Source of the DNA: Burkholderiales bacterium 67-32
GTDB lineage: Bacteria > Pseudomonadota > Gammaproteobacteria > Burkholderiales > Burkholderiaceae_B
Reading direction: 5' to 3'
Length of the DNA stretch: 64,000 bases
NCBI GenBank assembly: GCA_001898625.1
Contig: MKUP01000007.1
Span: forward strand, 104,385-168,384
Shown: in pieces, positions 1 through 64,000 of the stretch
How the letters are laid out: each line of letters opens with the position of its first letter
Numbering within the stretch: position 1 is the stretch's first letter
Notes under the pieces: model-generated
What the model was told of the DNA's origin: nothing
The model's database searches: none
The model's input: the letters and a program-made list of their open reading frames with translations, nothing else
Made by a program: the position numbers and the translations under genes

Positions 1-138
1 CGACGGGCCGAGAATGCAGATGAATTCATTCCTGCGCACGACGAGGTCGAGACCCTTGAGGACGCGCAGCGGCGCTGCGCCGTCGCGGCTCGGAAATTCC
101 TTGACCAGGTTGCGGACGGAGAAGACGACGTCGTTCAT
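1..138 (-). CDS. ABC transporter ATP-binding protein (N-terminal part, runs off the window)
   Basis: The first 46 residues of an ABC ATPase are visible, from the ATG at 138 leftwards off the window. They read as the usual start of a nitrate/sulfonate/taurine-type importer ATPase: a first beta strand (VVFSVRNLVKEF), an LxGLDL turn, and the beginning of Walker A (ILGPS) at the window edge. The start codon overlaps the stop of the upstream permease in an ATGA junction, so the two are translationally coupled. It is the last visible gene of the operon starting at 3082. Walker B and the signature lie outside the window. Confidence 0.88.
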   Translation of the reverse strand, partial: MNDVVFSVRNLVKEFPSRDGAAPLRVLKGLDLVVRRNEFICILGPS

Positions 139-878
139 AGTTCAACCCTCGGGCGCCAGGAGAAGAGTCGATGCTCGATCGGCTTGAGAATCGCCAGTTC
201 GATGATCAGCATCACGATGGTGAACAACAGCGTCCACGCCAGTACCTGGGGCATGTCCGCGAGCTGGTACCAATAGAAGAGCTGGAAGCCGACGCCGTTG
301 GGGCGGCCGATGAGCTCGACCAGCACGGCGATCTTCCAGATGATCCCGAGGCCGAAGCGCACCGAGGCCATCACGTAGGGCAGTACCTGGGGCAGGACCA
401 CGCGCCGGAACACGGTCCAGCGGCGGGCTTCGAACACGCGGGCCATCGCCACCAGCCGGGTGTCGATGTTCTTGACCCCTTCCCACAGGTTGATGGCGAT
501 CGAGGGGGCGGCGGTGATGCCGATGGCGACGATGGTGGCCGCCTCGTTCAGTCCCAGCCAGATGAAGCACACCAGCGCGTAGCAGAGGCTGGGGACGGTC
601 AGGCCCACCATCACCCACAGGTCCAGGGCCCGCTCGACCTGCCGGTACAGGCCCATCAGCACGCCGATGGGCACGCCTATCAGCAGCGCCAGCGCGAGAC
701 CCGCCGTGACCCGGACCAGGGTCATCCACAGGTGGATCAGGACGTTGCCGGCGGCGATGTTCTCCACCAGCGTCTGGAGCGTGAGCCAAGGACCGGGAAG
801 CACCGAGGCCGTGAAGGCCAGGGACAGCAGCCACCACAGCGCGATCGCCGCGGCGATGGAAACGAGCCTAATCATCAT
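135..878 (-). CDS. ABC transporter permease (SsuC/TauC-like)
   Basis: Inner-membrane permease of 247 residues, the normal size for the BPD_transp_1 family of nitrate/sulfonate/taurine importers. It starts with a hydrophobic segment (MMIRLVSIAAAIALWWLL), has about six membrane spans, and carries the cytoplasmic EAA loop (EARRWTVFRRVVLPQVLPYV) that docks onto the ATPase. The start at 878 is chosen because it gives an ATGA overlap with the upstream amidohydrolase; an ATG one codon later is also possible. It forms the channel for the ATPase that follows. No periplasmic binding protein is visible in this operon; it may lie left of the window. The substrate is unknown, but co-expression with a cyclic deaminase-type amidohydrolase suggests a nitrogen heterocycle or amide. 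Confidence 0.9.
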   Translation of the reverse strand: MMIRLVSIAAAIALWWLLSLAFTASVLPGPWLTLQTLVENIAAGNVLIHLWMTLVRVTAGLALALLIGVPIGVLMGLYRQVERALDLWVMVGLTVPSLCYALVCFIWLGLNEAATIVAIGITAAPSIAINLWEGVKNIDTRLVAMARVFEARRWTVFRRVVLPQVLPYVMASVRFGLGIIWKIAVLVELIGRPNGVGFQLFYWYQLADMPQVLAWTLLFTIVMLIIELAILKPIEHRLFSWRPRVEL

Positions 879-2269
879 GGGGTTCCTTGAGAAGTCAGGG
901 TGCGATGCTGCGGCTGGCGGACCTGGGAGGCGGTCAGGGCGCGTTCGGCCAGTTCTTCGGCGCGGGCCAGCGCGGCGGCTTCGTCGATCCGGGTCAGGCG
1001 GCGGCCCTGCATGAGCCATTCCCCGTCCACCATGGCATCGCGCACGTCCGCGCCTCGCGCGCTGAAGACCAGCGCCGCTTCGAGATCGAAGGCCGGCGCC
1101 AGGTGAGGCTGGCGCAGATCGACGGTGATGAGGTCCGCCTGTTTGCCGGGCTCCAGCGAACCCGTCCGGCGATCCAGGCCGAGCGCGCGCGCCCCTTCGA
1201 TGGTCGCCATGCGCAGCGCCCGCCGGGCGTCCAGCGCGTGGGGATCGCCCGCCGCGGTCTTGGCGGTCGCGCAGGCGTATTTCATGCTCTCGAACAGATC
1301 CTGGCCGCAGTTGGCGGCCGGCCCGTTGGTGGCGAGCCCGCAGTTGATGCCGGCTTCGAGGAATGGTGTCAGCGCGGGAAAGCCCGTGCCCCAGAAGAGC
1401 CGGGTCTGCGGATCGAGAACGACCGAGGTGCCGGTCTCGGCCAGCAAGGCGATCTCGTTCGGGGAAAGGTCCGAGACGCCTACCGCCTGCACGTCGGGGC
1501 CGAGACAGCCGGTTTCGTGCAGCAGCTCGACGTTGCGCACCGGCCGGCCGTAGTGGCGCTCGATGATGCGGTTGAACTCGCGCGACTCGGCCACGTGCAT
1601 GTGCAGGCAGATCCCCAGTTCGCTCGCGAGTGCCCGGCTGGCGCGTAGCATGGACTCGTCCAGGGTCCACGGCAGCAGCGGGCCGAACGACAGTCCCAGG
1701 CGTCCTTGGGCACGGCCGTGCCAGCGCGCATGCAGGCTGCGTACCCGCTGTGCCTGCTGCGCCGGCGTCTCGACGAATGCCGGATCGAAATGGATCGCCT
1801 CGAAGGCGCGGGCCACCATGCCGCGCACACCCGTGCTTTCCATGGCGGCAAAGGCGCAGTCTTCCGGCGACACCACGTCCGACCGGGGGGCGAACAGGTT
1901 CTCCACCAGCGTCGTGTTGCCGTTCTTCAGGTTTTCGATGCAACCCAATGTCTGCGCCGCCAGCATGGTCTCGGCATCCAGCGCGCGCATCAGCGGCATC
2001 TGCATGTCCAGCCAGGACAGCAGGTCGGTATTCGTTGCCAGCGTGCGGCCGAAGATCATGCACAGATGCGTGTGGCAGTTGACGAGGCCGGGCATGACCA
2101 CGTGGCCGGTGGCATCGTGGTGCTGCGCGTCGAGGCTGCGGGGCAAGCCTTCCCGGGGGCCGACGTAGGCCAGGCGGGAGTCTTCGACCAGTACGCAGCC
2201 GCGCTCGTGGATGTTGCCGGCCTGGTTCATGGTCAGAACCACGCCGTTCTCTATCAGTATCCGTGTCAT
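875..2269 (-). CDS. Metal-dependent amidohydrolase (SsnA/MtaD/TrzA-like deaminase family)
   Basis: A cytoplasmic cyclic amidohydrolase of 464 residues, typical size for the ATZ/TRZ/MtaD group that deaminates or dechlorinates heterocycles. The first metal-binding motif is NCHTHL (H66, H68); further typical pieces are LHMHVAES (third His, about residue 220) and an LDPQTRLFWGTG segment late in the barrel. It has the small N-terminal beta-sandwich (VVLTMN, HERGCVLVEDSRLAYVG) seen in this family. It lies between an IclR regulator and an ABC permease and overlaps the permease start by 4 bp. I infer that it acts on the imported compound. S-adenosylhomocysteine or 8-oxoguanine deaminase activity is possible, but the substrate cannot be read from sequence. 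Confidence 0.85.
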   Translation of the reverse strand: MTRILIENGVVLTMNQAGNIHERGCVLVEDSRLAYVGPREGLPRSLDAQHHDATGHVVMPGLVNCHTHLCMIFGRTLATNTDLLSWLDMQMPLMRALDAETMLAAQTLGCIENLKNGNTTLVENLFAPRSDVVSPEDCAFAAMESTGVRGMVARAFEAIHFDPAFVETPAQQAQRVRSLHARWHGRAQGRLGLSFGPLLPWTLDESMLRASRALASELGICLHMHVAESREFNRIIERHYGRPVRNVELLHETGCLGPDVQAVGVSDLSPNEIALLAETGTSVVLDPQTRLFWGTGFPALTPFLEAGINCGLATNGPAANCGQDLFESMKYACATAKTAAGDPHALDARRALRMATIEGARALGLDRRTGSLEPGKQADLITVDLRQPHLAPAFDLEAALVFSARGADVRDAMVDGEWLMQGRRLTRIDEAAALARAEELAERALTASQVRQPQHRTLTSQGTP

Positions 2270-2284
2270 GGAAACTCCGGTGAG

Positions 2285-3082
2285 TCAGGCGGCAGATGCT
2301 CGGCGGGACTGCGTGGCCGAGGCCGCGTCGCTGATATGGCGCGCGGCAGCCACCACGTGCAGCACGGCCTGTTTCAGGACCTTGTCCTGGAGGCGGAAGG
2401 CCGGTGCGGCGAGGGTAATGGCGCCGATCAGCGAGCCGGATGGAAAGAAGGCGGGAGCCGATACGCTGCGCACGCCGGCTTCGATCTCGCCGTCGCTGAT
2501 GGCATAGCCCTGCTCGCGTATTACCGCCAAGGATCGCTCCAGCGCCTGCAGGTCGAAGGGTTTGCCCGCCGGCCGAGCCGCGCGCAGGCGCGGCAGTACG
2601 CGCGCGCGTTCCTGTTCTTCCAGGTAGGCCAGATGGACTTTGGCCGATGAGCCCAGGTGCAGCGGTACGTTGCGGACGGGATCGACCGAGACCCGGACGG
2701 CTTGCCGGCTTTCCAAGGCCACCGTGCAGATGACGCGATCGCCGATGCGTGTCGTGAAGAGCACTGTTTCGCCACTGGTCAAGGCCAGCTCGTGCACGAA
2801 GGGCTCGGCAATGGAGGCCGAGGTGCTGGGGTCTTCGCAACTGCGGACGAGATTGACGAAGGCGGATCCCAGGCGATAGTTGCCCGCTCCGTCCACGTCC
2901 TCGATCAGGCCGCGTTCGCGCAGGATCTGCAGGTAGCGATAGGTGGAGCTGCGTGAGGTCCCGAACTCCCGGGCGATGGCTTGCGCGGAATGGACGGCGC
3001 CAGGGGTGACGAACGACAGCCAGATGTCGATGATGCGTTCGAACGACGGGTAATGCTCCACACCTTCTGCCTGGATCGCCAT
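2285..3082 (-). CDS. IclR-family transcriptional regulator
   Basis: A 265-residue regulator with an N-terminal winged helix-turn-helix (SAQAIAREFGTSRSSTYRYLQIL, about residues 32-55) and the C-terminal IclR effector domain (GETVLFTTRIGDRVICTVALES, and HLGSSAKVHLAYL). It is the first gene of the minus-strand operon with the amidohydrolase and ABC importer, 15 bp upstream of the amidohydrolase. It is probably the local, possibly autoregulating, control protein. Its upstream region holds nested inverted repeats at 3130-3193 that are good operator candidates. The effector is unknown. Confidence 0.92.
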   Translation of the reverse strand: MAIQAEGVEHYPSFERIIDIWLSFVTPGAVHSAQAIAREFGTSRSSTYRYLQILRERGLIEDVDGAGNYRLGSAFVNLVRSCEDPSTSASIAEPFVHELALTSGETVLFTTRIGDRVICTVALESRQAVRVSVDPVRNVPLHLGSSAKVHLAYLEEQERARVLPRLRAARPAGKPFDLQALERSLAVIREQGYAISDGEIEAGVRSVSAPAFFPSGSLIGAITLAAPAFRLQDKVLKQAVLHVVAAARHISDAASATQSRRASAA

Positions 3083-3129
3083 GATCGCTCCGCGCTGAGT
3101 CCGGCTATATCGGACAAGGTGTGTCTCAT

Positions 3130-3193
3130 TATAGGAATGCGTTTTCGTCCCTCAATGGCCAGTCCAGCCATGAGGGAATCCGGTGTTCCTATA
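3130..3193. promoter_or_regulatory. Nested inverted repeats upstream of the IclR gene (operator candidate)
   Basis: TATAGGAA at 3130-3137 is perfectly mirrored by TTCCTATA at 3186-3193. Between them is a second stem: CCCTCAATGGC (3149-3159) against GCCATGAGGG (3167-3176), with one bulged A and a 7-base loop. The right outer arm also sits in TTCC-N6-GGAA (3186-3199), an IclR-like palindrome. No U tract follows on either strand, so an operator is more likely than a terminator. The function is inferred. Confidence 0.45.
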
Positions 3194-3211
3194 CGGGAAA
3201 CTCCCAGGCGC

Positions 3212-3571
3212 TCAGGCCCGCCGTTGCAGCCCGATCGTGGCCACCCAGGCCGCGCACCAGCCGATCGCGATACCCAGGCTGTCCGCGAACAGATCCGCCC
3301 ATTCCGCCGACCGGTCGGGTGTCATGGATTGCAGGATCTCGATCAGCGCGCCATAGGCCAGGAGGCCCAGCAGGCGTGGCCACGCGGGGCCGGGATAGGC
3401 GAAGCGGGCCAGCGCGGCCAGCACGCCGAAGCCAAGCAGGTGATTGGTCTTGTCCCACCCGGTGGTGGGCAGGGGAGTGGCGGAAGGCAGGAGGGATAAC
3501 GCGAGTATCCCCAGCAGGGCAGCCCAGAACAGCGGCTTCCATCCGCCGAAGGCGGTCAGGCGTAGATTCAT
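3212..3571 (-). CDS. VanZ-like small membrane protein
   Basis: A 119-residue protein with about four hydrophobic segments: residues about 12-28, 45-60, 65-80 and 95-112. It contains the VanZ-type features DKTNHLLGFGVLAALARFAYP and GALIEILQSMTPDRSAEWADLFADSLG, in which the acidic and histidine residues are conserved in the family. It is a typical length for stand-alone VanZ-like proteins of Burkholderiales. Its role is unknown. It follows aquaporin on the same strand, with a hairpin between the two genes, so it probably has its own promoter. Confidence 0.75.
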   Translation of the reverse strand: MNLRLTAFGGWKPLFWAALLGILALSLLPSATPLPTTGWDKTNHLLGFGVLAALARFAYPGPAWPRLLGLLAYGALIEILQSMTPDRSAEWADLFADSLGIAIGWCAAWVATIGLQRRA

Positions 3572-3592
3572 CGGTGTCCGAAGTCAGGCGAA

Positions 3593-3614
3593 GGGCGGGG
3601 AAGTTTCCCCGCCC
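3593..3614 (-). terminator. Perfect GC-rich hairpin after the aquaporin gene
   Basis: GGGCGGGGAA at 3593-3602 is perfectly complementary to TTCCCCGCCC at 3605-3614, with two central bases. It lies in the 76-bp gap after the aquaporin stop. Only two Us follow on the minus strand, so it is a plausible but not classical intrinsic terminator for aqpZ. Confidence 0.5.
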
Positions 3615-3647
3615 GCCATTATCGCCGTGCTTCGAGAACGCCCGGTG

Positions 3648-4343
3648 TCAGTTCGTTTCTTTTTCCAGCAGGTGCCGGTAGATCAGTCCGCCGATCGCGC
3701 CGCCGATCAGCGGCACGAGCCAGAATACCCAGAGTTGTTCCAGCGCCCAGCTGCCCTGGTACACGGCCACGCCGGTGCTGCGGGCGGGGTTGACCGAGGT
3801 GTTGGTGACCGGGATGCTGATCAGGTGGATGAGGGTGAGCGTCAGGCCGATGGCCAGCGGCGCCATGCCCGCGGGCGCGCGCTTGTCGGTCGCGCCGTGG
3901 ATCACGATCAGGAAGAAGGCGGTCAGCACCAGTTCGCAGACGATCGCCGCGGCCAGCGTATAGCCGCCGGGCGAGTGTTCGCCGTAGCCGTTGGATGCGA
4001 AGCCGGCGCTGGCATCGAAGCCCGCCTTGCCGCTGGCGATCAGGTACAGGACCCCGCCGGCGGCGATGCCGCCCACGACCTGGGCGATGATGTAGGGCAC
4101 GGCGTCCTTGGCCGGGAGGCGGCCGCCGGCGACCAGGCCCACGGTGACCGCCGGGTTGAAGTGTCCGCCGGAGATGTGTCCGACCGCGTAGGCCATGGTC
4201 ACCACCGTCAGGCCGAAGGCCAGCGCGACGCCGGCGAATCCTATGCCCAGCTCCGGAAACGCCGCGGCCAGCACCGCGCTGCCGCAGCCACCCAATACCA
4301 GCCAGAACGTACCCAGGAACTCAGCGCAAAGCCGTTTGCTCAT
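3648..4343 (-). CDS. aqpZ: Aquaporin Z
   Basis: Water channel of 231 residues with six membrane spans and both half-helix NPA motifs: HFNPAVTVG (after the second span) and SVNPARSTG (after the fifth). The N-terminus ([21 protein letters not shown]) is that of AqpZ rather than glycerol facilitators, and the length matches. The start at 4343 is preferred over the upstream in-frame GTG at 4394 because it matches the family N-terminus and has a G-rich Shine-Dalgarno (GGGGGAT) a few bases before it. It is monocistronic by appearance. Confidence 0.93.
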
Positions 4344-4481
4344 ATATCCCCCATATCGTGCAGTGGTCGAGTAGCACGCGGAGCATGCACCCACTGCGGT
4401 TCATGCGCAATCGCGCCGTGATTCTATGAGGCGTTTGAACAACGCATGGCGCGGTGTTTGGGCTTGTTTAGCGTGCGGCCG

Positions 4482-5183
4482 TCAGGAGGCGGGCGCGGTC
4501 TCCATGGCCTGGAGGGCGTCGAGCACGTTGCGTTCGGTGCCGCCGATGTGACGGCGCAGCAGTTCGACCGCGCGGCCAGTGTCGCGCGCCAGTACCGCGT
4601 CGACGATGCGCTGGTGTTCGTCGTTCTTGCTGCGATTGGTCTGTCGGTGGCGGGCCGAGAAGCGGCGGAACCGCTCCGCCTGGTCGAACAGGTTCTCGAC
4701 CAGCCCGAGCAGCATCGGCGAGCTGCAGGACGAATAGATGCCCAGGTGCAGGGCCCGATGGCGGTCGGACCAGTCGTCGTCCAGCACCACGGGGCCGGCC
4801 GCGAGGCGCTTTTCGACCAGGGCCAGGCTGTGGTGGGCGGCCACGACCCGGCTTTCCCAGTGGTCGTCGCCGTGTTCGATGGCGTCGCGCAGGGTCTCGG
4901 TCTCGATCATCAACCGCAGGCGGGTCAGGTCGCGCATCGCGTCGGCATGGATGGGGGCGACGCGAAAGCCGCGGTTCTCCAGCGTCCGGACCAGCCCCTG
5001 TTGCACCAGCCGGCTCAGGGCTTCCCGCAGCGGACTGCTGCTCAGGCCGAAGCGGCGTTGCAGCTCTTCCACGCGCAGGCGCTGTTCCGGCTCGAAGTCG
5101 CCGCGCACGATGGCCCGGCGCAGGGCGAGATAAGCCTGCTCGGTCAGCGGTAGCGCCTCGGGGGCGGGGGTTTCCTGGATCAT
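4482..5183 (-). CDS. GntR-family regulator with FCD effector domain
   Basis: A 233-residue FadR-type regulator. The N-terminal winged helix (TEQAYLALRRAIVRGDFEPEQRLRVEELQRRFGLSSSPLREALSRL, about residues 13-60) is followed by an all-helical FCD domain with likely metal-binding residues (DWSDRHRALHLGIYSSC). The start at 5183 is chosen because upstream in-frame codons lie inside the divergent promoter. It diverges from the FAH-hydrolase operon at 5269; the perfect palindrome at 5225-5257 between them is its likely operator. It probably represses the pathway and is released by a carboxylic-acid ligand. Confidence 0.9.
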   Translation of the reverse strand: MIQETPAPEALPLTEQAYLALRRAIVRGDFEPEQRLRVEELQRRFGLSSSPLREALSRLVQQGLVRTLENRGFRVAPIHADAMRDLTRLRLMIETETLRDAIEHGDDHWESRVVAAHHSLALVEKRLAAGPVVLDDDWSDRHRALHLGIYSSCSSPMLLGLVENLFDQAERFRRFSARHRQTNRSKNDEHQRIVDAVLARDTGRAVELLRRHIGGTERNVLDALQAMETAPAS

Positions 5184-5224
5184 GCGGCGACTATGCCAGA
5201 AAGAGATGTTGCGCACAAACCGTG

Positions 5225-5257
5225 TTTTATGCACAATAAATAAAAATGTGCATAAAA
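5225..5257. promoter_or_regulatory. Perfect 11-bp-arm palindrome, likely GntR operator
   Basis: TTTTATGCACA (5225-5235) and TGTGCATAAAA (5247-5257) are exact reverse complements separated by 11 bp. A related half-site, GCGCACA, lies at 5211-5217. The palindrome sits between the divergent GntR and FAH genes and ends 11 bp before the FAH start, partly preceding its AAGGAGG ribosome site. A weak promoter (TTGCGC at 5209, 17 bp, CACAAT at 5232) would be covered by it, as expected for repression. Confidence 0.7.
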
Positions 5258-5268
5258 AAGGAGGGCGC

Positions 5269-6111
5269 ATGCGATTCGTTTCTTTCCTCAGGAATGGGCG
5301 GGCAGGCTACGGCGTGGCCAAGGATGACGGCATCGTGGAGTTGGGAGGGAGGCTGGATGCCCCTGACCTGCGCACGCTGCTGGCGCGCGGCATGCAGGAC
5401 CTGGCCGGAGCGCTGTCGGCCCGGCTGGCGGCGGATTTCCCGCTGGCCGAGGTCCAGTTGATGCCGGTCATTCCCGAGCCCAGCAAGATCATCTGCGTGG
5501 GCATCAACTACGTGGCCCATGCCGCCGAGGCAGGACGCACGGTGGGCAAGCATCCGGTCATCTTCCACCGGTTCGCCGACACCCTTGTCGGCGCCGGGCA
5601 GCCGCTGCTGCGGCCCCGCGTGTCGGACCAGTTCGACTACGAGGGCGAACTGGCCGTGGTCATCGGCAAGGGCGGGCGCCACATCGATCCCGGCGACGCG
5701 ATGTCCCATGTCGCGGGCTACACCATCTTCAACGATGCGTCGGTGCGCGACTGGCAGTTCCACACGCACCAGTACGGCATGGGCAAGAACTTCGCCGCCA
5801 GCGGGCCGCTCGGCCCCTGGATGGTGACGGCCGACGAGATCGCCGACTACCGCAAGCTGGAGCTGCGCACCTACGTGAACGGCGAACAGGTCCAGGAAGG
5901 CCGGCTCGACGAGCTCGCCTTCGACATTCCCCACCTGATCGCCTACGTCTCGCAGGCGCTGCCGTGGAACCCGGGCGACATCCTGGCGACCGGCACGCCC
6001 AGCGGCATCGGCTTCAAACGCACGCCGCCTCTGCTGCTCAAGCAGGGAGACAGCGTACGCATCGAAGTGACCCAGATCGGAGAATTGGTGAACCCGGTCA
6101 TGGACGAGTAG
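5269..6111 (+). CDS. Fumarylacetoacetate hydrolase (FAH) family protein
   Basis: A 280-residue FAH-fold enzyme that hydrolyses or decarboxylates beta-keto acids, or tautomerises them. The catalytic region is clear: KIICVGINYVAHAAEAG, then FDYEGELAVVIGKGGRHI (metal-binding EGE) and FNDASVRDWQFHTHQYGMGKNF, ending in the TGTPSGIGF motif. The start at 5269 follows a strong AAGGAGG site and gives the usual N-terminal FAH_N domain. First gene of an operon with a Bug receptor, an MDR reductase, an AA_synth protein and a VOC protein. Cleavage of an acylpyruvate-type ring-fission product is a reasonable guess. Confidence 0.88.
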   Translation: MRFVSFLRNGRAGYGVAKDDGIVELGGRLDAPDLRTLLARGMQDLAGALSARLAADFPLAEVQLMPVIPEPSKIICVGINYVAHAAEAGRTVGKHPVIFHRFADTLVGAGQPLLRPRVSDQFDYEGELAVVIGKGGRHIDPGDAMSHVAGYTIFNDASVRDWQFHTHQYGMGKNFAASGPLGPWMVTADEIADYRKLELRTYVNGEQVQEGRLDELAFDIPHLIAYVSQALPWNPGDILATGTPSGIGFKRTPPLLLKQGDSVRIEVTQIGELVNPVMDE

Positions 6112-6178
6112 CGCACCCGGGGCGCCGTCCGCGCAGCCGGCGCCCGATCCATCCCTACAAGAACCAGGAGGAGACATC

Positions 6179-7147
6179 ATGCGCATGTGGAGATTGGCGG
6201 TGGCGGGCGCTTGCCTGGCCGCCGCGGGGACCGCGCACGCCGGCGATTTCCCGCAGCCGGGGCAGGCCGTGCGCATCGTGCATGGCTACGCGGCCGGCGG
6301 CAACGCCGACATCATTTCCAGAGTGGTCGGCCAGGAGATGTCCAGGAACCTGGGTGTACCCGTCGTGATCGAGCCGCGCACGGGCGCCGGCGGCAACATC
6401 GCATCGCAGGCGGTGGCAAAGTCGGCCCCCGATGGCCATACGCTGGTCATGCTCATGGGGGGCCACAGCGTGGCCGGCGCGCTGAGCGACAAGCTGGGCT
6501 TCGATCCGGTCAACGATTTCGCGATGATCTCGACCGTGATGGATTTCCCGTTCTTCATCATGGTCAAGCGCGACGCGCCTTACCGGGACATGGGTGATCT
6601 GCTGCGGGCCATGAAGCAGCGCAGCGGCGGTATCACGTACGGATCGGCCGGCGTGGGCACGACCCAGCACCTGACGGGCGAACTGCTGGCCGCGCAGGCG
6701 GGCTTGCCGCTGCTGCACGTGCCCTATCGCGGCGGCGCCGCGGCGCTGACCGGCATGCTGGGCGGAGAAGTGGATTTCGTCATCGACACGGCCACCGTGG
6801 CCGTGCCGCAGCTCAAGGCCGGGACCATACGCGTGCTGGCCGTCACCAGCCGCGAGCGCTGGAGCGGCCTGAAGGACGTGCCCACGCTGGACGAGTCGGG
6901 CTTCGCGGGCTTCGACGTCAGTTCGTGGGCGGGACTGGCCGCGCCGGCCAGGACGCCGGCCGCGGTGGTGGATCGCCTGAACGCCGAGTTGCGCAAGGCG
7001 CTGGCGGCGCCCGAAGTGCAGTCCCGGCTGGAACAGATGGGCGGCGCGGTCGCGCCAAGTTCTCCGGATGCGATGAAGCGCCGCATCGCAGGCGAGATCG
7101 AGCGTTACCTGGCCGTGGCCAGGGACAAGAACATACCCCGGCTCTAA
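6179..7147 (+). CDS. Bug/TctC-type periplasmic solute-binding receptor
   Basis: A 322-residue member of the tripartite tricarboxylate receptor family. A cleavable signal peptide (residues 1-21, ending AHA) is followed by the two-lobed binding fold: VRIVHGYAAGGNADIISR, the RTGAGGNIASQAVAKSAPDGHTL loop and LHVPYRGGAAALTGMLGGEVDFV. An AGGAGG ribosome site precedes the ATG. It captures a carboxylate in the periplasm, but no TctA/TctB membrane partner is encoded nearby. Its position after the FAH gene suggests it binds the pathway substrate. Confidence 0.9.
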   Translation: MRMWRLAVAGACLAAAGTAHAGDFPQPGQAVRIVHGYAAGGNADIISRVVGQEMSRNLGVPVVIEPRTGAGGNIASQAVAKSAPDGHTLVMLMGGHSVAGALSDKLGFDPVNDFAMISTVMDFPFFIMVKRDAPYRDMGDLLRAMKQRSGGITYGSAGVGTTQHLTGELLAAQAGLPLLHVPYRGGAAALTGMLGGEVDFVIDTATVAVPQLKAGTIRVLAVTSRERWSGLKDVPTLDESGFAGFDVSSWAGLAAPARTPAAVVDRLNAELRKALAAPEVQSRLEQMGGAVAPSSPDAMKRRIAGEIERYLAVARDKNIPRL

Positions 7148-7182
7148 ACTGCGCCCACTTCCAGACTCCAAGGCATGCAACC

Positions 7183-8175
7183 GTGAAACTCGTGCAGATC
7201 CACCAACCCGGCGGGCCCGACGCACTCGTCATTGCCAACGTGCCGGCGCCCGTGCCCGGGCCGGGCCAGGTCCGCGTCGCGGCGCGCGCCATAGGCGTGG
7301 GCCGGCCCGACGTGCTGATGCGCAACGGCACCTATAAATGGATGCCGCCGCTGCCGGCGACGCCGGGAGGCGAGATGGCCGGCGTGATCGACGCGGTGGG
7401 CGAAGGCGTCGCGCCGGAGCTGGCCGGCCGGCGCGTGTTGGTCAGCGCGCGGGAACTTGTCCAGCGCGGCGGCTGCTATGCCGAGGCGATCTGCGTGCCG
7501 GCCGATGCGCCGTTCGAACTGCCGGCGGCCATCTCCTTCGAGGCCGCGCTCAGCCTGCCCAACTTCCTGATGGCCGATGCGCTGCTGAATCGCTGCAATC
7601 CCGGTGTGCGGGCGCGCCGTGTCCTGCTGACCGGCGCCGCCGGCGGCGTGGCCTCGACCGTGATCCAACTGGCCCGGCTGCAGGGCAGCGAGGTCATCGG
7701 CGTGGTCAGTTCCGACGAGAAGGCGGCCTTCGCCACCGCCATGGGGGCCGCGCACGTGATCGATCGCTTGCGGGAGTCCATCCCGGAGCGCGTCATGGCG
7801 CTGACCGGCGGCGAGGGCGTGGACCTGGCCCTGGATCACATCGGCGCGGGCATCCTGGTGGACTGTCTGCACGCGCTGGCCCCCTTCGGCATGGCCGTGT
7901 CCTACAACATCGTGGGCGGACCGCCGCAGCCGGAGATCTTCGGGGAACTGCGCAAGCTGGTGGGCCGCAGCCTGGCGTTGCGCTGTTTCTCCATCCATAG
8001 CTTCGACCACGATCGCGCCACGCGGCGCGCAGCCACTGAACGCCTGATCGGCCTGATGGCCGAAGGGCGCATCACGCCGCCCGCGGCCACTCGCATGCCG
8101 CTGGACGCCGTCCGGGATGCCCATCGCGTCCTCGACGCCGGCGAAACCATAGGCAAGATCATCCTGATCCCCTGA
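7183..8175 (+). CDS. Zinc-independent MDR / quinone oxidoreductase-like protein
   Basis: A 330-residue NADPH-dependent oxidoreductase of the medium-chain family. It has the GroES-like N-terminal domain (PDVLMRNGTYKWMPPLPATPGGEMAGVID) and the nucleotide-binding motif VLLTGAAGGVASTVIQLARLQGSEVIGVVSS. The cysteines that bind structural or catalytic zinc in alcohol dehydrogenases are absent, which places it with quinone reductases. I chose the GTG at 7183 because no ATG is available at the family N-terminus (KLVQIHQPGGPDAL). It follows the Bug receptor by 35 bp. It may reduce an enone intermediate. Confidence 0.82.
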   Translation: MKLVQIHQPGGPDALVIANVPAPVPGPGQVRVAARAIGVGRPDVLMRNGTYKWMPPLPATPGGEMAGVIDAVGEGVAPELAGRRVLVSARELVQRGGCYAEAICVPADAPFELPAAISFEAALSLPNFLMADALLNRCNPGVRARRVLLTGAAGGVASTVIQLARLQGSEVIGVVSSDEKAAFATAMGAAHVIDRLRESIPERVMALTGGEGVDLALDHIGAGILVDCLHALAPFGMAVSYNIVGGPPQPEIFGELRKLVGRSLALRCFSIHSFDHDRATRRAATERLIGLMAEGRITPPAATRMPLDAVRDAHRVLDAGETIGKIILIP

Positions 8176-8190
8176 CATCTAGGAGTCCTC

Positions 8191-8772
8191 ATGTCGCTCG
8201 TCGCCGTTCGCAAGACCCAGTTGTCCATCGAAACCATCCTGCACGAACGCGGCCCCGCGGCGGCGACGCCGCTGCGGGTGGGCACGGCGCTGGCCGTGGT
8301 CGCCAATCCCTACGCCGGCCGCTACGAGCCCGACCTGCTGCCTTTCATGCAGGCGCTGCGCGAGCTGGGGCGAGACCTGTCGCGCCAGTTGGCCGATGCG
8401 CTGGGCGGGGCCGCGAACGTGCAAGCCTATGGCAAGGGCGCGATCGTGGGCGAAGACGGCGAACTGGAACATGGCGCCGTCTGGCACGAGGCGGGGGGCT
8501 GGGCCATGCGCGAAGTGCTGGGCGAGCGCAAGGCCATCGTGCCTGCCGCCAAGACCATCGGCCACGCGGGGACGCGGCTGATGATCCCGCTGGGCCATAC
8601 CCAGGCCGCCTTCGTGCGCAGCCATTTCGGCGTGGCCGAGATGACCCTGTGGGATGCACCGCGGCGCGACGAGATCCTGTTCGGCCTGGCGATGGCCACG
8701 GGGGGACGCGTCCACGCGCGGCTGGGCGGGCTGGCTGCCCGGGACGTACAGGGCCAGGACGGCCTGCGCTGA
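8191..8772 (+). CDS. AA_synth-family protein (putative amino acid synthesis / ring-opening accessory)
   Basis: A 193-residue protein of the AA_synth family (formerly DUF1185). Recognised by TALAVVANPYAGRYEPDLLPFM near the N-terminus and by AIVGEDGELEHGAVWHEAGGWAMRE in the middle. Members are found beside catabolic genes for cyclic amides and heterocycles, but the biochemical role is not firmly established. It is 15 bp downstream of the MDR gene and 25 bp upstream of the VOC gene, in one operon. No membrane or signal segment is seen. Confidence 0.72.
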   Translation: MSLVAVRKTQLSIETILHERGPAAATPLRVGTALAVVANPYAGRYEPDLLPFMQALRELGRDLSRQLADALGGAANVQAYGKGAIVGEDGELEHGAVWHEAGGWAMREVLGERKAIVPAAKTIGHAGTRLMIPLGHTQAAFVRSHFGVAEMTLWDAPRRDEILFGLAMATGGRVHARLGGLAARDVQGQDGLR

Positions 8773-8797
8773 CGATAGACGGATAAGGGAGAGACCC

Positions 8798-9340
8798 ATG
8801 GCGGTATCGGCATTGCCCAGCTTGTCCCATTTCGGCATCTACGTGCATGACGTGGAGCGCATGGTGGCCTTCTATACGCGGGTGTTCGGCCTGAAGGAGA
8901 CCGACCGGGGCGAGGGATCCACGTTTCGCAACACCCTGGTCTTCCTGAGCGCCCGGCCCGAGCAGCACCACCAGCTCGTGCTGGCTTCGGGCCGGCCCGC
9001 GGACGCCACTTTCAGCACGGTGATGCAGATGTCGTTCAAGGTGCCGGCCATCGACGACCTGCGGCGCATCCACCGCGATGCGCTGGCCGAGGGCGCGACC
9101 GGCATGCGCGGCCTGAACCACGGCAACGCGCTGTCCATCTATTTTTCGGACATCGAGGGCAATACCGTCGAGGTCTATATGGATACGCCCTATCACGTGG
9201 CCCAGCCGCATGGCGATCCGCTCGACCTGGACCTGCCTGATTCCGTGCTGCTGGAGCAGACCGAACGCCTGTGCCGGCAGGATCCGACCTTCATGCCGCG
9301 CGAGGAATGGGAGCGGCGCTTCGTGGCCTCGCTCGGCTAG
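8798..9340 (+). CDS. VOC (glyoxalase/extradiol dioxygenase fold) protein
   Basis: A 180-residue VOC-superfamily protein. The beta-alpha-beta modules are visible: LSHFGIYVHDVERMVAFYTRVFGLKETDRG in the first half, and HGNALSIYFSDIEGNTVEVYMDTPYHV with the metal-ligand Glu in the second. The first His of LSHFGI is the usual metal ligand. It could be a single-domain ring-cleavage enzyme, an isomerase or a glyoxalase. It is the last gene of the GntR-controlled operon. The start at 8798 follows a GGATAAGGGAGAG purine-rich stretch. Confidence 0.82.
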   Translation: MAVSALPSLSHFGIYVHDVERMVAFYTRVFGLKETDRGEGSTFRNTLVFLSARPEQHHQLVLASGRPADATFSTVMQMSFKVPAIDDLRRIHRDALAEGATGMRGLNHGNALSIYFSDIEGNTVEVYMDTPYHVAQPHGDPLDLDLPDSVLLEQTERLCRQDPTFMPREEWERRFVASLG

Positions 9341-9448
9341 CGCGCGGGTCCCTGTGTCAATGCTGGCAGCCGGGGTATTACCTTATGGGAAGGAGGGGCA
9401 GGCTACTATGGCGACCATCCGCAATACCGCACGTTCCAGGAGCGAAAC

Positions 9449-10672
9449 ATGCCCCAAGCCCCCATGCGCCTTCCCGTCTACATGGACTACAGCGCCACGA
9501 CGCCGGTCGATCCGCGCGTTGTCGACGCGATGGTGCCCTACCTGTACGAGAAGTTCGGCAATCCCGCCTCGCGCAGCCACGCCTATGGCTGGGAGGCCGA
9601 GGAAGCGGTCGAGGCCGCGCGCGGCCACGTCGCGGCGCTGCTGAACGCCGATCCCCGCGAGATCGTCTGGACCTCGGGCGCCACCGAAGGCAACAACCTC
9701 GCCATCAAGGGCGCGGCGAATTTCTACGCCGAGCGCGGCAAACACATCATTACCGTCAAGACCGAGCACAAGGCGGTCCTGGACACCTTCCGCGAACTCG
9801 AGCGCCAGGGCTTCGAGGCCACCTACCTGGACGTGGACGAGGACGGCCTGCTGCCGCTCGCGCGCCTGGAGGCTGCCATCCGCCCGGACACCATCCTGGT
9901 CTCGGTCATGCTGGTCAACAACGAGATCGGCGTGATCCAGGATGTGGAAGCCATCGGCAAGCTCTGTCGCGAGCGCGGCGTGCTGTACCACTGCGATGCC
10001 GTGCAGGGCGCGGGCAAGGTGCCCATCGATGTCCAGTCCTTCCCGGTCGACCTGCTGACGGTGACCGCGCACAAGCTCTACGGCCCCAAGGGCATTGGCG
10101 CCCTGTACGTGCGGCGCAAGCCGCGGGTGCGCATCGAGGCGCAGATGCATGGTGGCGGCCACGAGCGCGGCATGCGCTCGGGCACGCTGCCCACGCACCA
10201 GATCGTCGGCATGGGCGAAGCCTTCCGCCTGGCCAGGCTGGAAATGCAACTGGAGTCGGCGCGCGTCGGTAAGCTGCGCGACCGGCTGCTGGCGGGCCTG
10301 TCCGAGATGCAGGAAGTCTATGTGAACGGCAGCCTCGAACATCGCGTGCCGCACAACCTCAACATGAGCTTCAACTTCGTCGAAGGCGAGTCGCTCATCA
10401 TGGCGATCAAGGATGTCGCGGTGTCGTCGGGGTCGGCCTGCACCTCGGCGTCGCTGGAGCCTTCCTTCGTGCTGCGCGCCCTGGGCCGCAGCGACGAGCT
10501 GGCGCACAGCTCCATCCGCTTCACGCTGGGCCGCTTCACCACCGAGCAGGAAGTCGATTTCGTCGTCGACCTGATCAAGGGCAAGGTCGCCAAGCTGCGC
10601 GAGCTCAGCCCGCTCTGGGAGATGTACCAGGATGGCGTGGATCTGAGCACCATCCAGTGGGCCGCCCACTAA
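9449..10672 (+). CDS. Cysteine desulfurase (IscS-like)
   Basis: PLP enzyme of 407 residues that takes sulfur from L-cysteine for Fe-S clusters and thiolated cofactors. The PLP lysine is in [10 protein letters not shown] (K209); the mobile-loop persulfide cysteine is in SGSACTS (C331), followed by the IscS-type [13 protein letters not shown]. The substrate-binding [11 protein letters not shown] segment is present. Length and C-terminus match IscS rather than SufS or CsdA. It stands alone: neither iscR nor iscU/iscA is adjacent, so it may be a second copy outside the main isc operon. A CAGGAG ribosome site precedes the ATG. Confidence 0.92.
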
Positions 10673-10809
10673 GGGGCAGGACCGGGCAGGCGGCGCGGCC
10701 GCCATTTCGCCAGCCGAAATAGCCCAAGAAACCCCGGCGCGCCCAGGGCCGTCGGGGCTATGCTGCGGGGGTCCGTGATTTCCCGCCGCGCAGCGCGGCC
10801 TTGCCTTTC

Positions 10810-12033
10810 ATGTCCGATCATCCCGCTTCCGGCGCCCGGCGCGCCCTGTCCGGCATTCGTGTCCTCGATCTCACCTCGGCGGTGGTCGGGCCCTACGCCG
10901 CCAAGATCATGGCCGACCACGGCGCCGACGTGATCAAGGTCGAGGCGGCCGACGGCGACGTCATCCGCTGGATCGCCGGGCCTTCCCCCACGCCCGGCAT
11001 GTCGGGCAAGTTCATGCACCTGAACCGCGGCAAGCGCAGCATCGTGCTGGACCTGAAGCAGCCGAGGGGCCGCGAGGCCGTGATGCGGCTGGTCGCGCGC
11101 GCCGACGTGCTGCTGATCAACATGCGGCCGCAGGCGGTGGAACGCCTGGGGCTGGACTACGACAGCGTGGCGCGCGCGAACCCCCGGCTGGTGTATTGCG
11201 CGATGGTCGGCTTCGGTCCCGGGCCGTACCGTGACACGCCCGCCTACGACTCCATCATCCAGGGCGGGGCGGGCGTGGCCGCGCTGTCCGAGATGGCGAC
11301 CGGCCAGCCGCGCTACGTGCCCTACGTCGTGGCCGACCGCACCGTGGGCCTGATGGCGCTCAATGCCGTCATGATGGCGCTGTTCCAGCGCGAGCGCACC
11401 GGTGAAGGCCAATGCGTGGAGGTGCCCATGTTCGAAAACATGGCGGCCCTGATGCTGAGCGAGCATCTGTACGGCTCGACCTTCGACCCGCCGCTGTCGC
11501 CGCCCGGCGACCTGCGCCTGATCGACCCGCAGGCCAGTCCCGTCAAGACGGCGGACGGCTACGTCTGCCTGACGACCAACACCGATGCCCAGGCCTTCGC
11601 GCTGATGCGCGCGATGGGGCATCCCGAGATGCAGACCGATCCGCGTTTCAGCACCAAGCAGGCTCGCGCCGCCCACAGCCGCGAGTACTTCGGCATCCGG
11701 GCCGAGGCGATCGCCCGCCGCACGACCGCCGAATGGCTGGCGCTGCTGAAGGAAGCGGACATCCCGGCCATGCCCTACAACACGCTGGACAGCCTGCGCT
11801 CGGATCCGCACATCGTGGCCTCCGGCCTGTTGCGCGAAGTGGATCATCCCACCGAAGGGAAGATGTGGGACCTGGCCGATCCCACCCGCATGAGCGGCAG
11901 GGACGACGCGCCATCCCGGCCGGCGCCCAAGCTGGGGGAGCACGGCGCCGAGATCCTGGCCGAGGCGGGTTATTCGACGGAAGAGATCGAGGCGTTGGCC
12001 GGCACCGGCGCGCTGGGGCCTTCGTCGGCCTGA
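10810..12033 (+). CDS. CaiB/BaiF-family (class III) CoA transferase
   Basis: A cytoplasmic CoA transferase of 407 residues, the usual size. N-terminal RVLDLTSAVVGPYAAKIMADHGADVIKVE is the family signature; the catalytic Asp is expected in AYDSIIQGGAG (YD at about residues 146-147). The C-terminal SDPHIVASGLL and PAPKLGEHGAEIL are also typical. A TTG three codons upstream is possible, but ATG at 10810 fits family starts. It would move CoA between carboxylates. Its 3' end overlaps the convergent IclR gene by 64 bp, so the two may affect each other transcriptionally. Confidence 0.9.
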   Translation: MSDHPASGARRALSGIRVLDLTSAVVGPYAAKIMADHGADVIKVEAADGDVIRWIAGPSPTPGMSGKFMHLNRGKRSIVLDLKQPRGREAVMRLVARADVLLINMRPQAVERLGLDYDSVARANPRLVYCAMVGFGPGPYRDTPAYDSIIQGGAGVAALSEMATGQPRYVPYVVADRTVGLMALNAVMMALFQRERTGEGQCVEVPMFENMAALMLSEHLYGSTFDPPLSPPGDLRLIDPQASPVKTADGYVCLTTNTDAQAFALMRAMGHPEMQTDPRFSTKQARAAHSREYFGIRAEAIARRTTAEWLALLKEADIPAMPYNTLDSLRSDPHIVASGLLREVDHPTEGKMWDLADPTRMSGRDDAPSRPAPKLGEHGAEILAEAGYSTEEIEALAGTGALGPSSA

Positions 12034-12755
12034 TCCATGTGCCGCAGCGGCGCATGGGCAGCCAGGATCTCCGAGGCGGTCTGCTGCAGGATGGGGATGT
12101 GGCGGTCCAGGAAGTCCTGGGTCATCGTGGAGCCGAAGGTGGTCATGCTCAGCACGGCCAGCAGTTCGCCGTCCTCGGCCACCGGCACGGCGCAGGTCGC
12201 GCTTTCCCACTCCGCGGTCGGCTGCCGTACCGCGTAGCCGCGGTCCCGCGTGGCGTCCAGGATGGCCTGGAGTTCGGCCGAGGCGCCCTCGGGCAGCAGG
12301 AAGCGCCGTTCGGGCTCGGAACAGAAGGCCAGGTAGGCCAGCCCGACCGAGGATTGCGCCATCGCATGGCGGCGTCCGTACGTGGTGGGCAGGTAGGCCA
12401 GGGGGCTGTAGGGCATGGTGCTGTAGCGCACGGCCATGCGGTCGCCGTCCAGGGTCGACAGACCCAGCGGCCACTTGATCCGGCGCGTGGTCCGGATCAT
12501 GCAGGGAATGGCCGCGTCCACGATCAGCAGCCGTTCCGAGCAGCCGTCGCTCAGGTCGCGCACCTTGCCGGTCAATTGATAGCTGCCTCGGGCGTCGACC
12601 TCGCGCACATAGCCTTCGTCCCGCAGTGTTTCCAGGATGCGGAAGACGGTGGGCTTGGGCAGGCCCGTGTCCCGGTGCAGGTCCGCCAGCGTCGAATGCA
12701 TGCGCGCGTTCATCGCGCGCAATACCGCCAGTCCCCGGGAAATGGACCGTATCAT
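11970..12755 (-). CDS. IclR-family transcriptional regulator
   Basis: A 261-residue IclR regulator: winged helix-turn-helix at residues 1-60 (STLADLHRDTGLPKPTVFRILETLRDEGYV) and the C-terminal ligand domain (AMAQSSVGLAYLAFC, CAVPVAEDGELLAVLSMTTFGS). It is convergent with the CoA transferase and overlaps its last 64 bp, and lies 34 bp upstream of trmB on the same strand. It is likely a regulator of the CoA transferase, by analogy with common gene pairs, but no operator was recognised. Confidence 0.9.
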   Translation of the reverse strand: MIRSISRGLAVLRAMNARMHSTLADLHRDTGLPKPTVFRILETLRDEGYVREVDARGSYQLTGKVRDLSDGCSERLLIVDAAIPCMIRTTRRIKWPLGLSTLDGDRMAVRYSTMPYSPLAYLPTTYGRRHAMAQSSVGLAYLAFCSEPERRFLLPEGASAELQAILDATRDRGYAVRQPTAEWESATCAVPVAEDGELLAVLSMTTFGSTMTQDFLDRHIPILQQTASEILAAHAPLRHMDQADEGPSAPVPANASISSVE

Positions 12756-12789
12756 CGCCGCCGTTCCCCGTCAGGCCCGGACGTGGCGG

Positions 12790-13575
12790 TCAGGCATCGG
12801 CCCGAGGGGAATAGCGGGAGGCAGGCGGGCGTTCGAAGATCAGGTCCCACACGCCGTGGCCCAGCCGCAGGCCGCGGGTCTCGAACTTGGTCTGGGGCCG
12901 CCAGGCCGGACGCTCGGCATAGCCTTCGCAGGTATTGCACAACTGCGATTCGCCGCTCAGCACTTCCAGCATCTGTTCGGCATATGGCTGCCAGTCGGTC
13001 GCGCAATGCAGATAGGCACCCGGCGCCAGGCGGGTGGCCAGTAGTGCGATGAAGGCGGGCTGGATCAGGCGCCGCTTGTGGTGCCGCTTCTTGGGCCACG
13101 GATCGGGAAAGTAGATGTGCACGCCCGCCAGCGAGGCCGGCGGAATCATGTCGCGCATGACTTCCACCGCGTCGTGCTGGACGATGCGCACGTTGCGCAG
13201 GCCCGAATCCTCGATGCGCCGGAGCATGGCGCCCACGCCGGCGTTGAATACTTCCACGCCCAGGAAGTTGCGCTCGGGCTGGGCCAGTGCGATCCGCTCG
13301 GTGGTCTCGCCCATGCCGAAGCCGATCTCCAGCACCGTGGGCGCCTCGCGGCCGAACACCTGGGCGAACGAGATGTGGCGGTCCGTGTAGGGCAGGGACC
13401 AGGTGTCGGTCAGCGTCTCGAGCGCTTCTTTCTGGCTGAGCGTGATGTGGCCGCGGCGGTGGACGAAGCTGCGGATGTGGGTGCCCGGCCGCGCGGCCTG
13501 GGGCAGTTCGCCGCCGGCCAGGGCCGGCTCGGCGGCCGGGATGGGCAGGGCGGGAGAAGGAGTGGTCATGTTCAT
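12790..13575 (-). CDS. trmB: tRNA (guanine-N7-)-methyltransferase
   Basis: Makes m7G46 in tRNA using S-adenosylmethionine. The SAM-binding motif is [12 protein letters not shown]; the TrmB-specific tract [19 protein letters not shown] contains the catalytic Asp. At 261 residues it is slightly longer than E. coli TrmB because of a proline/alanine-rich N-terminal extension (about 30 residues) common in Burkholderiales. Two ATGs occur at the start (13575 and 13569). It lies only 7 bp after thiS on the same strand, so the two are co-transcribed. Confidence 0.95.
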
Positions 13576-13582
13576 CGTGATC

Positions 13583-13783
13583 CTAGCCTCCGCCGACGGC
13601 GACGACGATTTCGAGCCGGTCGCCGTGGGCGATGAGGGTGTTCTGGTGCGCGCTGCGCGGGACGATCTCGCCGTTGCGCTCGATGGCCACGCGCTTGCCC
13701 GCGTAGCCCAGCGCCTGGATCAGATCGGCCACCGAGGAGGCTGCCTCGATGGTGCGCGGTTCCCCGTTCAATACGATATTCAT
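13583..13783 (-). CDS. thiS: Sulfur carrier protein ThiS
   Basis: A 66-residue ubiquitin-like sulfur carrier for the thiazole ring of thiamine. It starts [12 protein letters not shown] and ends in the Gly-Gly tail (VVAVGGG) whose C-terminus is thiocarboxylated. The fold and length match ThiS, although the extra third glycine at the tail is slightly unusual. The partner thiazole synthase thiG, which normally follows thiS, is not here: trmB starts 7 bp downstream. If thiG is absent elsewhere, this ThiS would be orphaned. Confidence 0.9.
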
Positions 13784-13937
13784 GGCCGGGATTTTAGTCG
13801 GTCTCGGGCCGGTGGTGCGGCAAGCTCCGCGTCAGGTCGGTAACGGATTGCGGGTACCAGGCGATCATTCATGCGACTGATTGATTCGGGTTTACCCCAT
13901 AGACCCGTGTCCAAGTGTGACCTACTATGTATTTATG

Positions 13938-13966
13938 CCATATATAAATCATCGTTTTATATATGG
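13938..13966. promoter_or_regulatory. AT-rich perfect inverted repeat upstream of ABC operon
   Basis: CCATATATAAA (13938-13948) is exactly complementary to TTTATATATGG (13956-13966), with a 7-bp spacer. It sits in the 287-bp AT-rich gap between thiS and the ABC binding-protein gene at 14071. No TPP riboswitch features were found there. The repeat could be an operator for an unlinked regulator or a local hairpin. Confidence 0.5.
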
Positions 13967-14070
13967 TACAAACCGGCCCTTCCGGTTTTCTCCCACTCAT
14001 ATGCCGGCGGGATGCTTCCCGCGCCAGGCCAGGCCGCCGCGATCGCCGCGGCCACAACTGGAGTCCTTTG

Positions 14071-15087
14071 ATGAAACGTCGCGAATTCCTCGGCAGCGCG
14101 GCTGCCGCCGCCGCCACGCTGTTGCCGCTGCCGGGCCTGGTGTCCGTGGTGCACGCCCAGGGCAAGGGCAAGCTGACTTTCCTGACGCCGTCGTCGTTCT
14201 CTCTGGCCTTCTCGCCGGTGCTGTATGCGTCGGTGGCCGGCTACTTCGCCAAGGAAGGGCTGGACCTGAAGGTCGAGGCCGGACGCGGCGCCGCCCAGGT
14301 CGTCCAGCTGACCGCGGCCAAGCAGGTGCAGACCGGCCGCACCGGCGGCGCCAACTACATGATGGCCCGCGTCAACAGCAATGCCCCGGTCATCGCCATC
14401 GCCACCATCGCCCAGCGTTCGCCGTTCGCGGTGATCTCGTCCAAGGACGCCCCGATCCGCACGCCGCAGGACCTGTCGGGCAAGGTCATCGGCGTGCAGT
14501 CGGCCGGCGGCTCGATGGAAGCCACGCTGGACCTGATGCTGATGCGCGCCAAGATCGATCCCAAGTCGGTGCGCCGCGAGCGGGTGGCCGATTCCGCCGC
14601 CTCCTTCGGCATGATCCAGTCCAAGCGCGTGCAGGGTTTCCTGGGCAATGCCAGCTCGGCCATCCGGCTGACCGCCCAGAACTTCCCCGTCTCCACCATG
14701 CAGATGGACGACGGCGTGCCGGGGCAGGTCTACGTGGCCGAGGAAGCCGAACTGGCCGCCAACAAGGACGCCTTCGTGGCCTTCCTGCGCGCCGCGTACC
14801 GCTCGGCCCAGGAACTGATCGCTATGGACGACGCGGCGCTGCAGAAGGCCGTGGCCCTGATGCGTGGCAAGTACGACATTCCCGGTTCGGACAACACGCC
14901 GATCGCGCTGGCCGACATGCGCGCCAACCGCGAGCTGTGGACGACCGCGAATCCCAAGCAGGTCCTGCGCTGCAACGAAGCGCAGTGGACCGAGGGCGAG
15001 TCGCTGCTGCGCCAGGCCGGCCTGCTCAAGCAGCCGACCACCAAGGCGCTGTACACCAACGACATCTGGGAGGCCGCCAATGGCTGA
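14071..15087 (+). CDS. ABC transporter substrate-binding protein (NMT1/THI5, SsuA-like)
   Basis: A 338-residue periplasmic binding protein. The N-terminus has a twin-arginine-like signal (MKRREFLGSAAAAAATLL, cleaved near VHA), then the NMT1/SsuA-type fold: PVLYASVAGYFAKEGLDLKVEAGRG, LSGKVIGVQSAGGSMEATLDLML and AEEAELAANKDAFVAFLRAAYRSAQ. The start at 14071 places the RR motif correctly. Its gene overlaps the ATPase gene by 8 bp. Ligands in this family include sulfonates, nitrate and pyrimidines. Location next to thiS is suggestive of a thiamine-precursor ligand but is not proof. Confidence 0.88.
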   Translation: MKRREFLGSAAAAAATLLPLPGLVSVVHAQGKGKLTFLTPSSFSLAFSPVLYASVAGYFAKEGLDLKVEAGRGAAQVVQLTAAKQVQTGRTGGANYMMARVNSNAPVIAIATIAQRSPFAVISSKDAPIRTPQDLSGKVIGVQSAGGSMEATLDLMLMRAKIDPKSVRRERVADSAASFGMIQSKRVQGFLGNASSAIRLTAQNFPVSTMQMDDGVPGQVYVAEEAELAANKDAFVAFLRAAYRSAQELIAMDDAALQKAVALMRGKYDIPGSDNTPIALADMRANRELWTTANPKQVLRCNEAQWTEGESLLRQAGLLKQPTTKALYTNDIWEAANG

Positions 15088-15886
15088 CAGCACCGTACGC
15101 ATGGTGCCGCCGGCCGGTAACGTGCATGCGCTGAACGCCAGCCGCGGACCGGTGGTCCGCGTGGATGGCGTCTCCAAGCGCTTCGATACCAAGTCGGGTA
15201 CGGTCCAGGCCCTGGAAGGCATTCGCCAGTCCATCGACACGGGCGAATTCGTCGCCATCGTCGGGCCGTCGGGCTGCGGCAAGTCGACCTTGCTGCGCAT
15301 CCTGTGCGGCCTGGAAGAGCCGACCGAGGGCCGGATCGACTGGGGCCGCGAAGGCCAGGCGCCGCGCATGGGCGTGGCGTTCCAGGACCACCGCCTGCTG
15401 CCCTGGCTCAGCGTCGAGCAGAACATCATGCTGCCCCGGCTCATGCAGGGCCGGGCTTCTGCCGCCGATGTCGACCGCGCGCTCGCGCTGTGCAAGCTGG
15501 TCGGCCTGACCGGGTTCGAGAAGCGCCGTCCGGCCGAGCTGTCGGGCGGCATGAAGCAGCGCGCCTCGGTGGCGCGCGCGTTGTTCACCGATCCTGAACT
15601 GCTGCTGCTGGACGAACCGTTCGGCGCGCTGGACGCGCTTACGCGCGAGCAGATCACCGCCGATACCGAACGCATCTGGACCGAGCAGGGCTTCGCCGCG
15701 CTGTTGATCACCCATTCGATCAGCGAAGCCGTGCACCTGGCCGACCGCGTGATCGTGATGTCGGCCCGCCCCGGCCGCGTGGTGGCCGAATTCAAGATCG
15801 ACCTGCCGCGTCCCCGCACGGAAGCCCTGGGTTCGCCCGAGTTCGGCAAGCTGTGCAGCGACATCCGGAAAAAGCTGGAGCTCTGA
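15080..15886 (+). CDS. ABC transporter ATP-binding protein (SsuB/TauB-like)
   Basis: A 268-residue ATPase with all motifs: Walker A GPSGCGKST, Q-loop AFQDHRLLPW, signature LSGGMKQR, Walker B LLLLDEPFGALD and switch His in LITHSI. The C-terminal VIVMSARPGRVVAEFKIDLPRPR is typical of the nitrate/sulfonate/taurine ATPases. It starts 8 bp inside the binding-protein gene and is followed by the permease after 6 bp, so all three are translationally coupled. Confidence 0.95.
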   Translation: MADSTVRMVPPAGNVHALNASRGPVVRVDGVSKRFDTKSGTVQALEGIRQSIDTGEFVAIVGPSGCGKSTLLRILCGLEEPTEGRIDWGREGQAPRMGVAFQDHRLLPWLSVEQNIMLPRLMQGRASAADVDRALALCKLVGLTGFEKRRPAELSGGMKQRASVARALFTDPELLLLDEPFGALDALTREQITADTERIWTEQGFAALLITHSISEAVHLADRVIVMSARPGRVVAEFKIDLPRPRTEALGSPEFGKLCSDIRKKLEL

Positions 15887-15892
15887 CCCGAC

Positions 15893-16657
15893 ATGAAACG
15901 ATTCGCGCTACAAGTATCCGCCGTCGTGGCCTTCTTCCTGATCTGGAAGGGATACGTGCATTTCTTCGACGTTTCGCCGCTGGTGCTGCCGGCGCCCGAG
16001 CTGGTGGTGGTGGCCCTGTTCCGCCTGCTCGGCGCCACCGACACTTACTACCATCTGGGCATCACGTTGACCGAGTGCCTCGGGGGCTTTCTGTTCGCCA
16101 TCGTGTTCGGCACCATCGTCGGACAGCTCTTGGGCCGCGTCCCCATCCTCGACACGGTGTTCAAGCCCTTCGTGATCGCCTTGCAGGTCACGCCCAAGGT
16201 CGCGCTGATCCCGCTGTTCATCCTGTGGTTCGGCTTCGGGCTGGAGTCCAAGATCATCGTCTCGGCGGTGCTGGCCTTCTTCCCCGTGTTCGCCAACAGC
16301 TACCTGGGCGCGAAATCGGTGGACCGCGGGCTGTCCGAGGTGTTCACCGTGGGCCGCGCCAGGCAGTCGCGGCGCTTTCGCCTGCTGGTCATTCCCAGCT
16401 CGCTGCCCTACATCCTGACCGGAATGGAAATGGCCATCGTGCTGGCCATCATCGGCGCGGTGGTGGGTGAGTTCGTGGCTGGTACGCGCGGCCTGGGCTA
16501 CCTGGCCACCATCAAGCTGCAGGAGCTGGAAGTCGACACGCTGTTCGCGGTGGTGCTGCTGCTGGCGGCCATCGGTTTCTCGCTGTATTTCGCCGTGGGT
16601 TCGCTGCGCAAGGTGTTGATCCCCTGGCACGAATCCGCCAACAAGGTCGCCATCTGA
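15893..16657 (+). CDS. ABC transporter permease (SsuC/TauC-like)
   Basis: A 254-residue inner-membrane permease with about six spans and the EAA-type loop (VGRARQSRRFRLLVIPSSLPYILTG, about residues 158-182). Third gene of the importer operon. The ATPase stop is 6 bp upstream, and the broken FAD-oxidase gene starts 7 bp downstream, so the latter was originally part of this operon. Confidence 0.93.
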   Translation: MKRFALQVSAVVAFFLIWKGYVHFFDVSPLVLPAPELVVVALFRLLGATDTYYHLGITLTECLGGFLFAIVFGTIVGQLLGRVPILDTVFKPFVIALQVTPKVALIPLFILWFGFGLESKIIVSAVLAFFPVFANSYLGAKSVDRGLSEVFTVGRARQSRRFRLLVIPSSLPYILTGMEMAIVLAIIGAVVGEFVAGTRGLGYLATIKLQELEVDTLFAVVLLLAAIGFSLYFAVGSLRKVLIPWHESANKVAI

Positions 16658-16664
16658 TGTCCGG

Positions 16665-18074
16665 ATGTCGTCACTGATGCGGGCGCTGGACGAACTGCGG
16701 GCGGCGCTGGGCGACGACGTCGTCCATGCCGCGGCCGACATCCCCGAGCGCCATCTGCGCGACTGGGTGGTGGCGGCGGGGCCCGGCGACGAGCCGCTCG
16801 CCCTGGCCTTGCCGCGTACGACCGACGAGGTTTCGCGCCTGCTGGCCTGCTGTTCCCGGCTGCGCGTGCCGGTCGTGCCGCAGGGCGGCCTGACGGGCCT
16901 GTCCGGCGGCGCCACGCCGGTGCGCGGCGGCGTGCTGTTGTCGTTGCAGCGCATGCAGGGCATCGAGGAAACCGACGCCGGCGCCGGCACCCTGACCGTG
17001 CTGGCCGGCACGCCCTTGCAGCGTGTGCAGGAGGCGGCCGACGCGGCCGGCTGGATGTTCCCGCTCGACATCGGCGCGCGCGGTTCGTGCAGCATAGGCG
17101 GCAACGCCGCCACCAACGCCGGTGGCAACCGTGTGCTGCGCTACGGCATGATGCGCGACCTGGTCCTCGGGCTGGAAGCGGTACTGCCCGACGGCACCGT
17201 CGTGTCCTCGCTCAACAGGATGCAGAAGAACAATGCCGGCTTCGACCTGAAGCAGCTTTTCATCGGCAGCGAAGGTACGCTGGGCGTCATCACCCGCCTG
17301 GTGCTGCGCCTGGCGCCCCGGCCCGCCAGCCAGAACACCGCGCTGTGCGCGCTGGCCGATTACACCGCCGCCAGCCGCCTGCTGCGCCTGGCCCGCACGC
17401 GGCTCGGTCCGGCGTTGTCGGCGTTCGAATTGATGTGGCCCGAATTCTACGGACTGGCGCTGGCGCATGCCGCCCGCCAGGGACGCGGGGCCGAGCCCTT
17501 GGCCACCGGTCATGGGCTCTATCTGCTGATCGAATCCTCGGGCTTCGAGCCGGAGAAGGACGCCGATCAGTTCACCGCGTTGATCGAGGCGGCCGTCGAG
17601 CAGGGGCTGGTCGAGGACGCCGCGCTGGCGCAGTCGCTGCGCGACATCCAGGCCTTCTGGGAACTACGCGAATCCGGCAGCGACTTCCTGCCCGCGCTCG
17701 GGCCGCGCGTGGGGTTCGATATCAGCGTGCCCACGGGGCAGATCGGCGACTTCGTCGAGACCTGCCGCGAGCGCCTGCGCGAGCGCTGGCCGTCCCTGCG
17801 CAACATCGCCTTCGGCCATGCCGGCGACGGCAACGTCCATTTCATCGTGTAGGTGGACGACCGGCCGCTGCCGGTGCACGAGATCGAGGAAACGGTCTAC
17901 GCTTGCGTGCAGGCGAGGGGAGGCTCCATCGCCGCCGAGCACGGCGTCGGGTTGCACAAGCGGCCGTTCCTGCACTACTCCCGTTCCGCCGCCGAGATCG
18001 CGCTGATGCGCACGATCAAGGCCGCGGTCGATCCGCTGGGGATCATGAACCCGGGCAAAGTGGTGGCGGCCTAG
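16665..18074 (+). pseudogene. FAD-linked oxidase (2-hydroxyacid dehydrogenase type), interrupted by an amber stop
   Basis: The reading frame has the full FAD_binding_4 / FAD-oxidase_C architecture of a D-2-hydroxyacid (lactate, glycolate, 2-hydroxyglutarate) dehydrogenase: PQGGLTGLSGGATPVRGGVL, the GGNAATNAGGNR FAD motif, LFIGSEGTLGVIT and FGHAGDGNVHFIV. An in-frame TAG at 17850-17852 follows that last motif. The same frame then continues for 73 codons through EHGVGLHKR and a normal C-terminus (DPLGIMNPGKVVAA). The joined length of about 469 codons is the family size, so a single nonsense change is the simplest reading. A GTG follows the stop directly and could in theory allow reinitiation. 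The truncated form would lack the conserved C-terminal HGVG substrate region. Confidence 0.85.
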
Positions 18075-18970
18075 GCTTCCAGGCAGGCCCGGGCACAGGC
18101 GACGAAGTTGCGCGCGCCCGCGTGGTCGCTGTCCTTGCGCCAGGCCAGGGACACTTCGACCCGCGAGGCGGGGTGTGTGGCCGACAGGGGCACGAACCTG
18201 ACGCGCTGGTGCTTGAGCGCGAGCAGGTCGCCCGGCACGATGCCCACGCCGGTCCCCGCGGCAACGACCGACAGCATGCTCGAGACCTGCGCGCATTCCT
18301 GGATGATGGTCGGATGGAAGCCGGATCCCAGGCACAGGGCCATCAGCGAGGCGTAGGCGGCGGGAACGTGGTCGCGGCCGAACACGACGAACTTCGCGTC
18401 CTTTAGATCGGAAACCGTGATCCGGTCCCGGCCGGACAGGGGATGACCGGCCGGCAGCGCGGCCACCAGTGCGTCGGTCGTCAGCAGATGCGTTTCCAGG
18501 TCGTCCTGGGGGCCGAAGAAGGGCGTGCGCAGGATGCCCAGGTCTATGCGCTGGTCGGCGAAGGCGGCGAGCTGTTCCAGCGTGCTCATTTCGAACAATT
18601 GCAGTTCGACGTCGGGACAGACCCCGCGGAAGTGTTCCACGAGCCGGGGCATGAGTCCGTATCCACAGGTGCCTAGAAAGCCGATCGTCAGCTTGCCCGC
18701 CTTGCCATGCGCGGCGGCGCGCGCCTGTTCGACGGCGTGGCCGATCTGTTGCAGCAGGCGTTCGCTGTCCGCCAGGAAGGTATGCCCCGCCGGCGTCAGG
18801 CTGACGCCGCCGCGCCCGCGATGCAGCAGGCGCACGCCCAGGTGGCGTTCGAGCTTGCCGACGGCGTAGCTCAGGGCGGGCTGCGCGATGTGCAGCCGCT
18901 CGGCGGCGCGGCCGAAATTCAGCGACTCGGCAACGGCAATGAATTGCCTCAGGATCTTCTCGCTGATCAT
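18071..18970 (-). CDS. LysR-family transcriptional regulator
   Basis: A 299-residue LysR regulator: HTH at residues 1-60 (FIAVAESLNFGRAAERLHIAQPALSYAVGKLERHLG) and the two-lobed effector domain (KLTIGFLGTCGYGLMPRLVEHF, GTGVGIVPGDLLAL). It diverges from the Bug receptor at 19074, across a 103-bp AT-rich gap with a near-palindrome ATAAATATTTTAT close to its own start (18971-18983). Its last 4 bp overlap the convergent oxidase pseudogene. It likely controls the receptor and the fumarase. Confidence 0.93.
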   Translation of the reverse strand: MISEKILRQFIAVAESLNFGRAAERLHIAQPALSYAVGKLERHLGVRLLHRGRGGVSLTPAGHTFLADSERLLQQIGHAVEQARAAAHGKAGKLTIGFLGTCGYGLMPRLVEHFRGVCPDVELQLFEMSTLEQLAAFADQRIDLGILRTPFFGPQDDLETHLLTTDALVAALPAGHPLSGRDRITVSDLKDAKFVVFGRDHVPAAYASLMALCLGSGFHPTIIQECAQVSSMLSVVAAGTGVGIVPGDLLALKHQRVRFVPLSATHPASRVEVSLAWRKDSDHAGARNFVACARACLEA

Positions 18971-19073
18971 ATAAATATTTTATTAGTTGTCGAAAATGAT
19001 GTATTGGACCGGCATTCGGCACCGCTGCTAGGATCCCCGCCTTCATTGCATACAAGAGAACAAGGGGGAGTGC

Positions 19074-20048
19074 ATGCGCAGCGCACTAGGCGGCCTGTCC
19101 GTCCTGTTGGCGGTAACCGCGGCCGGATCGGCCTGGGCGGACAACTATCCGGCCCGGCCGTTGAACTGGATTGTGCCACTGGCCGCGGGCGGTCCCGCGG
19201 ACACGCTGGCGCGCACCGTCGCCGACAAGCTCGCCGGGCAGTTGAAAGCGACGATCGTGATCGAGAACGTGGCCGGCGCCGGCGGCACGATAGGGGCCAC
19301 GAAGGCTGCTTCCAATCCCGCCGACGGCTACCACTTCGTCGTCGGGCACATGGGCTTCATGGGCGCGGGACCGGCGCTGTACAAATCGCTGCGCTACGAT
19401 CCGGTCAAGGACTTCACCGCCGTCGTGCGCTTTCCGGATACCCCGGCGGTGCTGCTGGTCGGCAAGGACTCCAAGTACCAGACACTCGCGGACCTCGTGC
19501 AGGCCGCGCGCAACAGCGCCACGGGCCTGACGTTCGGCACCGCCGGCGTCGGCTCGGTCTCGCACCTGGTGGCCGAGCTGTTCGCCTCCGAACTGGGCGT
19601 GAAGATCCAGTCCGTGCCGTACCGCGGCAACGCGCCGGCGCTGGCCGACCTGATGGCCGGACGCCTGGACGCCGTGTTCGACCAGAGCAATACGGCGGGC
19701 GCCGCCGTGGCCGGCGGCCGGGTCAGGGCGCTGGGAGTCGGCACGAAAGGCCCCATGGCCCAGTTCCCCGGCGTGCCGCCCATCTCCAGTGCCATTCCCG
19801 GATTCGAGGCCACGACCTGGTACGGCTTGTACGCGCCCGCCGGCACGCCGGACGCGGCGGTCCGGAAGATCAACCAGGCCTACCTGAAGATGGTGGCCGA
19901 CCCCGTGCTGCAAGCCCAGCTCTCCGAGCGTGGCCTGCATCTGCTCAAGAGCGATGAATACGGCGCCCAGGCCTTCCAGGCTCTGACCCGGGCCGAGGTC
20001 GATCGCTGGGCGAAAGTGGTGAAGGCGGCGGGTATTCCTCCCCAGTAA
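19074..20048 (+). CDS. Bug/TctC-type periplasmic solute-binding receptor
   Basis: A 324-residue receptor with a signal peptide (cleaved after about AWA, residue 22) and the family motifs NYPARPLNWIVPLAAGGPADTLAR, IVIENVAGAGGTIGATKAA, and VPYRGNAPALADLMAGRLDAVFDQS. It diverges from the LysR gene and is followed after 64 bp by a class I fumarase, so a C4-dicarboxylate or hydroxy-acid ligand (such as tartrate, malate or fumarate) is plausible. An AAGGGGGAG ribosome site precedes the ATG. Confidence 0.9.
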   Translation: MRSALGGLSVLLAVTAAGSAWADNYPARPLNWIVPLAAGGPADTLARTVADKLAGQLKATIVIENVAGAGGTIGATKAASNPADGYHFVVGHMGFMGAGPALYKSLRYDPVKDFTAVVRFPDTPAVLLVGKDSKYQTLADLVQAARNSATGLTFGTAGVGSVSHLVAELFASELGVKIQSVPYRGNAPALADLMAGRLDAVFDQSNTAGAAVAGGRVRALGVGTKGPMAQFPGVPPISSAIPGFEATTWYGLYAPAGTPDAAVRKINQAYLKMVADPVLQAQLSERGLHLLKSDEYGAQAFQALTRAEVDRWAKVVKAAGIPPQ

Positions 20049-20112
20049 GAACGCCCGCGCGGCCGGCTCCGTGCCGGCCGCATCCGATTTCTCCTCCATC
20101 ACGAACCGGACC

Positions 20113-21618
20113 ATGAAGACACTGTACGTCGAAGACCTCGCGGCCAGCGTGACCGCCGCGCTGCAACAGGTCAGCCATACCCATCCCGCCGATTTCGTCG
20201 CCGCGCTCAAGCGCGCGCGCGATCGCGAAACGCAGCCGGCGGCCCGGGGCGCGCTGGAACAACTGCTGGTCAATAGCAGGATGAGCCGCCAGGCGCGGCG
20301 GCCGGTCTGCCAGGACACGGGCATCGCGAACGTCTATCTGAAGCTGGGTGTCGAGGTCCGGCTGGCCACGAAAGACGGCGGTGCGGTGCCGGGCCTGCGG
20401 GACGTCATCGACGAAGCGGTGGGGCGAGCCTATACGGATCCGGACAATCCTCTGCGGGCCACGGTGGTGGCCGATCCGCTGGGCCGGCGCCGCAACACCC
20501 GCAACAATGCGCCTGGCCTGGTCCACGTGGAACTGGTGGCGGGCGATGCGATTGAGGTCGTCGTCGCGGCCAAGGGCGGTGGTGGCGACGTCAAGGCACG
20601 CTACAAGGTGCTCACTCCCAGCGATTCCATCGTCGACTGGATCCTGAACGAGATCCCCACGCTGGGCGCGGGCTGGTGTCCGCCTGGGGTGATCGGAATA
20701 GGCGTGGGGGGCGCCGGGCCGGATGAGACCATGCGGCTGGCCAAGGAGGCGCTCTACACCCCCATCGACATCGACGGCCTGTTGGCCAAGGGCGCCGAGA
20801 CGCCCGAGGAGTCGCTGCGCCTGGAGCTCTACCAGCGTATCAACGACCTGAAGATCGGCGCGCAGGGCCTGGGCGGCGACACCACGGTGCTCGACGTCAA
20901 GGTCGCATCGGCGCCCTGTCATGCCGCCATGCTGCCGGTCGCCCTGATCCCCAACTGCGCCGCGACGCGCTTCGTACGCTTCAGCCTGGACGGCCAGGGG
21001 CCCGCCCGCTTCGAGGCCGAGGACGAGACGGCCTGGGACGACATCCCCGACCAGCTCTCGGTGCCCGACGGGATACGGGTCGACCTGCCGTCGCTGGCCA
21101 AGGCTGACGTCGCGCAATGGCGGCGCGGCCAGACCCTGTTGCTCAACGGCGCGCTGCTGACCGCTCGCGATGCCGCCCACAAGCGTCTTCACCAGATGCT
21201 GGAACGGGGTGAGCCGCTGCCGGTCGAGCTGCGCGATCGCGTGCTGTTCTACGTCGGTCCGGTCGATGCCGTCAGGGATGAAGTCATCGGCCCCGCCGGC
21301 CCGACCACCTCGGCGCGCATGGACGGCTACCTGGACGAGATGATGGGCCTGGGCCTGCTCGCCACCGTGGGCAAGGCGGAAAGAACGCAGCCGGCGGTCG
21401 ACGCGATCCGCCGCCACCAGGGCGCCTACCTGGTCGCCGTGGGGGGCGCCGCCTACCTGGCTTCGCGCTGCATCGTGGCCTCCCGGGTCGTGGCGTTCGA
21501 GGATCTGGGCATGGAAGCCATCTACGAGTTCGAGGTCCGGGATTTCCCCGTCACCGTCGGCGTCGATGCCACGGGCGCTTGCCTCCATCGCTATATCCCG
21601 ATACGCAGCGAGTACTGA
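20113..21618 (+). CDS. Class I (iron-sulfur) fumarate hydratase or tartrate dehydratase
   Basis: A 501-residue fused alpha/beta hydro-lyase with an oxygen-labile [4Fe-4S] cluster. Cluster ligands are visible in PVCQDTG (C66), PNCAATR and GWCPPGVIGIGVGG. The beta-domain fingerprint GPTTSARMDGYLDEMMG and the late VGGAAYLASR are present. The length matches single-chain class I fumarases. It interconverts fumarate and malate, or dehydrates tartrate: the two activities cannot be separated by eye. It is co-oriented with a Bug receptor under a LysR regulator, and could also drain the maleate/fumarate made by the pyridine pathway at 53.7-57.6 kb. Confidence 0.88.
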   Translation: MKTLYVEDLAASVTAALQQVSHTHPADFVAALKRARDRETQPAARGALEQLLVNSRMSRQARRPVCQDTGIANVYLKLGVEVRLATKDGGAVPGLRDVIDEAVGRAYTDPDNPLRATVVADPLGRRRNTRNNAPGLVHVELVAGDAIEVVVAAKGGGGDVKARYKVLTPSDSIVDWILNEIPTLGAGWCPPGVIGIGVGGAGPDETMRLAKEALYTPIDIDGLLAKGAETPEESLRLELYQRINDLKIGAQGLGGDTTVLDVKVASAPCHAAMLPVALIPNCAATRFVRFSLDGQGPARFEAEDETAWDDIPDQLSVPDGIRVDLPSLAKADVAQWRRGQTLLLNGALLTARDAAHKRLHQMLERGEPLPVELRDRVLFYVGPVDAVRDEVIGPAGPTTSARMDGYLDEMMGLGLLATVGKAERTQPAVDAIRRHQGAYLVAVGGAAYLASRCIVASRVVAFEDLGMEAIYEFEVRDFPVTVGVDATGACLHRYIPIRSEY

Positions 21619-22584
21619 TCACCGCGCGGCCTCCAGCCCCGACGCGCGAGCCAGCTCCGTCGCCTGCTCGACTTCGTCCTTCAGGAAACCCGCGAACTCC
21701 TCGCGCGTCGTGGTCTTGGGTTCCAGGCCCTGCTTGATGAACGCCTGCTTGACGTCCGGCGCGCTGACCACCGCGACGATGGCGGCGTTCATGCGATCAA
21801 CGACCTCGGGCGGCACGTTCTTCGGCATCACGACCCCATACCAGCCGTAGCGCGCGTATCCCGGCAGGCCGGATTCCGCGACGGTGGGCAGTTCGGGCAT
21901 CACGGCGGTGCGGTACGGCGTGCTGACGGCCAACAGTTTCACCTTCTTGGCGGCGGCCAGCGCCATGACGGACGGGAAGCTGGCGAACACCATGTCGATC
22001 TGGTTGGACGCGACCGCCGTGACCCCTTCCGCGACACCCTTGTACGGAATGTGCACGATGCGGGCCTTGGCCATGGTGTTGAACAATTCATTCGACAGGT
22101 GCGCCGCGCTGCCCATGCCGGACGATGCGTAGCGCAGCTCGCCGGGGTGGGCGCGCGCCAGCTCGACCAGTTCGGCCACGTTATTGACCGGCAGGGTCGG
22201 TTTGGTGGCGAGCGCGAACGGCACGGTGACGACCAGCGAAACCGGCGCGAAATCCTTCAACAGGTCGTACGAAAGATCCTTGTGCATCAGGTGCTGCGCG
22301 GCATCGGCGGCCGATGCCATCAGCATGGTGTAGCCGTCGGGCGCCGAACGCGCGACGGCGGCCGTCGCGATCATTCCGCCCGCCCCAGGCCGGTTCTCCA
22401 CGATGACGGATTGGCCGAGTTTTTCGGACAGCTTGGTCGCGAGCAGGCGGGCGGTGACGTCGGTACCGCCTCCGGGCAGGAAGCCGACGAGCATCTTTAT
22501 CGGCTTGTCCGGATAGCCCGCCGCACAGGCGGGGACGGCGGCGGCAAGTCCCAGTACGGCAGCTACGACGGCAATCGCTTTCAT
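21619..22584 (-). CDS. Bug/TctC-type periplasmic solute-binding receptor
   Basis: A 321-residue receptor: signal peptide ending PACA (about residue 21), then AGYPDKPIKMLVGFLPGGGTDVTARLLA, VENRPGAGGMIATAAVARSAPDGYTM and HIPYKGVAEGVTAVASNQIDMVF. Its stop abuts the fumarase stop (tail to tail, no gap). It diverges from the rhodanese operon at 22815. A TTCCAAATA half-operator lies just upstream of its start (22595-22609), which suggests it belongs to the same regulon. Confidence 0.9.
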   Translation of the reverse strand: MKAIAVVAAVLGLAAAVPACAAGYPDKPIKMLVGFLPGGGTDVTARLLATKLSEKLGQSVIVENRPGAGGMIATAAVARSAPDGYTMLMASAADAAQHLMHKDLSYDLLKDFAPVSLVVTVPFALATKPTLPVNNVAELVELARAHPGELRYASSGMGSAAHLSNELFNTMAKARIVHIPYKGVAEGVTAVASNQIDMVFASFPSVMALAAAKKVKLLAVSTPYRTAVMPELPTVAESGLPGYARYGWYGVVMPKNVPPEVVDRMNAAIVAVVSAPDVKQAFIKQGLEPKTTTREEFAGFLKDEVEQATELARASGLEAAR

Positions 22585-22594
22585 GGTTGTCCCC

Positions 22595-22609
22595 TTGGAT
22601 TATTTGGAA
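22595..22609 (-). promoter_or_regulatory. Possible extra half-operator upstream of the Bug receptor
   Basis: Read on the minus strand the sequence is TTCCAAATAATCCAA, whose first nine bases equal those of the elements at 22679 and 37154. It lies 10-25 bp upstream of the receptor start. It could extend the regulon to this gene, but a single half-site can also occur by chance. Confidence 0.35.
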
Positions 22610-22678
22610 CGTCGTATGGAGTGTCGAGGCATCGCGTCGCCTAGGCTACTTTCGGAAATCCCGCGGCGCAATCGGTAT

Positions 22679-22738
22679 TTCCAAATATTAGAACGCTTTT
22701 CTAAAAAATTGACATGCACTGGATTTGAACCGTACATT
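22679..22738 (+). promoter_or_regulatory. Promoter of the rhodanese operon with TTCYAA-type operator
   Basis: TTCCAA (22679-22684), TTAGAA (22688-22693) and TTCTAA (22699-22704) form an imperfect palindrome plus a third half-site 20 bp from the first. They are followed by a perfect -35 box TTGACA (22709-22714) and a -10 TACATT (22733-22738, 18-bp spacer). The first 16 bases of the element are identical to those at 37154. Position just upstream of -35 suits an activator or a repressor that blocks polymerase. Confidence 0.75.
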
Positions 22739-22814
22739 ACGCAGCCAGAGGGTGCCTGATTGCTTCACGAGCATCGCGCCCGAGGGTATTCCCCGCCATC
22801 AAGAGGAGCGGTCC

Positions 22815-24416
22815 ATGATTCAAGGCGTCGTCGATGCGGCAACCCTGAAGCGCATGCTCCACGATGGCGGCGAGATCGCGTTGCTCGATGTCCGGGAGGA
22901 AGGCGTGTTCGCCAAGGGGCACCTGTTTCTGGCCGCCCCGGTTCCGCTGTCCCAACTCGAGATCCGCGTGCCTGTGCTGGTGCCGCGCCGTTCGACGCGC
23001 ATCGTGGTGATGGACGGCGGCGAGGGCCTGGCCGAACGCGCGGCGGCGGCGCTTGTCCGGTACGGCCATGGCGACGTCTCGGTGCTCGAAGGCGGCCTGG
23101 AGGCGTGGGTCGATGCCGGGTACGAGGTGTACACGGGCGTGAACGTGCCGAGCAAGGCTTTTGGCGAGTACGTCGAGCTGCACGACGAGACTCCCCGCAT
23201 GGAAGCCGCCGACGTCAAGGCGCGCGTCGATCGCGGCGACGACATGGTCATCCTCGACAGCCGGCCGCTGGCCGAGTATCGCAAGGTCAGCATTCCCGGC
23301 GCCATCGACTGTCCGGGCGCGGAACTGGCCTATCGCGTCCACGACCTGGTGAAGTCGGATTCCACGCTGGTCGTCGTGAACTGCGGCGGGCGCACGCGCA
23401 GCATCATCGGTGCGCAGTCGCTGCGCAACGCCGGCATTCCCAACCGCGTTGTCGCATTGAAGAACGGCACGATGGGATGGCACCTGGCCGGTTTTCCGGT
23501 GGACAACGGCAAGGACTGGGCGGCGCCGCCTCCGACCGAGGCTGGTCTGCGCAAGGCGCGGGAGGCGGCGCAACGCGTCGCCCGGCGCTTCGGTATCCGT
23601 TTTCTGGACGCTGCCGGGCTCGACGCATTCCGGCGCGAGGCCGACACGCGCACCGTCTATCTGCTCGATGTGCGCAGCCCTGAAGAGTACGCGAGCCGCC
23701 ATCTGCGGGGCAGCGTCTCGGCGCCCGGCGGCCAGCTCGTGCAGACGACCGATACCTACGTGGCGGTGCGCAATGCCCGCCTGGTGCTGGTCGACGACCA
23801 CGGCGTGCGCGCAACCATGACCGCCTCATGGCTGATGCAGATGGGCTGGGACGAAGTCTACGTGCTGCGCGACGCCCTGCAGTACGGCGAATGGGTGGCC
23901 GAGCCGCCGGCGGCCGAGGTACTGGGGCTGGACGATATCCGGTGCGAGAGGATCTCTCCCCGGGCGCTCGCGGCGCTGTCCATCGAGGGTGCGAGCATCC
24001 TCGATCTCGATTCCAAGCCGCGCTATCGCGACGGCCACATCCCCGGGGCCTGGCATGGCATCCGCGCCAACCTCGCACGCAATCTCGCCCGGCTGCCCGC
24101 GGGTGATTGCATCGTCGTGACCTCGGCCGACAGCGTCCTGGCTACGCTGGCCGCGCCCGAGATCGCCGCGATCACGGGCGGCGACGTCCGCGTGCTGGAG
24201 GGCGGCACCCAGGCCTGGCGCGCGGCGGGCCATCCCATGGAAGAGGGCGAGACGCGGCTGACCGACGATACGGACGACGTCTGGGTGAAAGTGCACGACC
24301 GCACCGAGAACCGCGACCAGGCGATGAAAGACTACCTGAACTGGGAGGTCGATCTGATGACGCAGATCGGCCGCGACGACGACGCCGGGTTTCGCCGCTA
24401 TCCCACCGCTGAATAG
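22815..24416 (+). CDS. Four-domain rhodanese-like sulfurtransferase with one intact active site
   Basis: A 533-residue cytoplasmic protein made of four rhodanese modules, about residues 5-105, 125-232, 260-365 and 375-475, plus an acidic tail. Only the second module has the catalytic loop (VVNCGGRTRS, C190). In modules 1, 3 and 4 the cysteine position is occupied by D67, D328 and S438 or neighbours, so they are structural or binding modules. It moves sulfane sulfur to an acceptor. The start at 22815 follows AAGAGGAG. First gene of the island, with the strong promoter at 22709. Its presence next to hydro-lyases and a SoeABC-type enzyme hints at sulfur released from the substrate. Confidence 0.85.
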   Translation: MIQGVVDAATLKRMLHDGGEIALLDVREEGVFAKGHLFLAAPVPLSQLEIRVPVLVPRRSTRIVVMDGGEGLAERAAAALVRYGHGDVSVLEGGLEAWVDAGYEVYTGVNVPSKAFGEYVELHDETPRMEAADVKARVDRGDDMVILDSRPLAEYRKVSIPGAIDCPGAELAYRVHDLVKSDSTLVVVNCGGRTRSIIGAQSLRNAGIPNRVVALKNGTMGWHLAGFPVDNGKDWAAPPPTEAGLRKAREAAQRVARRFGIRFLDAAGLDAFRREADTRTVYLLDVRSPEEYASRHLRGSVSAPGGQLVQTTDTYVAVRNARLVLVDDHGVRATMTASWLMQMGWDEVYVLRDALQYGEWVAEPPAAEVLGLDDIRCERISPRALAALSIEGASILDLDSKPRYRDGHIPGAWHGIRANLARNLARLPAGDCIVVTSADSVLATLAAPEIAAITGGDVRVLEGGTQAWRAAGHPMEEGETRLTDDTDDVWVKVHDRTENRDQAMKDYLNWEVDLMTQIGRDDDAGFRRYPTAE

Positions 24417-24434
24417 GACCTCAAAGGAATCCTC

Positions 24435-25823
24435 ATGAGTCAGAACTCCGCGATCGTGAAGAACGAGGCGGGCGCCGACGCGCGCTCGGTGTCGCAGCGC
24501 ATTGCCGCGCATGTCGCCGGCTTGCGCCACGCCGCGCTGCCGCCCGGCACCGTCGAGGCGTCCAGGCGATTGATGCTGGACACGCTGGCTTGCGCGTGGG
24601 CCGGCCGCGATGCGCCGGGCGCGCCCGAGGCGCATGGACTGCTCGCGGCCGATGGCGGCACGCCAGAGGCCACGGTGTGGGGCTATGGCGGGAAGTTGCC
24701 GGCCGCGTCGGTGGCGTTCCTGAACAGCCTGTTCGGCGCGGCGCTCGACTATGACGCCGTGAACACCGTCCACGCGGACGTCTGCGTGCTGCCGGCCGCC
24801 CTGGCGGTGGCGGAGCGGCAGCGCGCGAGCGGCAAGGAGTTCCTGACCGCCTACGCGCTGGGCGCCGACCTGGCCTCGCGGCTGGGCGGCTCGATCACCG
24901 GGCAGCACCGGGGCTGGTTCACCACCTCGATCTATGGCGTGTTCGGCGCGACGGCGGCCGCCGCTCGCCTGCTGAAGCTGGACGAGACGGCCATCGCCCA
25001 TGCCTTCGGCATCGCGCTGAGCCAGGCCTCGGGCACCCAGCAGGCCAATATCGAACAGGCCCTGACCAAGCGGCTGCAATCGGCCTTCGCGGCGCGGGCC
25101 GGGGTGTTCTCGGCGCTGCTCGCCTCGCGCGGCGTGACCGCGCCGCGCGAAGCCTTCGAAGGCCGGTTCGGCTTGTTCCAGTTGTATCAGGAGGGCAATC
25201 CGCTCAAGGTGCTCGATGGCCTGGGCCTGTCCTTCGCGCTGGAACAGACCAATCTCAAGAAGTACCCGACCTGCGCCTGCAGCCATGCCGCGCTCGACGC
25301 CGCGTTCGCCCTGATCCGCGAGCACGACCTGAAGCCGGAGGACGTGAGCGCGATCGAGGTCGTGCATTCACCGTTGATGCACCGGCTGGTCGGGGCGCCG
25401 TTCGACCCCTCGGGCAACCCGCAGGTGACCGCGCAGTTCAGCGTTCGCTACGCGCTGGCCAGCGCGCTGCTGCGCCGGCGCGTCGCCATCGACGACATCC
25501 AGGAAGCCGCGGTGCTCGACCCGGCCATCCGCGCGATCACGGAACGCATCGCCGTCGTGGTCGACGAGGACAACAAGAGCGCCCGCGCCCCCGCCACGGT
25601 CTCCATGCAGACCCGGCACGGCAGGCTGTCGCGGACGGTGCACGAATTCCCGTGGAGCGCGGAGGCACCGCCCAGCGGCGAGGAACTGGCCGCCAAGATC
25701 GATGCCTGCTTCGGCTACGGCGGCGACGCATTGGCCCCCGCCGCGAGGAAGACGCTGATCGAACGCGTTCGCCGCATCGAGGATATCGACGACATGTCGG
25801 CGTTCTTCGCTGGCGTGCTGTGA
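24435..25823 (+). CDS. MmgE/PrpD-family hydro-lyase or epimerase (copy 1)
   Basis: A 462-residue all-helical MmgE/PrpD protein, the family that includes 2-methylcitrate dehydratase, cis-aconitate decarboxylase and iminodisuccinate epimerase. Family landmarks: LMLDTLACAWAGRDAPG, ALDYDAVNTVHADVCVLPAALAVAE, HAFGIALSQASGTQQANIEQ, and the KKYPTCACSHAALDA segment with the predicted catalytic Cys/Lys/His. The tract HRLVGAPFDPSGNPQVTAQFSV is nearly shared with copy 4 at 34503, so those two are close paralogues. It is 18 bp downstream of the rhodanese gene. Confidence 0.88.
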   Translation: MSQNSAIVKNEAGADARSVSQRIAAHVAGLRHAALPPGTVEASRRLMLDTLACAWAGRDAPGAPEAHGLLAADGGTPEATVWGYGGKLPAASVAFLNSLFGAALDYDAVNTVHADVCVLPAALAVAERQRASGKEFLTAYALGADLASRLGGSITGQHRGWFTTSIYGVFGATAAAARLLKLDETAIAHAFGIALSQASGTQQANIEQALTKRLQSAFAARAGVFSALLASRGVTAPREAFEGRFGLFQLYQEGNPLKVLDGLGLSFALEQTNLKKYPTCACSHAALDAAFALIREHDLKPEDVSAIEVVHSPLMHRLVGAPFDPSGNPQVTAQFSVRYALASALLRRRVAIDDIQEAAVLDPAIRAITERIAVVVDEDNKSARAPATVSMQTRHGRLSRTVHEFPWSAEAPPSGEELAAKIDACFGYGGDALAPAARKTLIERVRRIEDIDDMSAFFAGVL

Positions 25824-25854
25824 CACCTCAGGGCCGTTGCGAGGACAAGAACCG

Positions 25855-27222
25855 ATGGACACCAGTATTTCCCGCCTGGCGGATTTTGCCGCCGGACTGC
25901 GCTTCGAACATCTGGACGCGAGCGTGGCGCACGACTGCAAGCGCCGTCTGATCGATGCGCTGGGCTGCGGCGTCGCCGCGTTCGACGCGCCGCCGTCGCG
26001 GATCGCGCGCAAACTGGCCGCCCGCGTGGCGCTGCCGGACGGCGCTCCGGTGCTGGGGACGGCCCGGCGCACGCTGCCCGAGCTCGCGGCGTTCGCCAAC
26101 GGCGTCATGATCCGCTACCTGGACGGCAACGACACCTTTCCGGGCGGCGGCGGCCACCCGAGCGATGTCATGGCGGCGGTGCTGGCCGCGGCCCAGGAAG
26201 CCAAGGCCGATGGCCGCGCCACGATCACGGCCATCGTGGCGGCCTATGAGGTGTATGCGGCGCTGTTCCGCGCGGTCAACATGCGCGAGCGCGGCCTCGA
26301 CCACGTCTTCTATACGGCGGTGGCCGGCGCCGCCGGCGCCTGCAATGTCATGGGGCTGGACGCGGCGCGGACCGCGCAGGCGATCGCGCTGGCCGTGACC
26401 CCCAACCTCGCGCTGGAAGCCACCCGCCGCGGCGCCCTGTCCGAATGGAAGGGCTGCGCGGCCGGCAACGCGGCGCGCAACGGCTTGTTCGCGGCCCTGC
26501 TCGCGCGCGAGGGGCTGACTGGTCCGGAGCAGGCCATCGAAGGCGCCCACGGTCTGCGTGAACTGGTCGGAAGCTTCGACCTGCCCGAACTCGCCTCGCG
26601 CGGCGCGGGCTTTCGCATCGGTCAGGCGCACCTCAAGCGTTTCCTGGCCGAGTTCCATGCGCAGTCGCCGATCACCGCGGCGCTCGAACTGGCGCGCAAG
26701 GTGTCTCATGCCGACATCGCGCGGATCACCCTGCATACCTACCATTTCGCCTGGAGCGAGGTCGGCCACGAGCCCGAGAAATGGCGGCCGACCACGCGCG
26801 AGACCGCCGATCACAGCCTGCCCTACATGATCTCGGCGACCCTGATCGACGGCGATTTCAGCGACGCCGTCTTCGAGCCCGAGCGGCTGGCGGATGAGCG
26901 CATCCACGCGCTGGCGGCCAGGCTGGCGGTCGAGGAAGACCTGGACCTGAGCGCGCGTTTTCCCGCCTTCGTGCCCTGTCGCCTGGAGATCGTGACGCAT
27001 GGCGGCACGCGCCACGTCGCGACGGTCGATTATCCCCGCGGCCATGCCGCCAATCCCATGGACGATGCCGAGGTCGAGGAGAAGTTCCTCCGTCTGGCCG
27101 GCCGCCATCTGGACGAGGCGAGCGCGCGCTGCGCGCTCGACATGCTGTGGCGCCTGGACGCCTGCGAGACGCTTGAGGAGCTTTGGTCGGTTCTGGCCAT
27201 AGGGGGGGAGGAGAGATCATGA
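25855..27222 (+). CDS. MmgE/PrpD-family protein, PrpD-like subgroup (copy 2)
   Basis: A 455-residue MmgE/PrpD protein closer to 2-methylcitrate dehydratase than copies 1 and 4: it has the PrpD-like MIRYLDGNDTFPGGGGHPSDVMAAV tract and RGALSEWKGCAAGNAARNG. The ATG at 25855 is preferred to a TTG six codons upstream because a GAGGA site precedes it. Its stop overlaps the ATG of the next Bug receptor gene (ATGA), so receptor and enzyme are coupled. The substrate is probably a branched tri- or dicarboxylate, but not necessarily methylcitrate: no prpB, prpC or acnD is adjacent. Confidence 0.87.
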   Translation: MDTSISRLADFAAGLRFEHLDASVAHDCKRRLIDALGCGVAAFDAPPSRIARKLAARVALPDGAPVLGTARRTLPELAAFANGVMIRYLDGNDTFPGGGGHPSDVMAAVLAAAQEAKADGRATITAIVAAYEVYAALFRAVNMRERGLDHVFYTAVAGAAGACNVMGLDAARTAQAIALAVTPNLALEATRRGALSEWKGCAAGNAARNGLFAALLAREGLTGPEQAIEGAHGLRELVGSFDLPELASRGAGFRIGQAHLKRFLAEFHAQSPITAALELARKVSHADIARITLHTYHFAWSEVGHEPEKWRPTTRETADHSLPYMISATLIDGDFSDAVFEPERLADERIHALAARLAVEEDLDLSARFPAFVPCRLEIVTHGGTRHVATVDYPRGHAANPMDDAEVEEKFLRLAGRHLDEASARCALDMLWRLDACETLEELWSVLAIGGEERS

Positions 27223-28190
27223 AATACAGATTGCAGGGGATGATGGCCATCGCGCTGGCGGTGGCCGCGGGGCCGGCCTGGTCGGCGGACGCCTATCCGT
27301 CGAGACCGATACGCATCGTGATCCCGTTCGCGCCGGGCGGCACCGTCGACATCCTGGGGCGTGTGCTGGGCGAACAGCTCGGCACGCGGCTGGGACAGCC
27401 GGTCATCATCGACAACCGGCCTGGCGCCGGGGGCAACATCGCGGCGGCAAACGTCGCGCGCGCGGACCCGGACGGCTATACGCTGTTCCTCGGCTCGATG
27501 GGCACGCAGTCGATGAACGGCGCGATCTACGCCAAGCTCTCGTTCGACCCGATCGCCGATTTCGCGCCGATCACGCGCCTCGTCACCAGCGCCAACCTGC
27601 TGGTGGTGCATTCGTCGATCAAGGCGAAATCGGTCAAGGAACTGATCGATTACCTGAAGGCCAGGCCGGGACAGGTGAACTACGCCAGTGCGGGGATCGG
27701 CAGCTTCAACCACATCTCGGCCGTCCTGTTCGAGACGATGGCGGGCGTGAAGATGACGCACGTGCCCTACAAGAGCGGCGGCCAGGCGCTCAACTCCGTG
27801 CTGGCCGGCGAAACGCAACTGGTGTTCCAGACCATCCCGGCCGCGGTGCCCTACATCCAGGCAGGCAAGCTGAGGGCGCTGGCGGTCTGTTCCGAAGAAC
27901 GCCATCCCCTGTTTCCCGATCTGCCCACCGCCAGCGAGTCGGGCCTGCCCGGTTTCGAGATCAATACCTGGTACGGCATGCTGGCCCCGGCCGCCACGCC
28001 GCGCGCCGTGATCGACAAGCTCCACGATGCCCTGGTGCACACGCTGCAGGATCCCGCGATCCGCAAGCGCCTGACGGAGCTGGGCCTGGATGCCGCGCCG
28101 GACACGCCCGAGCAGTTCGCGGCGCTGATCAAGACCGATGCCGTGAAGTGGGGCAAGGTGATCAAGACGGCCGGCGTGGTGGCGGAATGA
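27219..28190 (+). CDS. Bug/TctC-type periplasmic solute-binding receptor
   Basis: A 323-residue receptor: signal peptide cleaved after AWS-A (about residue 22), DAYPSRPIRIVIPFAPGGTVDILGRVL, IIDNRPGAGGNIAAANVARADPDGYTL and HVPYKSGGQALNSVLAGETQLVF. It is translationally coupled by ATGA overlaps to the MmgE/PrpD gene before it and the SDR gene after it, which strongly ties its ligand to the surrounding pathway. Confidence 0.92.
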   Translation: MKYRLQGMMAIALAVAAGPAWSADAYPSRPIRIVIPFAPGGTVDILGRVLGEQLGTRLGQPVIIDNRPGAGGNIAAANVARADPDGYTLFLGSMGTQSMNGAIYAKLSFDPIADFAPITRLVTSANLLVVHSSIKAKSVKELIDYLKARPGQVNYASAGIGSFNHISAVLFETMAGVKMTHVPYKSGGQALNSVLAGETQLVFQTIPAAVPYIQAGKLRALAVCSEERHPLFPDLPTASESGLPGFEINTWYGMLAPAATPRAVIDKLHDALVHTLQDPAIRKRLTELGLDAAPDTPEQFAALIKTDAVKWGKVIKTAGVVAE

Positions 28191-28954
28191 GCGCGTCGAA
28201 CCGGCCCATGCAGGATGCTGTCGCCTGGGTGATCGGCGGCGCCGGGTCCCTGGGGCAGACGATCGCCGCGGCGCTTGCCGAGGCGGGGGCCCGGGTGATC
28301 GTGTCGTCCCGCCGCGTGGAAGGCTGTTGGCCCGTCCAGGGCCCGGACGGCATCTGGTCGCGGGGCGCGGTCGCGCTCGACCTGGCATCCGGCGCGCGGG
28401 TCGATGCGGCCGCGCGGGAAATCGAAGACCGATGCGGCCGCATCGACCTGCTCGTCAATTGCACCGCCGCGCCGGTCTTCGGCGATTTCCTCGAACTGGA
28501 CGACGAAGACTGGGACACGGTGCTGCAGGCCAAGCTGTTGGGCTACATGCGGACCATGCGGGCCGTCCTGCCCGGGATGGCCGGGCGCGGCGCCGGCGCC
28601 ATCGTCAACATCAGCGGACGCGGCGGCCGCCAGCCGACGCCGGCGCACCTGCCCGGCTGCTGCGCGAATGCCGCGGTCAACGTCCTGACCAAGGGCGTGG
28701 CTGATATCTACGGGCCGCGCGGTGTGCGCATCAACGCCATCGCGCCGGGCCCGATCGACACCCCGCGCCACCAGGAGATCGTCCAGGGCAATGCCCTGGC
28801 CGGCTCGGCCGCCTCGAAGAAGCTGCCGCCCGTGGGGCGCCTGGGCGAGCCCCGGGACGTCGCCGACGCGGTGCTGTTTCTTGCCAGCCCGGCGGCTGCG
28901 TTCATCACCGGCATCACCCTACCCGTGGATGGCGGCGGAACCGCCACCGTATAG
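28187..28954 (+). CDS. SDR-family protein lacking the canonical Tyr-Lys pair
   Basis: A 255-residue Rossmann-fold protein with the cofactor motif IGGAGSLGQ (about residues 17-25), the NCTAAP segment, catalytic-type S143 in NISGRGG and the C-terminal ITLPVDGGGT. Where the classical YxxxK motif should be (about residues 156-161) the sequence is PGCCAN, so both Tyr and Lys are replaced. It may bind NAD(P) without normal dehydrogenase chemistry, or use other residues. The start overlaps the previous stop (ATGA). Confidence 0.82.
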   Translation: MSASNRPMQDAVAWVIGGAGSLGQTIAAALAEAGARVIVSSRRVEGCWPVQGPDGIWSRGAVALDLASGARVDAAAREIEDRCGRIDLLVNCTAAPVFGDFLELDDEDWDTVLQAKLLGYMRTMRAVLPGMAGRGAGAIVNISGRGGRQPTPAHLPGCCANAAVNVLTKGVADIYGPRGVRINAIAPGPIDTPRHQEIVQGNALAGSAASKKLPPVGRLGEPRDVADAVLFLASPAAAFITGITLPVDGGGTATV

Positions 28955-28993
28955 CGAGAAAAGCGCGTGGACCAGGCGCGAAAAGGAGAGGAG

Positions 28994-29974
28994 ATGAGGA
29001 GCACTCAAGGCATTGCCCGGCTCGTGGCCGGGTGTCTGTGCATGGCCGCCGGCACGGCGGCGGCGGACGGGTTCCCGACCCGCCCGCTTCGCGTCATCGT
29101 CGGCTACCAGCCGGGCGGGGCCGCCGATCTCGTGGCGCGGGTCGCCGCCGAAGGACTGGGCGCCAAACTGGGCCAGCAGGTGGTGGTGGAGAACCGCCCG
29201 GGCGCGGGCGGGCTGATCGCCAACGAAATGGTCGCGGCGTCGTCGCCCGACGGCTATACGCTGCTGCTGGTGAATTCGTCGTTCGCCTATCTGCCCACGA
29301 TGTATTCGAAGCTGAAGTTCGACACGGTCAAGGACTTCGCGCCCGTCGCGCTGCTGGCGACGACGCAGAACGTGCTGGTGGTCAACGCCAACCTGCCGGC
29401 GAAGAACGTGAAGGAACTGGTCGCCCTGGCCAAAGCCAAGCCCGGCAAGCTGAGCTATGCCTCGGGCGGCCCGGGCGGATCCACCCATCTGTCGACGGAA
29501 TTGTTCAAGAGCATGACCGGCACCGACATCCTGCACATTCCCTACAAGGGCAATGCGCCGTCCATCGCCGATCTCAGCTCGGGGCAGGTCGATATGACCA
29601 TCGGCCCCATCCCGGCGTTGCTGCCCTTCATCAACGGCGGCGCGAACAGCAAGCTGCGCGCGCTGGCCACCAGCGGCGCCCAGCGCACGCCCATGCTGCC
29701 GGATCTGCCGACCATCGCCGAGGCTGGCGTGCCGGGCTACGACGCGGGTTCCTGGTACGGCTTCATGGTGGCCGCCAAGACACCCAAGGACATCCGTGAC
29801 AAGCTGGAGCAGGCGCTGCTGGCGGCCGGCAAATCGGACAAGTTCATCGAGCAGTTGAAGAGCGCGGGCGCGGAGCCGTCGGTGATGCCGGCCGACGAAT
29901 TCCGGCGCTTCGTCGCGAGCGAGACTGAAAAGTGGGGAACCATCATCCGGGAAACCGGTATCCGGGGCGATTGA
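28994..29974 (+). CDS. Bug/TctC-type periplasmic solute-binding receptor
   Basis: A 326-residue receptor. Signal peptide (cleaved near TAAA, residue 22), then GFPTRPLRVIVGYQPGGAADLVARVAA, VENRPGAGGLIANEMVAASSPDGYTL and HIPYKGNAPSIADLSSGQVDMTIG. The ATG at 28994 is preferred to an upstream GTG at 28967 because it sits after an AAGGAGAGGAG site. Second receptor within this operon, 23 bp upstream of the LeuC-type gene; possibly for a second substrate or for a related stereoisomer. Confidence 0.9.
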   Translation: MRSTQGIARLVAGCLCMAAGTAAADGFPTRPLRVIVGYQPGGAADLVARVAAEGLGAKLGQQVVVENRPGAGGLIANEMVAASSPDGYTLLLVNSSFAYLPTMYSKLKFDTVKDFAPVALLATTQNVLVVNANLPAKNVKELVALAKAKPGKLSYASGGPGGSTHLSTELFKSMTGTDILHIPYKGNAPSIADLSSGQVDMTIGPIPALLPFINGGANSKLRALATSGAQRTPMLPDLPTIAEAGVPGYDAGSWYGFMVAAKTPKDIRDKLEQALLAAGKSDKFIEQLKSAGAEPSVMPADEFRRFVASETEKWGTIIRETGIRGD

Positions 29975-29997
29975 GCGCCCGCTGCAAGGAGCATTCC

Positions 29998-31425
29998 ATG
30001 GTTGACACCACGCGCGCGGCGCAGCGCCCGCGCAGCATGTTCGAGAAGATCTGGGCCCGCCACGTCATCGCCGAGCGCGAGGGCGGCGAGTCGCTGATCT
30101 ATATAGACCGCAATTTCGTGCATGAAGGGCCGTTCTATGCCTTCGACGGCCTGCGGCTGGAGAACCGCAGGATCCACCGCCCGCTCAAGCAGTTCGCGAT
30201 CGCCGACCACTACGCGCCCACGCAGCACCGCGAAGCGGGCGTGGTGGCCATCCAGGATCCGGACATCCGCAGGATGATCGAGCAGCTCGAACAGAACGCC
30301 CGCGACTTCGGCGTGCCGCTGATCGGCATGACCGATGCGCGCCAGGGCATCATGCACGTCGTCGCCGCCGAGCTGGCGCTGGTGCAGCCGGGCATGATCA
30401 CGACGGCGGCGGATTCGCACACGACCAGCATAGGCGCGTTCGGCGCGCTGGCCTTCGGCGTCGGGGCGTCCGAGATCAAGCACATCCTGGCGACGCAGTC
30501 GCTCTGGTTCCGCAAGCCGAAGACGATGCGGGTCACCGTGGAGGGCAGCCTGTCCCGCGGCGTGGCGGCCAAGGACGTGATCCTGGCGGTGGTCGGCAGG
30601 GTGGGGCTGTCCGGCGGGACGGGCCACGTCATCGAGTACGCGGGGCCGGCCATCAGCGGGATGACGATGGACGAGCGCATGACGATCTGCAACATGTCCA
30701 TCGAAATGGGCGCGCGGGCCGGCATGGTGGCGCCCGACGAGACCACCTTTGCCTACCTGAAGGGGCGCCAGTACGCACCCTCGGCCGAATACTGGGACCA
30801 GGCGATGGCGTTCTGGCGTGGGCTGCCGACCGAACCCGGCGCGCAATTCGACCAGGAGCTTTCCCTGGATGCCTCGCGGATCGAGCCCATGGTGACCTGG
30901 GGCAACCTGCCCGAGCACGCGCTGCCCATCAGCGCGCGGGTGCCGCATCCGGACGAGGCGGCCAACGAGAAGCAGCGCGGCCACTACGAGCGCGCGCTGG
31001 CCTACATGCAGTTGGAGCCGGGCATGCGGCTGACCGACGTGGCGGTCGACCGCGTCTTCATCGGTTCGTGTACCAACGCCCGCTTCGAGGACCTGGCCGC
31101 GGCGGCCGAGATTCTCAGGGGCCGGCACGCGGTCGTACCCGCCATGGTGTCGCCGGGCTCCACCGACGTGAAGCGCCGTGCCGAGGCGGCGGGGCTGGAC
31201 CGCATCTTCAAGGAAGCCGGCTTCGAATGGCGCGATTCGGCCTGTTCGATGTGCGTCGGATCCAACGGCGATTTCGCGCTGCCGGGCGAGCGCTGCGCCT
31301 CGACGTCGCCGCGCAACTACGAGAACCGGCAGGGCCGCGGCGTGCGTACGCACCTGATGAGTCCGGCAATGGCGGCGGCAGCCGCCGTGACCGGCAGGCT
31401 GACCGACGTTCGCAACCTGGGCTAG
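29998..31425 (+). CDS. Aconitase-superfamily dehydratase, large subunit (LeuC-like)
   Basis: A 475-residue [4Fe-4S] hydro-lyase large subunit. The sequence shows the superfamily motif TTAADSHTTSIGAFGALAFGVGASE and cluster cysteines in GSCTNARFEDL and DSACSMCVGSNGDF. In ordinary LeuC the last motif reads CSMCLGMNPD, so this is a divergent member. Along with the small subunit at 31436 it would reversibly hydrate a double bond in a branched di- or tricarboxylate. It is unlikely to be leucine biosynthesis, given the absence of leuB and the catabolic surroundings. Confidence 0.88.
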   Translation: MVDTTRAAQRPRSMFEKIWARHVIAEREGGESLIYIDRNFVHEGPFYAFDGLRLENRRIHRPLKQFAIADHYAPTQHREAGVVAIQDPDIRRMIEQLEQNARDFGVPLIGMTDARQGIMHVVAAELALVQPGMITTAADSHTTSIGAFGALAFGVGASEIKHILATQSLWFRKPKTMRVTVEGSLSRGVAAKDVILAVVGRVGLSGGTGHVIEYAGPAISGMTMDERMTICNMSIEMGARAGMVAPDETTFAYLKGRQYAPSAEYWDQAMAFWRGLPTEPGAQFDQELSLDASRIEPMVTWGNLPEHALPISARVPHPDEAANEKQRGHYERALAYMQLEPGMRLTDVAVDRVFIGSCTNARFEDLAAAAEILRGRHAVVPAMVSPGSTDVKRRAEAAGLDRIFKEAGFEWRDSACSMCVGSNGDFALPGERCASTSPRNYENRQGRGVRTHLMSPAMAAAAAVTGRLTDVRNLG

Positions 31426-31435
31426 GAGATTCCGC

Positions 31436-32071
31436 ATGGAGCCGTTTACCCGCCTGACCGCCATCGCGGCGCCGCTGGACCGCGCCGATGTCGATACCGA
31501 CATGCTGATTCCGCAGCGTTTCCTGCGCAAGCCCCTGACGGTGGGCTATCGCAGTTTCCTGTTCTACAACGACCGCTACGACGCGGCCGGCAAGCTCAAG
31601 GGCGATTTCCTGCTCGATCGCGAGCCCTATACCCGGGCGCGCATCATCGTCTCGGGGCCGAACTTCGGCTGCGGCTCGACGCGCGAAGGGGCGGTCTACG
31701 CCGTGGTCGATTTCGGCATCCGCGCCGTGATCGCGCCGAGCTTCGGGCCGTTCTACGCCAGCAACGCCTACCAGAACGGGCTGCTACCTGTCGTGCTGCC
31801 CGAGGACGTGGTGCGCGGGCTGCTGGAACAACTGGCCGCCGTGCCGGGCGCCGAGATCACCATCGATCTGCCCAGCCAGACGGTGACCGATCCGGCGGGC
31901 AGGCAATACCGCTTCGAGATCGAGCCGGCCCGCAAGGAACGCATGCTGGGCGGCATCGACGATATCGCGGCCACCGGCGAGTTCGCCCAGATGCGCGATG
32001 CCCTCGAACGCAAGCTCGAAGCCGAGACGCCCTGGCTGACGGGCAAGGAACTGGCGGAGCTCACGTCGTGA
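31436..32071 (+). CDS. Aconitase-superfamily dehydratase, small subunit (LeuD-like)
   Basis: A 211-residue swivel-domain subunit pairing with the LeuC-like protein, 10 bp downstream of it. It has the DRADVDTDMLIPQRFLRK start, the active-site loop NFGCGSTREGAVYAV and NAYQNGLLPV. In typical LeuD proteins the loop is GCGSSREHA; here Gly replaces His. That suggests altered substrate specificity. Its stop overlaps the GTG start of the next MmgE/PrpD gene. Confidence 0.88.
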   Translation: MEPFTRLTAIAAPLDRADVDTDMLIPQRFLRKPLTVGYRSFLFYNDRYDAAGKLKGDFLLDREPYTRARIIVSGPNFGCGSTREGAVYAVVDFGIRAVIAPSFGPFYASNAYQNGLLPVVLPEDVVRGLLEQLAAVPGAEITIDLPSQTVTDPAGRQYRFEIEPARKERMLGGIDDIAATGEFAQMRDALERKLEAETPWLTGKELAELTS

Positions 32072-33438
32072 CGCATGCACCGCTGACCGCCGCGCTGGGC
32101 GATTTCGTCGCGAGTCTCCGGTACGAGGACATCCCCGGGGCGGGCGTGGCCATCGCCAAGCAGGGCATCGCTGACTGCGTGGGCGTGATGCTGGCCGGAT
32201 CGGCGGAGCCGGCCGTCGAGGCGGTCCGACGCGGGTTCGCGCCCGACACCGCCGGGGGCGGCTCGTCGATCTGCTTCGGTCCGGAGCGGGTACCCGCCCA
32301 CGTCGCGGCCTGGGTCAACGGTACCGCCGCCCACGTGCTGGACTACGACGACGTGGCGCTCAAGGGCAGCCATCCCAGCGCGGTGCTGGTGCCGGCCATC
32401 CTGGCCGAAGCCGAGGCGGTGGGGGCGAGCGGGCGCGACATGCTGCGGGCCTATGCGGCCGGGTTCGAAACCTGGGGCGAGCTGATCTCGCGCGACCAGG
32501 GCAACTACCAGCGCAAGGGCTGGCATCCGACCGGCGTCTTCGGCGCCGTGGGCGCGGCGGCGGCCTGCGCGGCCCTGCGCGGCGCGACGGCGCAGGAAGC
32601 GGCGCACGCCCTGGGCATCGCGGCCTCGCAGGCCAGCGGCGTGATGGCGAACCTGGGTTTCATGACCAAGCCCATGCACGCGGGCAAGGCGGCGGCCTGC
32701 GGCCTGCTCGCCGCGCGTTTCGCCGCCGCCGGCCTGACGGCCGCGCCGAACGCGATCGAGCATGAACAGGGGTATCTGGGCGCGCTGTCGCCCGCCGGCG
32801 ACATCGACCGCGAGCGCGCGCCGTCGCTGCCCCCCGTGCGCTGGCGCCTGGTCGAGCAGGGCCTGGCGATCAAGCAGTACCCGGTCTGCTACCGTGCGCA
32901 CCGGGCGATCGACGCCATGCTCGGGCTCGTGCGCGACCGCGGCCTGGAGGCCGACGCGGTCAAGGCGATCACCGTGCGATTCAGTCCGTCGCATTCGGTG
33001 ATTCTGAAGAACCACCGGCCCCGCACGGCCATCGACGCGAAGTTCAGCATCGAGTTCGCCCTGGCCTGCGCGCTGGTGGCGGGCAGGGTGGGGCTGCGCG
33101 ACCTGGTCGACGAGTTCGTGCTGAGCGAGCCGATCCAGCGCCTGGTGCCGCGCGTGTCCATCGAGATCGAATCCGAGGAAATGGCCGGCACGTCGGGCTA
33201 CGCGCCGTATGACCTGGTGCGCGTCGAGACCACCGCCGGTGAGGTGATCGAGAGCGAGCGCGTACGCCACGCACGCGGCGATCCCCAGGCGCCGCTCTCG
33301 GCCGATGCGCTGTGGACGAAATTCGAGGATTGCGCGCTGTGGTCCGGCCTGCCGCTGGACGCCCGCGCGCTGTTCGACAGACTGAACACGCTGGAGGACT
33401 GCCGCTCGGCGGCGGAACTGCTGCGACAACCCGACTAA
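32068..33438 (+). CDS. MmgE/PrpD-family protein (copy 3)
   Basis: A 456-residue MmgE/PrpD protein of a different subgroup from the other copies: AAHVLDYDDVALKGSHPSAVLVPAILAEAEA, MTKPMHAGKAAACGLLAARFAAAG and KQYPVCYRAHRAIDAML. This subgroup includes proteins annotated as iminodisuccinate-epimerase-like. It starts with GTG at 32068, overlapping the small-subunit stop (GTGA). It is the last large gene before the rubredoxin. Substrate not known. Confidence 0.86.
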   Translation: MTHAPLTAALGDFVASLRYEDIPGAGVAIAKQGIADCVGVMLAGSAEPAVEAVRRGFAPDTAGGGSSICFGPERVPAHVAAWVNGTAAHVLDYDDVALKGSHPSAVLVPAILAEAEAVGASGRDMLRAYAAGFETWGELISRDQGNYQRKGWHPTGVFGAVGAAAACAALRGATAQEAAHALGIAASQASGVMANLGFMTKPMHAGKAAACGLLAARFAAAGLTAAPNAIEHEQGYLGALSPAGDIDRERAPSLPPVRWRLVEQGLAIKQYPVCYRAHRAIDAMLGLVRDRGLEADAVKAITVRFSPSHSVILKNHRPRTAIDAKFSIEFALACALVAGRVGLRDLVDEFVLSEPIQRLVPRVSIEIESEEMAGTSGYAPYDLVRVETTAGEVIESERVRHARGDPQAPLSADALWTKFEDCALWSGLPLDARALFDRLNTLEDCRSAAELLRQPD

Positions 33439-33459
33439 TGATCGAATCGGAGATAGGCA

Positions 33460-33651
33460 ATGAATCAGCCGGCAGATGCGGGATTGAAATCCTGGCTGTG
33501 CATCACGTGTGGTTTCATCTATGACGAGGCCGTCGGCCTGCCGGGCGAAGGCATCGCACCGGGAACCCGCTGGGCCGACATACCGGACGACTGGTCCTGC
33601 CCCGATTGCGGGGTCAGGAAGGTGGATTTCGAGATGGTCGAATTCGCGTGA
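33460..33651 (+). CDS. Rubredoxin
   Basis: A 63-residue one-iron electron carrier. The Fe ligands are C14 and C17 (LCITCGF) and C47 and C50 (SCPDCGV), with the aromatic core residues YDEAVG and DWSCP in place. It is 21 bp downstream of the MmgE/PrpD copy 3 gene and last in the operon that begins at 22815. It could pass electrons to or from the ETF or TcuA-like flavoprotein encoded further on, or to an oxygenase elsewhere; no partner reductase is adjacent. Confidence 0.93.
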
Positions 33652-33668
33652 ATCAGGGAATCCACCGA

Positions 33669-33716
33669 TTCCAATATATGAAATCGCGTTCCTGGAAATG
33701 ACCCCCATGCTATAGT
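33669..33716 (+). promoter_or_regulatory. Putative promoter and operator of the island's IclR gene
   Basis: TTCCAA (33669-33674) is followed exactly 20 bp later by TTCC (33689-33692), the same spacing as at 22679/22699 and 37154/37174. Between them GAA recurs near the middle half-site. A -10 box TATAGT lies at 33711-33716; the matching -35 position (33688-33693, GTTCCT) is poor and overlaps the second half-site, as expected for an autoregulated gene. Confidence 0.55.
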
Positions 33717-33749
33717 CGATCAACATTCAATCTTCGTTGTCGTATCGCT

Positions 33750-34511
33750 TTGGACAAGACCGCCGCCAAGACCCTGCGCGCATTCGAACACATGTGCCGC
33801 ATCGAAAAATCCATCGGGGTCAGCGCGCTCGCCGCGAAGCTCGAGATCACCAAGAGCAACGCGCACCGCATCCTGACCACGCTGGTCGAGACCGGCTACG
33901 TGCAGCAGTTGGAAAGCGGCGAGTACTTCCCGACGCTCAAGATCTGGGAACTGGGCAGCATGCTGCTCAGCCGGCTGGACTTCGTCCAGATCGCCAAGCC
34001 TCATCTCAGGCGCTTGAGCGAAGCCACGGGCGAGCAGGTCTATCTGGCGTCGATGAGCAGCGGCGTGGTCGTCTATCTCGACGTGATCGCCAGCAAGCAT
34101 CCGATACGCACCTATGCCTCCATCGGCAGCGCGGCGCCCCTGCATTGCAGCGCGTCGGGCAAGGTGCTGCTGGCATACAACCAGACGCTGGCCGACGAAT
34201 ACCTCGCGGCGCCGCTTGAAAAGTACACCCCGCGCACGGTGACCAAGGAAGCCGACCTGCGCAAGGTGCTCGACGAGGTGCGCAAGAAGGGGTACGCCAC
34301 GAACGATGGCGAGTGGCACGAAGGCGTGTGCGGGGCGTCCGCGCCCGTCCATACGGCGTTTCGCGAGGGCGTGGCGGCGGTGGGCATTTCCGCGCTGAAG
34401 GAACGCACGCCGCGGACCAAGCTGGTCCGCTTCGGCGAAGAGCTCAGGCAGGTGTCGGTCCGGATCTCGCGCGAGTTGGGTTATCACCCAGCCTTGCAGG
34501 TTCTAGGCTAG
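33750..34511 (+). CDS. IclR-family regulator, probable master regulator of the catabolic island
   Basis: A 253-residue IclR regulator starting with TTG at 33750; no ATG is available before the HTH (IGVSALAAKLEITKSNAHRILTTLVETGYV, about residues 22-51). The effector domain follows (GEQVYLASMSSGVVVYLDVIAS, LHCSASGKVLLAYN, GVCGASAPVHTAFREGVAAVGIS). It sits in the middle of the island and is convergent with the MmgE/PrpD copy 4 gene, overlapping its end by 9 bp. The shared TTCYAA element at three promoters makes it the best local candidate for the regulator. Confidence 0.9.
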   Translation: MDKTAAKTLRAFEHMCRIEKSIGVSALAAKLEITKSNAHRILTTLVETGYVQQLESGEYFPTLKIWELGSMLLSRLDFVQIAKPHLRRLSEATGEQVYLASMSSGVVVYLDVIASKHPIRTYASIGSAAPLHCSASGKVLLAYNQTLADEYLAAPLEKYTPRTVTKEADLRKVLDEVRKKGYATNDGEWHEGVCGASAPVHTAFREGVAAVGISALKERTPRTKLVRFGEELRQVSVRISRELGYHPALQVLG

Positions 34512-35867
34512 GTCCTTCAGCAGCTCACCGGCGTCCGCCAGCCGGTCCAGTCCCAATACCCGGTCCACCAGACGTTGTGCCTGTGCGCCGTCGAGTGGGT
34601 GTACGCCTGCCCGCAGGCAGTCGAGCGCCTTTTCGCGGCGGTCGGCTTCGGCCAACGGCGCTTCCTGCGACCCAGGAATGTTGGCGACGTGGCGTTCGCG
34701 CCGCTCTCCCGAATGCATGCGGATCACGACGGTGGCGGCGCGGCTGTTGCCCCAGGTTTCGTCGACGTGGACGCTTATCCGGCGCGCGAGCGCGAGCACG
34801 GCCGGTTCGAGCACGGCGTCGGGTTCGATGTCGCCCACGCCGAAGCGCCCGCGCAGCATGGCCGCGGCGACCGAGTACTGGACGCTGAATTGCGCGGCTA
34901 CCTGGGGATCGCTGGACGGATCGAACGGCGCGCCCACCAGGCGATGGACGTAGGGCGAGATGGTCACGTCCAGGTCCGCGATTTCGGATGATTGAACGGG
35001 ATGTTCCCGCGCCAGTTGCAGCGCCGCCTCGATCGCGGTGTGGTTGCAGGCGCAGCTCGGGAAGCGTTTCACGCCGGTTTCCACGTGGGGATAGGACACG
35101 CCCAGGCCGTCCAGCAGCCGGTCGGGTTCCCCCGGCTGGTACAGCTCGTAGAATCCGAATCGGCCTTCGAATGCCTGGCGTGCGGCGGTGATTCCGCGCG
35201 CGGCCATCAGCGCGGCCAGGACGCCGCCTTGGGCGGCGAAGGCCGAGGAGTAGCGCTTGACGAGGCTGCGTTCGATATTGGGCAACTGCGTCGAGCAGGC
35301 CTGGTTCACCGCGATGCCGAAGGCGTGCATGGTCTGGTCGGCATCGAGCCTCATCAGGCGGGCCGCGGCCGCGGCGGCGCCCATGATTCCGTAGATCGAG
35401 GTCTGGTACCACCCCCGGTGCGGCAGCGCGGACGCGGCCCCCAGGCGGGTGACGATGTCGTTGCCCAGGACCAGCGCCGCCACCAGTTCGCGGCCGGTGG
35501 CGCCGTGCTGCTCGGCCACCGCCAGCGCGGCCGGCAGCACGACGCTGTCCGAATGCACGCTGCCGCGTTCGGAGGCCCGCATGCCGTCGAAGTCCAGCGC
35601 CGCGGCGGCGGCGCTGTTCAGGAAGGCGGCGGAGCGGGCGGGAATCTTCGCATTGGTTGCCCAGACGGTGCCTTGCGGCTTGCCACCTTCGTCGATGAGC
35701 GCGTCGCGCACGGGCGGGATGCCCGGCGCGGAGGTGCCGGCCCAGGCCACGGCCAGGGTGTCGAGCGCCATATGCTTGGCGGCCAGGACGGCCGCCGGCG
35801 GCAGCGCGTCCCAGGGGGTGTCGATGACGTGGGCGGCGAGCCGGGCCGAGAGCGTGTCGGGCGACAT
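34503..35867 (-). CDS. MmgE/PrpD-family protein (copy 4, paralogue of copy 1)
   Basis: A 454-residue MmgE/PrpD protein. Long tracts resemble copy 1 at 24435: MALDTLAVAWAGTSAPG, HRGWYQTSIYGIMGAAAAAARL, KRFPSCACNHTAIEAAL, and HRLVGAPFDPSSDPQVAAQF. Likely a duplicated gene specialised for a related substrate or stereoisomer. It is 11 bp downstream of the amidohydrolase on the minus strand, sharing its promoter. The C-terminal 9 bp overlap the convergent IclR gene. Confidence 0.88.
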   Translation of the reverse strand: MSPDTLSARLAAHVIDTPWDALPPAAVLAAKHMALDTLAVAWAGTSAPGIPPVRDALIDEGGKPQGTVWATNAKIPARSAAFLNSAAAAALDFDGMRASERGSVHSDSVVLPAALAVAEQHGATGRELVAALVLGNDIVTRLGAASALPHRGWYQTSIYGIMGAAAAAARLMRLDADQTMHAFGIAVNQACSTQLPNIERSLVKRYSSAFAAQGGVLAALMAARGITAARQAFEGRFGFYELYQPGEPDRLLDGLGVSYPHVETGVKRFPSCACNHTAIEAALQLAREHPVQSSEIADLDVTISPYVHRLVGAPFDPSSDPQVAAQFSVQYSVAAAMLRGRFGVGDIEPDAVLEPAVLALARRISVHVDETWGNSRAATVVIRMHSGERRERHVANIPGSQEAPLAEADRREKALDCLRAGVHPLDGAQAQRLVDRVLGLDRLADAGELLKDLA

Positions 35868-35878
35868 GGCGGCGGCGC

Positions 35879-37054
35879 TCAGGCGGTCGCGGGCTGGGCG
35901 GGCGCCAGCAGCCGCTCGGCGTTGCCTGAACAGATCAGCGCCTTGTCGGCCTCCGAGATGTGCGGGTTGGCGGCCAGGAGCTGGACATCCTTGTACTTCA
36001 TGCGGCCGCCCGGATCGTCGTGCGGATAGTCGGTGGCGAACAGGAATTGCGACGCGCCGAACAGGTTGACGGCCTCGGGCAGTTCGGCTTCTTCGGTCTC
36101 GATGGTGAAGAACAGGTTCTTCCTGAAGTAGTGGCTGGGCGCCTGCTTGTTCTTGGGCTTGTAGTCGTCGATCGAGACGATGCGCTTGCCGCCTTCCAGC
36201 TTGCGATAGTTGAAGCGCGGCGCGGCATCTTCCGACTCGTAGTCGACGATTTCGTTGTTGAAGACGGAGTCCAGGTGCGCGACCAGCGGCTTGATGAAGC
36301 CGACGCCGGCCTCGGTGAAGACGAACTTCAACTCGGGGAAGTCGTCCAGCAGTCCGCTGGTGACGAGCGAGACCAGGCTCATCTGGCCTTCCTGCGGCGC
36401 CAGCACGTCCAGTCCGTTGAACTGGTAGTTCAGCAGGTTGGTGATGCGGTGGCCGTGCTGGATGTTGTGCAGGAACAGGGGCATGCCCAGTTCCTCGGCC
36501 CGCTTGAAGAAGGGCCAGAGCTCGCGATGGTTGCCCAGCGGGTCGGAATAGCAGTGCTCGTGCACGGGAAAGACCTTGTCCATGATCACGGCGCGAAAGC
36601 CGTTGGCGGCGGCCCACTCCATCTCGGCGATGGCGCCGTCCACGTCCTGCAGCGCGACCAGGGCGCCGCCGATGAGGCGGTCGGGATAGCGCTTGAGCAG
36701 GTTCAGGATGGACAGGTTCCAGGAATGGGCCATCGCCGCGGCAAGGCGGGGCTCGATCAGGTAGGAGAACACCGTCGAGGTGAGCTGGGGGAACAGGAAC
36801 TGTTTTTCGATGCCCAGCTTGTCGTAGTCGGCCAGGCGCTCCTCGATGTAGTAGGTGCCGCGGTAGCGCGAACCGGTGCCTGGCGGAGGCAGCGGCGTGG
36901 CCCCCGGGACGCGCGGCGGTTCTCCCGGGAACTGGACGTCGACCAGCAGTCCGGAGTCATCCCAGGTCAGGCGCGGGCGAAGCGCCTCGAACTCCGGTCC
37001 GAGGTAGTCGTAGACATCGGGAGGCAGGAAATGGGTGTCGGCATCGATGATCAT
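35879..37054 (-). CDS. Amidohydrolase-2 family hydrolase/decarboxylase (ACMSD-like), copy A
   Basis: A 391-residue TIM-barrel metalloenzyme of the Amidohydro_2 family, which includes ACMSD, gamma-resorcylate decarboxylase and 4-oxalomesaconate-type hydratases. The N-terminal metal motif is IIDADTHFLP (D6, H8); the central HNIQHGHRITN gives a further metal His, and the late FATDYPHDDPGG gives the conserved Asp. The start at 37054 fits the family N-terminus. Its divergent neighbour at 37284 is a close paralogue. It probably decarboxylates or hydrolyses a carboxylated intermediate. Confidence 0.85.
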   Translation of the reverse strand: MIIDADTHFLPPDVYDYLGPEFEALRPRLTWDDSGLLVDVQFPGEPPRVPGATPLPPPGTGSRYRGTYYIEERLADYDKLGIEKQFLFPQLTSTVFSYLIEPRLAAAMAHSWNLSILNLLKRYPDRLIGGALVALQDVDGAIAEMEWAAANGFRAVIMDKVFPVHEHCYSDPLGNHRELWPFFKRAEELGMPLFLHNIQHGHRITNLLNYQFNGLDVLAPQEGQMSLVSLVTSGLLDDFPELKFVFTEAGVGFIKPLVAHLDSVFNNEIVDYESEDAAPRFNYRKLEGGKRIVSIDDYKPKNKQAPSHYFRKNLFFTIETEEAELPEAVNLFGASQFLFATDYPHDDPGGRMKYKDVQLLAANPHISEADKALICSGNAERLLAPAQPATA

Positions 37055-37153
37055 GGCTGGGTCTCGTCCAATCGTTTTTCGGGCAACGTCTCGCTTGGCG
37101 GAAACGCGCTGGAAACAGACTACTCCGCGTGCCCTGGGGCTGCAATACTGATT

Positions 37154-37213
37154 TTCCAAATATTAGAACAGCTTTCCAAATTTATTGACAGCCTCACCGC
37201 ATGTCCGTAAATT
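37154..37213 (+). promoter_or_regulatory. Promoter of the amidohydrolase-SoeABC operon with TTCYAA-type operator
   Basis: TTCCAA (37154-37159), TTAGAA (37163-37168) and TTCCAA (37174-37179), then a perfect -35 TTGACA (37185-37190), a 17-bp spacer and a -10 TAAATT (37208-37213). About 20 of the first 24 bases equal the element at 22679, and the distance to -35 differs by one base. It drives the plus-strand genes from 37284; the same region must contain the divergent minus-strand promoter. Confidence 0.78.
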
Positions 37214-37283
37214 ACCCAGCCAATACGCCGTGCCGCCACGAGCGTTCCTTCCCCTCCCACCCTCATACCTAGCGGGCCCGCAC

Positions 37284-38456
37284 ATGATCATCGACATGGA
37301 CACCCACATCCTTCCGCGTGACATCTACGACCATGTCACCGGCAAGACCGCCGACCTGCGGCCGAGATTCGAGTTCGACAGCGCGGGCCTCCTCGTGAAC
37401 TGGAGTTTCCCGGGCAACTACATCGTCAAGGGCTCGACGCCGCTGCCGCCACCCGGCGCCGGCGGCCGGCACACCGGCCTGACCGACATGGAATATCGCC
37501 TGGAGGAGTACGACAAGCTGGGCATCGAGAAGCAGTTGCTGCTGCCGCAGTTCTCGGCGATCTACTTCAACTACACGCTGGATCCCGAGTTGGCGGGGCA
37601 GATGGCGCATTCCTACAACCTGTCCATCCTCAATCTGCTGCAGAAGTACCCTGGCCGCCTGATCGGCTCCGCGCTGGTCGCGCTACAGGACGTGGAGGGC
37701 GCCATCGCCGAGATGGAATGGGCCCGCAAGAACGGCTTCCAGTCGGTCGCGGTGGACAAGGTGTTCCCCGTCCGCGAGCACCAGTTCTCGGAAACGCTGG
37801 GCAGCCGGCGCGAGCTGTGGCCCTTCTTCAAGCGGGCCGAGGCGCTGGGCATGCCCATCGTCCTGCACAACATCCAGCATGGCCACCGCATCAGCAACCT
37901 CAATATCTTCCAGCGCGACGGTCTGGACGTGGCATCGCCGGCCGAAGGCCAGCTCAGCCTGATGTCGCTGTGCACCAGCGGGCTGTTCGACGATTGCCCC
38001 AACCTGAAGGTGGTGTTCACCGAAGCCGGTTCGGCCTTCATCCGGCCGCTGGTGGAGCGCTTCGACGCCGCCTATGTGAAGCCGCCGCTCAACTACGAGG
38101 ACGAGGACGCGCAGGCCCGCTTCCATCGCCGCGTCAAGCCCGGGGCCGAACGCCTGTCGGCCGGCAAGCGCATCACCTCGGTCGAGGAATACGAAAGCCG
38201 CAACAAGGAACCCGCCAGCCACTACTTCAGGAAGAACCTGTTCTTCACCATCGAGACCGAAGAACCCGAACTGCCGGATTCCATCGCTTTCCTGGGCGCC
38301 TCGCAGTTCCTGTTCGCCACCGACTATCCGCACGACGACCCGGGCGGCCGCATGAAGTACAAGGACGTCCAGCTTCTGCACGACCACCCCGGCATTTGCG
38401 AGGAAGACAAGGACATCATCCGCAGCGGTTCGGCCCTCAACATGCTGCCGGCCTGA
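37284..38456 (+). CDS. Amidohydrolase-2 family hydrolase/decarboxylase (ACMSD-like), copy B
   Basis: A 390-residue paralogue of copy A at 35879. The two share blocks such as YDKLGIEKQ, LVALQDV-GAIAEMEWA, HNIQHGHRI, SHYFRKNLFFTIETEE and FATDYPHDDPGGRMKYKDVQLL. Metal motif IIDMDTHILP. Copy B has a longer central insertion rich in charged residues before the SVEEYESRNK segment. It is the first gene of the operon with the TcuA-like flavoprotein, HglS-type enzyme, ETF and the SoeABC-type genes. Two divergent copies suggest a heteromer or two related substrates. Confidence 0.86.
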   Translation: MIIDMDTHILPRDIYDHVTGKTADLRPRFEFDSAGLLVNWSFPGNYIVKGSTPLPPPGAGGRHTGLTDMEYRLEEYDKLGIEKQLLLPQFSAIYFNYTLDPELAGQMAHSYNLSILNLLQKYPGRLIGSALVALQDVEGAIAEMEWARKNGFQSVAVDKVFPVREHQFSETLGSRRELWPFFKRAEALGMPIVLHNIQHGHRISNLNIFQRDGLDVASPAEGQLSLMSLCTSGLFDDCPNLKVVFTEAGSAFIRPLVERFDAAYVKPPLNYEDEDAQARFHRRVKPGAERLSAGKRITSVEEYESRNKEPASHYFRKNLFFTIETEEPELPDSIAFLGASQFLFATDYPHDDPGGRMKYKDVQLLHDHPGICEEDKDIIRSGSALNMLPA

Positions 38457-38486
38457 ACGGCGCACACACTTATCGAGGGAGCGAGG

Positions 38487-39974
38487 ATGGCTATCCATAC
38501 TGATGTGCTGGTCGTGGGCGGCGGAAACGCCGCATTGTGCGCGGCGCTGGCGGCACGCGCGCATGGCGTCTCGGTCATGGTGCTCGAGCGGGCGCCCGAG
38601 GATGAACGGGGCGGCAACAGCCGCTTCACCGAAGGTTCGATGCGCTTTGCCTTCAAAGGCGTGGACGACCTGCTGAAGGTCGTGCCCGACCTGACCGAGG
38701 ACGAGAAACAGAACACCGACTTCGGCGCCTATACCGAGGACGATTTCTTCGACGATCTTTTCCGCGTCACCGATTTCCGCAGCGATCCCGACCTGGCCGA
38801 GGTCCTGGTCAGGCGCAGCTTCGATACCGTGTGCTGGCTGCGCTCGCTCGGGCTGCGCTACGTGCCCAAGTACGGCAAGCAGGCCTACAAGGTGGGCGGC
38901 CGCTTCAAGTTCTCCGGCGGGGTGGTGGTGGAGGTGGTGGGGGGCGGCGCGGGCCTGGTCGACTCGCTCTACAAGCTGGTCGCCGACCGCGGCATCAACG
39001 TGCACTACAACGCGCGCGCGCTTTCGCTGCTGGCCGACGACAGCGGCGTCCACGGCGTTCGGGCGCGCATCGACGGCAAGACCCAGGATATCGAAAGCCG
39101 CGCGGTGATCCTGGCCTGCGGCGGCTTCGAGGCCAACGCGGAATGGCGCGCCCGCTACCTGGGGCCGGGCTGGGACTTGGCCAAGGTGCGCGGATCGCGC
39201 TTCAACACGGGCGACGGACTGCGCATGGCGATGGACGCCGGCGCGTTGCCGGTCGGCAACTGGTCGGGCTGCCACGTGGTCGCGGGCGATCTCAACGCGC
39301 CGAACTACGGCGACCTCAAGTTCGGCGATGCCTTCCAGAAGCACAGTTACCCATTCGGCGTGCTGGTCAATGCCGAAGGCAAGCGTTTCTTCGACGAAGG
39401 CTACGACTTCCGCATGTACACCTATGTCGAGTGCGGCCTGGCACTGGCGCGCCAGCCCAAGCAACTGGCCTACCAGGTCTTCGACAGCAAGGTGCTGCAT
39501 CTCCTGCGCGACGAATATCGGCTGCGCAGCGTGACCAAGGTGCGTGCCGATACCCTGGAAGAGCTGGCCGAGCGCCTGGAAGGGGTCAACCCCCAGCAAT
39601 TCCTCGCCACGATACGGGAGTACAACGCGGCGGTCCGCACCGACCGCGCATTCGATCCCAACAGCAAGGACGGGCGCTGCACGGAAGGCCTTGCCCTGAA
39701 CAAGTCGAACTGGGCCAACACCATCGACGAAGGTCCGTTCGAGGCCTATCCGGTCACCACCGGCATCACGTTCACCTTCGGCGGGCTCAAGATCAATGCC
39801 CGCGCCGAAGTGGAGGACGTCGATGCGCGCGTCATCCCGGGCCTCTATACGGCCGGCGAAATGGTGGGGGGACTGTTCTATTCGAACTACCCCGGCGGCA
39901 GCGGCCTGATCTCGGGCTCCGTCTTCGGGCGGGTCGCGGGCGACGCCGCCGCGGAATACGTGCATTCGCGCTAG
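38487..39974 (+). CDS. FAD-dependent dehydrogenase, tricarballylate dehydrogenase (TcuA)-like
   Basis: A 495-residue flavoprotein of the fumarate reductase/succinate dehydrogenase family. The N-terminal FAD motif is DVLVVGGGNAALCAALAARAHG, the form seen in TcuA, which oxidises tricarballylate to cis-aconitate. Other landmarks: ERGGNSRFTEGSMRF, FSGGVVVEVVGGGAGLVDSL and the C-terminal GLYTAGEMVGGLFYSNYPGGSGLISGSVFG. No TcuB reoxidation partner is present; the ETF genes immediately downstream may replace it. It is 30 bp downstream of amidohydrolase B. Confidence 0.85.
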   Translation: MAIHTDVLVVGGGNAALCAALAARAHGVSVMVLERAPEDERGGNSRFTEGSMRFAFKGVDDLLKVVPDLTEDEKQNTDFGAYTEDDFFDDLFRVTDFRSDPDLAEVLVRRSFDTVCWLRSLGLRYVPKYGKQAYKVGGRFKFSGGVVVEVVGGGAGLVDSLYKLVADRGINVHYNARALSLLADDSGVHGVRARIDGKTQDIESRAVILACGGFEANAEWRARYLGPGWDLAKVRGSRFNTGDGLRMAMDAGALPVGNWSGCHVVAGDLNAPNYGDLKFGDAFQKHSYPFGVLVNAEGKRFFDEGYDFRMYTYVECGLALARQPKQLAYQVFDSKVLHLLRDEYRLRSVTKVRADTLEELAERLEGVNPQQFLATIREYNAAVRTDRAFDPNSKDGRCTEGLALNKSNWANTIDEGPFEAYPVTTGITFTFGGLKINARAEVEDVDARVIPGLYTAGEMVGGLFYSNYPGGSGLISGSVFGRVAGDAAAEYVHSR

Positions 39975-39977
39975 ATC

Positions 39978-41330
39978 ATGGAAACAACCGGCTTCGCCGA
40001 CGGCGACGAGATCCGCGCCCGGTTCTCCCGCCGCATGTCGGAAATGTACAGGCGCGAAGTGCCGCAGTACGGCGCGCTGCTGGACCTGGTGGCGGACGTC
40101 AATGCCGCCGCGCTGCAACGCGATCCGGCGCTGCGCGACCACCTGGCGCACGCCGGAGAGCTGGAGCGCCTGGGCGTCGAACGCCACGGCGCGATCCGCC
40201 TCGGTTCCGCCGGGGAGCTCGCCACGATGCGGCGCGTCTTCGCGGTCATGGGCATGCGGCCTGTCGGCTACTACGATCTTTCCGTCGCGGGCGTGCCCGT
40301 GCACGCCACGGCTTTCCGTCCGGTGGACGACACCTCCCTGGCGCGCAATCCGTTCCGGGTCTTCACGTCGCTGTTGCGCCTGGAGCTGATCGAGGATGCC
40401 GGCTTGCGCCAGGTCGCGGCGGACATCCTGGGACGGCGCCGGATCTTCACCCCCCGCCTGCTGGCCCTGGTCGAGCGGGCGGAGGGGCAGGGCGGGCTGG
40501 CCGGGGCCGAGGCCGACGAACTGGTGGCCGAAGCCCTGCAAACCTTCCGTTGGCACAGTGCGGCGACGGTGGATCAGGCGACCTATGCCAGGCTGCACGA
40601 TGCCCACCGCCTGGTCGCCGACGTCGTGTGCTTCAAGGGGCCGCACATCAATCACCTGACGCCGCGCACGCTGGACATCGATGCCGTGCAGGCGGCCATG
40701 CCGGCGCGAGGCATCGCCGCCAAGACGGTGATCGAAGGACCGCCTCCGCGCAACGTGGCGCTCCTGCTCAGGCAGACCAGCTTCAAGGCGCTGGAGGAGC
40801 GCATCGCCTTCGTGGGGGAGGACACCCGGGCGCCGGGCACGCATACCGCCCGCTTCGGCGAGATCGAACAGCGGGGCGTAGCGCTGACCCGCAAGGGACG
40901 CATGCGCTACGACGCGCTGCTGGCGAGCGCGCGGCGGAGCGCGTCGGGCAGGGACTATGCCGGCCATCTGGCCGGTGCGTTCAAGGACTTCCCCGACGAC
41001 CTGCCCACGCTGCGGCGCGAAGGGCTCGCCTTTTTCCGCTACGCGCGCACCGGCCGGGGCAACCGGGACGGCGCTGACGCGAATCTGTCCCTGGAGACGC
41101 GGATCGAGCGTGGCCTGGTCCGGGCCGATCCCATCGTCTACGAGGATTTCCTGCCCGTCAGCGCCGCGGGCATCTTCCAGTCCAACCTGGGTGATGCCGG
41201 ACCGCGCAGCTATGCCGGCAACGCCGCGCAGGCGGCATTCGAGCAGGCCCTGGGGGCGCCGGTGCTGGACGAAATCGCGCTGTACGAAGCGGCGCAGGCC
41301 CGTTCGCTCGACGCGCTCGCGCAAAGGTGA
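39978..41330 (+). CDS. 2-oxoadipate dioxygenase/decarboxylase (HglS/YdcJ, DUF1338) family
   Basis: A 450-residue VOC-fold iron enzyme. HglS of Pseudomonas converts 2-oxoadipate to D-2-hydroxyglutarate and CO2. The likely metal ligands are H70 (VERHGAIRLG), H226 (GPHINHLTPR) and E295 (ARFGEIEQRG), at almost the same positions as the triad I recall for P. putida HglS. The 450-residue length is also right. Only 3 bp separate it from the TcuA-like gene, and 4 bp from etfB. In this setting it would shorten a 2-oxo dicarboxylate formed in the pathway; D-2-hydroxyglutarate then needs a flavin dehydrogenase. Confidence 0.82.
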   Translation: METTGFADGDEIRARFSRRMSEMYRREVPQYGALLDLVADVNAAALQRDPALRDHLAHAGELERLGVERHGAIRLGSAGELATMRRVFAVMGMRPVGYYDLSVAGVPVHATAFRPVDDTSLARNPFRVFTSLLRLELIEDAGLRQVAADILGRRRIFTPRLLALVERAEGQGGLAGAEADELVAEALQTFRWHSAATVDQATYARLHDAHRLVADVVCFKGPHINHLTPRTLDIDAVQAAMPARGIAAKTVIEGPPPRNVALLLRQTSFKALEERIAFVGEDTRAPGTHTARFGEIEQRGVALTRKGRMRYDALLASARRSASGRDYAGHLAGAFKDFPDDLPTLRREGLAFFRYARTGRGNRDGADANLSLETRIERGLVRADPIVYEDFLPVSAAGIFQSNLGDAGPRSYAGNAAQAAFEQALGAPVLDEIALYEAAQARSLDALAQR

Positions 41331-41334
41331 AGCC

Positions 41335-42084
41335 ATGAAAATATTGGTCGCGGTCAAGCGGGTGGTGGACTACAACGTGAAGGTCCGCGTCAAGGCGGAC
41401 GGCTCGGGGGTGGACATCGCCAATGCGAAGATGAGCATGAATCCTTTCGACGAGATCGCCGTCGAGGAAGCCGTCCGGCTGAAGGAACAGGGCATCGCCA
41501 CCGAGGTCGTGGCCGTTTCCTGCGGTGTCGCCGCGTGCCAGGAGACCTTGCGCACGGCCATGGCCATGGGCGCCGACCGGGGCATCCTGGTCGAGACCGA
41601 CGAAGCGCTGCAGCCGCTGGCCGTGGCCAAGCTGCTCAAGGCGCTGGCCGACCGGGAGCAGCCCCGGCTCATGCTGCTGGGCAAACAGGCCATCGACGAC
41701 GATGCCAACCAGACGGGCCAGATGCTGGCGGCGCTGGCGGACCTGCCGCAGGCGACCTTCGCGGGCAGAGTCGAGCTGCGGGACGGCGAGGCGGTGGTCA
41801 CCCGCGAAGTCGACAAGGGCGTGGAGACCGTCGTGCTGTCCCTGCCCGCCGTCGTCACCGTCGACCTGCGGCTGAACGCGCCGCGCTTCGTCACGCTGCC
41901 CAATGTCATGAAAGCCAGGAAGAAGACCATCGAGGTCGTCAAGCCCGACGATCTCGGCGTCCAGGTCGGATCGCGCCTGCGCACGATCCGTGTCACCGAG
42001 CCGCGTTCGCGCACGGCGGCAGCCAGGGTGCCCGACGTGGCGACGCTGGTCGACCGGTTGCGCAACGAAGCCAAGGTCCTTTGA
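41335..42084 (+). CDS. etfB: Electron transfer flavoprotein subunit beta
   Basis: A 249-residue ETF beta chain that binds AMP and forms a heterodimer with EtfA. Recognised by MKILVAVKRVVDYNVKVRVKADGSGVD, NPFDEIAVEEAVRLKE and the C-terminal VTVDLRLNAPRFVTLPNVMKARKK. It takes electrons from flavin dehydrogenases. It lies 4 bp downstream of the HglS-type gene, so it serves the local TcuA-like enzyme in all likelihood. An extra ETF copy besides the housekeeping one is expected in such genomes. Confidence 0.95.
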   Translation: MKILVAVKRVVDYNVKVRVKADGSGVDIANAKMSMNPFDEIAVEEAVRLKEQGIATEVVAVSCGVAACQETLRTAMAMGADRGILVETDEALQPLAVAKLLKALADREQPRLMLLGKQAIDDDANQTGQMLAALADLPQATFAGRVELRDGEAVVTREVDKGVETVVLSLPAVVTVDLRLNAPRFVTLPNVMKARKKTIEVVKPDDLGVQVGSRLRTIRVTEPRSRTAAARVPDVATLVDRLRNEAKVL

Positions 42085-42095
42085 AGGAGAGTCGC

Positions 42096-43028
42096 ATGGC
42101 CGCACTCGTCGTTGCCGAGCACGACAACGTTTCCATCGGTCCCGCCACGCTCAGTACCGTCGCGGCGGCGGCTGCCTGTGGCGGCGAGGTTCATGTACTG
42201 GTGGCTGGCAGCGGGGCGGACGAAGCCGCCCGGGCCGCATCCCGGATCGCCGGCGTCGCCCGGGTGCTGCATGCCGACGCACCCTGCCTGGCCGATGGCC
42301 TGGCCGAGAACGTCGCGGCCCAGGTGCTTGCCGTGGCCAGCGGCTACGGCCACATTCTTTTTCCCGCGAACGCCGGCGGCAAGAGCGTCGCGCCCCGCGT
42401 CGCGGCGAAGCTCGATGTCTCCCAGGTCAGCGACATCGTCCGCGTGGAAAGCGCGGACACCTTCGAGCGGCCCATCTATGCCGGCAACGCACTGGCCCTG
42501 GTGCAGAGCGGCGATCCCGTCAAGGTGATCACCGTGCGCGCCACGGGTTTCGATCCGGTGGCGGAGACGGGCGGGGATGCGTCGATCGAATCCATACCGG
42601 CGGTGTCCGGCCACGGCAAGAGTCGTTTCGCCGGACGCGAGATCAGCAGCAGCGATCGTCCCGACCTGGCCGCCGCGAAGATCGTGGTGTCGGGCGGCCG
42701 CGGGCTGGGCAGTGCCGACCGGTTCAGGGAGATCATCGGGCCGCTGGCCGACAAGCTGGGCGCGGCGATCGGCGCCAGCCGCGCCGCCGTCGATGCGGGC
42801 TATGCCCCGCACGACCTGCAGGTCGGGCAGACCGGCAAGGTCGTGGCGCCGCAGCTCTACATCGCCACCGGCATTTCGGGCGCCATCCAGCACCTGGCGG
42901 GCATGAAGGACTCCAAGGTGATCGTGGCGATCAACAAGGACGGCGAGGCGCCGATCTTCGGCGTTGCCGACTATGGACTGGAGGCCGACCTGTTCGAGGC
43001 GGTCCCGGAACTCCTGACGCGGCTCTGA
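42096..43028 (+). CDS. etfA: Electron transfer flavoprotein subunit alpha
   Basis: A 310-residue ETF alpha chain. The FAD domain is clear near the C-terminus: [54 protein letters not shown] and [23 protein letters not shown]. It is 11 bp after etfB with an AAGGAGA site. It would deliver electrons to the ETF-ubiquinone oxidoreductase, which is not in this window. Confidence 0.95.
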
Positions 43029-43049
43029 CGCCATCCCGCAAGGAACCCC

Positions 43050-45854
43050 ATGCTCGATTTCCTGCGTCCCACCCCGCCCGTCCACGACCCGCTCGAGCCG
43101 CCCCTGCCCGGCGCCGCGAACGAGATCAAGTACACGACCTGCTACATGTGCGCGTGCCGCTGCGGCATTCGTGTGCATCTGCGCGATGGCGAGGTCCGCT
43201 ACATCGACGGCAATCCGGACCATTCGCTGAACGAGGGGAAGATCTGCGCCAAGGGCTCGTCCGGCATCATGAAGCAGCACTCGCCCGCCCGGCTCACGGT
43301 GCCGCTCAAGCGCCGGCCGGGCACCGCCCGCGGCGACGGGGAATATGTCGAGATCTCGTGGGACGAAGTCTATGCCACGCTGGCCGAACGCCTGGGCCGT
43401 ATCCGCGCCACGGATCCCAAACGCTTCGCGCTGTTCACGGGCCGCGACCAGATGCAGGCCCTGACGGCGCTCTGGGCGCGCCAGTTCGGCACGCCCAACT
43501 ACGCCGCGCATGGCGGATTCTGTTCGGTCAACATGGCCGCCGGCATGATCTACAGCATAGGCGGCTCGTTCTGGGAGTTCGGCGGCCCGGACCTGGAGCA
43601 TGCCAGGCTGTTCGTGATGATAGGCACCGCCGAGGACCATCACTCCAATCCGCTGAAGACCGCGATCTCGAAGTTCAAGCGTGCCGGCGGCCGCTTCATC
43701 TCCATCAATCCCGTGCGCACCGGGTACTCCGCCATCGCCCATGAATGGATCCCGATACGGCCGGGAACCGACGGAGCGCTTTTCATGGCGCTGATCCGGG
43801 AATTGATCGCCACCGGCGAATTCGACCGCGATTTCGTCGCGCGCTACACCAACGCGATGGACCTGGTCGACCTGGACAACGGCCTCGTCGTCGGCAAGGG
43901 CGACGCGCTGGAGGGTGAGCGCGAGGTGGCGGGCAAGCCCGCCAAGCCCGCGTTCGAGCTCCTGCGCGAACGCGTGGCGGACTGTACGCCGGAATGGGCC
44001 AGCGCCATCACCGGCATCCCGGCGGCACGCATCGTCGCGCTGGCCCGCGAGATGGGCGAGACGGCCATGCGCGCCTCGTTCGAACTACCCATCCCCTGGA
44101 CGGACACCGATGGCGTGGAGCATGCGGGCGTCGTCGCCCGCCCCGTGGCGTTCCATGCGATGCGCGGTCTGGCCGCGCATTCCAACGGATTCCAGACCAT
44201 CCGCGCGCTGGCCATCCTGATGAGCCTGCTGGGCACGATAGACCGGCCCGGTGGTTTCCGCCACAAGGCGCCGTTCCCGAAAGCCATCCCGCCGGGCGTG
44301 CGGCCGCCGAATTCCTGGGACCAGGTACGGCCGATGACGCCGCTGGGCGCCGCCCCGCTGGGATTCCCGGCCTGTCCCGACGATCTGGCGGTGGGGCCCG
44401 GCGGCGAACCGATACGGATAGACAAGGGGTTTTCCTGGGAGCATCCGCTGTCGGCCCACGGCCTGATGCACAACGTCATCACCAACGCCTGGCGTGGCGA
44501 TCCGTACCGTATCGACACCCTGCTGATCTTCATGGCGAACATGGCGTGGAACTCGACCATGAACACCACCCAGGTGCGGGCCATGCTGAACGACCGCGGC
44601 CCGGACGGCGAATACCGGATTCCCTTCATCGCGGTGTGCGACGCCTTCGCCTCGGAGATGACCCAGTACGCCGATCTGATCCTGCCGGACACCACCTACC
44701 TGGAGCGCCACGACGCGATGTCGCTGCTCGACCGGCCGATTTCCGAGTTCGACGGACCGGTGGACTCCGTGCGCATACCCGTGGTCGCGCCGAAAGGGCA
44801 GTGCAAGCCTTTCCAGGAAGTGCTGATCGAATTGGGCTGGCGCCTGAAGCTGCCGGTGTTCACCGAACCGGACGGCGGGCGCAAGTACCAGGGCTATGAA
44901 GACTTCATCGTTCGCTACGAGACCGCGCCCGGCTCGGGCATCGGCTTTCTGGGCGGCTGGCGCGGCGCGGACGGCGGCAAATCGCTGGTCGGCGAGCCCA
45001 ACCCACGGCAGTGGGAAAAGTATGCCGAGAACAATTGCGTGTTCCATCACGAATTGCCGCCCGGCATGCAATACATGCGCAACTGGAACCGCGACTATCT
45101 TGCCTTTGCCCGGCAGGCCGGGTTCAACGGCGCGCCGGAGCCCATTCGCATCCATCTGTACTCGCCGGTGATGCAGGCGTTCCGGCTGGCCGCCCAGGGC
45201 CGGCGCGAAGGCAAGCAGCCGCCGCCGCACCTGCGCGCGCGCATCGAGCGCCATTTCGATCCGCTGCCTTTCTGGTCGCCGCCGCTGGAGTACGCCGCGA
45301 CCGATCTCGAGAAGTATCCGCTCAACGCCATCACGCAGCGGCCCATGGCCATGTATCACTCGTGGGACTCGCAGAACGCCTGGCTGCGCCAGATCCACAG
45401 CCACAACTACCTCATGGTCAATCCGGCCACCGCGCGCGCCGCCGGGATCGAGGACGGCGGATGGATCTGGGTCGAATCGCAGTGGGGCCGGCTGCGATGC
45501 ATGTGCCGCTACAGCGAGGCGGTCGAACCCGGCACCGTCTGGACCTGGAACGCCATCGGCAAGTCGCGCGGCGCCTGGAATCTCGGGCCGCAGGCCGACG
45601 AGTCCAGCAAGGGATTCCTGCTCAACCACCTGATCTCGGAAGAGCTGCCCCTGCCTGGCACCGGCACGGGCGGGACGGTTTCCAACAGCGATCCGGTCAC
45701 CGGCCAGGCTGGCTGGTACGACGTCCGTGTGCGCATCAGCCCGGCGGATCCCGGCGAGCCCAAGGAGGTCTGGCCGCGGTTTCCCGCCATGAAGCAGATG
45801 CCGGGCACCGGCATCATCCGCAAGGTCCAGGCCTATTTCGCCGGCAACAAGTGA
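43050..45854 (+). CDS. soeA: Molybdopterin oxidoreductase catalytic subunit, SoeA-like (sulfite dehydrogenase)
   Basis: A 934-residue bis-MGD molybdoenzyme of the DMSO-reductase family. An N-terminal [4Fe-4S] site is made of C31, C34, C38 and C66 (TTCYMCACRCG ... GKICAKG). Bis-MGD binding tracts follow, such as FTGRDQMQALTALWARQFGTPN and LFVMIGTAEDHHSNPL. There is no twin-arginine signal, so it works in the cytoplasm. This favours SoeA (quinone-linked sulfite dehydrogenase) over periplasmic PhsA/PsrA. Size and the B and C subunits that follow match SoeABC. Substrate assignment is still by analogy; the island context (rhodanese) supports sulfite. Confidence 0.8.
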   Translation: MLDFLRPTPPVHDPLEPPLPGAANEIKYTTCYMCACRCGIRVHLRDGEVRYIDGNPDHSLNEGKICAKGSSGIMKQHSPARLTVPLKRRPGTARGDGEYVEISWDEVYATLAERLGRIRATDPKRFALFTGRDQMQALTALWARQFGTPNYAAHGGFCSVNMAAGMIYSIGGSFWEFGGPDLEHARLFVMIGTAEDHHSNPLKTAISKFKRAGGRFISINPVRTGYSAIAHEWIPIRPGTDGALFMALIRELIATGEFDRDFVARYTNAMDLVDLDNGLVVGKGDALEGEREVAGKPAKPAFELLRERVADCTPEWASAITGIPAARIVALAREMGETAMRASFELPIPWTDTDGVEHAGVVARPVAFHAMRGLAAHSNGFQTIRALAILMSLLGTIDRPGGFRHKAPFPKAIPPGVRPPNSWDQVRPMTPLGAAPLGFPACPDDLAVGPGGEPIRIDKGFSWEHPLSAHGLMHNVITNAWRGDPYRIDTLLIFMANMAWNSTMNTTQVRAMLNDRGPDGEYRIPFIAVCDAFASEMTQYADLILPDTTYLERHDAMSLLDRPISEFDGPVDSVRIPVVAPKGQCKPFQEVLIELGWRLKLPVFTEPDGGRKYQGYEDFIVRYETAPGSGIGFLGGWRGADGGKSLVGEPNPRQWEKYAENNCVFHHELPPGMQYMRNWNRDYLAFARQAGFNGAPEPIRIHLYSPVMQAFRLAAQGRREGKQPPPHLRARIERHFDPLPFWSPPLEYAATDLEKYPLNAITQRPMAMYHSWDSQNAWLRQIHSHNYLMVNPATARAAGIEDGGWIWVESQWGRLRCMCRYSEAVEPGTVWTWNAIGKSRGAWNLGPQADESSKGFLLNHLISEELPLPGTGTGGTVSNSDPVTGQAGWYDVRVRISPADPGEPKEVWPRFPAMKQMPGTGIIRKVQAYFAGNK

Positions 45855-45858
45855 TCCC

Positions 45859-46479
45859 ATGACCCAACTCGCGCTTGTCATCGATCTGGACGTCTGCGTG
45901 GGCTGCCACGCCTGCGTGACCTCCTGCAAGCAGTGGAACACCTCCGGCTCGGCCGGGCCGCTGGAGGACGCGAACCCCTACGGCGAAAGCCCGAGCGGCA
46001 CGTTCTTCAACCGCGTGCAGACCTTCGAGGTGGGTGAGTTTCCGCTGACCGAGACGCTGCATTTTCCCAAGAGCTGCCTGCATTGCGAGGATCCGCCCTG
46101 CGTGCCGGTCTGTCCCACCGGCGCGTCGTACAAGCGCAAGGAGGACGGCATCGTGCTGGTGGACTACGACAAGTGCATAGGCTGCAAGTACTGTTCGTGG
46201 GCCTGTCCGTACGGCGCGCGCGAACTCGACGAAGGGCGCAAGGTGATGACCAAGTGCACGCTTTGCGTGGACCGCGTCCACAACGAGGCGCTGCCCGAGA
46301 GTGAACGCAAGCCGGCCTGCGTGATGGCCTGTCCGACCAATGCGCGGCTGTTCGGCGACGTGCACGACGAGGATTCCGAGGTGTCGCGGGCGATACGCGA
46401 ACGCGACGGCTACACGCTGATGCCGGAGTGGGGCACGCGGCCGGCCAATCACTACCTGCCGCGCCGGAGCCGCACATGA
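45859..46479 (+). CDS. soeB: 4Fe-4S ferredoxin subunit, SoeB-like
   Basis: A 206-residue electron-transfer subunit with four cysteine groups for [4Fe-4S] clusters: CVGCHACVTSC, CLHCEDPPCVPVCP, CIGCKYCSWACP and CTLC...CVMACP. No signal peptide. It starts 4 bp after soeA and its stop overlaps the soeC start. It conducts electrons from SoeA to the membrane subunit. Confidence 0.88.
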   Translation: MTQLALVIDLDVCVGCHACVTSCKQWNTSGSAGPLEDANPYGESPSGTFFNRVQTFEVGEFPLTETLHFPKSCLHCEDPPCVPVCPTGASYKRKEDGIVLVDYDKCIGCKYCSWACPYGARELDEGRKVMTKCTLCVDRVHNEALPESERKPACVMACPTNARLFGDVHDEDSEVSRAIRERDGYTLMPEWGTRPANHYLPRRSRT

Positions 46480-47411
46480 AGCCGGCCTGGTCGGTCATCT
46501 TCCTGACCACACTGTGCGGCATGGCGCAGGGCCTGATGCTGGCGCTGGTCGGCGCGGACGTGCTGGGCGCGCCGCTCGAACCGGCCGCGGCGCAGCGTTT
46601 CTTCGGCGGCGGAGCGCTGCTGTGCGTCGGGCTGGCGGGCCTGGGGCTGTTCGCGTCGTTTTTCCACCTGGGGCGGCCCGAACGCTTCTGGCGCAGCGCC
46701 GCCATGTGGCGCACCTCGTGGCTGTCGCGCGAGGTCATCGCCGTGCCGGCCTTCATCGGCGCGGCGTCATGGTACGCCTGGGCCCACCATGCCGGACAGG
46801 GCTACGCCACGGCCGTGGGTGTGCTGTGCGTGGCATGCGCGCTGGCGCTGTGGGTGTGCACCGCGATGATCTACGCGTGCCTGCGCTTCATCCGCGAATG
46901 GGCCAGCCCCTACACCCTGGCCAACTTCGCCGTGCTGGGCTGCGCCTCGGGCTTCACCGCGGCGTCGGCCTGGGCGGCCTGGACGGCGCCGCGCTGGGTG
47001 CCGGCCTACCTGCTGGCCGCCTACCTGATGCTGGCCGCCGGCCTGGCGGTCCGGTTGTTGATGCTGCGCCGCAATGCGCGGCTGCGGCCGGGCTCCACCT
47101 TGCAGAGCGCGCTGGGTGTCCGGCATCCGGTCATCGCGCAGAAATCCATGGGCGCGATGGGCGGCACCTTCAATACGCGCGAATTCTTCCATGGCCGCAG
47201 CGCGGCCGCGATCCGCGGTGTGCGCTGGGCTTTCCTGTTGCTGTTGTTCCCCGGTTCGGCGCTGTTGCTGGCATGGGGGCAGCTTCGGGCCAGCGGCGCG
47301 CTGCTGGCGGCGGCGCTGGCGGTGCAGTACCTGGGGCTGCTGGCGGAGCGGTGGTTTTTTTTCGCACAGGCCAATCATCCGCAGAATCTGTACTACCAGG
47401 TGGTGTCCTGA
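46476..47411 (+). CDS. soeC: Membrane anchor subunit, DmsC-family (SoeC-like)
   Basis: A 311-residue integral membrane protein with about eight spans, of the DmsC family, which anchors molybdoenzyme complexes and reduces quinone. Typical pieces: ASFFHLGRPERFWRSAAMWRTSWLSREV and the C-terminal LLAERWFFFAQANHPQNLYYQVV. The start at 46476 overlaps the soeB stop (ATGA). It closes the operon that starts at 37284. Confidence 0.86.
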   Translation: MKPAWSVIFLTTLCGMAQGLMLALVGADVLGAPLEPAAAQRFFGGGALLCVGLAGLGLFASFFHLGRPERFWRSAAMWRTSWLSREVIAVPAFIGAASWYAWAHHAGQGYATAVGVLCVACALALWVCTAMIYACLRFIREWASPYTLANFAVLGCASGFTAASAWAAWTAPRWVPAYLLAAYLMLAAGLAVRLLMLRRNARLRPGSTLQSALGVRHPVIAQKSMGAMGGTFNTREFFHGRSAAAIRGVRWAFLLLLFPGSALLLAWGQLRASGALLAAALAVQYLGLLAERWFFFAQANHPQNLYYQVVS

Positions 47412-47491
47412 TCCGGGAGTGGCCGCGCCGGAGGCAAGGCGGCTTGTTCGCTATCATGGCCGGGAAATAGCCTGGATTCGAGCGAACATTC

Positions 47492-48799
47492 ATGACTGAC
47501 GCCTCACCCTCCACCGCCGGCAGCGGCAACGAAGCGCTTGCCGCCGTGCCCGGCGAACTGCGTGTCTTCCAATGGCACGACCACGCCTCCCTCTGGTTCA
47601 GCCTGGGTGTGGGCCTGCTGGTCATGCAGATGGGTTCGTACCTGCTGCCGGCCCTGAGCCCCTCGGAAGCCTTGCTGGCGATCGTACTAGGCTCCATCAT
47701 CGGAGCCGGCCTGCTGGGCTGGGTCGCGCGGATCGGCTGCCGCAGCGGCCTGTCCAGCGCCGGGTTGATGGTGGCGGTCTACGGGCGCAGCTTCGCGCGC
47801 CTGCCCATTTTCCTGAACATCGTGCAACTGCTGGGCTGGGGCGCGTTCGAACTGGTGGTGATGCGCGATGCCACGGTCGCGGTGGGCCGCCAAGGCGGCG
47901 CCATGACCGCCGATTACTGGCCCTACCTGGCCACGCTGCTCTGGGGCGCCGTGATCCTGTTGCTCATCGGCGGTTCCATGGTGCGCCTGGTGCGCCGCAT
48001 CGTCTCGCGCGTGGCGCTGCCGCTGGTCGTGCTCTCGCTGCTGTGGCTGAGTTGGCAGTTCCTGTCCATGGCGCACAGCCAGGGCCTGGCCGCCTTGTGG
48101 AACCGGAGCGGTTCGGGCGGCATGAGCGCGCTGTCGGCCCTGGACCTCGTGATTGCCATGCCCATCAGTTGGCTGCCGCTGGTGGCCGACTACGCGCGCC
48201 ATGGCAAGAGCGGCCGTTCGGCGATGACGGGCGCCTGGACCGGCTATGCCGTGGCCAATATCTGGTGCTACGGGCTGGGCGTGCTGGTCGCGCTGACGCT
48301 GCCCAGCCAGGACCTGATCATGGCCCTGCTGCAGGCCCAGGGCGGCCTGATCGCGCTGTCCCTGGTGCTGATCGACGAAGTCGACAACGCCTATGGCGAC
48401 ACCTATTCGGCTTCCGTGTCGGCGCACAGCATCGTTCCGAGCTGGAGCATCCGGCGCTGGGGGCTGCTGATCGCCACGGCCTGCTGCCTGCTGGCGATGG
48501 TGCTGCCCATGCACAGCCTGGAGCCGTTCCTGCTGCTGCTCAGTTCCTGTTTCGTGCCCTTGTTCGGCGTCATGCTGGGCACCCTGGGCCTGGGCGCCGA
48601 CGCCAACCGGCTGCTGAGTCAGGCGCCCGCGGTGCGGGGCAGGGCCGTGCTCATCTGGGTCGCCGGCGTTGCCTTCTACCACCTGCTGCCGCTGGCGAGC
48701 ACGGCGCTGGGTTCGGCCCTGCCCACGCTGGCGCTGAGTTTCGGCCTGGCCGTGGTGTTCATGCGGCGGCGGGATCGGGTAGAGCCCGTTCCCGCCTAG
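47492..48799 (+). CDS. cytX: NCS1-family permease, CytX-like (putative hydroxymethylpyrimidine transporter)
   Basis: A 435-residue permease with about 12 spans of the cytosine/purine NCS1 family. The N-terminal VFQWHDHASLWFSLGVGLLVMQMGSYLLP and central SALDLVIAMPISWLPLVADYARHG, EVDNAYGDTYSASVSAHS belong to the CytX subgroup, which is predicted to import hydroxymethylpyrimidine for thiamine. There is no TPP riboswitch in the 80-bp upstream gap. The unusual separation from other thi genes fits salvage. It is convergent with the tannase gene, 33 bp apart. Confidence 0.78.
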   Translation: MTDASPSTAGSGNEALAAVPGELRVFQWHDHASLWFSLGVGLLVMQMGSYLLPALSPSEALLAIVLGSIIGAGLLGWVARIGCRSGLSSAGLMVAVYGRSFARLPIFLNIVQLLGWGAFELVVMRDATVAVGRQGGAMTADYWPYLATLLWGAVILLLIGGSMVRLVRRIVSRVALPLVVLSLLWLSWQFLSMAHSQGLAALWNRSGSGGMSALSALDLVIAMPISWLPLVADYARHGKSGRSAMTGAWTGYAVANIWCYGLGVLVALTLPSQDLIMALLQAQGGLIALSLVLIDEVDNAYGDTYSASVSAHSIVPSWSIRRWGLLIATACCLLAMVLPMHSLEPFLLLLSSCFVPLFGVMLGTLGLGADANRLLSQAPAVRGRAVLIWVAGVAFYHLLPLASTALGSALPTLALSFGLAVVFMRRRDRVEPVPA

Positions 48800-48832
48800 C
48801 CAGTTCCGATGGCTGCCGCGTCTGCGCCGGCT

Positions 48833-50455
48833 TCAGCGGCAGATGTAGTTCGCCGCGTCATCCGGGGCGCCCGTTCCCCGGTAGGCCGCCTGTTTGGGAT
48901 AGGCGCATAGCGGTCGGGTCCGCTGTACCGATCCTCCCGCCGTCCGCGAGGCGACGAAGTCGTCCGGGGGCTTGCCCTGTTCGACCCACCGGTCCATGGC
49001 GGCCAGGATGTCGCGGCCCGGATCCGGCGCGGCGTCGCCGTCGGCGCGCAAGGTGGTCGCGCCGGGGCCGCCGCTGCAGTGGCCCATGCCGGGAACCAGG
49101 AGGAGCCGGTAGAACTCGTCCAGCGAGGCACGGGATCCCTGCGCGGCAAGGACGCGATCGTAGTAGCCGATGCTGTCGTAGGCACTGACCACCGGGTCGC
49201 TCCAGCCGTGATAGACCATCAGCTTGCCGCCTCTCGCCTTGAATGCCGACAGGTCGGCGCTGGTCTGGTCGACCAGCGGCGCGATCTTCGCATACGCATA
49301 CGAAACGTCGCGGTCGAAATCGAACTTCCACCAGTCCCACTGCGGATTGTCGAAAACCCAGTAGCGCCAGAAGTCGGCCCGTACCGGTTCGGTCGACCCC
49401 ATGTAGCCCGACCAGCCCGATTCGCTGCCCACCGGCCAGCCCGGATAGAGCTGGGCCTTCGTACGGGGATTGCGCGGACCCTGATAGATATTCCGCGCGG
49501 AGCCAAGCTGGTCGGGTGTGAGGCAGTCCGCGGCGTCGCCGGCGGTGCACAGCAGGCTGGCGACGTCGAACTTGTCCGCGCTGCACGCGCGGGGATCGTC
49601 GATGACGCCGTCCGCCACGCCGTCCAGCGTATCGCAGGCCGCGACGGCGCGATCGGTGATGAGCCGCAGCTTGGCCGATGTCAGGAATTGCGTGAGGTTG
49701 TCGTTGGCGGGGCGGTTGGAGCGGAAGCGCCACATGAACTCGATGTTCAGGGCGGTGCGGTTATTGCCTGGCGCACCGGCGATGATGCCGTCGAAATCCT
49801 CGGGATAACGCTGCGCTTCGGCGAATCCCTGATGGCCGCCCGTGGAGCATCCCAGGTAGTAGGCGCGATTGGCCGCCGTGCCGCGCAACTGGGTCAACAA
49901 TTGCTTGCCGGCGACCGTGATCGCGTTGATCGATCGGGAGCCCCAGTCGATGATTTTCTCGGGGTTGCTCACACCCCACAGCATGTCCTCCGTCTGATGG
50001 CCGGTATCGCCGCCCAGGACGGCGTAGCCTTGCCGCATGGCGTAGGCCATGTCGCCGTAGCTCAGTGCCGGGCTGTAGCCGCCGTTGCCGGTCGTGACCA
50101 GCTTGCCGTTCCAGGATGCGCCTTCGGGCACCCAGAGCTGGAAGTCGATCCGCGAGCCGGCCGTGGGCATGGCCACGGCGTCGATGCGGCAGAACGCGGG
50201 GACGTCGTTCAGGTCCTGGCGGCTGTCGGCGGGACGATAGGTGCCGGCGGGTACGGACGATACCGCGGTGATGCGCGCCGCGGGGATCTGTACATCGGCG
50301 AAGCTTTCCAACTGGCAGGAGCGGGCAACGGGCTCCGGGGGGGCGGGCGGCGTTCCGCCGCCGCCGTCACCGTCGCCGCCACCGCAGGCCGCGAGCGAGG
50401 TGGCCAGGGCAAGCGCGAGAGGCAATGCGGTGCGTGTGGGAGGTGGGTATCCCAT
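48833..50455 (-). CDS. Tannase/feruloyl esterase-family lipoprotein
   Basis: A 540-residue serine esterase of the tannase family, which includes fungal-type feruloyl esterases and bacterial MHETase. The signal peptide ends in a lipobox (LATSLAACGGG, modified Cys about 24), so it is outer-membrane or periplasm anchored. The nucleophile elbow is YYLGCSTGGHQG; the late LLVPGMGHCSGGPGA gives the catalytic His. A GGGDGDGGGG linker follows the lipid Cys. The start at 50455 follows AAAGGAGA. It releases aromatic acids from esters; substrate unknown. Confidence 0.88.
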   Translation of the reverse strand: MGYPPPTRTALPLALALATSLAACGGGDGDGGGGTPPAPPEPVARSCQLESFADVQIPAARITAVSSVPAGTYRPADSRQDLNDVPAFCRIDAVAMPTAGSRIDFQLWVPEGASWNGKLVTTGNGGYSPALSYGDMAYAMRQGYAVLGGDTGHQTEDMLWGVSNPEKIIDWGSRSINAITVAGKQLLTQLRGTAANRAYYLGCSTGGHQGFAEAQRYPEDFDGIIAGAPGNNRTALNIEFMWRFRSNRPANDNLTQFLTSAKLRLITDRAVAACDTLDGVADGVIDDPRACSADKFDVASLLCTAGDAADCLTPDQLGSARNIYQGPRNPRTKAQLYPGWPVGSESGWSGYMGSTEPVRADFWRYWVFDNPQWDWWKFDFDRDVSYAYAKIAPLVDQTSADLSAFKARGGKLMVYHGWSDPVVSAYDSIGYYDRVLAAQGSRASLDEFYRLLLVPGMGHCSGGPGATTLRADGDAAPDPGRDILAAMDRWVEQGKPPDDFVASRTAGGSVQRTRPLCAYPKQAAYRGTGAPDDAANYICR

Positions 50456-50596
50456 GACTTCTCCTTTGGTGTGGCGCCGCGCTCGTTGTCGATCTTGTGC
50501 GCGTGGCGGGAATGGGCGGAGCCTTGTTGTCCGCCGCACTCTATGCCGGGAGATTTCATTTGGGAATTCGAAAATTTACATGAATTGATCGATTGT

Positions 50597-51514
50597 TCAG
50601 GATAGTCGGGGCGGTGGACGATGGCGCGCCAGGCTGATCGCACCCTCGGCCACCAGGACCAACACCGCCATCCAGATCGCCACGTAGGTCGGCCACTGCG
50701 CGGGGGAAATGGATTCGCCCAGCACCCCCGCGGCGACGACGACCAACAGGATCGGCTCCACATAGATCAGCAGGCCGAACAGCGTCACGTTCAGCTTCGG
50801 CGCCGATAGCGCTTGCAACCCCAGTGCCGAGGCGCTGATGATGCCCAGGCCGAGGATCAGCCACGGCAGGCCGGGCGGCGCATCGGCCGGCAGCGCGTAG
50901 CCGCCCTGCAGGACGAAGAACACACTGACGGGCAGGCCCAGCGTCATGTCCAGCCATAGCGAACCCAGGGTATTGGTATGGGTGGCGCGGCGCAGCCAGA
51001 AATAGCCGGGATAGCCCAGGCACACCAGCAGCGCGGGCCAGGATACGGTGCGGACGATCGCCAACTGGTAGGCGATGCCCACGAGCGCCAGTCCGCCAGC
51101 CAGCAACTGCATCCGGCTGATGCGTTCCTTGAACGCGAGCCGGCCCAGCGCGACCATCGCGATCGGCAGCAGGAAATACCCCAGCGACACGTCGAGCCCG
51201 TGGCCGTTGACCGGCGCCCACATGAACAGCCAGAGCTGGGCGCCGAGCAGGGTGGCCGACAGCACGCGCTGCGCCCAGAAGAACCGCTCGCGGCGCACCC
51301 GCGCGGCGAGCTGGCGGATTTCGTGCCAACGCCCCATGGCCAGGACCAGGAGAGTCAGCGCGGGGACCGTCAGCAGCATGCGCCAGCCATAGATGGCCGC
51401 GCCGTCCAGGGGGCGTAGCAGGGTGGTGTAGGCGGACATCAGCGCGAACAGCGCCGAGGATACGACGTTGAGCAGGACGCCGGTGGAGGTGTTGGGGGAG
51501 GGTGGGGCGGTCAT
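50597..51514 (-). CDS. EamA/RarD-type drug/metabolite transporter
   Basis: A 305-residue inner-membrane protein with about ten hydrophobic spans in two EamA halves. RarD-like features include GVLLNVVSSALFALMSAYTTLLRPLDG at the N-terminus, ERFFWAQRVLSATLLGAQLWLFMWAPVNG and VEPILLVVVAAGVLGE near the end. Substrate unknown; RarD proteins are linked to chloramphenicol sensitivity in other species. It is 34 bp upstream of the LysR gene stop, i.e. downstream in the same direction, and may share its transcript. Confidence 0.83.
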   Translation of the reverse strand: MTAPPSPNTSTGVLLNVVSSALFALMSAYTTLLRPLDGAAIYGWRMLLTVPALTLLVLAMGRWHEIRQLAARVRRERFFWAQRVLSATLLGAQLWLFMWAPVNGHGLDVSLGYFLLPIAMVALGRLAFKERISRMQLLAGGLALVGIAYQLAIVRTVSWPALLVCLGYPGYFWLRRATHTNTLGSLWLDMTLGLPVSVFFVLQGGYALPADAPPGLPWLILGLGIISASALGLQALSAPKLNVTLFGLLIYVEPILLVVVAAGVLGESISPAQWPTYVAIWMAVLVLVAEGAISLARHRPPPRLS

Positions 51515-51548
51515 CGGGGTAGGGGTTCGTGGGATGGCCAGGATCGAT

Positions 51549-52460
51549 TCAGCGCAGATCGTTGACGGCGGCCACCATCATCCGCGTGAAGTCGTCGGCG
51601 ATGCCGGTACGGACGGCGCCTTTGCGTACGATGCGGAAGAAGTCCACGTCCACCGCCGGATCGACGAGTTCCTGGACGACGACCTTGTAGTGGCGGCACG
51701 CGGTGAGGGCAAACGCCGGAATGATCGCGGCACCCACGCCGATTTCGGCCAGGGCGATCTGCGTTTCTATGTGATTGACGGACGTATTGCCGGCGTTGTC
51801 GTTGGCGCCGTCGGGCAGGTGCCGGGCGATCAATTGCTGTACCGCGTTACTCGGCTGCAGGCCGATCAGCGGGGTGTCGCCCAACTGGTTCCAACGCGTC
51901 TGCCCGATGCGTCGCAGCGGGTTGCCGCGCTGCTTCCCGTCGGCTGCGCTGACGAGATACAGCCGCGACGAGAACATCCGGGTGCGTTCGATGCCCGTCG
52001 CCCCCTTCAGGAAAATGCCGAAACCGATGTCGAGTTCGCCGCTGGCCACCAGGTCCTGGATCGCATCGCGCTGCAGTTCCAGCACCCGCAGGGTGACGTG
52101 GGGGTAATCGCGGCGGAACGCGGCGAAGGCCCGTGGAATGAGCTTGTTGCAGACCAGCGGCGTGGCGCCCAGGCGTAGGGCCTGCCGTACGCGCGTCTCG
52201 ACTTCATGGACCTCGGATACCGCTACCTGCAGATCCTGCACCACCCGCTGGGCGGTGGGGAGCAGCCTGGCGCCAGCTTCGGTCAGGGTGATCGAGCGGG
52301 TAGTGCGGTCGAACAGCCGGCTGTCCAGTTGGGTCTCGAGTTCGCGGATGCAGAAGCTCAGGCCCGCCGGCGTGATGTGCAGACGCTCGGCGGCCTTGGT
52401 GAAGCTGCCGAGTTGCGCCGAGTGAACGAAGGCCAGCAGATGGCGAGTCGATATATTCAT
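51549..52460 (-). CDS. LysR-family transcriptional regulator
   Basis: A 303-residue LysR protein: HTH within residues 1-60 (LLAFVHSAQLGSFTKAAERLHITPAGLSFCIRELE) and effector domain (ALRLGATPLVCNKLIPRAF, GVGAAIIPAFALTACRHY). The start at 52460 is chosen by the family N-terminus (MNISTRHLLAF). It diverges from the Bug receptor and pyridine operon; the perfect palindrome at 52463-52479 touches its start and is the probable binding site. Confidence 0.93.
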   Translation of the reverse strand: MNISTRHLLAFVHSAQLGSFTKAAERLHITPAGLSFCIRELETQLDSRLFDRTTRSITLTEAGARLLPTAQRVVQDLQVAVSEVHEVETRVRQALRLGATPLVCNKLIPRAFAAFRRDYPHVTLRVLELQRDAIQDLVASGELDIGFGIFLKGATGIERTRMFSSRLYLVSAADGKQRGNPLRRIGQTRWNQLGDTPLIGLQPSNAVQQLIARHLPDGANDNAGNTSVNHIETQIALAEIGVGAAIIPAFALTACRHYKVVVQELVDPAVDVDFFRIVRKGAVRTGIADDFTRMMVAAVNDLR

Positions 52461-52462
52461 AA

Positions 52463-52479
52463 GAATTACTTGGTAATTC
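52463..52479. promoter_or_regulatory. Perfect palindrome between LysR and the pyridine operon
   Basis: GAATTAC (52463-52469) and GTAATTC (52473-52479) are exact reverse complements separated by TTG. The site is directly beside the LysR start codon and about 100 bp upstream of the Bug gene. The size suits a LysR binding site, although the typical T-N11-A order is only loosely met. Confidence 0.6.
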
Positions 52480-52575
52480 GATTGATATTGTAGCTTGTTG
52501 CCGCCGGCGAATTCTCCCAAGATGCGCGGATGGGCGTACCCGCTCCTTGTCCAGATCCCGTTTCCGGAGAGAAAG

Positions 52576-53601
52576 ATGGCTGCTTCGCATTCCGCTTGTG
52601 CTGGAACTGTTTCGCGTTTCACCCGCCGGACCGGCTTGAAGCGCATCGCGCTGGCGGCGGCGTTCGCCGCGGTGGGTGCCGGCGCCGCGGCGCATGCGCA
52701 GTCCTATCCCGACCGGACGATCACGCTGGTCGTCCCGTTTGGTCCTGGCGGCCCCACGGATTCCAGCGCCCGCATCATTGCCCGCGTGCTCGGCGCAAAG
52801 CTGGGCCAGACCGTGGTCGTGGACAACAAGGCGGGCGGGGGCGGCACCGTCGGGCCCATGACCGTGGTGCGGGCAGCGCCCGATGGGTACACGCTGTTGT
52901 GGGGCGGGACCAGCAGCCTGGCGATGGGGCCGGGGTTGTATCCCAAGCTTGGCTATGACCCGGTCAAGTCCTTCGCGCCGATCGCCCAGGTCGTGCGCGC
53001 CCCGCATTTGTTCGTCGGACGGCCCGACCTGCCGGCGCGCAATCTGACCGAGCTGGTGGCGTTGGCCAAGGCCCAGCCGGGGAAGCTGACGTTCGGGTCG
53101 GCCGGCGCGGGATCGTCCACGCACCTGGCCGGCGAATCGTTCAAGGCCACCTTCGGCGTCGACCTGCTGCACATCGGCTACAAGAGCGGCGCCCAGGCTG
53201 TCGCCGATGTACTGGGTAAGCAGATCGACCTGGTGTTCGATGCCGTGCCCGCGCTGGCGCCAAGCGTGCAGGCCGGCACGCTGCGGGCGTTCGGCGTGAC
53301 GGGCGTGGCGCGCAGTCCGCTGTTGCCCAACGTGCCTACCATTTCCGAGCAGCTCGGACAGCCCTTCGACGCCTATAGCTGGTTCGGGTTGTTGGCCCCC
53401 GCCGGCACGCCAACTCCGATCGTGAGCAAGATCGCCGCCACGCTGGAAAGCGCGTTGAAAGACCCCGAGGTCCGTGGGCAGTTGCAGTCGGCGGGCTTCG
53501 AAGTGCTCGGTTCGAGCCCCGAGGCGTTCGCCGACACCATAGGCAAGGAAGCCGCCAAGTGGACCTCGCTGATCAAGAAGCTCGGGCTGACCAGCGAGTG
53601 A
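52576..53601 (+). CDS. Bug/TctC-type periplasmic solute-binding receptor
   Basis: A 341-residue receptor with a longer N-terminus (TRRTGLKRIALAAAFAAVGA, cleaved near AHA, about residue 41), then SYPDRTITLVVPFGPGGPTDSSAR, VVDNKAGGGGTVGPMTVVRAAPDGYTL and HIGYKSGAQAVADVLGKQIDLVF. It is followed by the pyridine-degradation genes after 64 bp; a hydroxypyridine carboxylate is the likely ligand. An in-frame start further upstream exists, but it would precede the GAGAGAAAG ribosome site. Confidence 0.9.
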   Translation: MAASHSACAGTVSRFTRRTGLKRIALAAAFAAVGAGAAAHAQSYPDRTITLVVPFGPGGPTDSSARIIARVLGAKLGQTVVVDNKAGGGGTVGPMTVVRAAPDGYTLLWGGTSSLAMGPGLYPKLGYDPVKSFAPIAQVVRAPHLFVGRPDLPARNLTELVALAKAQPGKLTFGSAGAGSSTHLAGESFKATFGVDLLHIGYKSGAQAVADVLGKQIDLVFDAVPALAPSVQAGTLRAFGVTGVARSPLLPNVPTISEQLGQPFDAYSWFGLLAPAGTPTPIVSKIAATLESALKDPEVRGQLQSAGFEVLGSSPEAFADTIGKEAAKWTSLIKKLGLTSE

Positions 53602-53665
53602 TCCGGTCCGCCCACAACCCAGGCCGGCGCCCCGGAGGCCCCGGCTGCATGATGCAGGAGAATCA

Positions 53666-54913
53666 ATGAAACACCCCGGGAATGAGGCGGCGCCGATCCT
53701 GATCGCCGGCGGCGGCATCGGCGGCCTGGCCGCCGCACTGGCCCTGCTCAGGCGCGGTATCGACGTGATCGTGCTCGAGCAGGCGCCGCAACTCAGGGAA
53801 GTGGGGGCGGGGGTGCAGATCAGTCCGAATGGTTCGCGCGCGCTGCACGACCTGGGCGTTCTGGAGGCGGTCCGCGCGAGTTCGTGCAAGACCGAGGGCA
53901 AGGAGATCCGGCTGTGGAACACCGGTCAGACCTGGAAGCCTTTCGACCTGGGAGATCAGGCGGTCAAGCGTTTCGGCTTTCCGTACTTCACGGCCTATCG
54001 GGTCGACCTGCACAACGCGCTGCTCGATGCCGTGCGCGAGCTGCGGCCCGATGCCATCCGCCTGAACAGCCGCTGCGTCGATTTCTCGCAGGACGAGGAC
54101 GGCGTGACGCTGACGCTGGCCGACGGCAGTGCCGTGCGAGGCCGGGCGCTGGTTGGCGCGGACGGTATTCATTCGACGGTGCGCACGCAGGCATTCGGCA
54201 CCGAACAGGCCCGCTATGCCGACATGATCGCCTGGCGCGGCGTGATCCCGATGGAGCGGGTGCCGGAACGGCTGCGGCGGCCGGTCGGCACCAATTGGGT
54301 GGGGCCCGGCGGCCATATCATCCACTACCCGTTGCGCCGGGGCGAGTTGATGAATTTCGTCGGCTATCTCGAGGGCAAGCCCTGGGTGGCCGAGTCCTGG
54401 ACGACGCAGGCGACAGTGGCCGAGTGCGCGCGCGATTTCGCGGGCTGGCATGAAGATGTCCACGCGCTGATCGATTCGATGGATGCGCCGTTCAAGTGGG
54501 GCATGGTGCGCCGTCCCCGTCTGGATGCGTGGACGGTCGGGCGCATCACCTTGCTGGGCGACGCCTGCCATGCGATGTTTCCGTTTCTCGCGCAGGGGGC
54601 GGTCATGGCCCTCGAGGACGGCGTCGTACTGGCCCGTTGCATCGAGGCCGAGCCCGGCGCGGTGGACGCGGCGCTGGCTCGCTACGAAAGGCTGCGCCGT
54701 GACCGCTGCTATGCGGTCGTCGATGGTTCCGCGCAAAACGTGGGGCGCTTCCACAATCGCGTGCTTGCCGATCCCGTCGAAGGGCCTCGGTACATCGAAC
54801 GCGAGTGGGCGTCGCAGCAGGTACAGGCCCGCTACGACTGGATTTTCGACTACGACGCGGCCGGCGTCGATCTGGACGAACCGGCCGTGGCCGCGGGAGA
54901 GCGCCATGAATGA
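53666..54913 (+). CDS. FAD-dependent aromatic monooxygenase (hydroxypicolinate/hydroxynicotinate type)
   Basis: A 415-residue class A flavoprotein hydroxylase. FAD motifs: ILIAGGGIGGLAAALALLRRG at the start, the DG segment ALVGADGIHSTVR and GDACHAMFPFLAQGAVMALEDG. By sequence style it is nearest to salicylate / 3-hydroxybenzoate hydroxylases. Because the next genes are clear 2,5-dihydroxypyridine pathway enzymes, I infer decarboxylating hydroxylation of 5-hydroxypicolinate (as HpaM) or 6-hydroxynicotinate (as NicC) to 2,5-dihydroxypyridine. It overlaps the next gene by 8 bp. Confidence 0.85.
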   Translation: MKHPGNEAAPILIAGGGIGGLAAALALLRRGIDVIVLEQAPQLREVGAGVQISPNGSRALHDLGVLEAVRASSCKTEGKEIRLWNTGQTWKPFDLGDQAVKRFGFPYFTAYRVDLHNALLDAVRELRPDAIRLNSRCVDFSQDEDGVTLTLADGSAVRGRALVGADGIHSTVRTQAFGTEQARYADMIAWRGVIPMERVPERLRRPVGTNWVGPGGHIIHYPLRRGELMNFVGYLEGKPWVAESWTTQATVAECARDFAGWHEDVHALIDSMDAPFKWGMVRRPRLDAWTVGRITLLGDACHAMFPFLAQGAVMALEDGVVLARCIEAEPGAVDAALARYERLRRDRCYAVVDGSAQNVGRFHNRVLADPVEGPRYIEREWASQQVQARYDWIFDYDAAGVDLDEPAVAAGERHE

Positions 54914-55571
54914 CGCCGCCATTTTCGACACCCAGCATTTCGGACAGACGATGGGGCCGGGTGTATCGCCGGCGCTGCTCGTGGTCGATTTCACCGTGGG
55001 ATTCAACGATCCGGCGGCGTTCGGCGGCGGCAACATCGGTGCGGCGATCGCGGTGACCACCGAACTGCTGGCGTTGGCCCGCGCGCATCGATGGCCGGTG
55101 GCGCATACCCGGATCGTCTACGCCAGCGACGGCAGCGATGCCAACGTGCACTGCCTGAAGGTGCCGCGGCTGCTGAGCCTGACCGAAGACAATCCGCAAA
55201 GCGATTTCGTGCCGGAGCTGATGCCGCGGGACGGTGAGATCGTCGTGCGCAAACGCCTGCCGTCGGCCTTTTTCGGCACCGACCTGGCCGGCATGCTGTT
55301 CGCCCGACGGGTGGACACGCTGTTCATCGCGGGCTGCACGACCAGCGGCTGCGTACGCGCCAGCACGCTGGACGCGATGTGCCACGGCCTGCGTCCGATG
55401 GTGGTTGCCGATTGCGTGGGAGATCGGTCGCTGAGCGCCCACGAGGCCAGCCTGTTCGACCTGGGCAAGAAGTACGCGGACGTGATCACCTTCCAGGAAG
55501 CAGCCGGGATGGCCTCCCGGTTCGCGCAGGCCGAGACGATGCCGATGGAGACGGATCATGTCCGTCGGTGA
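54906..55571 (+). CDS. Isochorismatase-fold amidohydrolase, maleamate amidase (NicF/HpaF) type
   Basis: A 221-residue cysteine hydrolase with the catalytic triad of the family: D28 (LLVVDFTVGF), K116 (IVVRKRLPSAF) and C149 (GCTTSGCVRAS). It is related to N-carbamoylsarcosine amidase and maleamate amidase. In context it should cleave maleamate to maleate and ammonia. It overlaps the monooxygenase by 8 bp and the dioxygenase by 14 bp, a sign of tight translational coupling. Confidence 0.85.
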   Translation: MNDAAIFDTQHFGQTMGPGVSPALLVVDFTVGFNDPAAFGGGNIGAAIAVTTELLALARAHRWPVAHTRIVYASDGSDANVHCLKVPRLLSLTEDNPQSDFVPELMPRDGEIVVRKRLPSAFFGTDLAGMLFARRVDTLFIAGCTTSGCVRASTLDAMCHGLRPMVVADCVGDRSLSAHEASLFDLGKKYADVITFQEAAGMASRFAQAETMPMETDHVRR

Positions 55572-56625
55572 CGAGTATCGCGGCCAGATGTGGCGGGAAG
55601 TGCTGGCCTTGTGCGAACTCCGGCGGGACGAAGGCGTCATCGTATTGACCGGCGAGTCCAGCCATCCCCAGAACGTCGATGCCGCGATGCGGGCGGCGGT
55701 GTCCCTGGGCGCCAAGCCCTTCCGGGTCGAGCTGCCTCCGGTTCCTCCGTGGCAGCACGGCGCCGACGACCGCACGGCCGCCGTCGGCACGACACCGCTT
55801 TCCGGCAACCCCTGGGCGCTGGGCGCCTTGAAGCAGGCGGGGCTGGTCATCGATCTGCTGGGGCTGCTGCATTCGCCCGAGCAGGTCGAACTGCTGGCGG
55901 GCGGCACCCGGATGCTGATGGTGGTCGAGCCGCCGGAGGTGCTGGCCAGGATGGTGCCGACCCGCGACGACAAGCGGCGGGTGATGGCCGCCAACGCCGC
56001 GCTGGCGGCGGCCCGCAGCATGCATGTGACCTCCGGTGCAGGCACCGACCTGCGGTTGGACGTCGGCCGGTTTCCGACCCTGCCCGAGTACGGCTATGCC
56101 GACGTGGCGGGACATTGGGACCATTGGCCCAGCGGATTCCTGTCGACCTGGCCCGACGAGGGCAGTGCCGAGGGCCAGGTCGTCATCGACGTGGGCGACA
56201 TGCTGTTTCCGTTCAAGCGCTATGTCGAGAGTGCGCCCATCCGGCTGCGGATCGAGGCGGGATTCATCGTCGATATCGCCGGCGGCTTCGAGGCGGACTA
56301 TCTGAAGCGGCACCTGGCGTCCTACCGCGACCCCGGTGCATACGCCGTCTCGCATGTCGGTTGGGGGCTGCAGCCCAGGGCGCGCTGGACCGGACTGGGG
56401 ATGCGCGACAAGGCGCAGTCGCTCGGCATGGATGCGCGTGCCTACTACGGCAATTTCCTGTTTTCGACCGGGCCGAATGCCGAGGCGGGGGGCGGCAACC
56501 ACAGCGCCTGCCACGTCGACATTCCGATGGCGCGTTGTTCGTTGTGGCTGGACGGCGAACCCATGTTGATCGATGGCGATGTCGTCGCGCCGGACCAGGC
56601 TGTCGAGGGAGCGGGTTCGCAATGA
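55558..56625 (+). CDS. 2,5-dihydroxypyridine 5,6-dioxygenase (NicX/HpaX type)
   Basis: A 355-residue iron dioxygenase with the aminopeptidase-M29-like fold of NicX. The predicted Fe ligands H266 (VSHVGWG), H319 and D321 (SACHVDIPMARCSLW) are one position from the H265/H318/D320 set I recall for P. putida NicX. It opens 2,5-dihydroxypyridine to N-formylmaleamate. It is the most diagnostic gene of this operon. It shares an ATGA overlap with the hydrolase that follows. Confidence 0.88.
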   Translation: MSVGDEYRGQMWREVLALCELRRDEGVIVLTGESSHPQNVDAAMRAAVSLGAKPFRVELPPVPPWQHGADDRTAAVGTTPLSGNPWALGALKQAGLVIDLLGLLHSPEQVELLAGGTRMLMVVEPPEVLARMVPTRDDKRRVMAANAALAAARSMHVTSGAGTDLRLDVGRFPTLPEYGYADVAGHWDHWPSGFLSTWPDEGSAEGQVVIDVGDMLFPFKRYVESAPIRLRIEAGFIVDIAGGFEADYLKRHLASYRDPGAYAVSHVGWGLQPRARWTGLGMRDKAQSLGMDARAYYGNFLFSTGPNAEAGGGNHSACHVDIPMARCSLWLDGEPMLIDGDVVAPDQAVEGAGSQ

Positions 56626-57644
56626 CCCCGTTGGACTGCCAGCGCCACGAGTTTCCGCCCACTCGCCTGCACGGTGGCGATGTGCTCGAACGTCCCGTGC
56701 TTGCGTTTGCCACGCATGGAAGCCTGTCGCCCGCGAGGGATAACGCCATCCTCTTTCCCACCTGGTTCGGGTCCACGCACCACAACAATGCCTGGCTGAT
56801 CGGTCCGGGAAGGGCGCTGGATCCGTCGCGCTATTTCATCGTTTGCGTCAACCTGCTGGGCAATGGGCTGTCCAGTTCGCCCAGCAATACCGCATCGCCT
56901 CACGACGGTCCGCGCTTTCCGGCGATCCACGTGCTCGACAATGTCCGCCTGCAGCGCAGGCTGCTGCGGGAGCGGTTCGGTATCGACGTGCTGCAACTGG
57001 TGGTCGGCCGTTCGATGGGCGCCCAGACGGCGTTCCAATGGGCTGCCTCGTATCCGTCGGAGGTCCGGCGCATGCTGGCCTTGTGCGGGTCGGCCCGGAC
57101 CACGCCGCACAACCAGGTATTCCTGGCCAGTCTGGCCGCGGCGTTGAAAGCGGATCAGGAATGGCGTGGTGGGGACTATGCCGAGCCGCCCCTGGCGGGC
57201 CTGCGCGCGCTCGGCCATGCCTATGCCGCCTGGGCCATGTCGCCGGAGTTCTATCGCCGCGGCCTCCATCTGGAGCAGGCCGCGTCCGTGGACGACTACG
57301 TCGCCCGCCGGTGGGCGGACAACTTCATCGATCGCGATGCCAATGACCTGCTCGGCATGATGAGTACCTGGCAGCGGGCCGACTTGAGTGACGATCCTGC
57401 GTTCCTGGGCGACTGGAAGGCGGCGCTGCGTGCCATCGCCTGTCCCGCCATCGTGATGCCCAGTCGCACCGATATGTACTTCCCGCCGGAGGACAGCGCG
57501 GCGGCGGTCGAACACATGCCCAATGCCGAACTGCGGGTGATCGAGTCAGCCTGGGGGCATCGGGCGGGATCGCCGGGCTCGGATCCGGCCGATGTCGCGG
57601 CTGTCGACGGGGCGTTGAGGGAGTTGCTGCGCAGGAGCGGCTGA
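56622..57644 (+). CDS. Alpha/beta-fold hydrolase, probable N-formylmaleamate deformylase
   Basis: A 340-residue alpha/beta hydrolase of the MetX (homoserine acetyltransferase)-like group. It has NAILFPTWFGSTHHNNAWLIGPGRALD at the front, the nucleophile elbow VVGRSMGAQTA (S131), an acid in SRTDMYFPPEDS and a His in SAWGHRAGSPG. In the operon the missing step is hydrolysis of N-formylmaleamate to maleamate and formate, so it probably fills the NicD/HpaD role although it is longer than NicD of Pseudomonas. Acetyltransferase activity is an alternative. Confidence 0.8.
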   Translation: MTPLDCQRHEFPPTRLHGGDVLERPVLAFATHGSLSPARDNAILFPTWFGSTHHNNAWLIGPGRALDPSRYFIVCVNLLGNGLSSSPSNTASPHDGPRFPAIHVLDNVRLQRRLLRERFGIDVLQLVVGRSMGAQTAFQWAASYPSEVRRMLALCGSARTTPHNQVFLASLAAALKADQEWRGGDYAEPPLAGLRALGHAYAAWAMSPEFYRRGLHLEQAASVDDYVARRWADNFIDRDANDLLGMMSTWQRADLSDDPAFLGDWKAALRAIACPAIVMPSRTDMYFPPEDSAAAVEHMPNAELRVIESAWGHRAGSPGSDPADVAAVDGALRELLRRSG

Positions 57645-57677
57645 TCCGCTTGTCGCCAGGGGAAAATCCCTGTTCCT

Positions 57678-57862
57678 CTATTGGGGCGATGGGCTCCCGG
57701 TGCGTATCTCCGCCTTCAGCCAATTGATGAATTCCCGACGGCAATCGCCGCGAGCTCAAGCCCGAGTATTCCCCTGTCGAGAATCGTGGCCAACGAGTTG
57801 CCAATCGCACCCAGGCCGGCAATGCCGACCCGTCTTGGCGCGTTCCCATCCACTAACTTCAT
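57678..57862 (-). pseudogene. Fused remnants: aspartate-dehydrogenase N-terminus joined to a LysR-like C-terminus
   Basis: From the ATG at 57862 (minus strand) 48 codons read MKLVDGNAPRRVGIAGLGAIG... with the GxGxxG dinucleotide motif, then DRGILGLELAAIAV, which is like the start of L-aspartate dehydrogenase-type proteins. It stops at 57716. In another frame, overlapping its end, the sequence reads RREFINWLKAEI and ends at a stop at 57678, which looks like the C-terminus of a LysR regulator. A deletion joining the front of one gene to the end of another explains this best. It lies in the otherwise gene-free 57645-57998 stretch; nothing else was recognised there. Confidence 0.6.
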
Positions 57863-57998
57863 ATCGCCTCCAGTTGAACGCCTTGGCAGCGTCATGGGGC
57901 GATCGTAGGTTCAAGGCCTGTGGGCGAACAAACGATTTTCTTGGAGGGAATGGATCACTTGCATTCATGCATGTCCGGAGGCGCAGGGGAGTCCCGCT

Positions 57999-60431
57999 CT
58001 AGAACTTGTAGCTGACCCTTACCCAGAAGTTCCGAGGCGTTCCATAGTTGTACCCGTTGTATCCCCCCAGCCCGCTGTAGTAGCGCTTGTCGGTCAGGTT
58101 GTCGATGCTGACCGATGCGGCCACCTGCTTGTTGAATTCATACCGTGCCCTGACTCCCAGCAGCGTCACGCCGCCTTGCGTCGCGCGCCCGAGTCCGTCC
58201 AGCTCGTCGTAGTGGATGGCGCTCTGATAGCTCACGCTGCCGCCAACGGTCAGTTTGTTCCACGCGCCCGGGAGCCGGTAGCTGGCGGCCAGCCTGAACA
58301 GGCGCTGAGGATAGTTCGGCAGTAGCAGGCCACCTTCGTTGTCGCGCTTGGCGAAGTAGGTGTATCCGCCCATCACCTGCAGACCGCGGGCCACTTCGCC
58401 GGCGGCCGTGATCTCGAAGCCCTTGCTGCGGGCGCCGGGAACGGAGCGGTACGGCGCGCTGCCGTCCGGTAGGGGCGTGCCGCTGGGGTCTTCGATCGGC
58501 ACGTTGGCTTCCTGCGTCCGGAAGATGGCGAAGCTGCTGTTGAGCTTGCCGTCCAGATGTTCGCCTTTGACGCCCAGTTCATAGTTCTTGCCGGTTTGTG
58601 GCGGCAGCAGGGCATTGCTGGCGTTGCGCTCGGATCTGGGAATGAAAATCCGGGTGTAGCTGGCGTAGGCCGAGAAGCTGTCGTTCAGGTCCAGGACCGC
58701 ACCCGCGTAGGGCGTGAACTCTCCATTGGCCTTGGTGGCGGGGTTGATGGTCCAGAGATTGGCGGGGCCGTTGTAGGACGAGGATTTCTCCTGGTACCAG
58801 GTGGCGCGGGCGCCGAGGATGATCGATAGTGGGTCGGCGATTCGTAGGCGGGTCGAACCGTAGACGGCGGTTTCCTTCGCGTCCAGGAAAGTGTTGTAGA
58901 ACGTGTAGAACTGGCTGGGTCTGGGAAAGTCCCGCAACTGGTAGAAATTCAGCGGGCGCCGGTCCCAACCGTTGGGGTTGGCGGAATTGAGGTTCAGCTT
59001 GCTGGTGTAGTCGTTGATGCTCAGGCCCACGGCGGCCTGGTGCTCCCTGCCGAACGCCCGGAAAGGACCGGTGGCATACACGTCGAAGGACTTGTTGACG
59101 GAGGTGGCGGGGTTGTCGCGGATCTCGATGGTGGAGGCACCGGTTTGGTCGACGGGCAGGTACTCGAACAGATAGCCCCAGGTGGCCTTGCGCTCGTTCT
59201 TCAAGCGGCTGGCGTCCATCTTGACGCGCCAGCCGTTGGCGAAACGATGGTCCAGCGTGACGAAGACTTTGTCGCTGTACATGTCCCACTGGCTCCAGGG
59301 GGTGCCGGGGTTGAACGAACGCGGGAGGTCCGTGCGCGCTCCGTTGCTGTAGAACAAGGGTGCCTGCCCGAAATTGGCGCCGTCGATGGCGGTCTTCTGG
59401 TGTTCGTAGCCCAGGCTCAGCGTGGTGTTCGCCGCGATGTCGGCTTCCAGGATGCCATAGACGATGTCGTCGGACCGTTTCTTGTAGTCGATGAAGCTGT
59501 CGCCCGAGGTACGCGAGACGATGGCCCTGCCGCGCAGGGTGCCGGCGCCGTTGAGGGGACCGCCCACGTCCAGCTCCAGGTTGTAGTTGCTCCAGCGGCC
59601 GGCGCCGACGGTGGCGCGGCCGGCGAATTCGGACGTGGGCCGCTTGCGCACCAGATTGACGGATCCACCCGGCTCGCCCACGCCGCCCAGCAGGCCGGCG
59701 GCGCCGCGCACGACCTCGACCCGGTCGTAGATCACCGTGTTCAGCATCCCGATCTCGGCCGCGGGCGTCTTGAATGAAAAGGTGGGCACGCCGTCGATCA
59801 GGGTGCTCAAGGCGAAACCGCGCGACGTGAAGGTGACGCGTTCGTCGAGTTTTTCGGCGACGACGCCGGGCGTTTGGCGCATCACATCGTCAAGGGTGAC
59901 CAGGTTCTGGTCGTCCATCTGCTGGCGCGTGACGACGCTGATGGATTGCGGCGTCTCGCGCAGGGACAAGTCCATGCGGGTCGCGGAGGCCGCGGCGGGG
60001 GTGGTGTACGAGCCGGTGCCTTCGCTGGGCGCATCGCCGTCGCGTTGGCCGGTAATGCTGATGGTGGGCAGCGCGGTGACTTCGCCCTGGGGGAGGCGGT
60101 GCAGCGTATAGCCGCCGTCGGCGCGTCGCAGGGGGGCGAGTCCGCTGCCTTCCAGCAGCTTGTGCAGGCCGTCTTCGAACGCATAGGTTCCGCTCAATCC
60201 CTGCGTGCGCAGGTCCCGCGTCAAGGCCGGATCGAACGACAACAGCACGCCGGCGCGCGCGGCGTAGGCCGACAGCGCCGGGCCCAGCGGGCCGGGTGCG
60301 ATGGCAGCGGCAAAGGGCGCCTGGGCGTGGACGGGCGCCGCCATGGCGGCCAGCGGGAGCGCAAGGATCGTGGCGCCGCGCAGGATGCGGCGGGACGCGC
60401 TTGCGCGCAGGCGTGGAAAACGCGGGGGCAT
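57999..60431 (-). CDS. TonB-dependent siderophore receptor with signalling domain
   Basis: An 810-residue outer-membrane receptor. It has a signal peptide (ending APVHA, about residue 38), a secretin/TonB N-terminal (STN) signalling domain (about residues 45-100, FDPALTRDLRTQGLSGTYAFEDGLHKLL), a plug (RMDLSLRETPQSISVVTRQQMDDQNLVTLDDVM) and a 22-strand barrel ending in the aromatic terminal residue (WVRVSYKF). The style is ferric-siderophore (FpvA/FoxA-like). The STN domain contacts the FecR protein encoded 67 bp upstream. The start at 60431 is chosen by the signal peptide. Confidence 0.93.
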   Translation of the reverse strand: MPPRFPRLRASASRRILRGATILALPLAAMAAPVHAQAPFAAAIAPGPLGPALSAYAARAGVLLSFDPALTRDLRTQGLSGTYAFEDGLHKLLEGSGLAPLRRADGGYTLHRLPQGEVTALPTISITGQRDGDAPSEGTGSYTTPAAASATRMDLSLRETPQSISVVTRQQMDDQNLVTLDDVMRQTPGVVAEKLDERVTFTSRGFALSTLIDGVPTFSFKTPAAEIGMLNTVIYDRVEVVRGAAGLLGGVGEPGGSVNLVRKRPTSEFAGRATVGAGRWSNYNLELDVGGPLNGAGTLRGRAIVSRTSGDSFIDYKKRSDDIVYGILEADIAANTTLSLGYEHQKTAIDGANFGQAPLFYSNGARTDLPRSFNPGTPWSQWDMYSDKVFVTLDHRFANGWRVKMDASRLKNERKATWGYLFEYLPVDQTGASTIEIRDNPATSVNKSFDVYATGPFRAFGREHQAAVGLSINDYTSKLNLNSANPNGWDRRPLNFYQLRDFPRPSQFYTFYNTFLDAKETAVYGSTRLRIADPLSIILGARATWYQEKSSSYNGPANLWTINPATKANGEFTPYAGAVLDLNDSFSAYASYTRIFIPRSERNASNALLPPQTGKNYELGVKGEHLDGKLNSSFAIFRTQEANVPIEDPSGTPLPDGSAPYRSVPGARSKGFEITAAGEVARGLQVMGGYTYFAKRDNEGGLLLPNYPQRLFRLAASYRLPGAWNKLTVGGSVSYQSAIHYDELDGLGRATQGGVTLLGVRARYEFNKQVAASVSIDNLTDKRYYSGLGGYNGYNYGTPRNFWVRVSYKF

Positions 60432-60498
60432 GACGGGGGCACTCCAAGGATGGGTCTTACCCTCGTAGCCAGTTGAGACGCGAAAAGCGCTAAGCGTG

Positions 60499-61488
60499 TT
60501 ACAAAATTTTCCCGGTCGTCGCCCGCGGCAGGACGGACACCCAGTAGCGGGTGCGATAGCGCAGGCGTAGCGGCAGGGTATCGGCAACGGTGACCAGGAC
60601 CCGATCGGTATCCGCCAGCGGAAACGCGCCCGAGATCGGCAGGTGCGCTACCTCGGGGGCGCAGTCGATCCAGCCGCTGCGGTAGCGTTGCAGTTCGCCC
60701 AGGAAGGCCTTCAGGGGCATGCCGTCCACCTGCAGCATGCCAAGTCGCCAGGCGGACGGGTCGCCGGACAGTGGTTCGGGCGGGGAGGCCAGGCCATCGC
60801 CGAAGCGCAGGCCCATGCCGGCCGGTACCAGGCGCGCGCCGTCGGCCCCGGTGCCTCGTGGCAGCACGCGCACCGTGCCCTCCAGCACCTGCACGAACGA
60901 GACGCCATCGTCGCGCCGGACGACGAAGCGCGTACCCAAAGCGGTGATGCTGCCTTCCCGGGTGCGGACGATGAAGGGTCGGGCGACGGGTTCGGGATCC
61001 GGCGCGGTTTCGACCAGGATCTCGCCGGCATGCAGCGCAATCAGCCGCTGCCGGGCATCGAACAACACGTCCATCGCCGTGGCGGTGTTGAGGACGACGC
61101 GGCTACGGTCCGCCAGCATCACTTCGCGCTGCGCGCCGACCGCGGTCCGGTACTGGGCGGTCCAGCCGCGCCAGGTGTCGTCGCGATACGCCAGCCAGCC
61201 GGCGCCGCCGGTGCCGGCCAGCAACACCAGCTTGCCCAGGGCGCGCCGGCGCGCGGGCGAGCGCGGCCGGCTGAGCATGGGCAGCATGCCTTCGGGCAAC
61301 GCCTCGAAGCGGCGCGTCAGGGCTTCGATGCGCTGCCAGGCGCGCTCATGTTCGGGATCGGCGTGGCGCCAGCGCTGCCAGGCCTCGTGATCGGCCTTGC
61401 TGGCGGCGCCCGAGGTCAGCCGCAGAAACCATTCCACCGAGCCGTCCAGCGCGCGCGGGTCCAGGCTTTCTTCCCCGCCGGCGCTCAT
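60499..61488 (-). CDS. FecR-family anti-sigma/sigma regulator
   Basis: A 329-residue inner-membrane signal transducer. The N-terminal cytoplasmic part (DUF4880-like, WFLRLTSGAASKADHEAWQRWRHADPEHERAWQRI) is followed by a hydrophobic segment (GKLVLLAGTGGAGWLAY, about residues 88-104) and the periplasmic FecR domain (REVMLADRSRVVLNTATAMDV, ALGTRFVVRRDDG). It passes the signal from the TonB receptor to the ECF sigma factor. It overlaps the sigma gene stop (ATGA). Confidence 0.93.
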   Translation of the reverse strand: MSAGGEESLDPRALDGSVEWFLRLTSGAASKADHEAWQRWRHADPEHERAWQRIEALTRRFEALPEGMLPMLSRPRSPARRRALGKLVLLAGTGGAGWLAYRDDTWRGWTAQYRTAVGAQREVMLADRSRVVLNTATAMDVLFDARQRLIALHAGEILVETAPDPEPVARPFIVRTREGSITALGTRFVVRRDDGVSFVQVLEGTVRVLPRGTGADGARLVPAGMGLRFGDGLASPPEPLSGDPSAWRLGMLQVDGMPLKAFLGELQRYRSGWIDCAPEVAHLPISGAFPLADTDRVLVTVADTLPLRLRYRTRYWVSVLPRATTGKIL

Positions 61489-61991
61489 GGCGCCAACCCC
61501 AGGCACTGGCGCAGGGCACGCCCGATGTACAGCCGTACCGAGCAGACCGACACGCGCAAGACCTTGGCGATCTCGGCATGCGTCATGCCTTCCAACTGGC
61601 ACAGCAGGAAGGCGCGCCGCACCGGCGCGGGCAGGCCGTCGAGCATGGCATCGATCTCGTACAAGGCTTCCAGCGCCATCGCGCGGGCTTCGGGCGAGGG
61701 CGTCAGCGGCTCGGGCAGTTGCGCCAGCGTTTCCAGGTAGGCACGCTCCAGGTCCCGGCGCCGCAGGTGGTTCACCATCAGGCCGTGCGCGACGGTCGCC
61801 AGGTACGAACGGGGCTCGCGGATATGGCCAAGCTCGTGGCGCGACAGCACCCGCAGGTAGGTGTCGTGCACCAGGTCGGCGGCGTCCAGGGCGTTTCCCA
61901 ACTTCTTGCGCAACCAGCCCTGCAGCCAGCCCTGATGGTCCTGGTAGAGCGCATGCAGGGAATGCTGCGGGGTGGGATCGGAGGCAGCCAT
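61485..61991 (-). CDS. ECF sigma factor, FecI-like
   Basis: A 168-residue extracytoplasmic-function sigma factor: region 2 (ALDAADLVHDTYLRVLSR) and region 4 with its helix-turn-helix (LEGMTHAEIAKVLRVSVCSVRLYIGRAL). It should direct transcription of the TonB receptor gene when the siderophore is present. First gene of the iron operon, with a Fur-like site 16 bp upstream. Confidence 0.94.
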   Translation of the reverse strand: MAASDPTPQHSLHALYQDHQGWLQGWLRKKLGNALDAADLVHDTYLRVLSRHELGHIREPRSYLATVAHGLMVNHLRRRDLERAYLETLAQLPEPLTPSPEARAMALEALYEIDAMLDGLPAPVRRAFLLCQLEGMTHAEIAKVLRVSVCSVRLYIGRALRQCLGLAP

Positions 61992-62006
61992 GGGAGACGC
62001 GCCAAC

Positions 62007-62029
62007 ATAAATGAGAATAACTATAATTT
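62007..62029. promoter_or_regulatory. Fur-box-like element upstream of the FecI gene
   Basis: The AT-rich stretch ATAAATGAGAATAACTATAATTT resembles the Fur consensus in its AATGAGAATAACTAT core. It lies 16-38 bp before the sigma-factor start, the expected place for iron repression. It is not a perfect match, and it is judged by eye. Confidence 0.5.
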
Positions 62030-62065
62030 ACAACATGGGGCTTGCGGGCGGGCCTTCGGGCTCAT

Positions 62066-62094
62066 TTGCTGGCCTTTGAAAACGGGCTTAGAAT
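62066..62094 (+). promoter_or_regulatory. Likely promoter of tRNA-Gly
   Basis: TTGCTG (62066-62071) and TAGAAT (62089-62094) are separated by 17 bp, about 60 bp upstream of the mature tRNA. This is a reasonable sigma-70 promoter for the tRNA gene. Confidence 0.5.
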
Positions 62095-62155
62095 TGCGTT
62101 CCTGCCGCCATGCGGCAGTGCCTTCCGCCCAGGCGTTCAGCCCGGGCATCCCAAG

Positions 62156-62229
62156 GCGGGTGTAGTTCAATGGTAGAACGGCAGCTTCCCAAGCTTCATA
62201 CGAGGGTTCGATTCCCTTCACCCGCTCCA
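62156..62229 (+). tRNA. tRNA-Gly (anticodon CCC)
   Basis: The acceptor stem GCGGGTG pairs with CACCCGC, the T arm GAGGGTTCGATTCCCTT is present and CCA is encoded (62227-62229). The anticodon loop TTCCCAA gives CCC. The anticodon stem (GCAGC with GCTTC) has one C-U mismatch at its second pair, which may be normal for this tRNA in the group. The DNA just downstream looks less GC-rich, and tRNA genes are frequent insertion sites. Confidence 0.96.
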
Positions 62230-62300
62230 GTCTTTTTCGGATCATTCCAGTCCGACATTTCCCCATATTGCCGCTGTCGGTGGCATTTCGCTGAATCGCC

Positions 62301-62537
62301 ATGAGAGGATCGGCAATCGTTTACGCCGTTCTACTTGCATTGCCCGGTTGTCGGACGGGGGTCTACGTTTATCCGTCAAGGGAAGAACCAGACCAGTATC
62401 ACCTTGCAGCCACGCCTCCGGGCGGGATGATGCCACGCCGGCAAGTCACCGTAGACATTCGGCGAGTTCGCTTTCTTTCTCCAACTCGAGTCTTTTATCC
62501 ACTGATGGTGTTGGAATGGGTCGCTGCCACACGGTAG
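62301..62537 (+). CDS. Hypothetical small lipoprotein-like ORF
   Basis: A 78-codon frame starting MRGSAIVYAVLLALPGCRTG, i.e. a short signal peptide with a lipobox-like LPGC, followed by a short tail without any recognised domain. It lies between the tRNA and the AbiE toxin remnant, in less GC-rich DNA. There is no strong ribosome site, so it may be chance. The rest of the 62230-62542 stretch shows nothing else. Confidence 0.35.
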   Translation: MRGSAIVYAVLLALPGCRTGVYVYPSREEPDQYHLAATPPGGMMPRRQVTVDIRRVRFLSPTRVFYPLMVLEWVAATR

Positions 62538-62542
62538 CCCGC

Positions 62543-63314
62543 TCATTCCCGCTCTTGATGGCTCAGCCCCACATCGAGCGCATCGGCCTGTACCAAAAAA
62601 TCATCTGGACGTTTCTTGCGGAACGCCTCCAGGTTTGCGAGCTTCCAGCGCAAGGCGGGCAATCGGGCGGCGTGCGCACATTGCAGCAGCGACCAGTCAG
62701 GTTCAGCACGCACCAACCCACTCAGGAATCGCTTGTGATTTGCAGTCATGCGTCGCGGTAGTTCATACCGCAATTTGGCGCGAGCCGTCAGCAATGTCTC
62801 TAGCGAGCAGTCCACTTCGGTCATGCCGACGAACGCATGCTCGTACTCCGCCGCGATGTCCTTGTCGTTGCCGAACAGCACTTCATGGGGCGGCCGGTTG
62901 TGTCCGGCCAGATAGATCACGAAGCATTCGACCATGTCATCGCCGATGCCGCCCGACTCGTAAAGCTGCCAGACATCGAACAGATCGCGCGGGTGCTGTC
63001 GGTCCAGGGCCGCGACCAGCTTACCCGCGTATAGCTCGTCCCGTGCGAGGATTGGTACCTCGAACTCTACGCCGAACAGGTCGCTGGTTTTGGCGCTCAG
63101 CGGTTTGTGGCCAACCGGCAATACCGTTCCGCGGAATACCGCATTGACTTCGATCTTGACCTGGCTGGTGTCGTTCTCGATGATTAACTTGGTGTCGCCT
63201 ACCTCCTTGCTGCGGACCAGGCGTGCCTCCCTTCATCGCGAACAAGTCGTTGGCGAAGACTTCGGGAGTGACCGCCAGCAACAAGCGGACGGTATCGGCG
63301 TAGCTCTTATCCAT
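62543..63314 (-). pseudogene. AbiEii-type nucleotidyltransferase toxin, catalytic core deleted
   Basis: The N-terminus (MDKSYADTVRLLLAVTPEVFA ... FAMKGG, from 63314) and, in a different frame, the C-terminal part (EVGDTKLIIENDTSQVKIEV ... LPVGHKPLSAKTSDLFGVEF ... ALDRQHPRDLFDVWQLYESGG ... to 62543) belong to one AbiEii protein. The stretch that should lie between them, which contains the nucleotidyltransferase GSxxDxD-type site, is missing at about 63225-63235, and the frame shifts there. The toxin is therefore almost certainly inactive. It follows the antitoxin with an 8-bp overlap, as in intact AbiE systems. Confidence 0.8.
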
Positions 63315-64000
63315 GCGGGTTCAGGCTCAACAGGGTGCCGTCGGTGAGCCGGCTCATCCAGCGTTTCGTGCTGCCGGTGCGTAGCGAATATCGCTCGAGC
63401 AAATCGTCAACATCCACGACTTGGGTTTCGCGAGCCCAGGTGAGGAACAGGCGAACGGCTTTGACGCTCGTGCAGCAAGACAACAATTGGCCCAGCAGGT
63501 CTTTGCGCGGTGAGCGCAAACCATCGAAGAGGTTGCGGGCTTCTTCCAGGCTTTGCTTGGTGCCGGCTTCGTACAGCAGTTCCAGCAGGGCGCGTTCGGG
63601 AGTTGTCACGAGCAGACCCTTGGGTAGCCCAGGGGGCGTTCCCAAGGTCTTGCTGGCGAGGGTGGTGTCCGACCAATCGAACAGGCGGGCGTGGACATAG
63701 CGCGCCGGGAAGCGCGATGTGAACCAGGCCGGCAGTGTGTAGTGGGTGTCTCCCCACAGCACCAGCGAGTCTCGGTTGCCCAGGTTGTGTCGTACGCCTT
63801 GGAGGGCCAGCGCACTTTTACCGCCGATGTGCAGGCCGGGCACGCGCCGCTGGAGGAATTTCAACGCACCGTAGACTCCGAAATCATCGTTCGGGAAGGC
63901 GTAGACACCTTGTGCCAAGCGGACGAGCCAGCCCCCTTCGGCGTAGCGCGCAGCGAGTTGGGGCGACACTCCAAGCGTAGCCAGGATGGCGAGGTCGAAC
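63307..64000 (-). CDS. AbiEi-family antitoxin (5' end outside the window)
   Basis: The antitoxin of the type IV AbiE system, read from the right edge to 63307. The open frame continues past 64000 (FDLAILATLG precedes SPQLAARYAEGGWLVRLAQGVYAFP), so the real start lies outside; a GTG at 63969 is only internal. The N-terminal winged-helix domain is followed by the AbiEi C-terminal domain (GGKSALALQGVRHNL, LVTTPERALLELLYEAG). In intact systems it represses its own operon and counters the toxin. The frame here looks undamaged. Confidence 0.85.
   Translation of the reverse strand, partial: FDLAILATLGVSPQLAARYAEGGWLVRLAQGVYAFPNDDFGVYGALKFLQRRVPGLHIGGKSALALQGVRHNLGNRDSLVLWGDTHYTLPAWFTSRFPARYVHARLFDWSDTTLASKTLGTPPGLPKGLLVTTPERALLELLYEAGTKQSLEEARNLFDGLRSPRKDLLGQLLSCCTSVKAVRLFLTWARETQVVDVDDLLERYSLRTGSTKRWMSRLTDGTLLSLNPHG

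Follow-up and report, generated by a model that had tools for sequence, protein, structure and literature searches.

The window, a 64,000-nucleotide stretch of a Pigmentiphaga genome, contains an island of genes that is one conserved catabolic system and not a chance neighbourhood. We propose, with a probability of roughly 0.55, that the island serves the catabolism of one polycarboxylic acid or of a few related ones, and that two proteins with the amidohydrolase fold act in it as oxygenases. An earlier sequence-only reading had listed TctC-type uptake receptors, four MmgE/PrpD proteins, a LeuCD-type hydro-lyase, paired amidohydrolases, a TcuA-like dehydrogenase, an HglS-type dioxygenase, an electron transfer flavoprotein (ETF), a rubredoxin, a four-domain rhodanese and a SoeABC-type molybdoenzyme, and gene calls, Pfam and NCBIfam place all of these classes where it had put them.

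Gaps between genes within units range from -4 to 98 bp, and there are two divergent intergenic regions (22585-22814, 230 bp; 37055-37283, 229 bp). The first separates a receptor gene for tripartite tricarboxylate transport (TTT) on the minus strand (21619-22584; Pfam TctC, 230.7 bits) from a plus-strand gene for a 533-residue rhodanese with four Pfam domain matches (22815-24416); in the betaproteobacterial metagenome-assembled genome (MAG) locus L031 the receptor has the same position and orientation (62% aa identity) and the rhodanese is 66% identical. The catalytic-loop cysteine of the rhodanese is seen by eye in domain 2 only (VNCGGRTRS, Cys190). Some 15 kb outside the window lies another copy of the rhodanese, next to a distant dioxygenase-like protein (L133; no Pfam match, E 3e-4 to an annotated one). 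The plus-strand genes continue with MmgE/PrpD 1 (24435-25823), MmgE/PrpD 2 (25855-27222), a TctC receptor (27219-28190), an SDR oxidoreductase (28187-28954) and a further TctC receptor (29042-29974), all assigned from Pfam and synteny, and then the large and small subunits of the LeuCD-type hydro-lyase (29998-31425, 69% identical in L031; 31436-32071, also supported by synteny), MmgE/PrpD 3 (32068-33438), a rubredoxin (33460-33651; Pfam, NCBIfam) and an IclR-family regulator with an uncertain start (33750-34511; Pfam). MmgE/PrpD 4 (34503-35867, minus strand; Pfam) is a paralogue of MmgE/PrpD 1 (49% identity) and occurs only in Pigmentiphaga among the compared island loci. The LeuCD subunits score above the leuC and leuD equivalog-domain cut-offs (TIGR00170, 621.5 against 560.25 bits; TIGR00171, 178.1 against 116.25 bits), which does not imply a substrate and does not set them apart from isopropylmalate isomerase. 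MmgE/PrpD 2 is closest to 2-methylcitrate dehydratase PrpD, and all four MmgE/PrpD proteins fall far below the PrpD equivalog cut-offs (458, 575 and 950 bits; best score 152.9). The nearest solved structure to MmgE/PrpD 3 is iminodisuccinate epimerase (2hp0, 212 bits), which is no more than a family-level lead toward an iminodisuccinate or EDDS pathway. At the right end lies an NCS1-family permease gene (47492-48799, plus strand; Pfam), which is preceded by SoeC here and by ETF alpha in Pigmentiphaga kullae K24; relatives of the permease (64%) adjoin the same rhodanese family in two other genomes (G211 and G136).

The island is present in four of 11 Pigmentiphaga genomes. Its core forms one compact operon in L031, with protein identities of 58-79%, comprising TctC receptors, the rhodanese, the TcuA-like dehydrogenase, three MmgE/PrpD proteins (1 to 3), the SDR, one amidohydrolase and LeuCD; the divergent TctC gene at 21619-22584 also belongs to the core. 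Because the TcuA-like gene and one amidohydrolase gene lie within this operon, the two plus-strand units of the sequence-only reading are linked, and its view of the island as one joint catabolic system is borne out. A TctC-SDR-TctC-oxygenase stretch is found in two further MAG loci (L032 and L034), with LeuCD and MmgE/PrpD 3 additionally in L032, as far as the contigs extend. SoeABC and rubredoxin are not constant and are accessory members. Rubredoxin is at its island place in two of the four carriers (G000 and G007), and the gap is too short for it in the others (G002, locus L029; G005, loci L030/L049). Neither ETF nor rubredoxin has a match in the MAG loci, which leaves these with no evident electron donor.

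The pathway had been read as ending in SoeABC. The three plus-strand genes have that make-up, with a Mo-bisPGD subunit (SoeA, 43050-45854; Pfam, NCBIfam) in whose N-terminus no twin-arginine motif is seen by eye, a 4Fe-4S subunit (SoeB, 45859-46479; Pfam, NCBIfam, synteny) and a DmsC/NrfD-type membrane anchor of the DmsC family (SoeC, 46476-47411; Pfam, synteny); the assignment is by subunit composition, and no NCBIfam equivalog cut-off is reached. The catalytic subunit of SoeABC faces the cytoplasm according to the available part of PMC8076601. SoeA is present in three of the four island carriers and in none of seven other Pigmentiphaga genomes. However, the K24 island cleanly lacks SoeABC, no full-length copy was found in the three MAG genomes with the core (which may be incomplete), and in seven of eight non-Pigmentiphaga genomes the surroundings of SoeABC differ from the island. 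We therefore reject an ending in SoeABC as a core feature.

The accompanying suggestion, that the substrate carries sulfur, is possible and stands in part: the link to sulfur is plausible, but its end in SoeABC is not constant. In a tentative alternative that comes closest to our preferred reading, the substrate is a thio-polycarboxylate (mercaptosuccinate, thiodisuccinate or similar), the oxygenases cleave its C-S bond by hydroxylating the adjacent carbon, and the sulfur becomes sulfite that SoeABC oxidises. This is consistent with the distribution of SoeA within the genus and with the core status of the rhodanese, members of whose family adjoin a distant cysteine-dioxygenase-like protein, or are fused with one, at 12 of 21 fetched loci; for nine of these proteins the similarity to an annotated cysteine dioxygenase (L141) reaches E 1e-3 or better, and the other three (L109, L117 and L118) are tied to that group by clustering only. 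Mercaptosuccinate genes of Advenella and Variovorax also cluster with a rhodanese gene in the portion of PMC5373536 available, SfbO dealkylates at a carbon adjoining a heteroatom (PMC10811679, in part), and in Indioceanicola a 54% identical SoeA relative has TTT, SucC-like, CoA-binding and aldehyde dehydrogenase genes for neighbours. Apart from the inconstancy of SoeABC, several observations argue against it. Pfam recognises no thiol dioxygenase, cupin dioxygenase, desulfinase or sulfide-oxidation gene in the island; the dioxygenase link is distant, with Pfam CDO_I found in one of six rhodanese-linked proteins scanned (L124) besides L141; and the same rhodanese family occurs near MmgE/PrpD, HMGL-like and CoA-transferase genes with no dioxygenase of this kind at three loci (L106, L111 and L113). 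A polycarboxylate pathway as we propose it is compatible with a sulfur-bearing substrate, and the odds of the two readings overlap.

The two Amidohydro_2 (PF04909) proteins had been taken at face value as amidohydrolases, but their metal-binding residues suggest dinuclear oxygenases, and both are probably O2-dependent enzymes of that kind despite the Pfam name. Protein A (35879-37054, minus strand) and the core protein B (37284-38456, plus strand; 79% and 78% identical to its relatives in L031 and L032) share 63% identity and have the complete ligand set DxH, H, E and DxxH with an Asp at +2. The last of these reads DYPHDD in both, the acid two residues after the final His corresponding to Asp342 of AibH2; the available parts of PMC7782822 and PMC10401708 define the AibH2 ligands, and this acid is said to be conserved in dinuclear members only. 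In alignment columns the six AibH2 ligands (D25, H27, H211, E265, D337 and H340) are kept in all 18 complete distinct clade members. The underlying table has 44 rows, 26 from the clade and 18 others; the clade rows include six repeat gene copies, leaving 20 distinct, of which two (L033 and L034) are truncated by contig ends, and L017 has no row. Fifteen of the 18 other PF04909 rows have His where the clade has Glu, and 14 of these also lack the DYPH His, the remaining one (from L037) being cut before that site; of the last three, L015 has the full set and L014 and L035 have the six ligands without the acid at +2. By sequence, the solved proteins closest to protein A are PtmU3, AibH1H2 and DitZ, and those closest to protein B are PtmU3 and AibH1H2. 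A tree of PF04909 proteins, built from 22 of the 44 rows, carries a long-branch warning, and no conclusion is drawn from it.

In another reading, A and B would be ordinary mononuclear amidohydrolases, ACMSD-like decarboxylases or hydratases of a sulfur-free tricarboxylate pathway. The only certain assignment is to PF04909, and the decarboxylase fold scores nearly equally well: protein B (model pLDDT 72, with parts near the ligands below 50) has DitZ (E 2.9e-15) and PtmU3 as its top Foldseek matches with ACMSD close behind (E 7.7e-15), by target-normalised TM-score the mononuclear decarboxylases reach 0.74 versus 0.61-0.68, AibH1H2 is only at rank 38, and identities to the solved members are about 16-21%. 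No Rieske reductase was found either, with no PF00355 match in 37 proteins scanned between 18071 and 61991 or in three of the genes left of 18071; nor was a Rieske protein recognised among the genes of the MAG core operon or at the g38 loci (Pfam on four g38 neighbours, and on a minority of the genes at these loci overall). In the available text of PMC10401708, by comparison, a small Rieske protein is adjacent to 90% of 555 AibH2-like genes; such a protein is a frequent companion but is not required for catalysis, and PtmU3 is not described with one in the text available. Against a mononuclear site, every complete clade member has Asp for the first His of HxH, Glu for the GHxG-type His, and DYPH with Asp at +2, and we regard this alternative as unlikely.

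The closest known enzymes to A and B are AibH1H2, the 2-aminoisobutyrate hydroxylase of Rhodococcus wratislaviensis, PtmU3 and SfbO, amidohydrolase-related dinuclear oxygenases that share the family, the six ligands and the acid two residues after the DYPH His; the catabolic aib locus, like the island, has a pair of amidohydrolase genes. In contrast to AibH1, which lacks the acid, both A and B keep it and hence both look dinuclear, so a mononuclear-dinuclear pair like AibH1/AibH2 is not favoured. A second difference is that no Rieske or ferredoxin reductase gene was found beside A and B, and the island has ETF instead, with rubredoxin in two of the four carriers; rubredoxin as a fixed electron donor is rejected by its absence from that place in the other two.

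The right-hand genes suggest where the carbon goes. The TcuA-like FAD dehydrogenase (38487-39974, plus strand; core, 73% identity in L031) scores above NF006130 (577.3 against 369 bits) and below TIGR02485 (279.5 against 372.55 bits). Tricarballylate utilisation is encoded by tcuRABC, in which TcuB re-oxidises TcuA, and the island resembles that system in having such a dehydrogenase among organic-acid and uptake genes; it differs in that no counterpart of TcuB or TcuC is among its Pfam matches, and Pigmentiphaga has ETF instead (beta, 41335-42084; alpha, 42096-43028; both plus strand; Pfam, NCBIfam). Between the TcuA-like and ETF genes, only 3 and 4 bp away from them respectively, is HglS, a predicted 2-oxoadipate dioxygenase/decarboxylase (39978-41330, plus strand; NF049974, 704.6 bits against a cut-off of 550). 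It retains the metal triad, whose residue numbers we take to be H70, H226 and E295, together with R74 and the VS loop, and so resembles HglS of D-lysine catabolism in Pseudomonas putida. The studied enzyme has an HHE metal triad, R74, V402 and S403, and activity on 2-oxoadipate only, in the available part of PMC7286885. With the residues for this strict specificity kept, carbon in Pigmentiphaga probably reaches 2-oxoadipate and then D-2-hydroxyglutarate, a clue of which the sequence-only reading made no use. HglS was not found in the three MAG genomes (again possibly incomplete), and 2-oxoadipate therefore cannot be claimed for the core.

HglS is in all four island carriers, in one of the seven other Pigmentiphaga genomes and in seven other genomes within a sample of 300 of the order, and the island copy lies between TcuA-like and ETF genes; neither was found beside HglS at any of eight non-island loci (four covered within 1.5 kb and four within about 6-7 kb). 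The least probable alternative, that HglS and ETF end lysine catabolism, SoeABC is a general sulfite detoxification system and the pathway proper is the TctC/MmgE/LeuCD operon alone, draws on the occurrence of HglS in other genera without the island, on the other settings of SoeABC and on neither having been found in full in the MAG genomes, but is opposed by the tight wedging of HglS, by its near-restriction to carriers within the genus and by the presence of the TcuA-like enzyme and oxygenase B inside the L031 operon.

In the polycarboxylate pathway that we favour, the TctC receptors would help bring the acid in, and one or both dinuclear-metal oxygenases would act on it, or on an intermediate formed early, by hydroxylation or O2-dependent dealkylation. 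The TcuA-like flavoprotein could then form a double bond, LeuCD and the MmgE/PrpD proteins could catalyse a water shift, isomerisation or elimination, and the SDR could oxidise a hydroxyl, CO2 being lost. In Pigmentiphaga the carbon skeleton would then yield 2-oxoadipate, which HglS would convert to D-2-hydroxyglutarate. ETF would accept electrons from the TcuA-like enzyme and/or from a presumed D-2-hydroxyglutarate dehydrogenase encoded elsewhere; that ETF or rubredoxin might also supply the oxygenases is the weakest step of the proposal. If the substrate carries sulfur, the rhodanese (with SoeABC where present) may handle sulfane sulfur or sulfite. A more specific version is speculative: a Rieske-independent dinuclear (Fe/Fe or Mn/Fe) oxygenase clade, paired in Pigmentiphaga and supplied with electrons by ETF/rubredoxin, would open a new aerobic pathway that degrades a sulfur-bearing C7-type tricarboxylate, beginning with O2-dependent C-H or C-S cleavage, followed by homoaconitase-like TcuA/LeuCD/MmgE/SDR steps to 2-oxoadipate and by HglS to D-2-hydroxyglutarate, the sulfur going to sulfate via the rhodanese and SoeABC.

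Mercaptosuccinate degradation through Msdo in Variovorax paradoxus B4 and Advenella mimigardefordensis likewise involves a rhodanese gene in the cluster, and a molybdopterin oxidoreductase has been proposed for sulfite in B4 (PMC5373536, in the part available), but the island differs in having no recognised cupin dioxygenase. Among the literature matches listed, judged by titles and the beginnings of abstracts and with subscription journals mostly outside the scope, there is no description of this gene combination or of the present Pigmentiphaga cluster. Very few amidohydrolase-related oxygenases have been described so far (PMC10811679), and AibH2-like proteins found by sequence are uncharacterised (PMC10401708), according to the available portions of both. 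The clade in the island is likewise uncharacterised and apparently Rieske-less, and its neighbours are unusually informative: a dehydrogenase, hydro-lyases, an SDR, dedicated receptors and an HglS whose studied relative is strictly 2-oxoadipate-specific narrow the substrate range and make it directly testable. The island could show whether such oxygenases act when no Rieske protein accompanies them, and it is a warning that genes labelled 'amidohydrolase' in catabolic islands can encode oxygenases.

In wider samples, close relatives turned up in one other genus only. At E 1e-60 they occur in eight genomes among 398 others from the order and in none of 273 others in the class sample, and at E 1e-40 in none of 397 others in the phylum sample; these samples overlap, and the MAGs with the core lie outside them, having been found by a pattern-based scan. 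Among plasmid records 82 match oxygenase B, all at below 60% identity, the best 20 of the 82 being 22-28% identical.

The window, G000:C7:104385-168384, is part of a Pigmentiphaga genome. Its island comprises three transcription units, judged on spacing and strand, with genes predicted by a codon-based gene caller and families assigned from Pfam and NCBIfam. T1 (22815-33651, + strand) encodes a four-domain rhodanese, MmgE 1, MmgE 2, a TctC solute receptor, an SDR protein, a second TctC, LeuC, LeuD, MmgE 3 and a rubredoxin, and an IclR gene lies 98 bp past its end. T2 (37054 to 34503, - strand) encodes amidohydrolase A and MmgE 4, and T3 (37284-48799, + strand) encodes amidohydrolase B, a TcuA-like protein, HglS (a predicted 2-oxoadipate dioxygenase/decarboxylase), ETF beta and alpha, SoeA-, SoeB- and SoeC-type proteins and an NCS1 permease; the divergent intergenic gaps are 230 and 229 bp. 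At the level of gene calls and families, this is the content and layout given by the sequence-only reading, which proposed a single (thio)polycarboxylate pathway at 22815-47411 ending in SoeABC. MmgE 4 and amidohydrolase A (34503-37054) resemble a duplicate of MmgE 1 (24435-25823) and amidohydrolase B (37284-38456), with 49% identity between the MmgE proteins and 63% between the amidohydrolases. Upstream of the island, a TctC gene and a class-I fumarase pair accompanied by a LysR gene (19074-21618) are present in Pigmentiphaga strain SAGV5 and absent from the same place in P. kullae K24 and a further genome (G007), and we therefore regard them as a separate module.

The island is a real, conserved catabolic island. 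It is carried by four of 11 Pigmentiphaga genomes (the present one, K24, SAGV5 and G007), and a MAG labelled only as Betaproteobacteria (locus L031) has a single compact operon with 58-79% identity to the window proteins, in the order TctC (- strand), then rhodanese, TcuA-like, MmgE 1, MmgE 2, TctC, SDR, TctC, amidohydrolase, LeuC, LeuD and MmgE 3, followed by a small VOC protein gene. A second MAG locus, cut by a contig end (L032), contains TctC, SDR, TctC, amidohydrolase, LeuC, LeuD, MmgE 3 and the VOC protein; a third (L034) contains TctC, SDR, TctC and the first part of the amidohydrolase gene, and on a contig that its record name places in the same MAG (L033) a second, truncated amidohydrolase (68%) is divergent from an MmgE 2-like gene. 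Because genes split over T1 and T3 in Pigmentiphaga form one operon in the MAG, these units are not independent; the proposed link between units thus holds, and synteny does not resolve them into separate operons. The rubredoxin gene (192 bp) is variable, as the gap between MmgE 3 and IclR is 80 bp in K24 and about 140 bp in SAGV5, leaving no room for it there.

HglS and the two amidohydrolases, which we predict to be oxygenases, are the most informative parts of the island and were missed or underused in the sequence-only reading. HglS passes its NCBIfam equivalog (704.6 against a cut-off of 550), and alignment with Pseudomonas putida HglS shows that both His, the Glu, Arg74 and the Val-Ser loop are conserved. 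PMC7286885 describes the P. putida enzyme as active on 2-oxoadipate only, among a panel of keto acids, with Arg74 required. The gene is single-copy (E 1e-10), present in all four island carriers and one of the seven other Pigmentiphaga (at 67% identity), and rare in the order (8/300 genomes, including the present one); neither ETF nor TcuA was found beside it within the fetched flanks of eight non-island genomes. From the conserved residues, the P. putida specificity, the distribution in the genus and the neighbours, we read the Pigmentiphaga pathway as probably passing through a C6 keto-dicarboxylate intermediate, which would be compatible with homoaconitase-type chemistry by LeuCD and the SDR protein. 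HglS was not found in the three MAG genomes, a weak absence since their completeness is not given.

PtmU3 and AibH2 are dinuclear monooxygenases. The nearest solved structures to amidohydrolase A (35879-37054) are PtmU3, AibH1H2 and DitZ, and those to amidohydrolase B are PtmU3, AibH1H2 and then ACMSD, a mononuclear decarboxylase. The AibH2 metal ligands are D25, H27, H211, E265, D337 and H340, and an acidic residue at position 342 is said to be conserved in dinuclear members only, according to PMC7782822 and PMC10401708. A and B match all seven positions in alignment (motifs D-x-H, LH, TEAG and DYPHDD), as do the remaining complete members of the clade, which come from Pigmentiphaga, two MAGs and a genus of another family (g38), making 18 of 18 distinct sequences; in 15 of 18 other PF04909 sequences from the same searches the Glu is replaced by His. 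A simple AibH1/AibH2 pair is not favoured, as AibH1 lacks the acidic residue whereas both A and B have it. A structure model of B (pLDDT 72, pTM 0.80, 10 sequences) retrieves DitZ and PtmU3 on top in a PDB fold search, with ACMSD close behind and AibH1H2 at rank 38; the target-normalised TM-score is higher for ACMSD than for DitZ or PtmU3, and pLDDT drops below 50 in parts of the loops close to the ligands, so that fold alone is not decisive for B. A Rieske gene adjoins 90% of 555 AibH2-like genes according to PMC10401708, and none was found at the island, an argument against A and B being standard members of this oxygenase type. In Pigmentiphaga only, ETF and rubredoxin are candidate donors of electrons to the predicted oxygenases, neither having a match in the MAG loci; ETF may alternatively serve TcuA or a D-2-hydroxyglutarate dehydrogenase. 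In g38 (L050-L056) there is a lone relative of B (62-64%), grouped in L050 with aminotransferase, carboxyltransferase, enolase-superfamily and isocitrate/isopropylmalate-dehydrogenase-family genes and several TctC genes, a setting for a different pathway with the same oxygenase clade; no Rieske gene was present among four scanned neighbours.

The SoeABC-type trio fits SoeABC in its predicted domain make-up, the lack of a Tat signal in SoeA and a DmsC-type anchor; none of the three proteins passes an NCBIfam equivalog. Within Pigmentiphaga, SoeA is present in three of four island carriers and none of seven others. A pathway ending in SoeABC is not general. In K24 the permease directly follows ETF alpha, both flanks are ~93% identical to the window, their alignment reveals no Soe remnant, and no SoeA was found in the genome at E 1e-30, a stronger case than the three MAG genomes, in which no full-length SoeA was found (in one of them residues 29-266 are matched at 33%). 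SoeA relatives occur in eight other genomes among 61 relatives, with SoeA, B and C together in all seven of the loci fetched; other island genes are missing around them except for TctC receptors in two, one of which (L129) also shows a match to MmgE, at 31%, roughly 7 kb from SoeA. In Indioceanicola, a 54% SoeA relative belongs to a row of genes that also includes TTT, SucC-like, CoA-binding and aldehyde dehydrogenase.

The four-domain rhodanese family is present in 79 of 399 genomes sampled across the order, and we fetched 21 loci from 20 genomes, two of them in the present genome. The sequence VNC[A/G]GRTRS is present in all 21 and in L031, and by eye the loop position carries no Cys in the other three domains of the window protein. 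A distant cysteine-dioxygenase-like protein adjoins or is fused to the rhodanese in 12 of the 21; nine match (E 1e-3 or better) an annotated cysteine dioxygenase of Azospirillum that itself adjoins a relative of the rhodanese, the other three are grouped by clustering only, and Pfam CDO_I matches one of six scanned. In Advenella and Variovorax a rhodanese gene is clustered with those for mercaptosuccinate dioxygenase, and for sulfite a molybdopterin oxidoreductase is proposed in strain B4 (PMC5373536). Together with the confinement of SoeA to island carriers, these contexts make it reasonable, at somewhat under even odds, that the substrate carries sulfur or that sulfite arises as a by-product; the sulfur proposed by the sequence-only reading is thus tenable and not required. 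In three other genomes of the order (L106, L111 and L113) the surroundings of the rhodanese include MmgE/PrpD, HMGL-like and CoA-transferase genes (Pfam-based for L106 only), with TctC in two and no dioxygenase-like neighbour beside it, a further unexplained tie to organic-acid clusters.

Two further gene sets lie to the right of the island. The row at 52636-57644 encodes, by Pfam class, TctC, an FAD monooxygenase, an isochorismatase-family protein, a 355-aa protein without a Pfam match and an alpha/beta hydrolase, and it resembles a nicotinate (nic) catabolic cluster. About 15 kb past the window, a second four-domain rhodanese (L133, G000:C7:183475-185046) has as neighbours a distant dioxygenase-like protein with no Pfam match, TctC, IclR and LysR genes, and a VOC protein related to the one ending the MAG core operon.
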